A stretch of DNA of 64,000 nucleotides from Heterotrichella gracilis (taxonomy: Eukaryota > Sar > Xanthophyceae > Tribonematales > Xanthonemataceae): NCBI GenBank assembly GCA_032358255.1, contig JAULBX010015644.1, forward strand, positions 28,035-92,034, given 5' to 3'. Position 1 is the first letter of the stretch. The number at the start of each line of letters is the position of its first letter. The notes under the pieces were generated by a model that saw only the letters and a list, made by a program, of their open reading frames with translations, did no database searches and had not been told where the DNA came from. Made by a program: the position numbers and the translations under genes. Positions 1-64,000 of the stretch are shown piece by piece.

Positions 1-1
1 C

Positions 2-628
2 AGGGCAGCAGAGTACCTAGTGGCGCACCTGCACATCTGCCTGTGGGTGATCCAGGGGCGCGTAGGCTACGGCAACACGGCTGAGTGTGCTGCCATCCTT
101 GACAATTACCCCTTTGCCCCCATCCACGGCCTCCCTGCGCTGGCGAGGAAGATATTCGAGGATCTCCCAGTGCTGTCTGAAGATCTCGACCCTTCCAAGG
201 TGGATGACACTTGGAGACAGAAGTGTGACAGGTATCACGTCACCCGGATCTCCAGGGCGTGCGTCCTCAGGCCAAAATTCTTGCCACCCACGCCTTTTGA
301 GCGCATTTATGAGTGTATCGTCAAGGAGCATCCGGAGTGGATCAGCAAGCGCTCAAGAGGCACATGCACCAAGGGGGATGCAGGCAGCAAGGGGGAAGAG
401 GGGGATGCAGGCACCGATTGGGAGGAGGATGCAGGCACAGACTCGGAGGAAGATGCAGGCATTGAGGAGGATGCAAGCATTTTGGAGTATTTTGACAAGG
501 AGCTTCCGGAGTTGACAACCAAGCCCTCAAGACGCACAGGCACAGAGGGGGCTGCAGGCACCAAGGGGGAAAAGGGGGATGCAGACACCGACGGGGAAGA
601 GGGGGCTGCAGGCACCAAGGGGGAGTAG
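2..628 (+). CDS. Unidentified protein, 3'-terminal exon with acidic Gly/Glu-rich repeat tail (5' partial)
   Basis: An open frame runs in from the window edge to a TAG stop at 626-628, so only about 208 C-terminal residues are visible and the gene starts outside. The first ~115 residues look globular (hydrophobic, Cys- and aromatic-containing; PTPFERIYECIVKEHPEW near the end) and I do not recognise the family. The rest is a degenerate, strongly acidic repeat of GDAGTKGEE/DAGTDSEEDAG type with Gly about every third residue, interrupted by LEYFDKELPELT. The repeat DNA (GATGCAGGCACCGA-like units) is itself imperfectly tandem, so tail length is probably polymorphic. An acceptor-like CAG lies within the first 11 bases but cannot be assigned. 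Stops in the other forward frames and the composition support this frame. Confidence 0.5.
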   Translation, partial: RAAEYLVAHLHICLWVIQGRVGYGNTAECAAILDNYPFAPIHGLPALARKIFEDLPVLSEDLDPSKVDDTWRQKCDRYHVTRISRACVLRPKFLPPTPFERIYECIVKEHPEWISKRSRGTCTKGDAGSKGEEGDAGTDWEEDAGTDSEEDAGIEEDASILEYFDKELPELTTKPSRRTGTEGAAGTKGEKGDADTDGEEGAAGTKGE

Positions 629-893
629 GGGAATGCAGGCAGCAAGGGGGCTGATAATATGGGTGTTTAGATGAACATGCAGTAAGTGATATCATGTGGA
701 AGATTTGTGAATTCACTGTTCACACTCTTTGGGCTATACCCAACCCACAATTCTTCTAAATGGCAGAGATGTGGCTTGCATGATCAATTGAAATCTCAGC
801 TGTGGTCATTCACAAGCCAGCAGGGGTGGCGTGATGCCCAAATTTATAGACCACCAGATGGGGAGTGGCGGCTCAGGTGACATAGCAGCGCAT

Positions 894-924
894 GCTGGAT
901 AGCAAATACAGCATGCTATCCAGC
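894..924. repeat. 11-bp stem hairpin
   Basis: GCTGGATAGCA at 894-904 is followed after 9 nt by its exact reverse complement TGCTATCCAGC at 914-924. It lies about 270 bp beyond the stop of the first gene, so a role in transcript 3'-end structure is possible but unproven. Confidence 0.5.
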
Positions 925-1301
925 TTGAAGCGCCTAGGCGAGTGTTTGTCATTTTCTAGAAGTGGTATGTCAATAATAATGATGACATAATATATCATCA
1001 TTGATTGAGAAGACATGTTTGCTGTGTATGCGTGCTTACTTATAGCGCAATGCTCTGATTTGCGCGACGGTCAGGGTTGGTGCTTCAGGGACATTGTTGC
1101 CAGTTCAGTGATTTTAGTGTAGCTACGTTGTGCCAAACGCTTTCAAAGGCTTTTGCTTTGGTCCGTTATCAGGGTTTTGTGGTGGACAAGAATGATCATC
1201 CCAAGACTCTTCACATCCCAAGACATTGTCAGATATCTGCATGCATATCATATGCAGCATATGCAAACTGTTACAACAGTATACAAATTGTAAGAGGCTT
1301 G

Positions 1302-1389
1302 CGGCTGGGGAGTCCCCAGCCGAATCGGTAGTAATCGCAGCTGAATGGTTGAACTTCACTGAACAGCTGACAGCTGCCATAACTACCGA
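1302..1389. repeat. GC-rich perfect hairpin nested in a wider inverted repeat
   Basis: CGGCTGGGGA at 1302-1311 and TCCCCAGCCG at 1313-1322 form a perfect 10-bp stem around a single base. Just outside, CGGTAGT (about 1326) and ACTACCG (about 1381) plus CAGCTG-type palindromes suggest a larger fold. This may be the remnant of a small inverted-repeat element; no target-site duplication was found. Confidence 0.4.
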
Positions 1390-2023
1390 TAGTTACGACT
1401 GTAAATAGCACGGAGGTTCCATGATTAGATCTGCATGCCACTGTCACACTGCAGTCAGACATAGTACGAGAATATTACTGCGCAAGGCGCCTGTTGTGGC
1501 AACCAGGGGCGGGCCCTGCATTTCAAATTGTTCAAATTTACACTCGACCGAGATTGTTACAAATCTCCAAAATATGCCAGTTAATACCAGAGGAAATTCT
1601 TGCTCTCAGAGCAATGTCGAATAAAAGCTGCATATGTCACCAACATGCAGTACTGACTAGTCCTTGAGTCGCTAACAGACTGTCAAGCTCACCAACAGAC
1701 AGTCACTGTGACTGTGAGCGGTTACCGGGCAAGCTACCATTGTGGCTCAGTCCCCGCCACAATACAGAATATTGTCAATGAAAATCGCTACCATTTTGGA
1801 TGATGTTCAGTCCCCACAGCTCAACAAGTACATTGCGCACAGCACAATCTATATGTCTCAACTCAACCCCGGGTCCTATCAATATTGTACAATTCACAGC
1901 ATGGTGAACATTCCTTTCAGGACACTTTCAGCCATGGATGGTAACCAGAAATCGCTATACCGCACAACATCTCTCAAATTCCAATATCCAATCTAAAACC
2001 AATCGCCCTCCACCCAGAAAGGC

Positions 2024-2440
2024 TGGTGGGTGATAATGCCCCCCACCCCCCAACCCCTCCCGCCTTGTTGTACCACCGCCAGCAGGATGGTGGTGGTGGC
2101 GATACCTACCACTGACGTACGTGCCACAGCGCATGTATACTGTGGGCGTAGGGGGCACCTCCTCTACCACCTGTGCACAAACCTAGCAGGAGACGGAGGC
2201 GACCAGCCTTCCATGAGAGAGCGTATGGACTATCCTGCCCTCGCTCACGCCTCCTTGGCCCCCCACAGCCCCTGCTCCTGCTCCACCACCGCCAGCAGGT
2301 TGTTGTTGGTGGCGATACCCACCGCTGACAACCCGTGCCACAGCGCATGTATACTGTGGGCGTGGGGGGCAATCTCCAATACCAGCAGTGCACAAAATTG
2401 CGGGAGAGGCGAGCCTTGCATGAGAGGGTGTGAATAATAC
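2024..2440 (-). repeat. Two ghost copies of the CREST-like gene's terminal exon (downstream)
   Basis: On the minus strand, about 2064-2160 and 2246-2395 repeat the end of the terminal exon at 2450-2683 (the LIHALWHVLSAVG...NNLLAVVEQEQG coding stretch), with growing divergence including altered HALWH codons (HALWHG, MRCGT). Both lie beyond the real stop codon, so they would be transcribed only as 3' UTR. Confidence 0.7.
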
Positions 2441-2449
2441 CCCCCTCGC

Positions 2450-5353
2450 TCACGCCTCCTTGGGCCCCCACAACCCCTGCTCCTGCTCCACCACCGCCAG
2501 CAGGTTGTTGGTGGTGGCGATACCCACCGCAGACAGCACGTGCCACAGCGCGTGGATGAGGGGCGCGTGGGGGGCAACCTCCTCCAGGGCAAAGCAGGCG
2601 GTGCCCACCCCGGCGCAGGCGGCGTGCAGGCGGTGGGTATTGCGGAGGGCGGTGTGGGTCTGCGCACGGCGGAGGTACTCCACCTGCGTGTGGGGGTGGG
2701 GGATGTGGGTGTGTGGCGTGTGGTGGGTATGGATGTCGGGCAGGGTTGTAGACTTCGTGGGGTGGTGGGTGGTGATGGCTTGCAAAGCTGGTGACCATTG
2801 GGCATAATTAAACCATTTAAAACATTTAATAGAGAAACAAATAGGAAAACTGCGTTCGGCGGAGTTACTCCACCTGTGGATGGGGGTGGGGTATGTGGGT
2901 GAGGGGGGTGGTGGGTGTCGTGTTTACAATGGTGACACTGTGGGTGGGGTTGGTGGTTGGGGTGGGATGTCTGTGCATGGCTATATGAATCTGCATGCAG
3001 GTGTGAGTGTGGTTATGGCCTGTGGGGTGGGTGGTCATTGGGCAGATGGTGGGGGCAGTAGACTTGGAAGGTCCAGATTGGTGATTTATGCATGTGATCC
3101 ATTAATATGCGATCCCCTTGCAAAGCACTGGACAGTGGTGCTGGCATTGAAACGAGCTGGGGGGGTCATAGCCAGCGAAGCAGCTTTCCTAAAACCCTAA
3201 ACCCTAAACTCACAGTTGCTGCAAGGGGCTTAAAAACCAACAAACTCGCCACTAGGAGGACAAAATAGAAGAAAAATCCCTTTACCTCCATTGCCACCGT
3301 GTTGCTGGCCGAAACCGAGAAGGGCTGGAAAGGCGTCATAGCAAGCGAAAGCAGCGGCGCAGTCTGCTTGGGCGCCGGGAACACCGCCCGCAGCAGCGCC
3401 GTGGTGGAGGCTGCAATGCACCAGTAATCCAGCTTGCGCGTCCAGCACTTGGTGTCGCCCGCAGTGGCATGGAAGGCCGCTGCGCCGATTGTGACACCGA
3501 TGAGGGAGGCGCCCCACAGCCTGCCCTCCTTGCTCCGCCGGTGCCTGCGCGATGAAAACAGGGTGATCCATGGCAGTGTGATCCATGGTAGGGTGGTGTG
3601 TTGGGGGTTTTGAGGAGGGGAGGAGGGGGGGGATGCTTGGGGAGGGAGGGTAGTGTGACACGAGAAGTGGCAAGGAATGCCGCTGCACCGATGGCGATCC
3701 TGGGCTGCCGATGCCTGCGCGGCGGTGGGTGGTGGCTGGTATGTGCATGGGTGAGCTGGCACGTGGGTGGGTGAGTGGGTGAGTTGGGTTCGTTTGGGCG
3801 TGCAGCATGAGGGAAGTGCAGGGGAGGGAGGGTGGAATGCCGCTGCCAAAATGGTGACCCCGATGAGCTCTGGACACGCACTGCGGATCGCCCATGGGTG
3901 GGTGGGGGGAAGGACTCGGGGTTTAGGGCGTAGGGTGGGTGGAAGCGAGGAAGGGGGAGGACACCCAGAGGGTGTATCATTCAGAAACGGAGGATGCATG
4001 GAAGGGTGGGTGCGTGTTGCTTGGGTGGGTTTGCATGTGCATGCACTGGACTGCAATGCACTCGTTCCTGGCTGGGTGAATCCCTGCAATTGCATGAGCA
4101 AGTGGGGGGCGTAATATCCTTACCGTAGCGTGTGGATGCCGATCGCCAGGTAGGGTAAGCAGGTGAGTAGGTTGACGGCCCTATCCACAGTGTTGTGGTC
4201 ACACGTGCCTGGCCCCTGCACAACAGCAAGCGCCAGGTCAGCTTTGCAGCACTGTCAACAACCCCTCAGGCTGAGCTAGGCGCGTGTGATATACCAGTCA
4301 TATAGCCAACCCATAAGGCGCACGTCTGAGACTGTGCCGCAGTGGTAGGTAAGGTATATATGCAGGTGTAAGGGACAACCTGGTACTTGCAGTGGGCCTG
4401 GTCGTGTGTGGCACTGACGTGGGTAGGTAAGGCTAGGGCTACACATGCTCTGACCCCACCCCACCCAGCAGGACCAACAGACGTGCAACAACAACATATG
4501 GCATACACAGCGTCAAGGATGAACTGAATGGCGGCACATGTACAGACTGACTGCTCATCTAGCTGTGTTGCTGGAGTGCTTGTAACTAACGTGTGAGCAC
4601 ATGGCCCCCCACCCACCAGCAACTGGTGCAGACCACTCTACAAGCTGACGTGGTGAACCAGGTATGCACAGAGGTGCAAAGCCCTGGCAGAAGAAAAGAC
4701 ATGTGCAGATCTTAAGAGATTTGCATATCCGAAGGTGGGGGAGCTGTTCCAACCGTGGCAAGCATGTGAAACTGACAACCAATGCATCTTGGGCAGTGGG
4801 CACTCTTCTATGCAGCAGGGTTGAAAAAGACAGGAACATGCAAACCCATGACTCCACAAAAACGACCTCAACCATTATGGCAGTGGCCTTGCATGCAGTG
4901 GGTGCCAGCTGCTTGGAAGCAATGCTGAAGTGAGTTGCCTAACCTTTTGAAAAGGCCCAAACTGCCCCTCATATCGAGTGCTGTAAACTGAATGGGTCAT
5001 GCAGACTGGTTCCAAGCCCCGCCCGGCGAATGCCTGTGCTACCGATACCAGGATTTTGAACACCGTTGACGTGGATTACCACGCAAGGCATGGCCCTTCC
5101 CTTACTGCAGCAAGATCCCTCCCTTCGCCCGTACCTGCGGCCGCAATAGCCCCACCACGGTCCCTCCCCAGTCGCTTGCGGACCTCCCCAACGCGTCCTT
5201 CACCACCTGCTGCAGCGATCCTTGGCATCTGGTCGCCTGCAGGTTTTCAATCGCAGCTGCCCGATGCTGCCCAGAAGCCATGCAGGAAGGGGTTCGGACC
5301 ACTGTAACCGGTTCCCCGGCCTCTGAGAGTTCAAAGACCAACTGGGACGCCAT
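2450..5353 (-). CDS. CREST-superfamily-like multi-pass membrane protein (alkaline ceramidase/PAQR/Per1 type)
   Basis: I reconstruct four minus-strand exons: 5353-5135, 4215-4124, 3544-3286 and 2683-2450. All have GT-AG borders and matching phases, giving 267 residues. Exon 2 supplies a membrane segment (VNLLTCLPYLAIGIHTL). Exon 3 carries GVTIGAAAFHATAG with His129, and RKLDYWCIA with Asp143. The last exon has HALWH (His234, His238) in a final membrane segment. His in TM2, Asp in TM3 and HxxxH in the last TM are the metal-binding signature of the CREST membrane hydrolase superfamily. The usual Ser four residues before the TM2 His is Ala here, and the TM4-5 part is short, so an exon may be missed in 2684-3285. 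Exon 1 is joined only by splice consensus and phase. The precise family is unknown; a lipid-amidase-like role is inference. The start is divergent from URB1. Confidence 0.55.
2852..2905 (-). repeat. Acceptor-side ghost of CREST-like terminal exon
   Basis: The minus strand repeats the border CACACGCAG|GTGGAGTACCTCCGCC of the exon starting at 2683 in decayed form (a CACAG|GTGGAGTAAC-like core), followed by unrelated intron. It carries an in-frame TAA, so it cannot be used. Confidence 0.6.
3147..3215 (-). repeat. Donor-side ghost of CREST-like exon 3
   Basis: Minus-strand copy of the exon 3 stretch encoding LAMTPFQPFSVSASNTV, now LAMTPPARFNASTTV-like, lying 3' of the real exon and preceded by a CCCTAAA pair on the + strand. 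No matching donor is retained. Confidence 0.55.
3670..3890 (-). repeat. Two decayed acceptor-side ghosts of CREST-like exon 3
   Basis: Forward 3672-3722 and 3831-3890 resemble 3466-3550 (GGAATGCCGCTGC...CCGATG...). They represent the 5' part of exon 3 including its GCGCAG acceptor, and lie upstream of it on the minus strand. Both are diverged and frame-broken. The long open minus-strand reading frame across this intron (to 4101) is a by-product. Confidence 0.55.
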
Positions 5354-5947
5354 CGTGATCCACTGGGCTTGGACGGCAGGCGTTGAACCCAGTGACTAAC
5401 AGGCCGACCCACGAGGGCCACCCAACGATGCAATGGCTAACGCTGTGCACTCACAGACCATGCGAAGCAGTGGCTTGCAGGTCTGGTTCGGTGCCTAGAA
5501 TAACGACACTGGGTCTGCGTTCTTGCACAAAGAAACTAAGCGTTGAAGGCGATGCACAGCTTCTGTTGTGTCTCCTTCAAAGCTGAGCTCCTGCCTTCCC
5601 TCCCCGTTTTCATTTAATTGGTGGCTCAAGCGCCATGCATGCATCTGGACCGGGAACAAAAGCGCTTTGTTTTTCCACCCAAGAAGGCTTAAGCAACAAG
5701 TGGGCGCACTTGCAGTAGTGCCATTTCTCGGGCAATGCAGGTATATCGTTACAGACAACGAAGGCGGTTATAACAGGCACTTTGGGTCAGTACAGCATGC
5801 CGTACCTAAGCTGTTGTCAACGCCTATAGCTGCCTGCCGTGCTTATCCTACACCAGTAGTCCATTTTGTAACGCTAGTAGTACTTCCGATTTGATGCCCT
5901 TCAGCGGGTCGTGGATGTAGTAGGTGGGTGGCAGCAAGAGGGCGGCG
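5354..5947. promoter_or_regulatory. Divergent intergenic region, CREST-like gene / URB1
   Basis: 594 bp separate the two proposed start codons, which point away from each other, so promoters for both genes should lie here. No TATA or named operator could be assigned by eye. Short frames on both strands have no recognisable protein signature. Confidence 0.4.
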
Positions 5948-8900
5948 ATGGCGGAGCCGCTTAGCCGGCAGGTGGAAAAGGTGGTGGACGCGCTGCGGGT
6001 GGTGAAGGAACCAGACGTACTGCTGCAAGGTGAGAAACACGGTCAGGGGTACATTGGTTCTAGCAGTGGGCAGGTCGCCCAGTGGCATCGCTCGAGACCG
6101 TTTAGCGCACGTGCAATGCATGCATGCATATGCTGCCGACTAGTATTACTTACTCCAACACGATTCCCAGCAATACATCCAGGCTGCAAAGCCATGTGGG
6201 GTTGCTAGACAACTAACTAAACCAACCCTTGCCTCAAACCCATGACAAACCCTTGCCCAAACCCTACCGTAGGGTTGAAGGACCTGCGGGGCCATGTGCG
6301 GGGCCGTGGCGGCGAGTCCTTCCTCACTGCCCTCCTGGAGAGGTCACCCGAGTGGGAGGAGCTGCACGCCATCTGGGATGCACAGCTGACGGTAGGGGAT
6401 TGGGGTTTTTAGGGATCTAGGGTTTAGGGTTTGAGCAGGTCACCCGAGTGGGAGGAGCTGCACGCCATCTGGGATACACAGCTGGCGGTAGGGGATAGGG
6501 TTTTAGGAATCTAGGATTTGTAGAGGTCACTTCAGTGCAAGGAACTGAGAGGGTTTAGGGTTAGGATTTAATGTCCAAGGTAAAGGGCCCTGAAATATGC
6601 TACTGGCGGAAGGATGCAGTGCCGGGGATCAGGGTCTGGCATCTAGGGTATAAAGTTTGGATTTTCACGGGAACCACGACCATGAGTAGGGTGGAGTTGG
6701 TCATTAGGGGTCAGGGTGTTATGCTTAGATTTTGAGGCTTAGGAAAATTGGAGCAAGAGTTGCAATGCAGGGTAGAAGTATAAGGGTTTTAGGAGTACGA
6801 GCTGACAGTAGTATGGCAGTGCCCAGGTTCAATTTATTTTTTATCAATACTGTCCTAATCGAATATTGATAACTCAATAAATCATTACCAGGGAGTTATG
6901 AAGAAGCTGGCAAAATTTGTGCATGCCCCATGCCCACTGGTACACATCCCACATGGACAACATGGGTGCATGTCACCCATGCTCAACCATGGACTAGGTT
7001 ACATCAAACCCTGGAATTCAAACCCTTAATGCACAAATTAGACGACATCACCCCCAGCAATCCACCCCCACCCTCTCCCAGACAAGGCAACATTCAAACC
7101 CTAAACCCTAAACCGCAGGCGCAGCACTACATCGTGACGGTCACCCTGCTCATCGCCCTCGCTGACATCATCGCCACGTCACTTTTACGAAACCCTAAAA
7201 CCCTACATGCAAACCCTAATCCGCAGGCGCAGCACTACAACGTCACCGTCACCCTCCTTCTAGCCCTAGCCGACATCATCGCCACGTCAGCACCGCACCA
7301 CCCCATACTCCAAGACGCCATCACCCACCTCGCGCACTCCATCCTCCAGCGGAGGATGAAGTCCCTCTACTTCAACCTTTCCTCCGAGGTTAAGGGCAAA
7401 GTGTGCGCCTCCCTTGCACTGCTGGCGGCCATCGCCAGGCGAAGCAGTGCGCTGTGTCGCGACCTCCTGCGCGCGTTTGATTTCACGCTCTCCGCCCTGC
7501 CCAAGGTCTGCCGCCTGCCCCGGTGCGACCCAAACCCCTAAAACCTGAACTTTAAACCCCAAACCCCTTTTTACAGCAAGAAGAAAGGGGAGGAAAAAAT
7601 GGCGGTCTGGCACGGCAGGAGGAAGGCGAACCAACTTCATGGAATGCCCTAAACCCTAAACCCTAAAACCAAACCCTTGGTGCAGCTAGAAGAAAGGGAG
7701 GAAGGAGTGATGCTGCTGCACCGCCACTGGTCGACCTGGCGAAAATCGGACCAACTAAACCCTACACCCAAAAACCTACGTCCTACATAGTACCTAATTC
7801 AGACCTAGCTCCTCCCCTTGACAAGCCCAATTCCTCTGATGTAGGGAGAAGAAAGGGGAGGAAGGGGGTCTGGCGCTGCTGCACCGCCACTGGGCCAACT
7901 GGAGAGAGTCGGATCAATTGAAGCGCCCCACCCGGGCGCACTTTGTGGCGTGGGTGCATGCGCTGCTTGAGTCTGCAGACAAGTCCTCGCTGTCTTCATT
8001 GCTGCACATCAGGTAGGTTTCAATAGGGTCTAAGGTCTAGGGGTTACGGTAGGAAGACCCCGGTCCTCAATTTGAGTTTCATGGTGAGGTGAGGTGTGTG
8101 CGATCAACCCGTTTAATTGTTGAGACTTTGACCATTTGTGGCGTGGGCGCTTGCGCTGCTCGAGTCTGCAGACAAGTCCTCCCTCTCTTTGCTGCTGCAC
8201 ATCAGGTGGGTTTGCGGGGTTCGACCCTCAACATGGTTTTTGAAATTGCGATTCCCACCTTGCGCATGCTCTTGATGGGGTGTAGGGGCTTTCGCTCCTT
8301 TGGGTTTGGGATGTCAGAGTCCAGGGTTTTTATTTATTGCTATTTCCACCTTGCGCAGGCCCTTGATGGGGGGGCTGCTGCACCACCTCTCACAAGACCC
8401 CCCCGAGAGCATCGTCAAAACCCTAGCGCTGCTGCGGGCTAGGGTGTTGCACCCCGCCGCCGCCCTCTCGCCCGCCGCGCGGTGCGAACCCTTCAGCGAT
8501 CCCGCACTTGCACAACTGGCGGCAATCACCGCCACACACGATGATGACGTGGCGAGCGGTGGATCTGATGCGGCGGCTGCTGGGGGCGAAACCTTAGGGA
8601 AGGACTCTGCCGGTGTTGCTGACGTGGCGCCGCCGGGCGGCGATACCCTAGGGGAGGGATCCAGTGGCGGCGAAACCCTTGGTGGGGCGACGCCGGCTGG
8701 GGGCAAAACCCTAGGGAAGGGTTCCGGGGGATCTGGAGGAGTGCCCGATGGTGCTGATGTGGCAAAAGCGGTGGAGGCTGCCCACGCTATGCTGCTTGGG
8801 CTGTTCACCAGTGCTGTGCATGGGCTGAGGGGCAGGGGGGGCGATGTGTGGAACGGGGAGGAGGATGGGGATGCGAGCTCTGGAGGTAAGATGTTCAGGA

Positions 8901-11900
8901 TCAGGTTGATATTTCTTGTGCCAGGGTGTTGTGTTACCTAAAAGAGGGTTTTTGTTGGGCTGATGTGGCAAAAGTGGTGGAGGCTTGCCTGGCTGATTGG
9001 GCTGTGCAGCAGTATTGTGCATGGGCAGGGGGGCAGGGGGAGCGATGCGTGGACCGGGGAGGTAGATGCAACCTCTGGCGGTCAGGGCGGGGATTGTTGG
9101 GGTTGGTTTTGCTTGCTTTTTGCCCGGCCCCAACACTTCACCACCCATGCTGCCGGTTGAAACCCACCTTAACCAAAGCCCTGCCGGGCCATGCCATTGA
9201 CTGAAAGCCCTGCAAAAAGTCTTTAAAGTTAACTAAAATTCTACCCAAACTTTGCAGGCGAGCGCCGCATCCTGCGCCTGTTGCTGCGGCTGCAACCCTG
9301 GGAGTGCAAGCGCCATGCGCAGCTGCTATTGGCAGTCACTGCCACATCAGCACCCCTGGCAGCTCGCCACCTGGCATCCGCCAACTGGCAGCTGGATCCA
9401 TCCCCCTCCCTGCGCTGGTTTACCTCTCTCACCCTGCTGGGGGTGGTGGTGGGGCAGGCGGGGGGGCGCAGGGGGTTGTTTCGGACCATGGCCGAGAGGT
9501 GGGTTGCCAGAGGGAGGCGGGGGTGTCTTGTAGGGTTTTGGGGTTATAAATTGAGTGCCCAGCTTTGGGGTTTCCTTAGGGTTCGCTACCTTTTTCCTTT
9601 TTTTTTAAATTGCAGTCACCAATTGCCAGACCATTATCCTCATCAAGTGTATCGTACCCCATGTGCATTGACCATTTAATGCACTCCAGGCGACTTCTCT
9701 GCTATACCATACTATTAAAAAACCCCAGCCGTAGATTTCCCAATTTGTTTTCACCCCCTTCACCACCCCCTTGCCCCCATCCCAGGGGTCAAACCCCACC
9801 AGCCATCGACAGCCCAGCCATCACCTCCCTGATCAAGCGTATCGTACCCCCCTGCCTGCCCAAATCGGCGCTCTCCAAGGGTCTCCAGCACCCGAATACC
9901 CTAGTCCGCTACGCCACACTCCTCTGCCTGAGGCGCATCCTCACCGCCCTGGCAAACTGCTTGGATGATCTGGAATCGGCTGCGATTTCTGCGGACGCCT
10001 ATGGCGATCAGGGGAGTGATCGGTGGCGCTTCATCCGACCCTTGGATGAGGTTGGATCGGCGGTTGGGACCGATCAGGGGGCGGGGATCGGCGGCGCTGA
10101 GGGGATGGTCCCAGACGGGGAGGGGGGTGATGCCAGCGGGCGAACGGCTGATGTGGTAAGTGGTGGTGTGATATTGGGTGTGATTATTCGTGGGCGTTTG
10201 TGATCAATTGTGGGATTGCTTTGATGAGACGGGGACTTTGTTTACCCATGTATTGGGGTCTGAGCTTGAACCCTGACCCTAAACCCTAAACCCTACACAT
10301 GTGCACCACCTGTCCTGTCTTAAAAGTGCTGTTGTTGTCTCGTGCAGGAGGCTGCTGCATCTGGTGGCTCCGCATGGCGCCAGCTGGCGCTGCATGTACA
10401 ACGTTCGGCTCGGTCCAGGCTTCCAGACCCCCAGCCCTTGATCGCACTGCACGCAAGCCTTGAAAAGGGTGCTGACATCAGCGCTGCTGCTGACGTGGCG
10501 CCACACCGTGCTGACGTCAGCGCTGACGTGGCATTGGTGTCTGGTGGCGATGCTGACGTGGCGATGCTCGGGGCCGACATCAGCGCTGATGTGGCGTCGC
10601 CTGCCGGTAGGTGATTGCTGTGGGTTTGACACTGTGGCATGTGTTTGGTAGGGTAGAAAATAGATCAGAGCACGGTTTCCAACAAGGCGTCGTGGTGGTA
10701 CATAAGGCGTTTGTGCTCTACCATGCGTTTGAGCTCAGGCTGTGGCTGAAATAATGTACAAAAAGAATTCCTGCGTTTTGGGTATATTTGAGCATTCTCA
10801 ATGCTGACAAGTGACCAGTTGACTGCTCCGGTGTAGAGGCACCAGGCCGCCACGATTAATAATCAAATAGATAACTTGAATTTATGTAGCCTTGAAGTGT
10901 TTGCATTACTTGAAATTAATACCCCTCCTTTGCAGATGCCGTCGCTGACGTGGCGCCAGAGGCCGAGGTGTCATTCGCTGAACTGGCGGCATTGGATGAA
11001 GACCTGCCCAAGGGGAGCGAGGGGGGGGAGGGGGATCTGGAGGGGACGGCGTGGGTGGAGCGGGATGTGGTGGGGTCCAAATTGCTGAGGGTGCTCGGGG
11101 GGTACCAGGAATGTCTTCCAGAGGCGACTGCAGACTCAAGGTTTGATGCGGACCGGCTGCTTCCTCAGGTAGGGTTTTGGGGGTTTCTGGGTGTAGGTTT
11201 TAGGATTTGGGGTTCATTAAGGGTTTTAGGGTACCAGGAATGCTTTCCGGAGGCGATTGCTGACAGCAGGTTTGATGCAGATTGGCTGCTTCCTCAGGTA
11301 GGGTTTTAGGGTTTCTTGGCCTAGGGTATCAGGGTAAAGGGTAAAAAAATTAGGCGCAGTATGCAATGGACCCACTGCAATTATCCCTCCTGGTCCAGCC
11401 CATTACCATGTCGTCCTAATGTGAGCACATAATCAATGCTGCTGGAATCGTTGGATGTAAAGAACTGAGCATACCACAGCAAATTCAAATCGACCAAGTT
11501 ACTCACCCGCATTTCCTCCTTTTCACAGGACCCGGTGCAGTTATCCCCCCTGCTCCAGCGGGCCCTCCTGGACCTTCTGAAATGCGGCACCAAATGCGGG
11601 GGGGCGCGCGGCAATGTGCCCCATTTGGCCACCGGCACAATTCTGGCCTTGCTGCGCCTGGGGATTGGGGGCGCAAGTGGGGATGTGAAAAAGGGGGCGT
11701 TCGCCCTGGTGCAGCAACGGATGGCAGCAGCGCTGGTGGGTGACCTTTCTACGAATAATATGTATAATTAGGATGTATTTTATTGCAGAAAGTACCAAAA
11801 ATAAGGAGTATAACTAAATATAGGCAATGGCGCTTGTGCAACAGCGCATTGCAGCGGTACCGGTGGAAAACACAGCCAATATTTCCCCCTCCTGTTTCCA

Positions 11901-14900
11901 GGCGTTTGATGCCTCCCCCGAGGAGCTCCAGCTGTGGGTTGCACCCCTGGCCACCCTACCCAGCCCACCCACATTGGCAAAACATACACCAACAATACAC
12001 ATTACACATGAGCAAACAAGCCCTTGAACCACTCTTTGACACCCTTCCTTCCTAGCGTTCTAATAACACTATTTATTCGATGTATTGTCCTATTTTCAGG
12101 CGTTTGACGCATCCCCAGAGGAGCTCAGCCTGTGGGTTGCACCCCTGGCCACCCTGCCCAACGCACTCACCCTGGCCAAAGTCATTGAACAAAACAATAA
12201 TCGACATGAGCGAACGAGGTCTTGACCCACTCTTTGACATCCCTCCTTTCCAGCATTTATTTAGTTCGATTTATTTTTTATTTTCAGGCGTTTGACGCAT
12301 CAACCGGGGAGCCGAGGCTGTGGGTTGCATCCCTGGCCACCCTGCCCACCCCACTCAGCCTTGCCCCCCCAAACTCCATATGGTAGACATGAGCAAACAA
12401 TGTCTTGATCCACTCTTGAACACCCCTCCTCCATAGCACTCGAATAACTTCTACCTTGTGTCTTGTCCCCCTATCACCAGGCGTCTGATGCCTCCCCCGA
12501 GGCTGTGGGTTGCACCCCTGGCCACCCTGCCCATCCCACCCACATGTGCAAAAAAATACACCAAAAATACACGTTAAACATGAGCGAATAAGGGCTTTCA
12601 CCATTCGTTGGCACCCCTCCTTCCCAGCGTTCTAATAACACTATTTATTCGATGTATTGTCCTATTTTCAGGCGGTAGCTGCCTCCCCCGAGGAGCTGCG
12701 CCTGTGGGTTGCACCCCTGGCCACCTTGCCTCACCCCCCGATGCTTGCCAAAAACCACACACAAAATTAGTAAGTAGACGTGAGCGAACAAGGTCTTGAC
12801 CCACTCTTTGACACCCTTCCTTTCAAGCAGTGTTACAATGCTCTTCAATTGCACTTATTTTATACTTCCAGGCGTTTGATGCCTCCCCTGAGGAGCTCAA
12901 GCTGTGGGTTGCACCCCTGGCCACCCTACCCAACCCACTCACCCTGGCAGCATTCCTATCCGAAGCCCTGACCTCCACCGCACGGCGCCCTCACGAGCTG
13001 TATGACGTGGCGCGCGCATCGCTGGCCTCAGCTTACCAGGTAATCGCTTATCCCTACACCTCTAATCCATGGATTGTGCCAAGTAGTCTGGTGGCGCTTG
13101 GAATCAGCATTGCATGTCATCAGCCTGCGCAGAGTATGGGGTGACCTGGCGCAGGCGTCACTTGGTATGTGTTATGTATTCTGCATACTTGTGTTCATTT
13201 CTGCCGAGTATTGTTGCAGGTGCCATCACCGCCAGGTCAGCAGCGGGCAATGGAGTACAGCTTGTCTGCGGTGTGCTGCCTGCGCCAGGCATTTAGTTAG
13301 TCAGTTACATGCATTCCAGCAATACAGCCAAGCCAGCAGCGGGCCACGTCTTTAGGGCTTGTCTTATTTAGGTTCATAGATTGTATATTTTCTGGGGTCA
13401 TATTTTGCTGGATATTTTTGCAGGTGACATCACCGCCAGGTCAGCAGCGGGCAATGGAGTACAGCCTGCTGGTGGTGTGCTGACTGCGCCAGGCCTTTAG
13501 GGTCCTAGGGTCTGTAAATACACAAAATGCATTTCTTTTGCATGATCGGCATTTAATCTATCTCTGCATTTCAATTTTTGTTTTGCACTTTCTTGCAGGT
13601 GACACCACCACCAGGTCAGCAGCGGGCAATGGGGTACAGCCTGTTGGCGGTGTGCTGCCTGCGCCAGGCCTTTAGGGTCCTAGGGTCTGTTAAGCGGAGC
13701 GCGGAGGAGCGGGCTGCGGTGGCGGCATACACGGCAGGTAGGGTGTGGCTTTATACTTTTGCGCATCGGGGTTTGAGATTTAAGGGTTGTTAAGTTGGGA
13801 TGTCTGCCCGAATGGCCAGCGTATTCGACTCCAGCTACCCTCTTTTCATCGTGCCTCTTTTCATCGCATGTCAGGTAAATTTTAGTAAAAGTTTATTGAC
13901 ATTCAATTTCCATGCCAATTTCCTACCAGGGTATTTTAATTTAATTTAAGTGACAACTTTAATCATTCCTGCCGCAGGCGTCTTGTCCAGCCTGATTCAA
14001 ATTCAAACCGACCCCCTCCCGCTGTGCCTGCTGATCGACCACTGCATGAGGAGCCAAGCCAAGCCCCCCACAGAAGCTGATACCCTACCATCCGAGGGCA
14101 AAACCCTAACGCTGACCCTACCCGCCGAGGGCCAAACCCTAGCATCGCTGCACGAGTTTGCGGCTGGCATCTACAGTGATCGGTGCCGAACGGGCGCACC
14201 CTCCGATCGTCTCATCAGCCGATCAGGGGAGGTTTCTCCTCAGTCCAAGAAACGCAAGATGGGGTCTGAAGAAGAACCCTCTCCAAGCAATGTTGAGGGC
14301 GCCCAATTTACCCTGCAGGTAGGTTTCTAGGAATTGCATTCGGGGTCATTTCAGAACCCTCCTGTAGGGTTATCCTGGTCACCCCGTTTATCCTGCAGCT
14401 ATTGTGTTCAAGTTTTGCCTAGTTTTTCATTCATTTATGTTTTCCGTCGCCCTGTGAGATTATAAAGAGAGGGAAAGGCAATTCTCTTCCTACAAATTGG
14501 ATTTTATGAAATCCAATTGGTAGGCAAAGCAGCGCCTTTCTCTTTGTTAATCATCATTTCCCACCCGACTTTGAGCAAATTGTCGTTTCAACTCCAGGTG
14601 CTGCATGCCAGTTGTAGAACAAGCTGCGCATTCATCCCTTGTCTAATCATGCATCCATTCATTTAATCTTGTGTTCCTCCGCTTACCCTTGTCTTCTTTG
14701 CTACGAACAGGTGGTTGCCGACTCAGGGGAGTCTTTGAAATCACTGAAACGGCTGCTGAAGGGCAAGACAGGGTCCTCACCAGGGGAGATACACCAGGTG
14801 GGTACAGGTTTTAGAGCTTTGGGTTGCTTAGGGTTTACTAGTGGCTGCCAGGGTTGAGAGCTATTTGTGCTTGACCACTCGGCTACCTTCACTATGGACC

Positions 14901-17900
14901 TCTTGTTGTGTGGGGTTCAAACCCTAAACCCTAAACCTTGAAACCCTAAAACTCCCAATAATATAACCTCCTACTACCCCCTTGCTTGTTATTCCGCAGG
15001 TGGTGGTGTGTGTGGGGAGGGGGGTGGTGCAAGGGGAGATGCGCAAGCTGGGGAAGGTGGCTGGGGCGTGTGGTGCTGCGGGGATGCAAGCGCTGTACGA
15101 TGGGTGCAGGTAAGGGTTTTGAGTAGGGTTTTGGGGTAGGGTTTTGGGCAGGGTTTGGTGGTGGCAACTGTGGTATGCCCTGTTGTGTGTGTCGCTCGAT
15201 GCACTGTGAGGGGTGGGAATTTGCAATGATAAAAGGGGGGGAAATGTGAGGGGGGGGCTGCGGGGCTGGGGGGGGTGCAAGCCGCTGTACGACGGGTGCA
15301 GGTAAGGGTTTGGGGTGGGAACTTGGTCTTGCATGCACTGAAGAGGAAACAGATATGATTCTCACAACATTCCCCCATTCCTCCCCTTGCCCCCCGCAGA
15401 TGCCATGCCATCCCCGTTGGTGGCAACCTCTTCCCCCCCCTTGTCACCCGCCACCCCTGCTGCCCGTTAGAATTGACATCTGTCCAATCACTTTCTCTAA
15501 TTTGCCCTCGGATGTATTTTCCAATTTGTAAGTTTTGTTTCTGCAGGAGCCACGCCCTCGCCTTGGACCCCTCCCTCTCGCCCCCCTTGCTGCCCGCAAT
15601 CCAATGGCTCCTACGGGAAGACTCACCTGTGCAGGACATGGATTTGCCTGGGGATAAGGTGATTTGGAACAAAGTAATGATTACGCTGTGAGGAGGTTTG
15701 CATCGGACAGTGTTTTTTAAATTGCTTGTGGATAAGGTGATTGAAGAAATTTATTGGTAGTCTGGTCAACCCTTTCCATGGCTGTCCTTCTTGCCATCCC
15801 CAATCTCCGTCCCCGCTCTTCCAATTCAACCCCTGTGTTAATTCAATAAAAAATTATTAATTCATCTTAATCTCAAATTATCTATGTCCCTCCTTGCAGG
15901 CTGAGGATAAGGCTGATAAGGATCTGGCTGTGGATAAGGCAGCAGCATCCAGTGCCCTACAGCGCTTGGTGGAGGGGGTGGAGGGTGGGGATGCAGTGCT
16001 GGTGGCTAGGGTTCTGTGCGGCTGGCTAGGGTTGAGCAAAACCTTAGCCACCTCTGAAGCGGCGGTGGACTGCCTAGTTGCGCTACTCGTGGTGCGCTCA
16101 TTTTATAATTTAAGCTGTAGCTGGGGTTTTGGGCAAAGTACTGATTTCTCGTTGTATGGGGGATGTGTCGGTAGGGTTTTGTACATGTTGTAAGGGTTTA
16201 TTGCATTTTGCACGGCTGGTTGGGAAACACTAACTACCCCTAAAGCAGCAGTACACTGCTTGGTTTGGGACGCAGGATTTCAAACTCTGACAAGCGTTTT
16301 TCAATCCGCATGGTTCAGGGTTCCTACCTAGGGTTTAGGGTTTTGACAAGGGGTTCTTGATCCGCAGGGCACCAAGGGGAGCAATTCCCTCCCCTCCCCC
16401 GCCCACCAGCAAGCCGCATGCACAGCCCTGGCACACCCCGCCATCACCGGCCAGGGTTTTTCAGAAACCCTAGGGTCGGAGGGTTCATCGGAAACCCTAG
16501 GGTTTGGGTTCCAGGCTTCGGCCCGCTTGGTGGTGGGGGTGCTTCAATGCGCAAGGGGAGCGAGGGAGGCGGGGAAGGAGGGGAAAGGGGGGGTGGAGGG
16601 GGTGGAATGGGAGGCCAAGCTTTTGAAGATCTGTGAGCCCTTCCTTGGCAGGTAAGATGCTGCAAAATGGGGTGTTGGAAACCCTAGATGGAGGTCTGAA
16701 ACCCTAATTGGTGGTTTGGAACCTGAAGGGTCGTTCGTGAAGCCATGGAGTGTTCATACTTCACCTCGTCCCGTTCCACCCATCTGCAGCCCTCTCCTCC
16801 TTGCCTTAACCATGGCATTTCGTTTTCAGTTAAGAAAAAGAAGAAGAAAACCTCCATGGTCTTCAACATTGCATGTCAATCATCATGACAAAGTGTTTCC
16901 TCCCACGCAGGGTGGCAGCCGCAGCATTGGCCGAGCTGGAACAGGCGCCCCCGCCCCCCGACCCCCCCTCCCTCAGCACCACAGCATGCTCCCTTGCGCC
17001 CTTCCTCCCCTCTCCAGCTCTCGCCCCCCTGGTGTTGAAACTGCTCAACATGGGGATTGGAATGCCATCCCCAGCCGCAGTCCCCAAAAAGAAGAAAGCA
17101 AGAAAATCAGATGCCGACAAGCCCAATTGTGCCCCAAAATGGGTGGAGGAGGTGGCGGTGGAGGGTGCTTCGCAGTTGCTGTATGGTGGTGTGGGGGGTG
17201 GGGAGGGGAGGGTGGTGGGGGTGGTTGGGGAGCGGAGACATGCGGTGCTGCGGGGGGTGGTGGGTGTGGCGGGCAAGGGGGGGGAGGCGGCTGTGGGTCT
17301 GCTGCTGCGGTGCTTGAAAACGGAGGCCGATATCTCGTGGTGAGTGTAATTAAATAAAAAAAATCCAATAAAGAAATGGACATGCTGGGCTGTCATTTAT
17401 AAACCCTAAATGCAACCCTTATTACAGCGTGCCACAGGCTGACCCCAATGTAACTGAGCCCAATCGATCATATGGAATCTTGTACAGTTTTGGGCATTTC
17501 CTCCTCTAGCAAATGAAGGGGCTCAAAGTCTCAAATTCGTTTGATTTTGTTTGGTATTGCAAAAACGTTTAGACATGACCCCATCAAAATATTTTTTCCA
17601 ATAATTTTAAACTGATCGAAAACTGATCTGATGTTCGTAACGGTCGTCTATTCCTGATCCAAGCTCGTCAAACGTCGTCAAAGTTCGATTCGAAGTCGTT
17701 ACACGTTGTTACAAGTCGTCCGACCGTTACGATTTCGAGTTTGATCAGTCCGAAAAGTTCTCCCAAAAATATTTTTGGGGGGTCATGTCTAAACGTTTTT
17801 GCAATATCTCCAGTTCTGATGTTGTTTTTTCTTGCTACAGGCTGGCCCCCGAGGCTGCGCCAGGGGTGATGCGGCAGTGCATGCGCGCAGGGGAGGTGGG

Positions 17901-20900
17901 GGTGGCGGTGTGTGCTGACCTGGCGGCCAGGCTGGACGTGTGTCGCCAGGTGGCAGTCAGGGAAGCGGCCGCCATGCTGGAAACAGCAGGTACGATTTAC
18001 TTCCCGTGATAATTTCAGGAACGGTGCTTCCCCTGAGGAGATTGTTTTATAGATATTTTAGTAAGTCTGTTTAGGGTTCATCTTTTCCAAATCCTTTTCG
18101 ATGTATACCATTTAAACTTTTGAACTGGTAGATGTATTTTTCACAACGGAGGGCGCGCATGAGGAAAAGGGCATAACCCTTTTGATTACCTAATTTCCCC
18201 CTGATCATGGCAATAAAATGCTTAGGGATGCTTCGAATGCTTCGAATTTATCATACATTCCTTCCCCCACCTGCAGCGGAGGGCGCCCATGAGGAAAAGG
18301 GCATCCAACACCACAAGGAGACCCTCGCCCTCTTGCTGCCGGTGGTGCGGGCATGCCTCGCACACGCGGCTGCCGCCAGCACCCGCACTCCCCCACCCGG
18401 GGGTTCTGGTTTAGAGGAGGAGGTGGATGCGGTGGATGAGGAGGTGTGGGGTCTGGTGGTGGTTTACCGCCAGCCGCTCCTGGCCTATGCAACTGCAAGG
18501 GGGAAGAAGGCAACGGGTAGGTTCCCTGATGTGTTTTGTGTGCTGTTGTACAGCACTGGGGGTTTCAGGGACCCTGGTGTGGTTGTATAGGTAGTAAGGT
18601 GTAGGGTTTGTGGTGAGGTGGATGAGGAGGTGTGTGGTCTGGTGGTGGTCTACCGCCAAGCGCTGCTGGCGTACTGCAACCGCAAGGGGGAAGAAGACGA
18701 CGGGGTTGTCATCAAGGTTGTTGTAGTCGGGTGTTATGATTGTGTGGGGTGCCGCGCGGCAGGCTTGTGACTTGTTTCTAATTTGCTGCTTTGATAGGGT
18801 TTAGATTCAAAAGTATGGTATGAGGTCCGCTATAACAATTGCAAAATGTGGTTTTCTCTGCAGGCGAGGCCGGCCCGGAAACCAGCGATGCCGCACGCAG
18901 GATGCTGCACGCGCACGCCATCCCCACCCTCCTGCACATCCTGGCGATGTCCCCCTTGGATGAGCAGCAGCGAGCCTCCTCCCTCCACAAGCTGACCTCC
19001 CAAGGGGCGTGGGACACCCGCATGAAAGGGGAGGGCCCAGTGGCGCCCTGGGCAGCCGAGCAGGTAGGCTCAATTTATTGCTTTTATCTTGGTTCTGTGA
19101 AAAAGCAAATTGGTGCAACATAGGTGGCGCCCTGTGCAGGCGAGAGGTGGTTTGTGTATCATTTTTGTGGTTCGCGGGGGTGGTTGTGAGGGAAGGTTAT
19201 TATGTTAAAAAGCATGTCGGTGTGGTTTCGTTTTTTATTTATTGCCAAACCAGTGGTCTCTGCCCCCCTTAACTTGAGCAATAGGCTGCGTAGCTACAAA
19301 TATACCAAATTATTTCTATCTTTCTTTCTCATATTGCACTCATTTCTCTTCTTGCTTATCTTTGTAATCTGTGCTTGAGCAGGCGCAGTTGGCCATGGCT
19401 TTGCACCAAGGGGGGAGCGCGTCAGTGTGGGGTGTGAGGGGATACTTGCAGGAGGTGGTGGCGCTGGCTGGGGTGGTCATGGCAACACTGGGGCAGGTGT
19501 TCAGGTGGGTGAGGAACGGACAGGGCTTGCCTGGATGTACTTGTTTCAGGGTAGTGCTGGAGGTGGGTGGGGGGGGTGGGGGGGCCCGAGTTGGTCATGG
19601 CGACACTAGGGCAGGTCTTCAGCTGGGTGAGGGATGACACGATGCACGGTATTTATGGACACAGTCCATTCCAGATAGATTCATGCCAACCCCCTGGGTG
19701 CATGCGCACACTTGATTGCTAACACCATGTCGTTTATCCGCGTCACCGCACAATGCCATGCTCAGCAAAGTTGTGACAACTCGTGGCGACCCCAAACCCC
19801 AACCTGAGCTGAACCCAGCGTAACCACAACCCAGGGCTAAAACTACCCCGCATGCAGGCGACTGGGCTGTGCGCCAGCCCTGCACCCCTCCCAGCAACTG
19901 CTCCTCCAATTCCTTGACTCGAAGTGTGCACCACCCTGGGAGATCTCTCAGACACCGCCAGTTCATCACCGGATCCGAACCCCTGGCCCACGCACGTTCA
20001 CCCTTGTAAATTAGCTGACAATATGCCTCTCAAAAACACGCTCTGCACGCAGGAAACTGGGCGATGCCCCAGACCTGCACCCCACCCAGCAAGCCCTCCT
20101 CCAAACCCTCGACACCACCCTGGGTGACAAGCTGGCAGATCTACCGGACACCGCCAGATCCTCCCCCTACAAAACTGCGCTTAATCTACCACCTGCAAAA
20201 AGCTGACAACCACTGAAACGTAGACACGTTTTCTTCCTGCAGGCGGTTGGGTGCTGCCTCCGAGCCCCCCACAACCCTGCAAGCCACCCAGCACACCCTC
20301 CTCCAAACCCTTGATACCACCCTGGGTGACAAGCTGGCAGACCTCTCAGACGCTGCCAGGTCATCACCCGACCTCGCTGCAGTTGCCGAGCCCTGCATGG
20401 CCTTCTGTGCTGCGGTGCTGAAGTACCGATACCAGGACCCTGGGGTGGTGCGGGTGGCGCGCAGGTTCCTGGCTGCGCTGCTGCCCAAGCCCGCTGCAGA
20501 TGATGGCGATTCAGGTGATTGGTGGCATCTGTTATCTCGAGTTGTGTTTAAGGGCGTTGGTTTAATGGTTTTTTGGAGGAAGGGGGGGACATGAGTGCTT
20601 TTGGGATGGAAAGCGGTCCCAAGACCCTGGGATGGTGCGGGTGGCTCGGAGGTTCCTGGCTGCGCTGCTGCCCAAGCCTGCGGCAGATGATGGCGATTCA
20701 GGTAATTATTTGACCTTTAATCTCTGTTTAGCATTATAAAAACAAAACGGGTCGCCTTTTCGCGTCCCGGGTCCCTGGTTAGGATTCCTGCATGTTGTTC
20801 TGTGCTGCGGTGCTCAAGTACCGCTACCAGGACCCTGGGGGGGTTCGAGTGGCTCGGAGGTTCCTGGCTGCCCAAGCCCGCTGCAGAAGAGAGCGATGCA

Positions 20901-23900
20901 GGTGATTGCTTGCCCGTAACTCCTTGTTTCTGGCATTGTAAAACACAAAAAAAGGTCGCCTTTTGAGTCCTTGGTGCCCCAATTACGATTTCTGCATGGC
21001 TATTGTGCGTGGGTACATTATTATTATATTCTATTATATTCCATTTGTGCGGCGGTAGCGGTACCAGGACCCTGCATCTAACACTAGGTGGTTTTGTGTG
21101 TGCAGGTGACAACGAGACATGAGGAGATGAATGCGCACTCTTCCTTCTCCTGCCCCACCCACTGCCGGCTGCAGTAATCAAATATTGATATCATCCTTTG
21201 CGGGGTTAGACTATGCAACTTACAGCAAATTCGTTTCCTTTTTTTGCGCAGGCGACTCTGACGACGTGGAGATGCCAGAGCTGGCATCCCCAGCGCTCGC
21301 CAACCTGGCAGCAACTGTGTACCAACTGGTGGTGGCGCACTCTCTCTTCCTGCCATCGCTGGTCACCCCACCCACTCCGCTGCCTGCTGCTGTGGCCAAC
21401 CTCAACACGCCCATGGGGACACTGCTTCACCTGGCAGAGCTTGCCCCAATCCCAATGCTTGAGGTACGATGCACCCTCTCTCTTTTATCCTAGAATCATC
21501 CCTACACCCTGAGATCGTACCCTAAACCCTAAAATCTGTATGGCATCGAAGGGAGCTGTGCAGCCTCATGGAACTCTATGTCTGCAGCGCCCTATGTGGA
21601 CCCTCCCAGCCCGCTATGGGCAAACCAATTTATTTAATTCGCAGGAAAATGTTCTTTTCTTTGTTTGACACCCCTCCCTTGTTGGTCCCTGTCCCAGAAA
21701 AAGGACCAGCTAAAAACGGAGCTGTGCGATCTCATAAAAACTCTTTTAGATGTCTACACCACCTACTCCACCCTCGGCAATCCCGCCAAACCCGCCATGC
21801 GCAAGCAAATAACCCCATCAGGGCACTATATGGGCAAAACAAACACCTCTATTTAACACTCTCTGCTTCTTGTTCCTTGTTCAGAAGCAGGACCAGCTGA
21901 AAAGGAGCTGTGCGACCTCATGGAGACCCTGTTGGATGTCTACACCACCTACTCCACCCCCGGTGACCCCGCCAAACCCGCCATGTGCAAACAAATAACC
22001 AATTAGCACACCCATTGGCCAGAAAAATGCATCTTTTCACTGACACAACCCCGCTTTCTCTTCCCTTTCCAGAAACAGGACCAGCTGAAAAGTGAGCTAT
22101 GCGACCTCACAGAGACCCTCCTCGACCTCTACACCACCTATTCTAACCCCGGGGACCCCGCCAAACCCGCCATGCGCAAGCAGCTTGCTTCCCTCATCCC
22201 AGTGCTGCTGGCGGCCTGTGGCGCAACCCTTAGCGAGGGTGATAGGGCGCTGTTCAAGCTGGCGAGGGCGGTGGATGGGCAGGTGGCACAGTGGGGCGGC
22301 GACGGGATGGGGAGTGGACTGGTGGATTGTTTGCATGGCAACCTCGCAAAAGCCGGGTAGGTATATTGAGCATCGCATGGACAGAAAAAAGAAAAAGAAA
22401 ATTGATGAAAAAACCACAATCAAGTAATAGTGAGTCATAATAAGTACTTTGAGCATCGCATGGGCCATGCCTTCCATTGTTTGTTGCAATCAACAATGGA
22501 GCCGACAGTAATAAAAGTATAACGGATACTAAGGACCATGCAGGTTCCCAGCATTGCCCTCCAGAGCATTATCCCCTGGCTTTTAACGACATAAATTGCC
22601 CTGATCTGACTTAAGCACCCCATTTTAATCTGCAGATTCCTGTGGGGCACAGCAGCCAAAGAGGCGCGCACCCAGGGCATCCTCGTGTGCAATGAGGATA
22701 GAAGCCCCAGCACCAAAAAATGCATCAAACAATGCCCTGCTTACAGTTGTCCGCATGATTGAAATTGCAGCTGTACAACAAATTCTCCACCTTCCATCGC
22801 AGGTTTCTGTGCGGCCCTGCAGCCAAAGAGGCGCACACCCAGGGCATCCTGGTGTGCGAGGAGAGGACCCCCGGCACCCACACCCAGCGAGCATCCCTCC
22901 TGGAGCAGAGCCACCCCATAGACCCCCGCAGGGCCGCCCTCACCATCCTCCACTTCCCCGAACCCACCCAACAAGAGCCCAGCAGCGGCGCAGCTACACA
23001 GGATCCTACCAGTGGCAGTCGGCACAACAGCAACAGCTCCCAAGCATCGACCTCTGGGCCAGGGTTCCATGCTGCGGGATATGACCCGGAGTTTCTGATG
23101 CTGTTTGCTGTACAGGTGGGATACAGCTTTTGTGTTTTCAATTATCTGCTCATGCATTATTCTAGCTTTTGTGTTTTTGGCGTGCCGTATTAGGCGAGCG
23201 GGCGGCGGGCACCGGCGGCTGCTAGCCTGAAAGGCTACGGCACAGCAATAGCAAAGTTAAAACCGCGATTTCCTGAGTAGCGGTTTCTTGATTATTGCGT
23301 CCCCGTGTGGATCATCCCTGGGATCCAACGTGCCGATTTGTATCCCCAGTGCATGAAACCTGAAGAGACCCCGCACGGCACGCCCCCCCTCGCTCCCGCG
23401 CAGCAGGTTATAAATTATCTGCTCATGCATTATTCTAGCTTTGTACAACATTTTCTTACGTATTTGTTTGTTTTGCTGTCCAGGCGCTCAGGGATGGCAC
23501 AGTGAGCTGCAGGAATTTCGTGCTGTGGGGTCTGCTGGGGCTGGCGTTTCGGTGCATGGCTGCGGAGGATGACGAGCTCAGGTATTACCTTAGGACTCAA
23601 TCATTCGGGATTAAGGTTTAGGGTTGATGGTTTAGGGTTTAGGGTTTATAGCTGCTGGGGATGTCGTCTCGGTGCATGGCTGCGGAGTGCAACGAGCTCA
23701 GGTAACCTCCAATTAAATGGATTATAATTAGGGTTTAGGGTGGCCAGCAATGGCGTTTTGGGACATAGCTAAGAGGACGACGAGGTGAGGTGACACTTTG
23801 TTGGTTTATTGTACCAGGCCCGCTTGATTGTGCACATAGACCCTCTCCATGTATGCATACCCACAGCGGACCTCACATTCTGATACTGCTTGTGTTCTGC

Positions 23901-26900
23901 ACTGCAATTGACACCAAATGCCACGCGCAGGGGCCTGGCCTATGAGGCCCTAAGCCTGTTCAAATCCGCCCTGGGCCACGCAGACTTTCGAGAAAAATCG
24001 CAGATAGCAGCCCTGACAGACCTCTACCAGAACTCCATCGTCGAGCCTTTTCAGAAGCTGCCGACGGCTGCGACGGTGTTTGCCGCCGAGTGCTCACTCC
24101 ACCTGATGTTCCCCGGGAGCGGGCTGTTTGGCCTGGTGTCCAAATTCCTGCTGAAGGATGCTGTGTTGGATTTGGAGGTGGGTGGTTACACCCTGAACTG
24201 AAGTTAAACCGTAAAGCGCGTCTTGACCCTGCCAGAACTCTATTGCCGATTGTTTTTAGTCTATTTCGAGCCGGTGGCTGTTTTTGCTGAGGAGTGCTCC
24301 TTTCAGCTGATGTTCCCCGGGAGCGGGCCGGTTGGCCTGGTGTCAAAATTCCTGCTGAAGGATGCTGTGTTGGATTTGGAGGTGGGGTGGTTTCAAAACC
24401 CTCAACCCATTGAAGTGCTCGACTCTGGTAACGGGGACGCCTCACTGTACCATAAGCACTACACCTAAACCCTGGACCCTTGACCCTAAATTTCCATGCT
24501 TTGCAGGAGGTACCCATGTTCTACAAGCTGCTGGTCAGCGGCTCATCCCAGGAGCTATACTTTAACTCTAAACCCTAAAACCCTAGACCCTAAAACCCTA
24601 AAACCCTGAAAACCCTGATTTCCATGTGCGCAGGAGGTGCCCATGTTCTACAAGCTTCTGGTCAGCTGCTCATCCCAGGAGCACCTCACCCATCGCACCT
24701 TCATACTCAGGCTGGTGCTGGCTGGCCTGTGCAGCACCGAGGATGCCACCCTACACCAAAACCCTAAAACCCTAAACCCTAAACGTATAAACCCTAAGAC
24801 CCTGAATACTCTAATTTCCATGCTTTGCAGGAGGTGCCCATGTTTTACAAGCTGCTGGTCAGCGGCTCATCCCAGGAGCTATACTTTAACTCTAAACCCT
24901 AAAACCCTAGACCCTAAAACCCTAAGACCCTGAAAACCCTGATTTCCATGTGCGCAGGAGGTGCCCATGTTCTACAAGCTGCTGGTCAGCGGCTCATCCC
25001 AGGAGCTATACTTTAACTCTAAACCCTAAAACCCTAGACCCTAAAACCCTAAGACCCTGAAAACCCTGATTTCCATGTGCGCAGGATGTGCCCATGTTCT
25101 ACAAGCTTCTGGTCAGCGGCTCATCCCAGGAGCACCTCACCCATCGCACCTTCATACTCAGGCTGGTGCTGGCTGGCCTCAGCAGCACCGAGGATGCCAC
25201 CCTACACCAAAACCCTAAAACCCTAAAACCCTAAACCCTAAAACTATAAACCCTAAGACCCTGATTACTCTAATTTCCATGCTTTGCAGGAGGTGCCCAT
25301 GTTCTACAAGCTGCTAGTCAGCGGCTCATCCCAGGAGCACCTGGTCCACCGCACCTTCATACTCAGGCTGGTGCTGGCTGGCCTGTGCAGCAATGAAGAT
25401 GCAACCCTGTATCAGAAGCGCTATGTGCTTGAGATGGTCATGAGCACGCACGATTCGCCGCTGGCCAACTTGCAGGTAGGGGAAGCATGGCAGTGGATGT
25501 TACTTTTTTTTTTTTCGTATTCGAGTTCTTACATTTTCTTGTAGAAACTGTGCTCTTTTCTCTCAGTGCCTTTGCAATGATGTTCAAGAACAATATGGGT
25601 GTGTGTTTTGCATTCTGGTAGCTGCTCGTATGCAGATATTTGTTGTGTTCATTGGTCGTGTACATTTTGTGTTTATTTCTGCAATTTGTGGATTTGCAGG
25701 ACAGGGAGCTTTGCTTGCAGATTGTGTGCAAGGCAGCCAGGCACCCGGTCCTTGGGAGGCTGCTGCTGTTCAATGCAGGTCAGTGCTGGAAGAAATTGTG
25801 GTTTTGACCTATGACCGTAGGCTTGAGTATCATTTGAGATATTGCCTTCAAATGTGTATGGCGAGCTGCCTTGTATTTACATGGTGAATCATATACCTAG
25901 CCTGTGACAATACCTTGTAATGCTGAGCACTACCAGTCCTTGGGAGGCTGCTGCTGTTCAACGCAAGTCAGTGCTGCAAGGAGGCTCGAGCATACCATAG
26001 ATCACCTCAAATTTGTTGCAGGGTTGGGCTCCTGGCTTGCTGCAGCAATCACCCACCACACCGCCCTATCCCTCGCCGCCATGGAATCGGTTCTTTGTCG
26101 ATCCACCTCAGCGATGTACTTGGAGTAATCTGCGCCGCCAATTATACAAGGGTGTAGCTCTCCAACATCCTCGGAAGCATGTATTGATTGCCCCACTCTG
26201 CTGCAGGGCTGGGCTCCTGGCTTGCTGCAGCAATCACCCAGCACACCGCCCTATCCCTCAGCGCCCTGGGGTCCACCTCAGCGTCCTATGGCAACCTCCT
26301 GGCTGCAAGCAGTGCCCACTGCTCTGAAACCAAGAGGAGGACCCACCCATCCTTGAGCAGCGAAGTAGATGCCCTTGGAGCGCTGCACGCAGTGTTCAGG
26401 GCGATCAAAGGGGAGTTGAAGGCAGCCACCGCTCCGCTGCTGCAGGCGCTGGAGGGGGCGGTGGTGCGGGTGGTGCAATACATGGTGCAGGTAGGGTGCT
26501 GGGGTTGGGTAGGAGTTACATCTTCCTCAGGTTGAATGGATTTGGAACCAGTTAAAATGCATGGGAGACTGGTTTCAAAAATGAAATTGAACTTATTAAA
26601 TGACCAAATTATGCGATTTGGTGCTGCATTACGTTGAAACACCAAAATAACTTGAATCTCAAATATATTTATACAGTAAAAAACACATATGCAATTGTAA
26701 TCTCCTGCCACATGTCTGCAACATGTGTCCCGCCAGCCCGTAATCAATCGAGTCTCAAAGTGCGTGATTCTAGTCATTCTACCAAAAATACATGCACATT
26801 TTCCCTTCTCGTGTGGCGCAGGTGCAGCCTGCAGTGAAGCACACCGCCGCTGCTGTGGCTCACCAGCTGCGCATCTGGCGCCTCCTGCTTCCCCTACTGG

Positions 26901-28269
26901 CAGACATATGGCAATGCGCACACACTCCCCAAATCCGCCCTGCCAACCCTGCACCTCGTAACCTAGTCAAAGTTGTGAAAATACATGTACAATTACATTA
27001 CCTCTTTCACAATTGCTGCAGGTGCAGCCTGCAGTGAAGCACACCGCCGCTGCTGTGGCTCACCAGCTGCGCATCTGGCGCCTCCTGCTCCCCCTACTTG
27101 CAGACATCTGGCAATGCCGGGGTCAGGCAGGGTCAGTAATGCCCCAACCTGGGATGAACCAGAGCAACCTACTGGCAGTGATCCATGTGGTGAGCCTCTT
27201 GGCTTGCCAGCAGAGGGCTTTGGAAACATCACCAGGCCTCAGGTCGCGGCGGGAGGGGGTTCAGTCCAGCAAGGGAACAGCAGGGGCTACAGTGGCGCAC
27301 CAGTCCCGGAATCCACCGGGACCCTCCAGGTCCCCAGCCAGCAAGGCGGTGGCAGGAGTCTCAGATATATCAGATGCTCATCAGAATGCACCTGGTGGGT
27401 TCTACCACGCGTTGCCCATGGGAGGTCCCACCGTGGTTTTGGGCGGGTACAAAATAACGCTCCCCCCTGACGCGGGACTCACAGCACAGCTGCTGGATCT
27501 GGTGCTCGCTTTCCTCCCGGAGACTGCCCACGCGCACCAATTGGATGGGTCGGCGTCTGCTGGGGGGGAGGACTTCATGCGGCTGACCTGGTGGGGGTTG
27601 GCGGCAGCGGGACATGTGGATGGTCTGACCCACCCGCATGGTGCTGGTGGGTTGGATGCGTCTGGAGGTGGGGTGGACCGCGCATGGACAATCCATGAAC
27701 AACGGATTGCCCATATGGCGGGAAAGACATTTGCCACGCTGGCGACCCACCAGGAAATGGATTCCGCCCGGGATTTCATCCTTATGCCAGCGGCCCATCG
27801 TGAGCGGTCTGTGGCGTGGCTGCAGTGGCTGAGCGCCAGCATCAGCAGGGGGGGGCTGAGCAAGGTGGTGGGGGGCACCCGCCAGCTCCTCCTGTGCGCA
27901 TCCGCCCTCCACGGCAGGCTCACCCCTACACAGCAGATCGACAATGCTGCCCCCCTTGCGCACGTGGTGTACTCCCTCGCCCGAGCATTCTCCTGCGCAC
28001 CCGGGCGTTCTCGTGCGCACCCAGCCCTCCTGGCAGCGGGGACCGAGACGCCGTTTTGCGGGGTGGGAGAGGACGGGGTGCGGGTGCTTCTAGCGGAGAC
28101 AATCGCGGCAATCAAGGAGGTTTTGGAGGAGTCGCGGGGGCAGGCGGAGGGTGTGGTGGGGAGGGGCCGGGTGCCGAATTGGATGCTGCCGGGAGGTGTG
28201 CCCATGGGTTCCAGGGATGGGAGGCGGCTCCTAGCGGAAACGCAAAAGATTGTTGATCGAGGTTTGTGA
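5948..28269 (+). CDS. URB1: Nucleolar pre-ribosomal-associated protein 1 (URB1/Npa1), 33 exons
   Basis: URB1/Npa1 is a large helical-repeat scaffold of early pre-60S particles in the nucleolus. I traced 33 exons whose phases agree throughout (8298 nt, 2765 residues; human about 2270, yeast Npa1 about 1760). The N-terminal Npa1 domain shows LKDLRGHVRGRGGESFLTAL, MKSLYFNLSSEVKGKV and RAFDFTLSALPKV (about residue 150), then RAHFVAWVHALL and SQDPPESIVKTLALL. The C-terminal NopRA1-like region shows LLAACGATLSEGDRALFKL, GYDPEFLMLFAV, RGLAYEALSLFKSAL, VPMFYKLLVS and AGLGSWLAA. Basic NLS-like patches are SKKRK (exon 13) and PKKKKARK (exon 19). Extra length comes from low-complexity linkers (ADVA and GETLG repeats in exons 5, 8 and 13; a long linker in exon 33). 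The start is the ATG opening MAEPLSRQVEKVV; the stop is TGA. Introns are crowded with ghost exons. Confidence 0.9.
6437..6552 (+). repeat. Donor-side ghosts of URB1 exon 2
   Basis: 6437-6487 repeats the last ~50 nt of exon 2 (SPEWEELHAIWD) with its GTAGGGGAT donor. A more decayed third copy lies at about 6523-6552. Both are downstream of the real exon and separated from it by TTTAGGG-like sequence. Confidence 0.85.
7119..7181 (+). repeat. Acceptor-side ghost of URB1 exon 3
   Basis: Repeats CCGCAG|GCGCAGCACTAC and about 60 nt of exon 3 (AQHYIVTVTLLIALADIIATS), then breaks into intron. It is 108 bp upstream of the real acceptor and directly preceded by two CCCTAAA units. Confidence 0.88.
7577..7755 (+). 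repeat. Two acceptor-side ghosts of URB1 exon 4
   Basis: 7577-7625 and 7686-7755 repeat the 5' part of exon 4 (AGAAGAAAGGGGAGGAA... and the CTGCTGCACCGCCACTGG stretch) with substitutions and frame breaks, upstream of the real exon at 7845. CCCTAAA-type words lie between them. Confidence 0.75.
8134..8283 (+). repeat. Donor-side ghost of exon 4 and acceptor-side ghost of exon 5
   Basis: 8134-8205 repeats the end of exon 4 (ALLESADKSS...LLHIR) with a GTGGGTT donor. 8248-8283 repeats the acceptor and first bases of exon 5 with the AG mutated (TTGCGCATG instead of TTGCGCAGG). Each lies on the side predicted by the ghost rule. Confidence 0.75.
8958..9085 (+). repeat. Donor-side ghost of URB1 exon 5
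   Basis: Copy of about 8755-8885 (ADVAKAVEAAHAM...GLRGRGGDVW) with several indels, downstream of exon 5. Frame is broken relative to the original. Confidence 0.75.
9615..9670 (+). repeat. Acceptor-side ghost of URB1 exon 7
   Basis: TTGCAG plus a decayed copy of the exon 7 start (ATCAAGTGTATCGTACCCC versus ATCAAGCGTATCGTACCCC), about 170 bp upstream of the real exon. Confidence 0.7.
11231..11297 (+). repeat. Donor-side ghost of URB1 exon 9
   Basis: Repeats the exon 9 end (GYQECLPEATADSRFDADRLLPQ) and its CAG|GTAGGGTTTT donor. Original and copy donors both run straight into TTTTAGGG-like sequence. Confidence 0.88.
11379..11866 (+). repeat. Ghosts on both sides of URB1 exon 10
   Basis: 11379-11420 copies the first ~40 nt of exon 10 (GACCC..GCA.TTATCC) upstream without a good AG. 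11827-11866 copies its last ~40 nt (CTTGTGCAACAGCGCATTGCAGCG) downstream. Confidence 0.7.
11770..12960 (+). repeat. Six-unit ladder of URB1 exon 11: five ghosts plus the real exon
   Basis: The ~190-200 bp unit (intron tail, CAG acceptor, GCGTTTGATGCCTCCCC..., then TGTGGGTTGCACCCCTGG) begins at 11902, 12100, 12288, 12481, 12672 and 12872. Only the last copy continues to a full exon and donor. The intron part repeats too (ATGAGCGAACAAG..CTTGACCCACTCTTTGACACCC). Copies differ by substitutions and small indels; the third and fourth have shortened GAGGAGCTC stretches. Confidence 0.92.
13215..13598 (+). repeat. Acceptor-side ghosts of URB1 exon 12
   Basis: Copies start at 13220 and 13424, with a fragment at about 13326. 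They repeat the GTGACACCACCACCAGGTC region through GTGCTGCCTGCGCCAGG. The copy at 13424 has a TGA in place of TGC and lacks the downstream donor. The real exon starts at 13599. Confidence 0.9.
15250..15470 (+). repeat. Donor-side ghost of exon 15 and acceptor-side ghost of exon 16
   Basis: 15250-15302 repeats AAGC..CTGTACGA.GGGTGCAG|GTAAGGGTTT of exon 15. 15399-15470 is a decayed exon 16 start (CCCCGCAG then CCTTGTCACCCGCC...CTGCTGCCCG). Confidence 0.7.
16199..16262 (+). repeat. Donor-side ghost of URB1 exon 17
   Basis: CGGCTGGTTGGGAAACACTA... parallels the exon 17 stretch CGGCTGGCTAGGGTTGAGCA... through the GTGGACTGCCTAGTT end, with about 20 percent mismatches by eye. Confidence 0.6.
17555..17806. 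mobile_element. MITE-like inverted-repeat element with TA target duplication in URB1 intron 19
   Basis: The element at 17557-17804 (248 bp) begins TTGCAAAAACGTTTAGACAT and ends in the exact reverse complement. The terminal inverted repeats are perfect for at least 26 bp and continue imperfectly inward (ATATTTTT, AACGGTCG/CGACCGTT and GATCAG-type matches), so nearly the whole element can fold back. TA flanks both ends (17555-17556, 17805-17806), as in Tc1/mariner-related MITEs. There is no coding capacity. It sits 36 nt before the exon 20 acceptor. Confidence 0.85.
18148..18705 (+). repeat. Ghosts on both sides of URB1 exon 21
   Basis: 18148-18178 repeats CGGAGGGCGC.CATGAGGAAAAGGGCAT upstream of exon 21. 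18617-18705 repeats GTGGATGAGGAGGTGTG..GTCTGGTGGTGGT.TACCGCCA through AAGGGGGAAGAAG downstream. The real exon is the only copy with both borders. Confidence 0.85.
19556..19630 (+). repeat. Donor-side ghost of URB1 exon 23
   Basis: TTGGTCATGGCGACACTAGGGCAGGTCTTCAG... repeats the exon 23 end (VVMATLGQVFR) but the donor GT is lost (CAGCTGGGTGAGG). Confidence 0.75.
19858..21080 (+). repeat. Five ghosts flanking URB1 exon 24
   Basis: Acceptor-side copies begin at 19858 and 20053 (TGCAGG, then CTCCTCCAA.CC.T.GA, then CACCCTGGG). Donor-side copies lie at about 20612-20700, 20795-20903 and 21053-21080 (ACCAGGACCCTGG, then GTGGCTCGGAGGTTCCTGGCTGC). The 20612 copy keeps GATTCAG|GTAATT. The copy at 20795 has a deletion in the CTGCGCTGCTG stretch. 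The complete exon is 20243-20514. Confidence 0.88.
21548..21995 (+). repeat. Acceptor-side ghosts of URB1 exon 26 at ~188-bp period
   Basis: Copies start at 21698 and 21885, with a decayed one at about 21548-21625; the real exon starts at 22073. Each repeats AAG/AAACAGGACCAGCTGAAAA.GAGCT.TGCGA and CACCACCTACTCCACCC through AAACCCGCCATG, then the same intron (AAATAACC..., TTCACTGACACAACC...). Confidence 0.9.
22636..22705 (+). repeat. Acceptor-side ghost of URB1 exon 27
   Basis: CTGCAG|ATTCCTGTGGGGCACAGCAGCC then AAAGAGGCGCGCACCCAGGG, 167 bp upstream of the real exon (GTTTCTGTGCGGCCCTGCAGCC). The copy ends in GATAGAAGCCCC with no donor. Confidence 0.85.
23645..23786 (+). repeat. Donor-side ghosts of URB1 exon 28
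   Basis: 23645-23704 repeats CTGCTGGGG..GT.TCGGTGCATGGCTGCGGAG then AACGAGCTCAG|GTAA. A weaker third copy ends at about 23786 (GACGACGAGGTGAGG). TTTAGGG repeats separate them. Confidence 0.8.
24277..24390 (+). repeat. Donor-side ghost of URB1 exon 29
   Basis: A ~110-nt copy (AECSFQLMFPGSGPVGLVSK..., compare AECSLHLMFPGSGLFGLVSK...) with the GAG|GTGGG donor. It is 199 bp downstream of the original and very similar, so recent. Confidence 0.9.
24507..25225 (+). repeat. Five-copy acceptor-side ghost array of URB1 exon 30 embedded in CCCTAAA repeats
   Basis: Ghosts start at 24507 (short), 24634 (long), 24831 (short), 24958 (short) and 25085 (long); the real exon starts at 25290. Short copies keep about 50 nt of exon, then TATACTTTAACTCTAAACCC. 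Long copies keep about 120 nt, then ACACCAAAACCCTAAAACCC. The short/long alternation shows duplication of already duplicated units. Identity is very high, hence recent. All are separated by arrays of CCCTAAA/CCCTAAAA. Confidence 0.93.
25935..26090 (+). repeat. Donor-side ghost of exon 31 and acceptor-side ghost of exon 32
   Basis: 25937-25978 repeats GTCCTTGGGAGGCTGCTGCTGTTCAA with GCAAGTCAGT replacing the GCAG|GTCAGT border. 26022-26090 repeats GTTGCAGGG.TGGGCTCCTGG then CTTGCTGCAGCAATCACCCA, 184 bp before the real exon 32. Confidence 0.88.
26822..26920 (+). repeat. Acceptor-side ghost of URB1 terminal exon 33
   Basis: An almost identical ~98-nt copy of the exon 33 start (VQPAVKHTAAAVAHQLRIWRL) exactly 200 bp upstream, with an intact GCGCAG acceptor but no donor. 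Use of this acceptor would read on into a different sequence (ADIWQCAHTPQIRPA). Confidence 0.92.
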
Positions 28270-29156
28270 TGCAGCTTGGGCATTGCCGAGTCTAACTAGT
28301 ATGGGGTAGGGTGGGGTGGGGGGGCATATGAGTGGGGAGGGGTGGCGCTTGAGTGAGTGTGGGAAGAGAGTTACATTGTGACATTGCAATTGACAGTTTG
28401 TCCTCACAGGCTATAGCAATGTCAAGTGGTAATTTAGCATGCAAGTATTCCGTGAGCGAAGCTAGGAAATATAGAGCGTAGCTGTAGAAAATGTGCGGCC
28501 ATGGCGACGATACAAACTGGTATATTGCAGTGCCTGCGTAGGTTACGTCCATGTAGTAATTATGTGCCAAGTACGTTGCATGGCATTGTGGTAGCTTTCT
28601 ATGCCATCCGATATCGATGAGTCATGACATATCAAAATTTGATTTAATCCTTCACTTCAAAAGTTTTGTCCAACATGCTTTAAAGCATTTGACACAGCAT
28701 TTTGCAGTACACAGCAGCGCCATCTTCTGCTCCATGGATTGATATTGTACACTTAAGTCTGATTCACTGATCAGTGCACTTGTCTGATTCAATGAGCGCT
28801 CAGGCTGGCTCCAGTTGTAACATGTTTCAGAATCTGAATTTCAAAACAAATTTGCAGCATTAGGTGGATTTGTTCAGGTCCAGCAGCGCTTTTGATTCAT
28901 TTTGTTCGGCGATGTCTAGCAGTTTTGCAGCCTCCTGATGGATCTTCTGGCCCTTCAACAACTTGTTGAACAGACTAGTGTGTCACATGGCCAAGGGTAA
29001 CAAGATAAACCTATTCAATCGGATTGAGTCTGCAGATCCAATCCCTGGCATGATTAATAATATTCATCTTATTGCCCTTGATCTGTCATACCCTGGGCCA
29101 GGCTGGGCCTTGTCACATGTGTCAAATTTTCAAAAGGTTTAACCAACTTTGCCACA
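28270..29156. other. Convergent intergenic stretch URB1/TEX9
   Basis: Two 3' ends meet here. Apart from the TEX9 terminal-exon ghost at 28861-28980, I see only AT-richer non-coding DNA and no gene. Confidence 0.5.
28861..28980 (-). repeat. Donor-side (3') ghost of TEX9 terminal exon
   Basis: The minus strand repeats the last exon (KGQKIHQEAAKLLDIAEQNE...LLDLNKST, then TAA) with many substitutions and an insertion near the end. It lies about 180 bp beyond the real stop, in 3' UTR or flank. Confidence 0.8.
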
Positions 29157-32045
29157 TTAGGTGGACTTGTTCAAGTCCAACAGCTTCATGAAATCCTGCT
29201 CAGTGATGTCCAGCAGTTTTGCAGCTTCTAGATGGATCTTCTGGCGCTTCAGCACGTCGATCAGCTTCATTTGCTTCCTGAACGCCACCAGCAGCTCGCC
29301 CTTCTGCTTCTCCAAGCGCTTGTTGTCTGCGGTAAAAAGCTGGAATTTAGAAGATGACAGGGGTGGGAACCAATAACATGGTCCAATGTCATTGACATGC
29401 AACTGGTTGCCAATGCGACGTAGAAACTCGTATAATATGGTCTTGTAGAAATTAATTGATTTATAAATAGTGCAAATTGCTCAATTTTCCTGAACGCCAC
29501 CAGCAGCTCCCCCTTTTGCTTTTCCAAACGCTTGTTGTCTGCGGGAAATTGCCGCAATGATGGGTTTTAGACTCTGGTTTCAGACATGTGACATGTCAGA
29601 GGCTGGCAACTGTAGCACGATTTATTGAGATGCAACTGCCTCAGTTGATGGCACGTAGAAATATTGCAATGTGCATGCACGATGGCATTGCGCGCAATCA
29701 TTGGTTTGCGCACATCCTGCATTGCGCGTGTTGCAGTAACATTTGCATGGCATGCACCGAAATGATGTATTTTGCATGATTTGCGCATGGAGGCATGATA
29801 TGCGCAGTGCACTGCATGTACTGCAATACGCCATAGCATGGCAATTTGAATTCATGTATTGCATGATGCGTGCATAAATGCATGCTTGTATGATCATTGC
29901 GGTGTGGCAAACCGATGTGGAACGCGCAAACACGGTGTGGCAACCATTGGGATAAACCCTAAAACCCCACAACTCTTAAAACCCCTGGTGCGTACCTGTC
30001 ACCACGCGGTCATAGTCTGCCCTTGGCACTGCCTTATTGTCACTCTGCTCGGCCTTGACCTCCTCTAGCAGCCGCTTGTACCTCTCAACGTCCTCCACCG
30101 CCCGCTGCAGCCGTGCCTCCCTGCTTTTCAGCTCCACCTCTGTGGTCCGCCTGGCATGCACATGGCACACAATCTGCTCAGACCGTCTAAAGAGGGTCTG
30201 GCAGTCTGGCAACGTTGCCTTGCACTGGCCTAGTCTAGATTTAAGATTTCTTTCTAAATTCTCTTGTCTCTATGCACGAATGATTTTTGGGGCTAGGTGT
30301 TTGACTGGATGGATGTTATGAGGCTGAATAGGAGGGAGCTGTGTGGTTGCAAGAGGGACTTGATAGCTTCTCATGTTACGCAGCATTGAATGGAAAGAAT
30401 AGTATTGCGCCTGTGTGGCCTAGATTGCGATTGCAAGAACTGCGCAGTGCTTGTGTTCACAATGTGCCAATATGTTGGCAAACGATTTCTCAGAGGTTCT
30501 TCTTGCTTGGCAAATAATGGTCAGCCGCAACTGCAGCTGCTTTGGCAACTGGTGGGACACTCAAAAGATTGACATTCTGATGCCACCGCATGCAAACTGA
30601 CCTTTCCTTTTGCACAACGTTGCCGTTCTTGCTCAGTTCCTTGATGACGTTCTCTTTGTCGTTCAGCTTGTGGGAGGCGTCATCCGCAAGGCTCCGGAAC
30701 TTTTCCACCTATGCGCGCGTGATAGAATAGCTTGATTTTCATATCTATGTATCGTTGATGTTGTTTTTATTATTCTTGATTTTATTCTTTTCTGGTAGTC
30801 AGTGCTAGCTTGTAAATCTCCACCAGACTGGTGGTGACGCGTTGTGACACTAAATGCACTGTACCAGCACACCCGGGTCTCCCCTCATAACCCCTAAACC
30901 CTAAATCCAGCGCACCTGGGTCCCCAAGCCTAAACCCTAAACCCTGCGATCCTGGGTCCCCAGAACCTATTGCCAGTGCTTCCCACGTCACAGTGTAAGT
31001 TTCTAACATCTATACCCTAAAACCCTAAACCCTGCCCCTCTGGGTCTCCCAGTGCTTCCCAAGTCACAGTGCTCCACTAGCTACCGACGCATGCACCTGG
31101 TTCTCTCAGCCTTGAACCCTAGACCCTCAACCCGTTTACCCTAAACCAAAACCCTAACCCCAATCCCTAACCCCACGCACCTGGGTCTCCAGCGCTTTCT
31201 GCTGCTTCACCCAGGCCGCCTTGTCTTTCCTCAACTCCAGCAGCTCCTTCTGAGAGGAATCAAGCTTTTGTGTTGTTTCTTTCAGGTTTTGTTGGGTAGC
31301 AGCCAGGTCCTCTTGCAACGCCTTGCTCCTGGCTTTGAGCAGTCGGAGGTAAGCCTCTGGGTTGGTGGGTTCATCAAGGCCATCTGCAAAAAAACCCATT
31401 TCTCACCGCTTAGAGAATTTTGTGGACCATAATAGGAACACATGTTGGTTGTCATATGTAGACCATACAACCGAAGAATGCAGCGCACAGACCTCCAATG
31501 GACTGTTGTGGCTTCACTCCAGAGCTTGAGGGAAGGTTGGGGGTATCATCTGCAGTTTCAAGCTTGATAGACGACCCTGCGGTTTGTTGGGTGTCAGTTA
31601 CTTTAGCAGCGTTATGAGGCTCGTCTCAAGGCTGATAACACTGACCTCTGCCAAGAGAGTGTGTCCTACCTCTTTGCTTGTCTGAGCTGTTCTCTTGACT
31701 GGCACTGGGCTCCAGACTGTCAACGGGTGGAAACTGAAAGCGCTTCACGTTGCTGGTGGAAGCCTGTAATAAAACGGTATGACATTGGTCACCCGTAGAT
31801 AAACTGGGGTGTTGCACTGCACGCTTTGGACAATGGCATGCATATAACGAGATGGGTGAACATAAAATAAGACACAGTCCCACGTATTGCTTCCGTTGAG
31901 TCTTGAAAGCAACATACGACTCTCTTACAATCACCTTGTGTTCGGCAAGGAAACGCTCTGCCTCGGCTAAGACAGCTGCGGTCTTGGACTGGAGCTCCAC
32001 GTCCCGCTTCCTCAGCCTCTCCTCGTATTCCAGCAAGTCGGCCAT
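29157..32045 (-). CDS. TEX9: TEX9-like coiled-coil (ciliary/centriolar satellite type) protein, 7 exons
   Basis: Exons 32045-31935, 31763-31670, 31576-31493, 31383-31181, 30708-30602, 30150-29996 and 29326-29157 join in frame to 307 residues (human TEX9 about 390). The N-terminus (LLEYEERLRKRDVELQSKTA) matches the TEX9 N-terminal helix. YLRLLKARSKALQEDL matches its central coiled coil. The end, LEKQKGELLVAFRKQMKLID then VLKRQKIHLEAAKLL, closely follows the conserved TEX9 C-terminus. Almost everything after residue ~100 is heptad-like, hence a long coiled coil. TEX9 is reported at cilia/centriolar satellites in animals and occurs in ciliated eukaryotes, so its presence suggests a flagellate stage (inference). 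Four introns carry ghosts or telomere-like heptamers. Confidence 0.9.
29487..29552 (-). repeat. Acceptor-side ghost of TEX9 terminal exon
   Basis: Minus-strand copy of CCGCAG|ACAACAAGCGCTTGGA... through GGTGGCGTTCAGGAA, about 220 bp upstream (minus sense) of the real exon and followed by unrelated sequence (KIEQFALF...). Confidence 0.9.
29640..29930. repeat. Intronic patch dense in TGCAT/GCATG/TGCGC words
   Basis: A ~290-bp stretch of TEX9 intron built largely from overlapping TGCAT, GCATG and TTGCGCA/TGCGC words with no fixed period. It has no ORF of interest. It may be cryptically simple DNA or a decayed satellite. Confidence 0.5.
30860..31145 (-). repeat. Ladder of donor-side ghosts of TEX9 exon 4 in CCCTAAA DNA
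   Basis: The real exon 4 end reads (+ strand) GCACCTGGGTCTCCAGCGCT at 31178. Related short pieces occur at about 30870, 30915, 30950, 31035 and 31094 (CACCCGGGTCTCC, GCACCTGGGTCCCC, ATCCTGGGTCCCC, CTCTGGGTCTCCCAG, GCACCTGGTTCTCTC). Each is separated by CCTAAACCCTAAA-type arrays. So about five mini-copies of one 5' splice site lie downstream of it in the sense of transcription. Confidence 0.7.
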
Positions 32046-32770
32046 GTTTCCTCACTTTCTACACGGGTCAAGCCTGAAACGTCTGTTCCTGGTCAACCAC
32101 CGTGTTTATTGCGGGTTATAAGAACACGTATTCTGTCCAGACAGGGGAGAGGGGCGTCGGCTGGTCGCTGCATGCCACATGCATGCCACGAAAGGGATGT
32201 CAAGTCGATGTGAAACCTAATGCAATGTTGTATCTGTGAGTTTGCAGAACGTACTTTGTTCGACACTCTATGGAGCTCCACCACAGTAAAGAAAAGGTAT
32301 CGACACTTCGTTGGCCAGACTCTAAAAAAAACTCAGTAAAATTTTATTCATTAAAAGTAAACTCCTGGTATTATGGGCTGGTGGTACACCCTTTGCCATG
32401 GCTTGGTGCACTAACTCCATCACAAACACCATGGCACATGATATTGCCTGATCCTCTGTAGGTTAACACCCAAAGAAATTGGTAAGGCTGTGAGACCATC
32501 ACTAGCATGACCACGCGCAGTGACCTATCGAGCGCCGACGCCCCTCGAGGGTCACAGGCTCCACTCCTCTGCCTGCTGGATCACCCGGTACTCCCCCTCC
32601 GCCCTGATTTGGTGGACCACCTCCATCACATCACAGTGTACATCAATCAATATGAGCATGTTTGCGTGTCCCACAATGCTGCATGCAACCACGCTCCCCA
32701 TGTAGCAAAACAAACAGGTTAAGAGCAATGGAGTTCACAACAGAAATGGGGGGATGTCTCCACACTCCCC
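32046..32770. promoter_or_regulatory. TEX9 upstream region / 3' flank of the GT34-like gene
   Basis: 725 bp between two minus-strand genes in tandem. It contains a ghost of the downstream end of the GT34-like terminal exon (about 32571-32640, copy of the VVHQIKAEGGYRVVQQAEEW stretch). No defined promoter motif was recognised. Confidence 0.45.
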
Positions 32771-35700
32771 TCATGGCTTCCACTCCTCTGCCTGCTGAAC
32801 AACCCGGTAACCCCCCTCCGCCTTAATTTGATGCACCACCTCCATCACAAACTCCCGGATCAGCATGTCCTTCATCGTCTGTGCAAACTCCTCCTTGGCA
32901 GTCCACGCATGCGTGACGTATTCCCCATGGCATCCACCTGCGGCAACATTTGGAGAAAGTTACAGCAAAGTCTGAAATTAGCCGCAAAGACCTCCCAACA
33001 TGCAGATGGATTACAATATCTATTTGACGGCCACAGTTTAGGGAGCCAACCCGGGCTCAAAAGACTGTTGGGAGGTGCTTAACAGAGGCACCCCGCTTGC
33101 TAAATGGTCTGTGGACCATCATCAGGCCTTGCGCCAGCTGGAACCCGTTCCCCTCCCCTGACTTAAGCGACCGTGCAATAAACTGGAAGGCAACCCGGGC
33201 AAAGGCCACTAATGCATAAACAAATCACACCAGATTATCCCAGAATCCCAGTGCAATATGGCCATTGAACCACACAAGGACCTTACCTGCTCCATCATCT
33301 GGCATGGCGCGCAGCTGGAACCCGTTCCCCTCCTCGCACGGTATATGTAATACCTCCCCTGGCTTGAGTAACCACACCAATCACTAGGTGATTGCATCAT
33401 GCAACTACCATCAACATGTCCCCAAATTGCCACTAAATAACCCCCATAATCCCTACAAAACAAGCCCCACCTGCGCCATCATCGGGCCTTGCCCGCAGCT
33501 GGAAGCCGTTCCCCTCCTCACACGGTATATGTAATAGCTCCCCTGGCTTGAACGATCGCGCGAAGAACTGGGTGAACGCCGATTGCTCGTGAAACCTCTC
33601 ATACCTCCAGTGCTCGCAGCCCTCTATCTCATCCAGGCAGTTGTACCACTTCTGCAGGAGGGTGTGGGTGGCGGGGGCTTGGCGGAACACTATGAACCCT
33701 GCGGGGTGGTGGGGTGGCGGTGGCGGGTGGGGCGGTGGTGGTGGGTGGGTGAGGTGAGGGGTGGTGGTGGGTGGGTGAGGTGAGGAGTGGTGGTGGGTGG
33801 GTGAGGTGAGGGGTGGTGGTGGGTGGGCGAGGTGAGGAGTGGTGGTGGGTGGGTGAGGTGAGGAGTGGTGGTGGGTGGATGAGGTGAGGAGTGGTGGTGG
33901 GTGGGTGAGGTGAGGAGTGGTGGTGGGTGGATGAGGTGGGTAGTGGTGTTGTCTTGCAGGTGGGTCATGTACGTCACGTAATTGCACCCTGTTAGGGTTT
34001 AGGGTTCAGGGCTTGAATGTCATCCACACAGTTACACTAGTCCTAGAAGAGGGCGTGGATGGCGGGTGCTTGGCGGAACACTACGGAACCTGCGTGGTGG
34101 TGGGGGTGGTGGGGGTGGTGGGTGGTGGTCGGTAGTGGTTTATGCAGGTGAACCATCTACCTCGCCATTGCAGCCTGTTGGGTTTAGGGTCAAGGGTTTG
34201 GGGTGTAGGGTTTGGAGTTCAGGGCTTTGATGTCGTCCACGCAGTTGTACCAGTCCCGGAGGGCATGGGTGGCTTGATTTGGTGGAATATAAATCCTAGG
34301 GGGTGGGGGGTGGTGAATGCGGTGTGGAAGGGAATGGCGGGGTTGTTGCGCAAGAACATGGACCACCAGTTGTCAATGCAGTTGCAGCCTGTTAGGGTTT
34401 AGGAAAACCCACCTGCATTGCCATTCAGGAGGGTATTCGTTGCGCCCCCAGCCCCCTCAAATGCCAAATAAACTGGGGGCCCATTGGGGTCCATGGCCAG
34501 CGCCACTAGGGCAGTGTTGGGGTTGAAGGTACTAGGCCCAACCCACCCTCGTGGCGTAACACCTTTACTACTAAAACCTAAATCCAAGACCAAAAACCCT
34601 AAACCCACCTGCATTGCCATTCAGCACCGTCTCCTTTTTGCCCCCGGGCCCGTCAAATGTGACGTAATTTGCGGGCCCGTCGGGGTCCATCGCCTGCGCC
34701 ACTAGGGTTTTGTTAGGGTCGAAACCCCAGTGCTCCAAAATCGGCTCCAGGCGCTTGTTGTTGTGGCTCAGGGCAACGTCAAAATCCATTACAACCACGT
34801 ATTTGTGCTTCTTCAGCAGGTTTGAGATGCCGGAGATTTTGAGCCTGTGGTAGAAGAAAAGAGCACAGTGTTAGGGGTTTAGTTCAGTGATTTTTGTGAG
34901 TTGTTTTAGGGATTCGCCTAGGAATTCTAGAACATTGTCTTGCTGTTGCGGCGCGACGTTGAAATCCATTACAACCACGTATTTATGCTTCTTCAGCAGG
35001 TTTGAGGTGCCGGAGATTTTGAGCCTGTGGGGGGTGGGAAGGACAGGTCGTGAGGGATGTCTGCATGGGCTTTTAAGTTTAAAGCCCATGGGGTTTGGAA
35101 AGCAATCTTGCTGGTGTGGGTAATTGCAACGTCAAAATTCGTGCGGACCAAGTATTTGTGCCTTTTCAGCGCCTTTTGGGAGCCAGATAGCTTGAGCCTG
35201 TGAAGGTTGAGAAGGGTAGTGTGTGAGGTATGTACATCCTTGGCTAGGGTTCCACCACAAAATAGGGTTTTCCACAGACTTTGCTGTCGTCACAGACTAG
35301 GGTCTCTTACGGTTCATATTTACTTACCAGGTTGGGTGGCGGTCGGACGCCTCCCCCTTGTTGACCACCGGTGTGTAGCCATACCCATGCTGTCGCACGT
35401 ACAAGTATAAGAATATCATGGAAATATCCGCAGGGGTATCATACCCCAGCTGCAGTTGCCAGTTTAAAACCTAGAGTTCACCACACGCACTGATCCCAGG
35501 GTGTCCATCCCACCCTAGATAAGGGTTTTGCCACACTTACCACGTGGGGTGGCGGTCAGGCGCCTGCCCAGTGACCACCCGCGTGTAGCCATAGCCATGC
35601 TGTCGCGCGTATAAATAGGAAAAAAGCATGGAAATATCCGCTGGGTTATCGTACCCAGGCTGCGGTACCCAATTGCTGATGTGAGCGAGGGTAATACCCT

Positions 35701-36205
35701 CCCATAGGGTTCCGTGGTCGTTTGGGAAAACGCCGTCTGGATGGTGTGGTTGTTGCTGGGGGTTGGCGCCTTTGGTGGTGGGCGTAATGGGGGGTGGGGG
35801 GTGGGGGCAGGTGAGCGCGTGTATTCGGCCCGAAACGGGGAGGGGGTGGTGGGCGGGGTCTTCTTGGAACCAGGCGTGGACCCTCGGTAGGGTTTTGCTG
35901 CCGGGGGAGAAGAGGATGAGGAGGGTGGGGAGGAGGGTGAAGGGGCTGCGGTGGGTGGTGGCGGGCTGATGGTGCACATATGGCATTGCACTGGCTGTGG
36001 CTGTGGCTGTGGCTGTGGCTGTGGGTGAGGCTAGGGTTGTGTTGGGTGGGAAAGAGAGGTCGGCTAGGGTGTGTGTGCCCAACCTAACTTTGGGTGGGGT
36101 GTGGCGGAGTGGGGGGGGTGCTGAAGTCCCAGTGTGCGTGGCGGTGGTGGTGGGTGGTGTGGGTGTCGGGAGTTGGTTTGATGAACGGGCAATGGCGACC
36201 TATCT
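32771..36205 (-). CDS. GT-A-fold glycosyltransferase-like protein (GT34/nucleotide-diphospho-sugar transferase type)
   Basis: Four exons join in phase: (about 36205 or ATG 35986)-35541, 34844-34609, 33698-33471 and 32937-32771 (TGA). From the ATG at 35986 the product is 358 residues; the frame stays open upstream to a TAG-type acceptor near 36206, so the true N-terminus is uncertain. A hydrophobic stretch (FTLLPTLLILFS) near the start could be a signal anchor. YVVVMDFDVAL contains a DxD-type Asp-Phe-Asp (about 169-171) expected to bind metal and nucleotide sugar. LNGNAGFIVFRQAP followed by LLQKWYNCLDEIEGC and HEQSAFTQF follows the order of GMA12/MNN10-like and related nucleotide-diphospho-sugar transferases. 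A Golgi role in glycan or wall polymer synthesis is likely; donor and acceptor are unknown. Confidence 0.7.
33097..33390 (-). repeat. Two donor-side ghosts of GT34-like exon 3
   Basis: Forward 33115-33185 and 33285-33375 repeat CCATCAT.(G)GGC.TTGC..AGCTGGAA.CCGTTCCCCTCC of exon 33471-33698 (coding EEGNGFQLRARPDD), downstream in minus sense. The second is the closer copy. Confidence 0.8.
33711..33960. repeat. 26-bp minisatellite in GT34-like intron
   Basis: About seven to eight units of GTGAGGTGAGGAGTGGTGG plus TGGGTGG follow one another from about 33745 to 33940, with GTG/ATG and GGG/GGA variants. It is C-rich on the transcribed strand and ends right before the exon acceptor, so it forms an extended pyrimidine-rich tract there. 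Confidence 0.85.
33985..34305 (-). repeat. Two acceptor-side ghosts of GT34-like exon 3
   Basis: About 34013-34110 and 34223-34300 repeat the first ~90 nt of exon 33698 (+ strand: ATC.ACGCAGTTGTACCA, GGCGGAACACTA...CCTGCG) with increasing decay, separated by TTTAGGG/GGGTTTAGGG words. Confidence 0.75.
34400..34535 (-). repeat. Donor-side ghost of GT34-like exon 2
   Basis: Repeats ACCCACCTGCATTGCCATTCA and the GGGGTCCAT.GCC(A/T)GCGCCACTAGGG region of exon 34609-34844, downstream in minus sense (MDPDGP.NYVTF becomes MDPNGPPVYLAF). The donor is intact. Frame differences are visible. Confidence 0.85.
34935..35205 (-). repeat. Two acceptor-side ghosts of GT34-like exon 2
   Basis: 34950-35030 is a near-identical copy of AAATCCATTACAACCACGTA through TTGAGCCTGTGG (KISG.SNLLKKHKYVVVMDF). 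35125-35200 is a more diverged one. Both keep the CAG acceptor. Confidence 0.9.
35326..35465 (-). repeat. Donor-side ghost of GT34-like first exon
   Basis: About 130 nt repeating 35541-35675 (SMLFSYLYARQHGYGYTRVV becomes SMIFLYLYVRQHGYGYTPVV), with a CAG/GTAAGTA-like border, 213 bp downstream in minus sense. Confidence 0.88.
35986..36035. repeat. GGCTGT hexanucleotide tract
   Basis: Five to six head-to-tail TGGCTG/TGGCTGTGGCTGTG units (minus: GCCACA), read as Thr-Ala repeats if the GT34-like frame is extended upstream. Confidence 0.8.
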
Positions 36206-37205
36206 ACAGGCCGTTAAGAAACCCTAAACTGTGGTCAGTCGTGGGTGGGTTCGGAGACGTGGTGGGCATGGTGTGTGGGGCACTGCCACGAAATAGTGTG
36301 TTAGGCCAATGCATGCATGCATTGGAAAGGAAACATGGCATTGCGCTAAAGTGCCCTCTGGGTTCTTGTATACATTGAAAAAATGGGAAGTACTACTGTC
36401 AACGCGTTAGCTTTGAGGTGGACTAGGCATAAGCTGCAGTGCTGTCCCCAGCTACAAAATTGAACCCACACTCTTGCATGCCCCACACTTCTGCGTGCCA
36501 GTGTGCGTTGCTCCCTAAGTGGTCAGTACTCAGCTGTACTGAAGGCATGGAACGGACGTTAAGGCGTGGATTCAACCAGTGTTGTCGCAATAAACCACAG
36601 TACAAACCACTCTGCAACGTTTCTTGCGGGGATTTGAAACGCCTGCAGCAACCCTATACGAAAACCATGATGCATGCATGTACGGGCCCTGGACCCCCCT
36701 ACGCTCCTTGTGCACTAGCAGTCATCTGGCATAGCACGCAAACTTGTCAAGCGTATGTTCTCGAGACACCTCGGAAGCAACCCGATTTCTCTTTAACCGG
36801 TCCACGCATATACCGCTAGATGCATGCATGCACAACACGCCTCGAGACCAAGCAGCAACCACTCATATCACCGAGGGTGCTGGTACACTCCATCTACGCC
36901 TTGCAAGCCATATCGAGTGCCCTTTCCAACTAAGGTAGCAGCTATTTCTTTCTGATCGCGGTGGGAAGTGTTTCCCAATCCCCCGCCCCCACTCCGGCTA
37001 GCCACCACCCACCACTCCCGCCTCGCATCATCTCTCTCCCTGCTGAGCAAAAGGGTTTCTGTCAACAGCCCTTAACTGCCCTAGGCCTCGTCCTCACAGC
37101 AGCCACCCAGCCCGCCCCCACACATCCACAGGCACATCCGCAGCCACATCCACAGCCACAACCACCCCTAACAGCCACAACCGCACCTGCCGGTGGTGGG
37201 TGGTG
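36206..37205. promoter_or_regulatory. Divergent region, GT34-like gene / MTR3
   Basis: About 1 kb between oppositely oriented starts; it should contain both promoters and any missed first exon of the GT34-like gene. It includes a perfect 20-bp palindrome at 36306-36325 with a CCAAT box on each strand, several GCATGCATG words, and a CACAGCCA-rich simple stretch at about 37120-37185 just before the MTR3 ATG. Confidence 0.45.
36306..36325. repeat. Perfect 20-bp palindrome CCAATGCATGCATGCATTGG
   Basis: Self-complementary over all 20 bases. It carries inverted CCAAT boxes separated by overlapping GCATGC and lies in the divergent promoter region. NF-Y-type binding is possible but is inference. Confidence 0.7.
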
Positions 37206-40200
37206 ATGGCAACGTGGGGTGCCCAGCAGCGTCCGGAGGCTGTGGTGGTGGGGGATAGCCGACTGGATGGCAGGGGCTTTGAGGAGTTCCGGCCAGTGTG
37301 TACGTCCCTACATACCCTAAACCCTATGCATTTTCACGCCGCCTTTTCCCTGTACCTGTTTAACGTGCGGGCATGTTGCCCATGCTTGTGTACGCTGGTT
37401 GCCTCAACCTGGGTATGGGATTGTTGGTGCCTATGGGTTCATGGAAGGTGGTGGTGGGGGATAGCCGGCTGGATGGCAGGGGGTTTGAGGAGTTCCGGCC
37501 AGTGTGTACGTGCCCACATACCCTACACCCTACCCACCTTTCCGCAGATGTTTACCTGTTCAGCAGCCCTGTTTGATGCTCATGCTGACGTGAGGTGGAT
37601 ATCCAGGCCTAGGTGATTGCCAACGTTGTGCGGTTGTGGTGGGCGTGGGGGATAGCCGGCTGGATGGCAGGGGCTTTGGGGACGTTTGGCTTGTGTGTAC
37701 GTGCCCACATAAAGACTATACCCTAAACTCTATGTCCTGCTGTTAGAAATCGCGAGAGGGTCAACCCTAACCCCTACGGGTAGGGACCAGGGTTTGCTGG
37801 AACGGCACTCGGCCCCAAATCTGTCAAATGCGGTTGAATAACAGTACGTTGTCTTTGACGTAGTGCCTTCACCAAACACCTAACCCGGGATTTGTGTGTT
37901 ACAGTCATGCAGGCGGGGGTGAACAGCCAGGCCAAGGGGAGCGCCTACGTGGAGATGCGCAACACCAAGGTCCTGTGCGCAGTGTAAGTACCAAAAAACA
38001 CTGCCAAAACCCCTACCAAAACCCTGTAGCTCCCGCCGTGCTGCACTGCGTGCCCACCGCAACCCTGCAAAACCCTGCAAAAACCAACGCAACAGCAGCT
38101 CCAAAACCCTGGATACCCTACCAAAGCACCCAGGCCAAGGGCAGTGCCTACGTGGAGATGCGCAACGTCAAGGTCCTCTGTGCAGTGTAAGCATCCAAAA
38201 CCCTGCCAAACCCCTGAAAAAAACGTTTTAAAATTAAAAAAAGAAAAGTTGAAAAATGAAGGGAAAAAAAACCCTACCAAAACCCTTCACCCTAAATCCC
38301 GCTATGGGATTATGAAAGGCAGTCCATAACGCCTCAACACAAACTGACTTCCAAAATACATGTCCTTGACTCACTCCACCAGCTGGTGACACTACACCAT
38401 AAACCCAAAACCCTGCTTTGCATTACCACTGTGCTGCTGAATTTCAATGTATGGTTTGCCAGCCTCCCTCAATTTTTTCTTCTATACCTGTTCAGATATG
38501 GTCCCCGTCCCAGTGATCGGCGCGTGGCCTACAGCGAGTCTGGGAGGGTGCAGTGCGACGTCAAATTGGCGACATTTGCCACCCAGCAAAGGGGCAGATT
38601 AGGCCAGGTACGCTATTGCTGGGGAGTAGCATGGCTTCACAGTACGGTGCATTTTGGGAGGTTTTGCATGATGTCAAACACAAAGCCGGGGTCTGGAATA
38701 CCGCAAGCTGAGGTTTAATATATCGGATGTAGGAATTGGGGGGCACTGGTAATTACTGCTGCATGTATAACCAGCTATATGCGTAGTGACCCCTCTCCAT
38801 AGGCGACTGTATGTGACTAATTAACTAACTAATCAACTAATTAACTCACATAGAGAATTTTCCTTTGCCTCCTGCAGAGCACCTTGGAACGGGAGTACAG
38901 CAGTATCGTGGGGAGGGCAGTGGAGACAGCAGTGGACACTGACACATTCCCGGAGGAGGTGGGTGGTGATGGTTGTGGTGGTTGTGGTGGTGGTGGTGGT
39001 GGTGGGCGTGGAGGGAAAGGGGTGCACGATTTGCCTGTCAACATCATTCCCATTTTCCCGAGTTCACCTGTTCCACAACAGTGTGTCCAAAACCACAGTC
39101 CATAACCGCAACCCCAATCACTACCACGTCTGCATGTAATGGCCCTTTCCCGCACGCGGTGGACATAAATCGGAGGCGGGTGGACAGTAGGTGGCTGCTG
39201 CAATTACAACTCGAACTTAAATCGAGCACATTTGCATCAAATCAAAATTTCAAAAGATTAATCACCTGACCCTTTCCCGCAGGGTGTGGACATATACTGC
39301 CTCATTTTAGAGGCGGGGGGAGGGGAGGTGGCTGCAGCAATCACAGCGGCTGGCTTGGCATTGGCTGATGCAGGGCTGGCTATGCGCGATACAGTGACGG
39401 CATGCCACGTGGTAAGTATTCACTAGGGTTCGTTCCAGGGTTTGTTAGGGTTTGGTACGGTTTTATGTGGCTTGGTGTTGGCTGATGCAGGGTTGGCCAC
39501 GCGGGATACACTGATGGCATGCCACGTGGTAGGTTTTTTGATAGGGTTTGGTTCAGGGTTTGCTAGGGTTGGTAGGGTTTCGTGTGGCTTGGCACTGGCC
39601 GATGCAGGGCTGGCCATGCGGGATACAGTGACGGCATGCCACGCGGTAGGGTTTTTGATAGGGTTTCTGCTAGGGCCCACGTGTCGTGTCGCTTGATGGT
39701 GTTCTGTTAAGAGGTGCATGTGGTAGGGTTTCCTTGGCTCTCGCCAGGGTTTTCTAAGATCTCATGTCTCAAAACGTCCACATTCCAAAGCATTGTGTCT
39801 TTTTCCAGCCTTGTGTTGATATTGAAATTGTCACATCCGTTGTGTTTCACCTGCAGGCTAGGGTTCAGGGCAGCCTGCTGCTTGACCCTAGTGAAGAGGA
39901 GTGCTACCGGGAGGACGGCCACGTGCTCATGGCGCTCATGCCAGAGAAGAACCTGGTAAGGCCCTGCAAAACCCTAACACCCCACACACACACCCTTGAC
40001 CCTTTTAGGACAGCGCAAACCCTGGCAAAAACATGCAACCCCCGCAACCCTGGCGTGGAGGTGGGCAAGGTGGAAACGAAAGAGATATGTATACAAAGAA
40101 GAATCGTGCTCCATCGTTGACTCATTGATGACGTATTTAGAAACAGCTGCCAAACCCTAAATCCTGATTTGCAGGTGACCCAGCTGATTGTGACTGGCGA

Positions 40201-40466
40201 GTGGAAGGGCAGCGCCCTAACAAGATGCCTTATAAACCCTAACCCTGAACCCTGTATTAGGGTAAATTCTGCAATACTAAACCCTAAACCCTAATTTGCA
40301 GGTGACCCAGCTGATTGTGACTGGGGAGTGGAAGGGCAGCGCCCTGCAAGATGCCCTAGAGCTGACCCTAGGAGGGTGTGCGCAGCTGCAAGGGGTGGTA
40401 TCAGACTGCCTGGAAGCGGCCGAGGCTGCAAGAGCCAAGGCCAATGGCGGGGTGCCAGCTGGGTAG
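37206..40466 (+). CDS. MTR3: Exosome core subunit MTR3/EXOSC6 (RRP41-like, RNase PH fold), 7 exons
   Basis: MTR3 is one of six RNase PH-fold subunits in the ring of the eukaryotic RNA exosome (nucleus and cytoplasm). Exons 37206-37299, 37905-37983, 38496-38607, 38878-38958, 39283-39411, 39857-39955 and 40302-40466 (TAG) join in frame to 252 residues, the usual length (Arabidopsis about 256). Landmarks: SRLDGRGFEEFRPV at the N-terminus; GVNSQAKGSAYVEMRNTKVL; VYGPRPSDRRVAYSESGRVQ; LEREYSSIVGRAVE; LALADAGLAMRDTVTACHV; LLLDPSEEECYREDG; VTQLIVTGEWKGSALQDALE. This order and LALADAGL/TGEW match plant MTR3 (RRP41L) better than RRP41 or RRP46. As in other eukaryotic ring subunits, phosphorolytic activity is not expected. 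The start is the first ATG (MATWGAQQRP). Confidence 0.93.
37445..37705 (+). repeat. Two donor-side ghosts of MTR3 exon 1
   Basis: 37447-37510 repeats GTGGTGGTGGGGGATAGCCG then GGCTTTGAGGAGTTCCGGCC|AGTGTGTACGT almost perfectly. 37634-37705 is a frame-broken copy (GGGGACGTTTGGCTTGTGTGTACG). Both retain GTACGT. Confidence 0.9.
38128..38192 (+). repeat. Donor-side ghost of MTR3 exon 2
   Basis: CAGGCCAAGGGCAGTGCCTA through GTGCAGTGTAAGC repeats the last 60 nt of exon 2 and its GTAAG donor (QAKGSAYVEMRNVKVLCAV). It is followed by an A-rich tract. Confidence 0.92.
39155..39655 (+). repeat. Ghosts on both sides of MTR3 exon 5
   Basis: 39155-39220 is an acceptor-side copy (GCACGCGGTGGACATAAATC...). 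39470-39535 and 39590-39655 are donor-side copies (LVLADAGLATRDTLMACHVV and LALADAGLAMRDTVTACHAV). Each donor is followed by TAGGGTTT..GGGTTTG-type DNA. Confidence 0.9.
40174..40230 (+). repeat. Acceptor-side ghost of MTR3 terminal exon
   Basis: CAG|GTGACCCAGCTGATTGTGAC then TGG.GAGTGGAAGGGCAGCGCC, 127 bp before the real exon, flanked by AAACCCTAAATCCTGA on one side and AAACCCTAACCCTGAACCC on the other. Confidence 0.92.
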
Positions 40467-41580
40467 GGGAAGGGAAGAGCCAATGGATTTGAAGTTTGGA
40501 CCTTGAAGCAGGCGCCTGCATTCAACAGCAGGCTATTACCTGGATTGTGAGCAGGATGCCCTAGAGCTGCAAGGGGTGGTGTGAGACTGCCTGTAAGCAG
40601 CCAAGGCTGCAAAGGGGAAAGCCAATGGCGGGATGCCAGCTGGGTAGGGGAAAGGAGGAGCCAATGGGCTTGAAGTGTGGGAATTGAAGCAGGCGTGGTG
40701 CACTAAGTCTTACCCATAGGCTAAGAAGGAAAGCGCTAGAGCTGACCCTAGTAGGGTGTGCACAGCTGCAAGGGGTGGCATCAGAAGCAGCTGTGGTATC
40801 AGAAGCAGCCTGGAAGCAGCCAAGGCTGCTAAAGCCAACTTGGCCTTGAAGGCCAATGGCGGGGTCCCTGGCTAGGAAAGGGAGAAGCCAGCGGATTTGA
40901 TTTAATCACCTTATGGGATGTCTGCTTGGGATGCAGTGGTACTAACACTGGCAATATCGTTTATGTGTCACCTAGGCATTTTTATTATAATTTGAACTAA
41001 CCAGCAGTGTACGGCACGTATTGCCGCCCAGTGCCACTGAGTATGACAGCCAACACAGGTCGGCGGGGCAAGTGTAACAGTGTGGTATATATATAAGGTG
41101 TATGCCTGCTGTGACAATGTCATGTGATCACTAGTCCTTAGGCTAAGGAGAAAGGCTTTTCTCAGTTGGTCGAGATATTCTTTAAGTTACACCAAGAGTC
41201 CATGGATTGGATGCATTGGAGCCTCTTGCAAGTTGGCCATCGTGTCGTGCAGGTTGTTAACTCAACAACTTTATAAACAGACTGTAAAACTTAATAACAT
41301 GTTGTCTGACACGACTCATGACTAAATTAGATTAAATGCTACTTAATTACATTAAATGCTACCAGCGCTCCTGTAGCAGACCGTGATATTACGTCGTCTT
41401 GTCCATGCTGCAGCTGTTCCAACTTGTTAACACTGTGTTAAACTTTACAAGAGTACTGACAAGCGCAGCGAGTCATACTCCAATCCCAGTCAACTCAAAA
41501 ACCATTATGCCCCCCCCCCCACACACACAACTGTCAGCTGCAGACGCCACACACCCCATAGCGATTGGCAATCAAGGACA
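40467..41580. other. MTR3 3' flank with two ghosts of its terminal exon
   Basis: About 40550-40665 and 40735-40880 repeat the end of the terminal exon, including stop-proximal GCCAATGGCGGG.TGCCAGCTGGGTAG (the first has internal TGA/TAA changes, the second loses the stop context). The remainder to 41580 shows no gene. A long AT-rich stretch near 41280-41360 has repeated ATTAAATGCTAC words. Confidence 0.7.
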
Positions 41581-41864
41581 TTGCGCGCAACCTCCAAAGC
41601 AGAGCAGCGCACGGCCCAATCATTGCATGTGCAACAGGTAAATCAATGTGCACACACAGCCAAATCACCACACGCGCAGCAGGTAAGTCTGATTTAGTAA
41701 ACACACTCAGCCCAATCCTTGCCTGTGCAGCAGGTGCGTTGGTGTGCATGCTCAGCCCAGTCATTGCGTGTGGCCCCTCCCCCTCCCTCCCCACCCCTTT
41801 ATAGTACCCTTCAACGGCCACCACAATGCCCAGAGCTGGCACAGTCCAGTCAATGCATGCGCAC

Positions 41865-42296
41865 TGCCCAGTCCTCTCATAGGCACAGCCCAATCAGCGC
41901 ATGCGCTGGAGCCCAATCTGCGCTTGGGAACAGCCCAATCCACTTACGCGCACAGCCGAGTCCTCTCCTGGGCACAGCTCAATCAGCGCGTGCGCTCGAG
42001 CCCAGTCCTCTCATGGGCACAGCCCAATCAGCGCGTAGGCACAGCCCAATCAGCGCACCGGCACAGCCCAATCAGCGCGTGGCCACAGCCCAATCCTCTC
42101 CTGGGCGCAGCCCAATCAGTGCCTGGGCACAGCCATAACCTCTCTTGCGTACAGCCCATATTAGCGCGCGGGCACAGCCCAATCATCGCGTGGGCACAGC
42201 CCAATCCTCTCCTCGGCGCAGCCCAATTATCGCGTGGGCACAGCCCAATCAGCGCGTGCGCACAGCCCAACCCTCCCGTGCGCACCAGGCCAGTCC
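41865..42296. repeat. ~22-bp CCAAT-containing minisatellite directly after the type II GT gene
   Basis: About 20-25 imperfect units of GGGCACAGCCCAATCAGCGC plus a 2-bp link, with AATCAGCGC and AGTCCTCTC as the two alternating cores; decayed units reach back to about 41600. The array abuts the TGA at 42297-42299 of the minus-strand gene, so it would form its 3' UTR or terminator region. Each unit carries CCCAATCA, a CCAAT-box look-alike. Confidence 0.88.
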
Positions 42297-45200
42297 TCAC
42301 GTGTGCACCTTGAAGCACTCCTCTGCAGTGTTGGGCTCCTGGGCCTTCAAGCTGCACGCAACATGGGGGTTTGGGGTTTAGAGTTTAGGACTGCTAATTT
42401 TGCAAGCTGCATGGTAAGGTGTAGGGTCTAATGTGTTGGGCTCCTGGGCCTTCAAGCTGCATGCCACAGGGGGTTTAGGATTTAGGGTTTAGGGTTAGGG
42501 TTGAAGGTATAGGGTGTAGGGCTCCTGGGCCTTTAAGCTGCACGCAACAGGGGGTTTAGGGTTTAGGGTTAGTGTGTAGGGTGTAGGGCTCCTGGGGACA
42601 ACCTAAGAAACGAGGTGCGTGCGAGCCCCCGCCTATCTGGTATCCCCATTATCTCCTTGTTACCATTAATAGCATACCTGATAGCATTAGTCCATCCCTT
42701 CGTCAAAGTCCCCACCAGTGGTGGGCCTGCATGCAGCCTTGAGCAGCATCCAGCGAGTGTAGTGCAAGTTTTCACTTCATTTTAGTGACTTCTTCTAAAT
42801 TTGAAAACCCCTGGGTTAGCTCCCTCATGACTGTCCCAAAATCCCTTTAATTCCTGCTACCAATAATGCATACCTGATGGCGTATCTGTACATCCCTTCA
42901 TCAAAGTCCCCGTCGGTGGTGGGCCTGCCCGCAGCCTTGAGCAGCATCCAGCGAGTGTAGTGGGAGGTGAAAGGCTCGCCCACGTGCCAGCTGGCCTTGA
43001 TGAACACAGTCTCGTATGGGTGCATTGAGATGTGGTCATAGGTTCCGTGGCGGCTGGGGTGCACGTTGTCGTTGCAGTTCCAGTAGTGCTTGTCCCTCCA
43101 GTCAAGGTCCTGCATGCAAAAGGGTTTGTTGTTAGGGTTTAGGACTGGTTCAGGGCAGATGCATGTGTTCGTTGCAGTTCCAGTAGTGCTTGTCCCTCCA
43201 ATCAAGGTCCTGCATGTAAATCACTAGGGTTTAGGGTTTTGGGTTAGGGTTAAGGGTTGCGCCAATCAAGGTCCTGCATGTAGAGACTCCAGGGCTCAGA
43301 TTCTTGTTCTGCACTGTACGTCCTGCGTGCAAATTTGCAGACTTGACCAGCTATATTACACTTTATTTCAATTCAATATACGGTTATCATCTTACCGGGC
43401 TGTATCTCGACATGAGTGTGGCGATGTTGTACCCCGATTTCAGTATCTTCCTAGTCAGCCCACACTCGCCCATCACCAAAACCCCAATTTAACCCACCTA
43501 AACGCCCTCATGGCCCACTATACACCCATCATTACACCCAGTGGATGCTTGTAATCACCATGCATTGACTTACCGGGCTGTATCTCGATATCAACGTGGT
43601 GATGTTGTACCCCGACAAAATACCCTGGTCAGCCCATACTCGCCCATCACCACAATCCTGATTAACCCATCTAAACCCCTGGTTACCCACCAAAACGCCA
43701 TCATTACACCCGGCTGATGCTTTTAATGAGCATGATGCATGCATGCTGATGCGTGTGGATGGAGATGCATGCAATCATAATCATACCGGGCTGTATCTCG
43801 ACATGAGCGTGGCGATGTTGTACCCCGATTCCATGATGACCCTGGTCAGGCCATACTCCCCCATTACCACCACACCATCGTTGCACAGCTTGCAGGCGCG
43901 GGTGTGGAACACCCCCGCCTTCACTACCAATGCAAGCCCCGTGGCATCCAGGGCGAATGCCCAGGACTCCAGCTTGGGACCATAGCCACCTGCACCACAC
44001 ATACAAAATACAATAAGTAATTGCAGAAAATGAGCGCAAATGAAATTAGTGGAAGTTGTTGGGTATGCACGGTCATGGTTGGTGGGTTGATGATGGGTAA
44101 CCCCCGCCTCCACAACCATAGCCAGACCCATGGCATCCAGGGCGAATGCCCAGGACTCCAGCTTGGGGCCATAGCCACCTGCACCACAGTAGGTTTTCCA
44201 ATGATTCCTTGCAAAAAATAGCCACCTGGACCAAAAATGCGTTATCTAAAAGGGTTGTACAGCTTGACAAAACTTCACGTCGATTTGTTTCCGACTCTTG
44301 AGTGAAATCAGAGCCCCATGCCCAGCATTCCAACTTTGAATCATGGTTTTCATTCATTCCTTGTGATGCCATCAATTTGCAATAACTGTTTGGCAGACAG
44401 ATGGAATGCACATCCCGTTCTGAACCCTGTTGTTCCCTGCATCCAGTTCTGGGAGCACACCATGGATGAGCTCAAGCCTAAACCCTCAACCCTAAAGAGC
44501 CCCTTAAAAAAACCCGATTGTTACCTGCATCGACCTCTGGGAGGCACACCAGGGATGAGCTGACAGCCTTCACATCCCCATTGAGCCTGTCGGTGTAGGC
44601 CTGCGTCCATTGCCAGTCGGTAGGCATGTATGTTGGTAGGAAGGGCCCCCGCACCGAGCTGTTGAGGAAGATGAAGTACTTGTACCGCCTGCAACGATAG
44701 GGTTTAGAGTTTAGGACAAGATGATGTACTTGTACCGCCTGCGTTGTGCACGCACGGTTGTTAAATATGTAGGCAAGCGCACTGCTGTTTAGGGTTTAGG
44801 TCTAGGGTTTAGGTATGCATGTGGGTAGGAAGGGTATAGGAGGAGATGAAGTACTTGTACCGCAGCCAGCACGCACAGCTGTTTAGGGTTTAGGTTCTAG
44901 GTTTAGGAAGAAGTACGTTTACCCCTGCGGGGTGGGTGGGTCATGTTAATTGTGATGGTGGCCGTGAAGTGGTGCAAAGTGGCTCGCAGGCAAGGCAGGG
45001 TTGGTGAATCGCTTACTTGAGCCTGTCGCTTGCACCCATCCATTGCAGCGTGGTGTTGTGCGCCGCAAAGTCCATACCCTCGTTCTCTATCCGGTGCAGC
45101 AGCGTCAGCCCGATGCCATCCCACGCCTTGCCGACAGTCCCCACCGCCGAAGGCACCTCCCTGTAACACAAGTATTTAGATTAGACAGTTACGTGCACTC

Positions 45201-46848
45201 CAGCACAGCAGATGTTAGTTACGTGCAATCCAGCAAAACAGGTAGATTAGCAGTCAGCCTTGCACGCGTGGCCCCAAGCAGCGTGCTGGACTGCAACTAG
45301 ATTGGCCGCCAGTCTTGTACATGCGGCAGCAAACTCCGGTTTCCTGGCACTGCCAGTGGCAGGATGGGATGAATAGGTGGTGCAAACAAAACATCTTGTC
45401 GTTAGGGTTTGTTAGGGTTTTGTGCACATGGGCACCGTGTTCAAGCAGGGCGAGGGCGCCCCCGTTGACCACAGAGAATTCAGTGCACTCCTTCTTTGCT
45501 TGACACTGACAGGTTGTAATGGGTGCAGTACATTATCGGTTGACGACTGACTGCCGCGTGCGATAGGCAGATGCATGGCAAGCGGAAGCGACCCACCGAA
45601 GGCACACACACAGTTGTAGACTGGAATATTTTTCAGGGGCTCACCTGAGCACTGGGTACAGCATGTCGCAGGGGGTGCACTTGTCCCCGCTGATGACCAC
45701 CGAGAAGTCGTAAGGGTTGCATTGTGTGCAAAATAAAAAGTGTGTGAAAACCCAACCCACCCATGTCCCCTTTGCATCCTAGTCCTACATGTAATGTAGG
45801 ATGAATGTCCCCGGTGCCCATGACTGAGAAATCGGTGCAGTGATTAATAGGCAACTAGGGTTTTCCAGTTGCAACTAGGGTTTTCCAGAACACTGACACC
45901 AGCTCACCTCAGCTTAGGCACCCATGCAGTTAAACTAGGGTTTTCCAGTTGCAACTAGGGTTTTCCAGGAGCTCACCTGAGCACTGGGTACAGCATGTCA
46001 CAGGGGGTGCACTTGTCCCCGCTGATGACCACCGAAAAGTCGGTGTGTGCTGGTGCCCTGAACGCCGTCCCACCCCCCATGCCCACAGCGATGAAGAACT
46101 CCATGTTGGCCCTCTGCACGTGTGTAGGGTTTGTTAGGGTTTATGGACCATGTGGGTGCTATTGGCTGTCTACTAGGGTGTGTTGTTGGTTGCAGCTTTG
46201 AAGACCTCCATGGTGGCCCTCTGCAGTCAAAGCCATGTGGGTGTGGGTATGCGTGTGGGGTGTGGGTGTCAGTGTGGGTGTGGGTGTGGTTGTAGCTGTG
46301 GTTTCTGGTTGTAGTATGCTCAACAACAGATGGCATCAAAATATCGCAGGGCGCAAAAACGGTGGCAGGACAGAAATGCTTGGCGCCGCGTGAACATTTA
46401 CTCTGGCTGCATATTTGGGTGCACTGCTGGTGTCTGCACACAGTGCCAAGAGTGCGCTTTGCCTGGCACTGAGTGCAAACCAGTGTGCGCAGCAGGGCAT
46501 AAGCAATCCCCAAGGGCCAGTACTCCATCTTACCTGGATGTCATCTTTTTCAAAGTAGGAATAGGACACCAGTACCGGGCCAACGTCCCGTGCTGTGCCC
46601 TTGTACGCCAGGGGTATCCGAGCTACTGTGTCCAAGTTTGTGGCGATGTACACCACCAAGAAAAGCACCGGGAGCAAGTAGAGGGCCCTCCTCAACACCC
46701 GTTGCCACCTGGTTTTGCCAGCTATGTTCAGGGCATCCATGAAGAGGACCTCGCTGCCCGAGCCGGTCCTCCTTTGGTGAAGGTTGGAGCCCGTGAGTGA
46801 CATGCCTTCTGATGCGCCCTGCTGTCCCACTGCCACCTTTCCCCGCAT
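42297..46848 (-). CDS. Type II membrane glycosyltransferase-like protein (NSSVRGPF family), 7 exons
   Basis: Exons 46848-46534, 46113-45977, 45160-45017, 44688-44525, 43989-43787, 43109-42874 and 42351-42297 join in frame to 417 residues. The N-terminus is a cytosolic tail of ~50 residues with basic RWQRVLRR, then one TM segment (ALYLLPVLFLVVYIAT), typical of a Golgi type II protein. The lumenal part starts VLVSYSYFEKDD. Then come FSVVISGDKC, RYKYFIFLNSSVRGPFLPTY, GYGPKLESWAFALDATGLAL, GEYGLTRVIMESGYNIATLM and DHISMHPYETVFIKASW. The FLNSSVRGPF and GYNIATLM blocks recur in algal and protist glycosyltransferase-like proteins; I cannot name a CAZy family with certainty and see no classical DxD. 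The last 18-codon exon was recovered because its acceptor phase matches the donor at 42874. Function in matrix glycan synthesis is inferred. Confidence 0.65.
42430..42600 (-). repeat. Three acceptor-side ghosts of the type II GT terminal exon
   Basis: Forward GTTGGGCTCCTGGGCCTTCA then AGCTGCA(C/T)GC.ACA, the 5' border of exon 42351-42297, recurs at about 42438, 42514 and (partly) 42585. Each is followed by GGGGGTTTAGGGTTTAGGGTTA. In transcription sense each ghost is preceded by CCCTAAACCCTAAACCC. Confidence 0.9.
42655..42770 (-). repeat. Donor-side ghost of type II GT exon 6
   Basis: ATACCTGATAGCATTAGTCC then ATCCCTTCGTCAAAGTCCCC and AGCAGCATCCAGCGAGTGTA repeats 42872-42960, with a 5-bp loss. 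The GTATG donor is kept. Confidence 0.9.
43155..43285 (-). repeat. Acceptor-side ghosts of type II GT exon 6
   Basis: 43164-43217 copies GTTGCAGTTCCAGTAGTGCT then TGTCCCTCCA.TCAAGGTCCT (DLDWRDKHYWNCN). 43260-43280 is a shorter third copy. GTTAGGGTTTAGG words separate them. Confidence 0.9.
43390..43660 (-). repeat. Two donor-side ghosts of type II GT exon 5
   Basis: 43395-43475 and 43570-43645 repeat TACCGGGCTGTATCTCGA.AT, then TGTTGTACCCCGA and CAGCCCATACTCGCCCAT (GEYGLTRV...GYNI.TLMSRYSP). Confidence 0.9.
44095..44225 (-). repeat. Acceptor-side ghost of type II GT exon 5
   Basis: 44098-44188 copies the exon 43989 start (GYGPKLESWAFALDAMGLAM) with the CTGCACCACA border. A short scrap (ATAGCCACCTGGACC) follows at 44216. 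Confidence 0.92.
44705..44880 (-). repeat. Acceptor-side ghosts of type II GT exon 4
   Basis: GATGATGTACTTGTACCGCC|TGCG (44721) and GATGAAGTACTTGTACCGCA (44847) repeat the first ~25 nt of exon 44688 (RYKYFI), each beside TTTAGGGTTTAGG. Confidence 0.85.
45635..45850 (-). repeat. Ghosts of type II GT exon 2 (downstream side)
   Basis: 45640-45715 is a near-perfect copy of 45971-46040 (TDFSVVISGDKCTPCDMLYPVLR with its GTGAGC donor). About 45800-45840 is a decayed partial copy. CTAGGGTTTTCCAGTTGCAA is itself repeated at 45855-45970. Confidence 0.88.
46130..46310 (-). repeat. Acceptor-side ghost of type II GT exon 2 plus GTGTGG tract
   Basis: 46195-46225 repeats the exon start (GAAGACCTCCATGGTGGCCC|TCTGCAG) and is followed by a (GTGTGG)n-like simple stretch at 46233-46300, which is C/A-rich in transcription sense. 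Confidence 0.75.
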
Positions 46849-49079
46849 GTCCGAGCTACACCATGGTCTTTAGTGTGAAGATCTCAGGGACAGATAGAGG
46901 GAGGAGGTTGTGGACAACCAGTTTGTAACAACTGGAGGTGCAACAAGAGTCGACAAGGACTATGGGCGAGGGTGGCTAGGCACCACGCCTGAAGGGCATT
47001 TACCCACGAGTACGCCCAGCAGTACTAGTCTGTTATAAGAGTAAGAACAGGGAGTGTAGATGTCGATATGGGCGAGGAATGAAACGCTCTGCAAGACCTT
47101 GCCCAGGTGCTTATGCATGCATGTATGACTGACTCATTGCTAGGCGAGTACTGTGGTCCAAATTTTCAACGCGCTGCACAGCAACGCAATAACATAATTC
47201 TGCACTCCCTTTCGTCTCCACTTCCACTTTCAGCTATTTAATAATAGTGATCTGATGAACACAACCCGCCGCTGCCCCGGCGGTCCCGCCTTCTTGCTAG
47301 GCGGCCTGCTGGCCCAGCAGGCCAGAAAGAAAGGAAGAAAGGGAACGCACAGAGGCGTAGTTAGGGGGCCACTGGCTCGCACCAGGGCACCACACCAGCC
47401 AGAACCACCAGCCACATCATTTCCCCCCGAAAAAGCTTTCTTTTATTGAGACTAGAAAGGAGAAAGGAGGAAAGGGGACGCACACAGCCGTAGTGAAGGT
47501 CCCTGATGATCCCTGATAGCCTATCATGGGCTATCAGTATGGTAGCACTGCAGAGCAGTGTACTATCATGCAGTCAATACAATGCTCCTTGCCTAGTCAC
47601 TGTGGTACAAGGTATGCACCATGGAATGCCCTAAGGGTTCAAGTTGCTGCAGCAACTTGACACTGGGCATGCCCAATGCCAGGCCACTGGCCCGTGTCAT
47701 GCACGCGTGTCAGACCCAGACCCCTTAAGACTAATATTAATGCAATATTATCTAGCTACATATGTAGCTAGATAATATTGGATTATTATTCTAATTTAGT
47801 CTAAAATTCCAGTCACAATGACACTGCCCAGTGGGCTGATGTTTAGTCTCAGAGGAGCGTTGACAGACTGCAATAAATTAAATTGCAGTTTGCAAGCGTT
47901 CACAGTTGGAGAGTGGTTACGTTGTCAACTTCGACAGTGGGTTGTTCAATACTGCTAGACTACCGCCTTGTACACTCCCTAGTCAAACTTTGTCAATGAC
48001 CAGCATACTGGATGTTGTGTCAAACTTGGCAACGCTCTGGACTTGGTCTGTTAATAAGTTATTAAGCACTTGGCATAATATAAATACACTCAAATGGGCA
48101 CCTAGAATTACTGAAAAACACTCAGTGAAGTTGAACAGATATCCCTACGCTACGCCTGTGGGAAATAAAAACCCAGATCATGCAGCGATGATCAGGTATG
48201 TTTGCGCCATGGGAACCGTGAAGAAGCGGATTCAAACAGCAAATGCCAACGAAATTCAGGAAACGAAATTGACGAAAATCTGCAAGTGATACTGTAATAG
48301 CACTGTAGGGTTTGTACTTGGTGTTTCTGTCAGCAAAACTGTACCCTGACGAGGTATATGGTGCTCTGAGGTTCACACTGAAATTTTCCTTTCGATGGGC
48401 TTTGTACAAACTGTCCAATGGGTATGCCAGAAACAGCAGCTATCCTATACCAATTCAATCTCACGGGTTTCTATGAAAAACACCCTTTGATGCTTGTAGA
48501 GGTTACGGTACAGGGTTTAGGGTATTGTCACCAGAAACCCTATGGGCACATACCCCCTACAAGGCCACCGGGTGCACTACAATTCACGTGGAAAGTCTAC
48601 ATTTGGACTACCGATACGGAGGTGCATCCAAGCAATGCTGGAATATTTTCTATCATATATATACTAGTTCAATCCCATTACCCTTCTGACGTCTACAAAA
48701 TACACACTCCCACTCCAAACTCCTAGAAATGATGCTTGGTTAACGCACACTTTTGTTTCCTGAACATGTCTTCTACCCCCTGGCAGATGAAAATCAGGAG
48801 CCAGCTAATTGCAATGTCAGTGAGGCAACGGAATGTGGAGACAGGCGTGTAAAAAGAATGGGTGCTGAGCGAGCATGCGGTGCGCACATGACGGGTATGG
48901 CCAGTGCGATTCTCCTAACAGCATGAAATGAAAAGAAAGAAAATGCAGCCAATACGTGCGGCATCCTCAGCTGCTACACATCCAAGCGCAGCCCTGTGTC
49001 TGGCAATGCCCCCCAAATAAATTAGGCGCTCTCAAGTACCGCTGTCAAGTACAGCTGTCTGGGTTTAGGGTTTAGGGTG
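46849..49079. other. Intergenic stretch, no convincing gene
   Basis: 2.2 kb upstream of the type II GT gene and downstream of the GH128 gene. Short frames (for example 47906-48289 +) show no family features, no splice support and AT-rich composition. It contains the 38-bp palindrome at 47743-47780 and a loose duplication of AGAAAGG..GGGAACGCACA.AG. at about 47325 and 47455. Confidence 0.5.
47743..47780. repeat. Perfect 38-bp palindrome in an ~80-bp imperfect inverted repeat
   Basis: The bases 47743-47761 (CAATATTATCTAGCTACAT) are exactly reverse-complementary to 47762-47780. The match continues imperfectly outward (TTAAGACTAATATT / TAATTTAGTCTAA) to about 47725-47806. It could be the remnant of a foldback/MITE element or a cruciform-forming site. 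Confidence 0.85.
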
Positions 49080-52000
49080 TCAGTTGGGACCAGGAGCCAG
49101 GGCAGGCGCAGACCCTTCCACCTCCGGTGCCGCTGGCGGTGGTGGCGATGGGGAGGGTGGCGGTGGCGCAGGCGGTGGCGGCGATGGTGTGGGTGGCGGT
49201 GGCGCAGGCGGTGGCGGCGATGGTGTGGGTGGCGGTGGCGCAGGCGGTGGCGGCGATGGGGTGGGTGGCGGTGGTGATGGTGATGGCGATGGCGGTGGTG
49301 AGGTGGCAGGGCTGGGTGGTGGTGGTGGTGAGGTGGTGGGGCTGGGCGGTGGTGGGGTTGTGGTGGGGGGTGGGGGGCGCTTAAGGGGTGTGGACCTGAC
49401 CTTGGGAGAAGAGTGGTGTGGGTGCTTGTGAACCGTAGGGGAGGGTTTTGGCGAGGGTTTTGGCGAGGGCTTGGGAACCCTTGGGGAGGGTTTTGGCGAG
49501 GGGTGCTTGGCTGGCGTGTGCTTGGGGCTGGTTGGCTTTGTAGCCTTTGGCAAGTGCTTTCTGGAGGGCTTTGTAGCGGGTTTTGGCGAGTGGTTGGGTT
49601 TCAAAGGCTTGGGTTTTGGCGAAGCTGGCTTTCTAGCTGGCTTGTGTGCCGGTTTTGGTGTGGTGGGCTTGGTGGGTTTGGGCTTAGGTGAGGAAGGCTT
49701 GTGCGCTGGCTTGTGCGCAGGCTTGGGGGTGGTGGGCTTGGTGGGTTTTGGCTTGGGTGAAGAGGGTTTGTGCGCTGGCTTGTGCGCAGGCTTGGGGGTG
49801 GTGGGCTTGGTAGGTTTTGGCTTGGGGGAGGAAGGCCTGTGCACTGGCTTGTGCGCAGGTTTTGGTGTGGTGGGCTGGGGCTTGGGGGAGGAGGGCTTGT
49901 GCACTGGCTTGTGCGCTGGCTTGGGTGTGGCGGGCTTGGTGGGTTTTGGCTTGGGTGAAGAGGGCTTGTGTGCTGGCTTGTGAGCAGGTTTTGGTGTGGT
50001 GGGCTTTGATGGTTTTGGCTTGGGTGAAGAGGGCTTGTGCACTGGCTTGTGCGCTGGCTTGGGGGTGGTGGGCTTGGTAGGTTTTGGCTTGGGTGAGGAG
50101 GGCTTGTGCACTGGCTTGTGCGCTGGCTTGGGTGTGGTGGGTTTGGTAGGTTTGGGCTTGGGGGAGGAAGGCTTGTGCACAGGCTTCGGCTTGGGCGAGG
50201 ATGGTTTCCTAGGCTTGGGCGATTTCCTAGGCTTGGGTGATGAGGGCTTGGTCTTTGGGGGCGGGGGTGGGTGGGAGCCTGCACATGGTCATTGGAAGTG
50301 GTTAGCCAAGGTGCGATCAGGGGCAGTGACTCGACATCAGTGGCAGTGCAATCATTAGTAGTGCGATCAATGACAATGTGATCATTGGTAGTGGTTAGCC
50401 AAGGTGCGATCATTGGCAGTGCAATCATTGGTAGTGCGATCATTGTAGTGCGATGCCGATTGCTAGTGGTGAGCCAAGTGTGCGATCAGTGCCAATGATG
50501 TGAATGTGTGCGATCACGCCACGTGCCCGGTCACCCTAAACCCTAACAGGCCAGCAGGTGCACACCATGCAGGATCTGACATGCGCCAAATCCTGAATCC
50601 TAAACCCTAAACCTTAACAGGCCAGCAGATGCACAATTTTGCAGGGGCTCACATGCGCCAAACCCTACCGGCATGGCATACTGCACGCTAAACTAGGGTT
50701 CCTTCCTAGTGCTGTAAACCCCTTCCATCCACCCCACCACGCTGCCAGTGCCACACCTTTTTTAGGCGGCGGCGGCACGCCCTCCTCCCCAACTCCCCGG
50801 GATGGCACAGGCGCACCCCCGGGACCCAGCTCAGTCCCCTGTGAGGGCCCAAGTCCTTCACTGGGACCAGGAGCACCCCCGGGACCCAGCTCAGGGCCGG
50901 GGCCAGAAGTGGATGTGGGTGTGGGTGGAGCGCCAGGGGCCGGTGGGGGGCGGGGTGGTGAGGCCTTTTTCAGGGGGTGTTTTGCCCGCTCCTGGGCCGC
51001 CTCGATCATCGCCTGGAGGGGAGGAAAGAGTTTAGGGTTTAGGGTATTTTAGTTTGGGTTTACGTGTGCAAATGGGCAAGGTGAAATGCCCGCTCCTGGG
51101 CCGCCTCAATCATCGCCTGGGGGGAAAGGACAGGAACATTTAGGGTTTAGGGTTCTAGGGTACAGATTACAAAATGTGCACGGTCGAAAACAGTTACAAG
51201 TACAAATAAAAACTGTAGACTATAATCTGGCTGTACTGCTGGAACGCGTGTGAGTAATTGTGGAACTTTGATGCATGGCATGAGAAGGAAACAACTTGTT
51301 AAAGTTAAGCAAGAAAGATGGGAGAGTGCTATCCTTGCCTTGGTGCGCGCCGCTGCCTCCTGTCGCGCCCGCTCCTTGCCACGAGCGCGCGCCGCATCGC
51401 GCTTTGCCTTGAGCGCAGCAGCGGCCTTGGCTCGAGCCGCGGCCTCCGCCTTGCGTTGCTTTTCTAGCGACGCTTCCCTTGCCTTCTTGGCCGCCAGCGC
51501 TTTCTTCGCTGCTGCCTCCCTTGCCTTGGCGGCAGCTGCAGCAGAAAGAAATCAACATGGAATGAGCAATGAAGCAATTGAGAAAAATGAATGAAATCAT
51601 GAACTAGGCAGCAGAAAGAAATAGAAGCCATTATTGACATATAATTAAAATACAACATAAGAAAATTGTAATTGCCATGCATTGCCCTCCTAATGCCCCG
51701 CCACTCCATTCGAGCATTGACTGTATACAGTTTATCCGGTAAAGTGAGCTCTACTGCAGCAAAGTATCACAATAATATCGGATACCACCTTACCTGCCAG
51801 CTTGGCCTTTTTGGCAGCAGCCTCGCGGGCCTTCTTGGCAGCAAGCGCCTTGGCTGCTGCTGCTTCCCGCGCCTTCTTGGCAGCTAGCGCTTTCTTTGCG
51901 GCTGCCTCCCGGGCCTTTTTGGCAGCCGCGGCCCTGCGCGCAGCATCTTGCTTCTTGCGCAGTGCCGCTGCCTTGGCTTTGGCTTTGGCGAGGGCAATGG

Positions 52001-55000
52001 CCCTGTGGGGAGAGTGTATATGTTTTAGTCAATGGCAAAACTGATGTAACACAGCGAGACGTTTCAAAACTACCACAGTCAACAAACCATTGATGCTCAT
52101 TTCCATAATTGATCTACTTTATATACATATATATATCACGTGGGATTGGCAGGAGGCTCATGGCCAAACTATGCAACGCCATTGCGGCGGAGTGCATTGC
52201 ATTGGTTGGTTGCCATTGCAACGCCACCAGATGAACTGCGCATTCACACGGTGCACCAAAACCCCCCACCTTGCTTTCTCAGCAGCCTTCTTCTTAGCCA
52301 GCGCAAGCGCCTTGGCCGCCGCTATTGCCCTAGCTTTAGCCCTCGCCTTCGCAGCCGCCTTAGCCGCCGCTTTCGCCTTAGCAATCGCCTTAGCCTTAGC
52401 TAGGGCCCTGGCTTTGGCGGCCGCTTTGGCCTTTGCCGCTGCTTTGGCCTTTGCGAGAGCGATCGCCCGCTCCGCCGCGCGGCGCCGATCCGCCGCTGCG
52501 CGATCGGCGGCGGCCTGCTTGACCTTGCGGAGGTAGGCGGCCCTGTCGGCGGCGGCTTGCGCTGCTTTGGCCTTGGCCTTGGCCCTGGATGGGGGGAGAT
52601 AGGTGGATTTTAGAATGGATGCTTAAGTCATGCAGACAGCAAATTTACGCTACATTGCTGTAATATGAACTACAATTTTGAATATTCTCCCTGTAAATTA
52701 TAACAATTTACAGGAAGTTTACTCTAAATTACAGGAAAGATCCAGTTTTATTCTTGTTGTTTAGAAAGCTGTCATTAGCTAACCTCCTTCTTGTACATCC
52801 TTACCTGGCGAGGGCGAGCGCCCGCTCGTTGGCCTTGCGCCGGTCCGCCGCCGCCCGATCCGCCTTCGCCTTTGCCGCCCTCACCCTCGCCTCGGCAGCC
52901 TGTTTCGCCTGGAGCTGCTGAATGAGCTGCGCCTTGAGAAAGCTTGCTGAGGGCCCCACTTGGGCGAGGCCAGCGAAGACGTTGCCGGTGGGTGTGTAGC
53001 CGCCACCCCCATCCAGCAGGTTGGAGCCGTAGGTCTGGAAGTCGCCCCCCGGGCGGGTATGCACCCAGTAGTAGCGCGTGAACACCCCTGCAGGGAGTGG
53101 ATGGGTATTTAGGGTCTAGCATTTAGGGATTTTTTGTAGGGTTTTTTGTTTTAGGGTTTAGGGTTGCCGGTGGGGGCGTAGCCGCCGCCCCCGTCCAGGA
53201 GGTTTGAGCCGTAGGTCTGGAAGTCGCCCCAGTGCAGGGTTTAGGGTTTCTGCTTAGGGTTGGAGCCGTAGGGTAGATGGGTTAAGGGTTGAGGGTTACG
53301 AATGAGAACCTAGCAGTAGCTGGGCCACCCACCAATGCCCCTGAAACCCTAAGAACCCTAAGAACCCTAGGCGCACACCCCACCACGCACCCTGTTTCCT
53401 CAGGTAGCTGTCCATCTCCCGGAGGTACCCTGCATTGCGCCCTTGGTCCCCACCACCGCACGCGATTTCGGTGAGCCACACCGGCTTGCCAAACTGGCCC
53501 AGGTCGTCGTGGTAGTTGATGAGGGATTGGAGGTCGCATTGGTACAGGTGGGCCTCGATGGCATCCACGCGCACATCCCGACAGGCCTGTGGGAGGGTGG
53601 GGGTTGGAGTGAGTGGATTGGGGATCAAAGTCAGTGCATGTATGTACGGGATTTGTACAGGCTGTCTGGGTGTAATATATCAAAGAAATAATAAAGAGTG
53701 GCCCAGGTCGTCGTGGTAGTTGATGAGGGATTGGAGGTCGCACTGGTACAGGTGGGCCTCGATGGCATCCACGCGCACATCCCGGCAGGCCTGTGGTAGA
53801 GGTGGGGTGCGTGAGGGCCGGAGGATGGCTTTTCAATGTTTAAATGAACTGATTCGACAATTATTTCAGCTGTGACGGTTGGAGGCACAGGTCACACTGA
53901 TTCATCAAATTAATAACATGAACTCTAATTGTAATATAACTCATCATTGTTATCATTCCATCATGCAGCAGGCCGCTGCACATAGGGCTGCAGGGATTAG
54001 GGTTTCCAGAGTGATATAGGGTTTCCAGGGTGTTTGACGCACGTCGAGGAAGGTGCGGATCCAATCCGTGTGGCTCCAGTTGCAGATCCCAGGGATTGCC
54101 TTGCGGCAGTAGATCACGCTTGGGGACAGCATCTTGGTCCCGGGCGGCATGCGCGCTGCTGCGGCCCTGCAAATGCGTGAAATGGAACTGAAAAACCTGC
54201 AAGAGTGGCAGCGCCTATCCATGTTCATCCCTCTAGATTGGTGTCTGTGTGTGTGTGGTAAGAGGTGTGCGTGCGGTGGGTGGAGGCAGGCGTGCGTGTG
54301 GGTGTGGTGGTGGGTGGTGGGTGGGTGTGGGTGGGTATCGAATGTGCGCAGTGCATGCCGCTTAAGGACAGGGCTTGGGGACACATTTCAGTGCCGGCGG
54401 ATATGGGCGCTGCTGCGGCCCTGCAGGGTCGGTGTGTGCAGCGGTGGTGGGTGCGTGTGGTGGGTGGTGCTGGCCGGTGGGGATGGGTATGCTGTGGCAG
54501 GCGGAGGAGGGATGGTGGAATGGATGGAATGGGATATGGATGTGTGGTGGATGAGAAGGCCACTCTGGGTTGTTATTTTAGGGTTTTGTGCTACCTAGGG
54601 TATTACCTGTGGACCGCGCACGCTTGCCAGGGGTCCCTAGTGTGCGCCCATGGGGCCAATACCGAGTTGACCTCATTAGCTCCACCCACATGCTGGGGGT
54701 TTTGGGAGGCGATGAAACCTATGGTCCCCGCGTCATTGCTCCGGGGTAGATAGTGGATGTAGTCCTTGCCACAGCTGCAGGGCACACAAGGGCTTTTGGT
54801 TTTGTGCTAGGGTTAGGTTCAGGGTCTGGATTTCAAAAGGGTGTTGGGCAAGGGGTCTGGGCTAGGGTTTAGGGCAAGGGGTCAGGATGTGGTCCAAGCC
54901 ACAGCTGCACTGCACGCAACGGGGTTTGGTGTGCTGGGGTCAGAGCGATGGACGCCCCCACGTGGCAATCCCATCCAAAAGGAATGTTATGCTGATGCTT

Positions 55001-55325
55001 TTAAATGTGCAAAGATGGTTGCTCATTTGGTTGCACTGTTGGGAAGTAGTGTGGCCATTTAGTCTCGCCAATAATACCATCCCCACCTGTTTTGCACTCC
55101 CCAGTTGTGGTAGCAGTCGGTCCCCAGGCGATCCAGGTCGGAGCACTGCACGCCATTTCCCGAGAAAACCACGCAGCGCTTCTCTAGCCCCGCCACGGGA
55201 TCCCACAGCAGTATGCAGTGGACCACCCACAGCAGGCATGCCCTGATTGTGAGCCTGGGGAGCGCTGGGCGCAGCACCAAAACCCTACTAGAGGGTTTTT
55301 GGGGCTGCGCCTGGGGCGGCGCCAT
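49080..55325 (-). CDS. Secreted GH128 glucanase-type domain + Ala/Lys-rich helices + extensin-like Pro-rich tail, 10 exons
   Basis: Exons 55325-55087, 54774-54607, 54166-54043, 53586-53391, 53087-52805, 52584-52270, 52002-51794, 51535-51339, 51012-50757 and 50278-49080 (TGA) join in frame to 1061 residues. A signal-peptide-like stretch ([12 protein letters not shown]) leads into [23 protein letters not shown] (Glu114, acid/base), [22 protein letters not shown] (Glu217, nucleophile) and [18 protein letters not shown]. This is the motif order of GH128 (Asl1-like) beta-1,3-glucanases; NEP is NEV here. Residues ~280-590 are Ala/Lys/Arg-rich helix ([15 protein letters not shown] type). From ~600 on there are [13 protein letters not shown], then ~23-residue [20 protein letters not shown] repeats, then SPPPP blocks. 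The exon 51535-51339 donor appears to be GC (AAG|GCAAGG). A wall-anchored glucan-binding or cleaving protein is inferred. Confidence 0.82.
49380..50180 (-). repeat. 69-bp coding tandem repeats of the extensin-like tail
   Basis: About eight units of 23 codons ([20 protein letters not shown]), with VH/AH and length variants. They are followed toward the C-terminus by shorter SPKPSPK units and then SPPPPxPxP blocks (about 49110-49370, itself a [12 protein letters not shown] repeat). Nucleotide identity between units is high, suggesting ongoing unequal exchange. Confidence 0.9.
51075..51130 (-). repeat. Acceptor-side ghost of GH128-gene exon 9
   Basis: TGCCCGCTCCTGGGCCGCCT then CAATCATCGCCTGGGGGGAAAG copies the start of exon 51012 ([10 protein letters not shown]), about 107 bp upstream in minus sense. 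TTTAGGGTTTAGGG lies between. Confidence 0.9.
53120..53275 (-). repeat. Internal fragment of GH128-gene exon 5 bounded by telomere-like repeats
   Basis: 53162-53232 copies an internal part of exon 53087-52805 ([22 protein letters not shown]), not a border. It is enclosed by TTTTAGGGTTTAGGGTTGCC on one side and CAGGGTTTAGGGTTTC on the other; a further scrap (TTGGAGCCGTAGGG) follows. Confidence 0.9.
53698..53795 (-). repeat. Acceptor-side ghost of GH128-gene exon 4
   Basis: A ~90-nt near-identical copy of the start of exon 53586 ([20 protein letters not shown]...) with an intact CCACAG-type acceptor, about 207 bp upstream in minus sense. Confidence 0.92.
54385..54435 (-). repeat. Acceptor-side ghost of GH128-gene exon 3
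   Basis: CGCTGCTGCGGCCCTGCAGG at about 54410 repeats the CTGCAG|GGCCGCAGCAGCG border of the exon at 54166; the copy then decays. Confidence 0.75.
54880..54920 (-). repeat. Acceptor-side ghost of GH128-gene exon 2
   Basis: ATGTGGTCCAAGCCACAGCT|GCACTGCACGCAACGGG parallels ATGTAGTCCTTGCCACAGCT|GCAGGGCACACAAGGG at the start of exon 54774. Confidence 0.8.
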
Positions 55326-57745
55326 GGCTGCGGGGGCGCGCTAGGGCGCGTGGAGGTGGGTGGGTGGTGGGTGGTGGGGCTGGTGGTGGGTGGGTAGTCG
55401 GATGGGCTCCAGTGTGGTGGTGCACCCTGCGGGTGGGTGGCGGTGGTGTTGATGGGTGGTGAGTGGTGGTGGTGGTGGTGGTGGTGTGTCCGCCCGCCAG
55501 GGTTTGCAGTGTGCATTGCTACACGCACAGGCATGGGGTGCAGGTGGGTGGTGGGTGGTAGACGGTGTGTCCACTGTTTGACGGGTATACCTAACAGGGG
55601 CAGATGGTAACATGCGCAAGGTGCCATCAGTGCAGTCTCACCTAGGTGTTGTCACTCCCCTTGAAGCCTCTCACAGCCTTGTGCAGGGCGTACTGGGCCT
55701 TGGAACCCAACAGTCACTTATCCAGTCTAGTGGAAGTAATACTAGGCTGTAGTTGGGCAGTCTGTTTGGGAGCAACGAGGGTCAGTCAGATCAGCACTCC
55801 GGTGGGCCAATCCACCGCTATATGAATTCTCTAGAGGTCGGTTTTGGGGTCCAAACAAGTGCACACTGTTGGTGGAAGTTGGCGGGTCAGGATTACACGC
55901 ATGGCTGCGCAAGTGTAACCCTGACATGCTTTTGCACGATTCAGTATGATGTCAACACCTAACGGGCAGTTCCTTTGCTAGCAGCGGCCGGGAAAAGAGC
56001 TCGATTGTGTCAAGTGCCCGTTGGGGCAGCCGTGGTTTGATGGCACGTGCATTGTGAAAGGTCCATGTTTAAAAAATCACACCACGGGATACAGTTGTGG
56101 CTGGTGTAACTGGTCGGGAATGCACTATCCAACGCCCTCTAGACCCAAGAAGTCACACGAGGTGAACAACCCAGCTGTGGGGGTGTCTGGTACGCGATAA
56201 ACGCAACGCCGCATCTCCTGAGCGCTCAACCCAGATCGCAGGGGTGAGTCATGAGAGGCATTCTATACCACGACCACGACCACTATATAACTACCCAGGG
56301 TTGTGGACGAGTCAGAGAGCATGAACCGACAGATGCACACGTACTTTCACACGTTATAAACGAGTTGCGTCTAGCGTATCACGGGCATTGGCAAAGGGCA
56401 ATAAGTTTGAAAGAACAGCCACAGGCGAGTCGAGCATGCATGAGGCGCTACCCTGGCAACGGCAGTAATGCGCAACGTTGAAGGACCACCAACACTGCAT
56501 CGCCCACTCGAAGTTATTCAAAAAGGCAGTACGTAAGATGTGGCGTTCGAGGTCGAAAGGGCCTGATTAGAACCCATGGGCTCAGTATGCATGACTGGGG
56601 CCATTGTGCATGCCGTTGTGGCTAAGGAAGGTCGGGCAGTGGGGCAGCTATCCAAGACCTCGACTGCAGGCATGGACTGAGCAACAGTATGCATATTACC
56701 CACTTGCTTGCACTTGCTTACCAGTTGTTAGCGCCTTGTAGGAGCGGCTTGGTGTCTTTTGAGCGAGAAATTCAAACAAGATTGCTTTGCTGCAACCTAG
56801 CTACTGATGTAAACTGCTGTAAGAGAAGCTTGGGGGACCTGATGAAAGCCTGACTGAAACCTGGCTGCAGGAGAGGGCAATTAAGTTTGACTCGTGGCGG
56901 CTCGGTTCAAAAGTTTGTATAGATGGATACTAGAGGTTTTGCCCTAGAGTCCCGATTGGGGTCAGACCAGAATTGACACGCTCGCTGCCTGCCTAGTTGA
57001 CACGCACTCGCAAGCGCTGGCGATCTGCGTGCTTCAAACACCTCGAGCTTCAAACACCTGGCGCCTGTTCTTCTTTTCTTCCACCTGTCTCATCGAGCGC
57101 GACACCAATCAACCAGTTCGCGGTTTCAGGCCTCTACCCTCTGCCCAGTCTGACACTGGGAGTTTGAAAAGCGGTACAGGCAGTACCGTTTCACATGCAC
57201 GCATCGCGTAATTTTCACTACCGCACCTGCTGGCGGATCCGAGGGAGAGTTGCTGACGTGGCAAACGAAAAGTGGTTTCACCTGCCTCACGTGTTGGCAA
57301 CCTGACGACATCATGCCTGACATCCCCGTTTAGAAGTCTATTACTCGCCCCTTTTCGCTGGTACCCTCCACGAGACATCGTTTGTGCAGCGGCACTTGTT
57401 GCTCGCAGGCTGAAGCAGCCACTTCAGTTGGCTATGGGCCGGTGGGTGTTTTCCTAGAGCTTTGCCGCTTCACTCGCACTTTGTGTTGTGGGCAGACGCC
57501 GGTCAACGGGGTGTGGCACCATGCCTTGGCCACAGCAGCAGGGTGGTAACCACTTGGGTTGACCAAACGAACCCACCTCATACCCGTACCGTTTGGTTCC
57601 GAAGAACGCCCTCAAGTCATACTCAGCACATCATGCAGCGTTTCTGGCTATAATTGCCCGTTCTTTTCGACTGCGATACTAGTCTTCCTGGCACATCCTG
57701 TACCACACCCCATTTTCCCAAGTCAGTTTGCAAACTGTTGACAGC
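55326..57745. promoter_or_regulatory. Divergent region, GH128 gene / 7TM-PH gene
   Basis: 2.4 kb between opposite starts. 55350-55570 is a GGTGGGTGG/GGTGGTGG simple stretch next to the GH128 ATG; the rest is ordinary non-coding DNA by eye. A small direct repeat (CTTCAAACACCT) occurs at about 57032 and 57047. No gene or clear promoter motif was recognised. Confidence 0.45.
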
Positions 57746-60700
57746 ATGAAGGATCAGAAGCCCGACTTGGAGGTTGGCCTCCAGCACCTCATACAAAAGC
57801 ACTCTGAGAAGTTCAGCAAGCGGCAGAAGGCGCCTGCCAAGGACAAGAAAGCCACCGAGATCAGGGCAATAGCAGTGGGTTCTGATGGGGCAGCGGTTCC
57901 TGGGTCTATGGCCAACAGCCCGGGTAAAGCTCCAGGCAAGGCGAGGCCTGCGCCACTGTCGGCAATCCAGAAGCTGCACGTCGGTAGGAGGAGCCCGAGC
58001 TCGTTCAGGCCAGTCAGTCTGAAGGAGTTTCTTCACAGCTTGCCATTGGCCACCAAGCTGTTCCTGGCTGTGGCAACGCTGGAGTCCTTCCTGGTGTTTG
58101 TGTTTGCAGCAATGCAAGTGGTCCAGGTACGTAAACGACGGCTGTTCAACGTTTGCCAGCCTTTTTAGTGGCTTTACGTTGGTAGTCGTGAAATCAGGTT
58201 GGCCATCTTGCTATGTTTTTTCTCTGGGCTGTATCAGACAACCCACCAAAACCCACCTCTGCTTTGCTTGGTAAACCAGGCCTATATCAATACCCAAAGG
58301 CTGGGTTATTTGATTCAAAGTCTCAAGTGGTTTCAAGCTGCTCATCGTGCGATCGCCTGGCTGCCATCTTGCTATGTTCTTTAATGAGCTGTTAGTGACA
58401 CCAACCCAAACCACACCACCCAAGCACCTGCTTTGCACGTACCAACACTGCCTGCGCCACCACCTGCAGCAAGAGTGGGACTACATCCACATCACGCTCT
58501 CCATCGTCATCACCTCCCTCTTCTTCTTCCTGTTTGTGTGGGACTCGCTGGCACACGAAAACTCCTTTGAGCTTCTCATGTCGGTGTTCCTTGCTGTCAT
58601 AACCTGCTCAAGAGTGCTCTACCTGGCGGTACGTACACCAAACTGACCTCTTGGTGCCCCTTGCTTGCATCCACCTGCTAACCTGTGCTTCGCATAACCT
58701 GTCTCAATTCCCATGAAACCGTCAATTCAATCATACCTTCACTGGGCTGGGTTTTCCGTTCAAACCAGGAACACGTTTTAATAAAACCCAGGAACATGGC
58801 AACTCTGAAAAGGAAACAAGGAAACACTCCAATGTGGTGCAATGCAGCAGCAACACAGCAAACTGAGCTGCATAAAAATGTCACCTGCTGCAGTTCACCC
58901 AGGAGTCGGGCAAGAGCCTGGAGCTGCCCCTGGCCGTCATCAGCTCGGTACTGCTGCTTATCACCTGCGCATTGGCCCTCCTCACCTACTCCCAATTTGG
59001 GTGGCGCGTGTACAGCAAGCTGGGCTTTGACCTGCGGGTCAAAGACGCCACCGAGCGCCAGAAGGTGTTCTTCCTGGTCAACCGCTTCACCACCTGCCTC
59101 AAACTGGATTTCCAGGTGGGTGACTGGCAGCTACGCTAGTTCGGGTTACCCTTGTGGTTTTGGCGCTATATAGATTCCCACCACACCCCCATTACAGTCC
59201 TCGTTCGCTTGGCCATAATTGTCATGGTCCCTGACCCTCCCCTCTCACAGTTTCCTACCACCCACCCACCCAACACTTTTGCAGTTCATCCTCATTCTCA
59301 TGCCCTTGAACCTCCCTGTATCTGAATCCTCCACCTTTCCCTCCCCTCCCACAATTCCTCCTCATCCTCCTGGCGGTGGGCCTCACCGTGGGTTGCACCC
59401 CCCATGCCACTTACTCACGATGCTCGTTGCCCTCACCCACCCAAGCCGCTGTTTAGCACTTCAACCCCATCCCCATCCAATCCTCATGCTCTTGAAGCTT
59501 CCTGTGCCTAAATCTCTTCCCCTTTTCCCTCCCCTCCCACAGTTCCTCCTCATCCTCCTGGCGGTGGGCCTCACAGTGGGCTGCACCCCCCACACCACCT
59601 ACGCCGTGGTCCTCATCATCAACAATACCCTAGGGTTTGTGCTCATGACGGCGTGGGACTGCGCGGCATACTGGGCCATCAAGCGCCAGCGGGCCGACGC
59701 CTGCTTCTACCTCGAGTTGGTGCTCCCCCTGTGCTACGTGATGCCTGTGGTGAACATAGTGTATGCCTACGCACCCAATGCAGATGCGAGGGAGGTCAAC
59801 GTGGCTGGGTCCATCACCTACTCCGCCATCTTCTTCATACTCATGCGCACAGCGGTGGGTGGCTTAGGGTTTAGTTTAAGGGTTTGTGGAGAAGGGTGAA
59901 TGTGTGGAATTTAATTAACTCTGCAAATCTTCTTCATCCTCTTCCTAGGGATTAAGGATGAGCGACAGCGCCACCCAGGGCAGCACCTGGCACGTGTAGT
60001 CAACCACCTCCCTGTGAGGAGTTGATATATAAACCCTACAATCCCATGCGCCTGCAGGTGTGGTGGCACATGCGGCTGCTGAGCAAGCAGTTTGGATCCC
60101 TGGACACAGCCCTGCACCGCAGCCCCCCCACATCCTTCTCCCAGCAGATCCACCCTGACGTGCTTCCCTTGGTCAAGGGGGCCTGGCTGGTAAGCATGAA
60201 TTATATGATAATTCATATCCCTTCCACCTGCGCCCTTACACCTGCACCCTCACAATGCAATTGCACGATCTTCCGCCAACTCCCTCCTTTGCAAATGCCA
60301 GGATATGCCATTTTCATCCACCCTGTTGGAGCTTAAACTAGCCCCATTTGGGGACCTTTGAGTCCACGCCAGCCTGAAGCCTGCGTCTGTGGCTGGGCTA
60401 GCACATTGCACCATGTTGGGCCTGGCAAATTTGTATCCATGCCGTGACAGGACACATGTCCTGTGGACGACTGTGGGCCTGAAACCCCACACCCACCTGC
60501 AGGGCAAGCCCTCGGCCCGCACCCCCCGCAAGCAGCGTTTCTTCCAGCTTTCAAACGATGGGTCGACGCTGAGATGGGCCTGGAACAAATACGTGCTGCT
60601 GTACTACGTGCAGGTGGGTGGGTGGTATATGGGGATGGAGTACAATTGTTAATGGTGGTGTGGTACATGTTGGGTTCGTGGCATGGGAACGAACATGATC

Positions 60701-63700
60701 AAATACTTTGGGGCATCTAGGTAGTGTGGCGAAATCCCATTCCATTTGCTTGCCCTTGGGTGACCGACCTGGGAGCACCCTATGGTTTCCGGCTGTTGAC
60801 CAAAACCCTTAACAAACCCGCTTGGCTTCCTCATCGAGCCCTAGCCAGAACCCTGCTGTGTAAACCCCAAGTGGCCGGATCAGCAATTTGGCCTACCACC
60901 ACCACCAACGCAATGATCGTGAATAGGCTATTGCCCAACTCACCCTAGTCTAAACCATGGTGCCAAAGAGCAGCGTTTTGACCCAATCCTCCCCTCGTTC
61001 ACAGGAGCTGCAATGCAACGATCATGACCAGACCATCACCCTGGTCATGACCATGGACTCGGACCTGACCCTAGGGTTTGACGAGCCAAGGCGCTACACT
61101 TCATTCAATTTCAAATGGAAACCCCTAGCAAAAGGGAAACCCTAATCTGGCATCCATTTAGTGATTTCACCCCAATTTCTGCACTATCAACAGGAGCTGC
61201 AATGCAACGATCGCGATCAGACCATCACCCTGGTCATGACCATGGACTCGGACCTCACCCTAGGGTTTGACGAGCCACGGCGCTACACTGCTTGGAAGCG
61301 GGGGCTGTCCCTGCTGCTGAGTACCCTCCTCGAGCCTGTGGGGCTGGAGGGGCGAACAGCGGCTATGGGGCCGACGATGGGGGAGGCAGGTGGGTGGTGG
61401 AATGATCACGCGCATCGGCGCCTACACTACAACCAGCCGCAGGGCATGCATGCCATCGCCACTATCCACCCGCCCCACCCTCTCCCACATGCACCACACC
61501 ACACTCAAAGAACCCCAATACCCCCACGCGCATATTAACCCCCCCTTCAAAGAACACACTCTTGTTACTCCCCTTGGAGATGAGGTCAGCACCCCCATGC
61601 ACATCATCAAGCGCTTCAGTTCCTTCACAACTACCAGCCGCAATCCACGCCTTAATCCCCACTATACACTACATACACTACACCACACACAGACGAGCCC
61701 AACACCTACATATACACATTGACTCCCCCTCTAAACCACACACTATTTCTACTCCCCTTACAGACGAGGTCAGCACCCATGCGCATCGTCAAGCGCTTCA
61801 GTTCCTTCACCAAAACCGTGTGTATCCTTGCCACAAATCACCCTTCCCCATGCATTACACTTCAATGAAGTCAAGCACCCGCATATGCACTCACTTAACC
61901 GAATCCTACCCCAAATTCCACCACCTCACCCACCCACCCCACTCCACAGATGAGGTGAGCACCCCCATGCGCATCATCAAGCGCTTCAGTTCCTTCACCA
62001 ACACCAGCCGCAGGGCATGCGTGCCCTCGCCACAACCCACCCTCCCCACCACTCACCACATACCAAGGAGACCAATCACCCGCATGCGCACTCGTTGCAC
62101 CCCTGAATCCCGTCCCGTCTCACACCCCCACCCCCACTCCACAGATGAGGTCAGCACCCCCATGCGCATCATCAAGCGCTTCAGTTCATTCACCAACACC
62201 AGCCGCAGGGCATGCGTGTCCTCGCCACACGCGCGCCAGCAGGAGCAGCTGACAGCGGCGGCGCTTGCTGCCAAATCCACCCTCAGGGCAGCGCACATCT
62301 ACCTGGGATCAAGCGAGGTGAGTGGGTGGCTGTGAGCAACTGTTTTTAGAGAACTTGGGGTATTTCTGAGCATTTAGGGTTTGCAACAGGGTTTAGGGTC
62401 TTGGCCACATGCACCCCAACAGGTGCAGCTGACAACAGCGGCACTGGCAGCCAAATCTACCCGCCTTATGAAATTTGGCAAATACCTGCTGTTTGCAGGA
62501 CCCAGGCGCATCCTATCTGCCTCACGGTCTGCCACACCTCATGCCACCCTTCGTCGCCCAATGAAATAAAAGGAAAAAACTCACCATGCTGACATGTGCC
62601 CTCTGTTTGCAGGACCCAGATGCGTCCTATGTGCGGGACTCCAAGGCAGATGTGGTCAAGTCACTGAATGAGTTCCTGAGTACGCCCGAGCGCCCCCTGC
62701 TGGCTCCCTCCCTGCCCCCCTCCTCCATAAAACGCTCCCCCTCCTCCCCAAGCTTCCGCATCGTGAACGTGGACAAGGGGGAAGACACAATTGACATGGT
62801 AAGAGCAGGACGGGGAACCATGATATTTTGGACTGTTGCATTGAGTCAGGTAGATAGGAAAATGTGTCATATTTCCTACCTAAACTTTCACAAACCCCAG
62901 CGCCCCCAGGGCATGTCTTATAAGGGCAATGTACCCTGGAAATGGAGAGGAAGGCGAGAATTTGCATTCCAGGCCAAGGGATTTGCCTCACTTTGTTGAC
63001 AGGAAAGAAGGCGCAATTGCGTCCAGGTGCTTGCAGGGGTTGTCTGGAACAAAGCTGTGCGCTGCACTAAATTTTCATCCCCTCAGCCCTGGCTAAAACC
63101 CTTATTTTGCCTCCCAGAACCCTGAAGCGGGCGACCAGCACTGGATCAAGCGCGCCATCCGGGGGAGGCTGGCCTTCAACCAGGAGAAAACCCTAGCCAG
63201 CACCCTAGCCAAACCCCCGCAAGGGTCCAAGCACCGCAGCGCCCCTGCGTCTGTCATCAACGGCGGGGATGAGGAGAATCCCGAGCCCGGCGCCGGAATC
63301 CAGTCAGGGGTGGTATTGGACAAGGAGGATGACAGGGTACCCCTGAACATGTCCAAGGCGCCTAGGAGCGATGACGCGCGCCCCTTTGCAGCACCCGGCA
63401 GCGACGCAGGTGGGTGTCAGATAGCTGATCAATCAAAAGTGATCATTTACGTACATAGCTTATAACTTGTCATAAACTCATGTTCTATAAATGGAAGTTC
63501 AAACAATGCATTTCACCGTCTCATCCCATCCGGACAATCACAAGAGAGTCCATACCTTCCACCAGGGTTTAGGCACATGAGCAAGTACATGTCCACAAAT
63601 TCCCCTGCCATGTAAAATGCCATCCAAGTTTTCAGCGGCAATGCAATGCAATTTTTATAAACTAAGATTACTCATTATGTGTAATTAATTCCTCCCAACT

Positions 63701-63822
63701 CTCCCACTCCAGGATCCCCCGAGCCCAGAAACCAGGCCCCCACCCAGGGTCCCACGTACGATGGCACCCCCCCAGATGAGCGCCAGTACATGCACCAGCG
63801 CCACCCCTCATCGGGCATTAGG
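57746..63822 (+). CDS. Multi-pass (about 7 TM) membrane protein with C-terminal PH-like domain (3' partial)
   Basis: Eleven exons join in frame: 57746-58126, 58470-58628, 58894-59115, 59543-59854, 60058-60189, 60503-60613, 61194-61389, 62145-62317, 62613-62798, 63118-63409 and 63713-63822 (donor AGG|GTGAGG, so the gene continues beyond the window). There are 758 residues so far. After a basic ~95-residue cytosolic N-terminus, hydrophobic segments lie at KLFLAVATLESFLVFVFAA, ITLSIVITSLFFFLFVW, LLMSVFLAVITCSRVLYLA, LAVISSVLLLITCALALLTY, FLLILLAVGLTV with TYAVVLIINNTLGFVL, FYLELVLPLCYVMPVVN and SITYSAIFFILM. Then VLPLVKGAWLGKP..RKQRFFQLSNDGSTLRWAW followed by ITLVMTMDSDLTLGF and RYTAWKRGLSLLL has the shape of a PH domain with its last-helix Trp. 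A disordered Ser/Pro-rich tail follows. Family and function are not recognised; signalling or lipid binding at a membrane is a guess. Confidence 0.7.
58195..58445 (+). repeat. Intron duplication in 7TM-PH gene
   Basis: CCATCTTGCTATGTT.TTT, then GACA.CAACCCA..CC then CACCTGCTTTGC recur at about 58202 and 58370, 168 bp apart, just before exon 2. Only intron sequence is copied here. Confidence 0.7.
59270..59430 (+). repeat. Two acceptor-side ghosts of 7TM-PH exon 4
   Basis: TTTGCAGTTCATCCTCATTCTCATG (59279) and CCCACAATTCCTCCTCATCC then TCCTGGCGGTGGGCCTCACC (59352) precede the real exon at 59543. The second has a mutated acceptor (ACAAT for ACAGT). Confidence 0.9.
61003..61110 (+). repeat. Acceptor-side ghost of 7TM-PH exon 7
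   Basis: About 100 nt of exon 7 (ELQCNDHDQTITLVMTMDSD) is copied 190 bp upstream with the CAG acceptor. It diverges at RRYTSFNF and is followed by AAACCCCTAGCAAAAGGGAAACCCTA. Confidence 0.93.
61395..62065 (+). repeat. Four acceptor-side ghosts of 7TM-PH exon 8
   Basis: Copies of CAG|ATGAGGTCAGCACCCCCATG then CGCATCATCAAGCGCTTCAG lie at about 61577, 61764 and 61948 (the last about 90 nt long with ARRACVPSP-like end), plus a decayed one at 61395-61470. The real exon is at 62145; spacing is about 185-197 bp. Ghost 61764 lacks three bases (ACCCATG for ACCCCCATG). Confidence 0.92.
62413..62545 (+). repeat. Ghost of 7TM-PH exon 8 interior and acceptor-side ghost of exon 9
   Basis: 62415-62465 copies CAGCTGACA.CAGCGGC.CT then GC.GCCAAATC.ACC (QLTTAALAAKST). 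62490-62530 copies TGTTTGCAGGACCCA.(G/A)(T)GC then GTCCTAT, 115 bp before exon 9. Confidence 0.85.
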
Positions 63823-63879
63823 GTGAGGCCTGAAACCTAAACCCCAAGGAGTTGAAACCCTACCCAAGTGGCACCTAGA

Positions 63880-63925
63880 TGCACCAGGACACTCCTCATG
63901 CATAAGGGTGATGCCTGAACCCTAT
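63880..63925 (+). repeat. Donor-side ghost of 7TM-PH exon 11
   Basis: ATGCACCAGGACACTCCTCA then TGCATAAGGGTGATGCCTGAA mirrors ATGCACCAGCGCCACCCCTC then ATCGGGCATTAGGGTGAGGCCTGAA at the exon 11 end, 80 bp downstream. Confidence 0.85.
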
Positions 63926-64000
63926 CCGAATTTTTTTATCCCCGAAGGGGTAAAAAAATTTGATTGGGGGGGGAATCGACCTACCAGTTCAGCCTAAAAA

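Follow-up and report, generated by a model that had tools for sequence, protein, structure and literature searches.

Satellite DNA is built of tandem units near the nucleosome repeat length, arranged in large arrays of one family, and in yeast FEN1/rad27 flap-processing mutants tandem duplications are tied to lagging-strand fragments, with units that are mostly shorter. Within genes, tandem duplications of coding sequence underlie five of 31 novel intron positions surveyed genome-wide in Drosophila, according to the available text of that study (PMC2891723). Direct repeats of 4-30 bp near intron splice sites have been read as marks of insertion in the accessible part of another report (PMC11782384). 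Introners, as described in the available text on these elements, are families of similar introns, and intron content has been linked there to nucleosome linkers (PMC9860276). The stretch of DNA analysed here, 64,000 nt in length and referred to throughout as the window, has many introns that hold partial, decaying copies of the edge of a neighbouring exon. These copies, termed ghosts below, are confirmed as real.

Exon-edge copies in the window

A scan of the window for direct repeats (lag 20-700, score at least 20), the kind of check that the original prediction had called for, returned 294 repeats, as against 0, 0, 0 and 1 in four block-wise dinucleotide shuffles. Self-BLAST of the window likewise gave 153 direct and 7 inverted matches. 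Genes were modelled with a hidden Markov model (HMM) gene finder, and 17 of its predicted exons that duplicated a neighbour were taken out by hand, judged to be ghosts and counted afterwards as copies; the risk to gene prediction that had been foreseen is thereby real. On these models 88 exon copies were counted, some of only 1-24 bases. At least one copy was present in 52 of 87 introns (four of the 87, at less than 100 nt, are possible artefacts, and one model has probably fused two genes), and all seven multi-exon models were affected. A stricter gapped scan, covering 81 introns of 60-1300 nt, gave 77 copies in 46 introns, 28 from the end of the upstream exon and 49 from the start of the downstream exon, whereas control pairings of exon edges with other introns gave 0, 1 and 1 copies. 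Five of the 77 are doubtful: four fall in the low-complexity stretch 49629-50793, and the fifth, at 32621-32839, copies a coding end. Leaving these aside gives 72 copies in 43 introns (26 from upstream exon ends and 46 from downstream exon starts). No single border has more than five copies and no intron more than six. In introns with copies of both kinds, those of the upstream exon end lie ahead of those of the downstream exon start in nine of ten, the tenth being low-complexity.

The original prediction had announced more than 60 copies, one to five at a time, at high density in all multi-exon genes on both strands. Its figures agree with the counts above, whether 77 or 72 is taken, and its view that the copies differ in age is likewise supported. 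The accompanying statement that copies fill every intron does not hold, as 35 of the 81 introns in the gapped scan have no detectable exon copy, and the interpretation offered then is on the whole partly supported.

Ghosts occur in 20 of the 32 introns of a URB1/Npa1-like gene on the forward strand (5948-28269; two pieces above the cut-off for Pfam PF11707), modelled with 33 exons after 15 ghost exons had been removed. Copies of an exon end are seen at 6437-6504 (exon 6273-6391 with its donor; lag 96, 94% identical) and at 8135-8213 (exon 7845-8012, with an intact donor-like CAG/GTGGG; lag 193, 89% identical). The acceptor and exon start are copied at 7103-7181 (exon 7227-7522; lag 108, 87% identical), twice within 13199-13518 (exon 13599-13737; lags 379 and 175) and at 26818-26917 (exon 27022-28269; lag 200, 97% identical). 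The last of these differs from its exon at three sites, all synonymous, and its flank is strongly diverged. A single intron carries, at 25926-26112, a ghost of the upstream exon end (lag 188) and then one of the downstream exon start (lag 185). Two arrays of five ghosts each are present. The array at 11890-12860 repeats the acceptor and start of exon 12872-13039 at spacings of 185-200 bp and has kept AG in all five ghosts; over 11890-12948, identity between ghosts is 80% in the exon-like part and 66% in the spacer. The youngest array, at 24489-25289, repeats the start of exon 25290-25475 in units of 127 and about 205 bp, and its copy pairs are 86-98% identical, telomere-like intron sequence included. 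All of these ghosts lie on the forward strand. A transposon-like insertion with a 36-bp direct repeat was also observed, at 23134-23442.

An exosome RNase-PH-domain gene (37433-40466, forward strand; PF01138 above cut-off) matches a PDB entry at E 5.8e-31, collinear with the ghost-free model. It has seven copies in five of its six introns; its 3' coding end recurs at +181 and again at about +380-400, and a copy of its first exon lies upstream, at 37242-37314 (forward strand, lag 206). On the reverse strand, a gene with an RgpF-like match below cut-off (42300-46869) holds many ghosts, among them 42690-42764 (lag 198), 43160-43220 (lag 100), two within 43391-43653 (lags 391 and 213) and 45629-45710 (lag 332). 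Also on the reverse strand, a Glyco_hydro_cc gene (PF11790 above cut-off) has a ghost of the acceptor and start of exon 53391-53586 at 53699-53808 (lag 204), which differs from the exon at two sites, both synonymous. The ghost at 61001-61100 (forward strand; acceptor and start of exon 61194-61389, lag 189, 95% identical) was itself called as an exon by the gene finder. Coding ends including the stop codon, a border without a splice site, are copied on the reverse strand at 32560-32630 (lag 219), where the real terminal exon is read by us, from the open frame, as about 32752-32937. They are copied as well at 2072-2377, in the 3' flank of a reverse-strand ceramidase-like gene (PF05875 below cut-off; lags 205 and 418). 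At gathering cut-offs, Rfam had no match in the window, and no tRNA was found.

Spacing and geometry of the copies

Successive copies are spaced at 191 ± 13 bp in 51 of 72 cases and at 115 ± 13 bp in 18, and two components describe the distribution better than one (BIC 688 vs 722). Among nearest copies, 33 of 52 fall within 165-220 bp (p 7e-15 against a uniform 60-420), or 35 of 56 when the doubtful copies are included. A length of about 190 bp is roughly one nucleosome repeat, and the unit lengths thus cluster near the nucleosome repeat length. The original prediction had placed the copies mostly 60-250 bp apart, a range that masks the two sharp modes, and the spacing near 191 bp was overlooked. 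Lags modulo 3 are distributed 22/15/16 and have no preference of helical phase (Rayleigh p about 0.45). Masking the detected repeats, which spared 58% of the window, removed any strong signal at 190 bp and left a marginal residue at most.

The geometry of the copies is that of a unit duplicated across a border, for which direct copies in the observed order and with matching flanks are expected. In 26 of 51 events the spacer is similar (z > 3) to the flank expected on the intron side, as against 10 of 51 for the other side, three array regions having been excluded beforehand, and some young units are adjacent to each other, intron part included. A unit composed of exon end, mini-intron and exon start was rejected, as it predicts downstream-exon copies first and the opposite order is found in nine of ten. 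Borders at stop codons are duplicated in four of the five coding ends tested, and gene starts clearly in one of five, with one more marginal. Splice sites are therefore not required for duplication. Given these coding ends, a few intron-only and 3'-flank copies that have the same main spacing, and the copies inside exons described below, the earlier view of a process specific to exon borders as such is not supported.

Border events nevertheless exceed the geometric expectation, making up 70 of 77 where geometry predicts a fraction of 0.40 (p = 1e-20), or 0.57 if double visibility is allowed for (p = 9e-11); the events are not independent. By our reading there are six or seven independent intron-only events, for a geometric ratio of border to intron-only of about 0.66 to 1; inside the window, the excess of border over intron-only duplication that the original prediction implied is therefore present. 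Where an exon is copied within itself, as we take the exon-exon copies to be, every lag (63, 63, 117 and 60) is divisible by three. The mid-exon ends of copies are not spread uniformly but cluster, their median distance from the splice site being 82 nt (38 events, KS p 1.5e-4), and copy length varies with the lag nearly fixed. Telomere-like motifs at both intron ends were found in six of 87 introns; pairing of such motifs was rejected as a cause, there being no association (Fisher p 0.61).

Decay and origin of the ghosts

The ghosts do not keep an open frame: 40 of the 72 contain a frameshift, and indels are mostly frameshifting (71 vs 16 in frame). Copy-specific substitutions number 61/54/79 at 364/365/359 first, second and third codon positions (66/54/80 with the low-complexity stretch included), a mild third-position excess (p 0.03), whereas exon-specific substitutions, at 10/9/31, are strongly biased to the third position. 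As a possible sign of constraint at the protein level, this bias is far weaker in the copies than in the exons, though not nil; in the most identical pairs, differences are largely synonymous (e.g. 26818, 53495, 45629). A decoy AG or GT/GC is kept in 54 of 64 cases, with about 49 expected from identity, in line with the reservoir of decoy splice sites proposed earlier; copies of upstream exon ends carry a donor, not an acceptor, in 19 of 23.

Simple neutral decay of the ghosts fails. Mean divergence of the copies is about 10% at codon positions 1+2, and a whole unit decaying at the neutral rate, intron part included, is not what is seen, as flanks are near random even for ghosts of about 98% identity. 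In ghosts at least 95% identical at codon positions 1+2 (18 pairs, mean 0.98), intron flanks align at 0.76 against 0.72 for unrelated ones, and flank identity is independent of ghost identity (rho 0.07, 65 pairs); with random flanks themselves aligning at 0.72, this measure has little power. Even in ghosts this well kept, the in-register match fades within some 30-40 nt of the splice site. In 29 ghost-ghost pairs both members are free to drift, yet the exon-like part is more alike than the flank (0.86 vs 0.81, p 0.002). There is slight clumping of mismatches (z 0.60 ± 0.15 for the longest identical run, 58 pairs), which weakly fits gene conversion.

Probably the best reading is that local tandem duplication has recurred, with a unit of about 190 bp and a second class of about 115 bp, and that each ghost is the half that survives and decays. 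Such duplications would fall anywhere along genes. Copies wholly inside an exon would be purged by selection unless their length were a multiple of three, whereas those straddling a boundary of coding and non-coding sequence (donor, acceptor or stop codon) would leave an intact exon and a partial copy, which would be spliced out or sit past the stop. Since selection keeps the exon twin from changing, a border copy would stay recognisable. We infer a replication or chromatin mechanism, in which chromatin would most likely fix the unit length, for instance through Okazaki fragments or breaks that span one nucleosome repeat. To keep the ghosts similar for longer than the surrounding intron, a further process would be needed, perhaps conversion of the ghost by its exon, and the real exon, not the ghost, is presumably the one spliced. 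A broader version, in which copying paced by chromatin or replication proceeds genome-wide at about 190 bp a step, with the exon refreshing its ghost by conversion and introns growing stepwise, is put forward tentatively. If copying were ongoing in this way, the intact decoy sites would have to be ignored by the spliceosome and introns would grow in nucleosome-sized steps, which we regard as possible, though less likely than not.

The copying machinery might instead prefer exon edges, moving about 100 bp (some 80 nt of exon and about 20 nt of intron) one nucleosome repeat away through template switching or repair tied to transcription or splicing, with the intron between already in existence. 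The surplus of border over intron-only events would follow, as would the loss of homology within 30-40 nt of intron even for ghosts at least 95% identical, the grouping of mid-exon ends about 82 nt into the exon and the fairly constant lag at variable copy length. It is unlikely, however, given the copies at stop codons and 5' ends that have no splice site, the residual spacer homology lying where duplication of a full unit would put it (26 of 51) and the young array at 24489-25289, in which intron is copied too. A functional role for the ghosts, as alternative or regulatory exon pieces that selection preserves, is improbable in view of their frameshifts and of a copy-specific codon bias far below that of exons. 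Most copies also end in mid-exon and would therefore not be expected to have a second splice site. The synonymous differences of the most identical pairs, the mild third-position excess and the better preservation of ghosts than of flanks, with splice sites intact, are nonetheless what such selection would leave.

Intron gain by AG/GT tandem duplication (the Rogers model), with ghosts marking newly made introns, is favoured by how common tandem duplications carrying splice-like sites are. When donor and acceptor contexts were compared in register at intron length, one strong case emerged, 32621-32839 (score 40 vs 13 for the next). This we read as a coding end in duplicate, since a complete C-terminus is obtained when the frame is left unspliced; with donors rather than acceptors in most upstream-exon-end copies as well, intron gain of this kind was rejected as very improbable. 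Insertion of transposable elements, introner-like or otherwise, with long duplications of the target is more doubtful still. Two exon-edge copies around unrelated sequence do resemble a target duplication, and the window has its one transposon-like insertion, but copy length varies at a nearly fixed lag, and self-BLAST matches between loci in the window, judged by eye, appear to be low-complexity or telomere-like only. An introner family was accordingly rejected, no sequence shared between unrelated introns having been found in that comparison. An assembly artefact is extremely improbable: simple assembly duplication is hard to reconcile with copies that are mostly diverged, and order and spacing are regular.

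Relation to described systems

If tandem duplication of this kind is genome-wide, a common class of mutation, the short local tandem duplication, would be tied to a physical ruler, one nucleosome repeat, and events of different ages would form a natural series for testing that ruler. It would further offer a route for stepwise lengthening of introns, a hard natural test of telling true splice sites from near-identical decoys, and a caution for gene prediction in such genomes.

Unlike satellite DNA with its large arrays of one family, the ghosts usually add one to three copies of a unique gene sequence, and these sit in introns; they share the class of tandem duplication with the FEN1/rad27 events, although their units are longer. 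As in the Drosophila cases, local duplication is followed by loss of the coding role of one copy; those cases involve proto-splice sites inside exons, and the available text describes neither ghosts of existing borders nor a size quantum (PMC2891723). The short direct repeats, in the part of the report available, resemble ghosts in lying at or near intron-exon borders, whereas ghosts are tens to more than 100 bp long and stand at a preferred distance (PMC11782384). Introners, on the available description, share with ghosts a mass effect on introns and a tie, proposed for the ghosts, between intron content and nucleosomes, but ghost spacers look unrelated between loci (PMC9860276). In a published case of a copied junction, as far as its available text goes, a tandem copy of an intron-exon junction inherited its splice signals from the parental border, as here. 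One event made a new intron and exon in that case, whereas the window holds dozens of copies per 64 kb, with exon structure apparently unchanged and a preferred unit length.

Exon-edge copies and the gene models on which they rest

G+C content is 49-57% per 4-kb block across the 64000-base window, which holds intron-rich eukaryotic genes. These were modelled with a small purpose-written HMM gene finder, for which the window's own open stretches supplied the training set; the models are predictions from sequence, and so is the assignment of a segment to exon or to ghost (a partial duplicate of an adjoining exon edge, inside an intron or beyond a coding end). The finder gave a single-exon model at the left edge plus seven multi-exon models spread over both strands, among which 40710-55325 (-) is probably a fusion of two genes. 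Pfam matches above cut-off identified URB1/Npa1 (PF11707, in two pieces), an exosome RNase-PH-domain protein (PF01138; PDB match, E 5.8e-31) and a Glyco_hydro_cc protein (PF11790); matches below cut-off were obtained for ceramidase-like, nucleotide-sugar-transferase-like, RgpF-like and coiled-coil proteins. Where a predicted exon duplicated its neighbour it was taken out by hand (17 cases), the frames staying open, and was thereafter scored as a copy; later counts hinge on that judgement. Homologues of the exosome-domain protein are collinear with the ghost-free model.

The original prediction, that introns here are filled with partial tandem copies of exons, describes a real feature, and the copies are far denser than chance. 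Ungapped local repeats at lags (copy-to-original or copy-to-copy distances) of 20-700 numbered 294, against 0, 0, 0 and 1 in four shuffles. Similarly, a gapped scan of the first or last 150 nt of every exon against its own intron gave 77 matches in 46 of 81 introns, while exon edges set against foreign introns gave 0, 1 and 1. Five matches are doubtful (four in the low-complexity region 49629-50793 and one coding-end copy, 32621-32839), and without them 72 copies in 43 introns are left. Fifty-three of the 72 start exactly at the splice site, and all those inspected, a part of the set, end abruptly mid-exon. In nine of the ten introns with both kinds, copies of the upstream exon end precede those of the downstream exon start; the low-complexity tenth (49629-49844) breaks this order. 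Acceptor-side copies outnumber donor-side copies (49 versus 28 of the 77; 46 versus 26 without the doubtful ones).

Several other repeats were observed. Coding-looking 69-bp tandem repeats at 49606-50250 are Pro/Lys-rich in one minus-strand frame, the modelled frame being doubtful, and have Ala/Lys-rich stretches nearby, at 51300-53000. At 41838-42308 a 22-bp unit built on a CCAAT core recurs about 20 times (12 exact CCAAT on the + strand), just past the apparent stop codon of a minus-strand gene near 42300, and a 26-bp minisatellite of about nine copies (90-94% matches) lies at 33708-33948. A transposon-like insertion at 23134-23442 has perfect 10-nt inverted ends (GGCGTGCCGT/ACGGCACGCC) 186 nt apart and sits within a 36-bp direct repeat (94%) of spacing 273.

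Spacing of the copies

The original prediction was correct as to the copies but underrated their regularity: 51 of 72 successive spacings fall within 150-230 bp, with a mean of 191 and an SD of 13 bp (52 of 73 if the coding-end copy is counted). A second class of 18 spacings below 150 bp (88-141; mean 115, SD 13) lies about 75 bp under the main one, and three are larger (254, 332 and 391 bp). With the coding-end copy included, two Gaussians fitted better than one (BIC 688 versus 722), and a third (BIC 673) captured a single point only. Further, 33 of 52 nearest-copy lags lie within 165-220 (p 7e-15 against a uniform 60-420). The lags showed no multiple-of-three bias (22/15/16 modulo 3) and no helical phase. 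With the detected repeats masked, the remaining 58% of the window had only a marginal excess near 190 bp.

Coding ends are copied downstream with their stop codon in four of five genes tested, URB1 being the exception, and in three of the four the copy lies at the main spacing (205, 219 and 181 bp; the fourth at 294). Coding starts are copied clearly in one of five, with one more marginal; the upstream copy of one first exon has a lag of 206. Two intron-only pairs are near the main spacing (213 and 210), others being shorter (71-133). Because stop-codon, first-exon and intron-only copies share this spacing, the quantum of about 190 bp seems to belong to the duplications, independent of splicing.

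Decay of the copies and distribution of duplications

The copies decay mostly regardless of coding. Their indels are frameshifting in 71 cases and in-frame in 16 (77 and 23 with the doubtful copies), and 40 of 72 copies (43 of 77) carry a frameshift. At exon sites covered by at least two copies, copy-only changes at codon positions 1/2/3 number 61/54/79 (sites: 364/365/359), which leans mildly to the third position (p 0.03), against exon-only changes of 10/9/31 (p 5e-5). This pattern indicates that the copies drift, or nearly so, and that the exons are constrained. The splice dinucleotide is intact in 54 of the 64 copies that reach the site, one being the coding-end copy. Acceptors are intact in 35 of 41 (about 32 expected from overall identity) and donors in 19 of 23 (about 17 expected), giving no sign in these 64 of selection against decoy splice sites. 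Many copies have good-looking pyrimidine tracts or donor contexts, and if the ghosts are read correctly, good decoys must be passed over by the spliceosome as a matter of routine.

Introns throughout the window are richer in plant-type telomere-like 7-mers (TAGGGTT/AACCCTA), with 3.5 per kb against 0.9 for exons and 0.7 for intergenic sequence; examples are at 6400-6440, 7096-7120, 24560-25270 and 42400-42600. Of 52 occurrences of the G-rich form, 27 fall close to the donor, within the first two intron deciles, and of 88 of the C-rich form, 62 sit in the acceptor-side half of the intron; the 7-mers may be splicing signals or marks of repair insertions.

Among 107 classified events, exon is joined to non-exon sequence in 70 (35 each way), intron to intron in 25 and exon to exon in 10, with two mixed; the minisatellite-rich exonic repeat 303-428 (lag 174, 58 codons) was excluded from the exon-exon count. 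Four exon-exon events were taken as lying within one exon, and each of their lags (63, 63, 117 and 60) is divisible by three. The lag of a fifth event (195) is so too, but this one is probably a mis-modelled ghost; the remaining five join different or mis-modelled exons. The distribution is compatible with blind duplication filtered by selection. The original prediction also needed exon-border duplications to exceed intron-only ones, and within the window they number 70, against 25 intron-intron pairs of which only about six were judged by reading to be independent of ghosts and of the one transposon-like insertion. Random 191-bp units on these genes predict a border to intron-only ratio of 0.61-0.66 to 1. 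With seven independent pairs allowed, and with border pairs assumed to remain recognisable for double the time, the excess persists (p 9e-11, the events not being independent). It counts against a purely blind process and needs explanation.

Possible origin and known systems

Copying of whole units, intron included, predicts that the spacer resembles one particular intron flank, and it does so in 26 of 51 events against 10 of 51 for the other side (Wilcoxon p 0.0017; three array regions left out, other arrays kept). In the young array 24489-25289 (+), five ghosts of the start of exon 25290-25475 in the URB1/Npa1-like gene, the intron is duplicated too, at similar identity. The live alternative to refreshed whole-unit copies is a process that copies chiefly the exon edges. 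In 18 pairs whose ghosts are near-unchanged at codon positions 1 and 2, flank identity is 0.76 against 0.72 for unrelated flanks, and the flank match fades over about 30-40 nt from the splice site. Ghost-ghost pairs match better over their exon-like part than over the flank (0.86 versus 0.81; 29 pairs, p 0.002), as do the members of the five-ghost array 11890-12860 (+) of the same gene (80% versus 66%). A neutral copy should not age slower than the surrounding intron, and thus something refreshes or protects the ghosts. Exon-to-ghost gene conversion could refresh them, favouring pairs with one frozen member, and slight mismatch clumping (z 0.60 ± 0.15, 58 pairs) lends it weak support; a few ghosts may also be under some constraint.

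A single nucleosome repeat, or an Okazaki fragment paced by nucleosomes, would be expected to span about 190 bp; either could set the unit, and mis-ligated flaps or short template jumps could then give tandem copies of this length. Satellite DNAs with monomers as long as a nucleosome repeat are known, as are duplications in flap mutants. The 115-bp spacing could be a second unit or the 190-bp unit after internal loss. In array 24489-25289, 127 and ~205-bp units share the intron part and differ in the extent of exon, which suggests internal loss there. Judged from sequence, the phenomenon is best read as tandem duplication on a local scale, in units of a preferred, nucleosome-like length, and it is regular beyond its first description.

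In the open-licence literature, by title and abstract opening, no description of exon-edge copies at such density, or of a nucleosome-length quantum in them, was recognised. Introners (PMC9860276) differ from the present copies, whose spacers do not look common between loci, and short direct repeats are described at intron borders (PMC11782384). Within that literature, the nearest cases are the duplicated intron-exon junction of potato RdRp (PMC4974935) and the tandem duplications behind new introns in Drosophila (PMC2891723).
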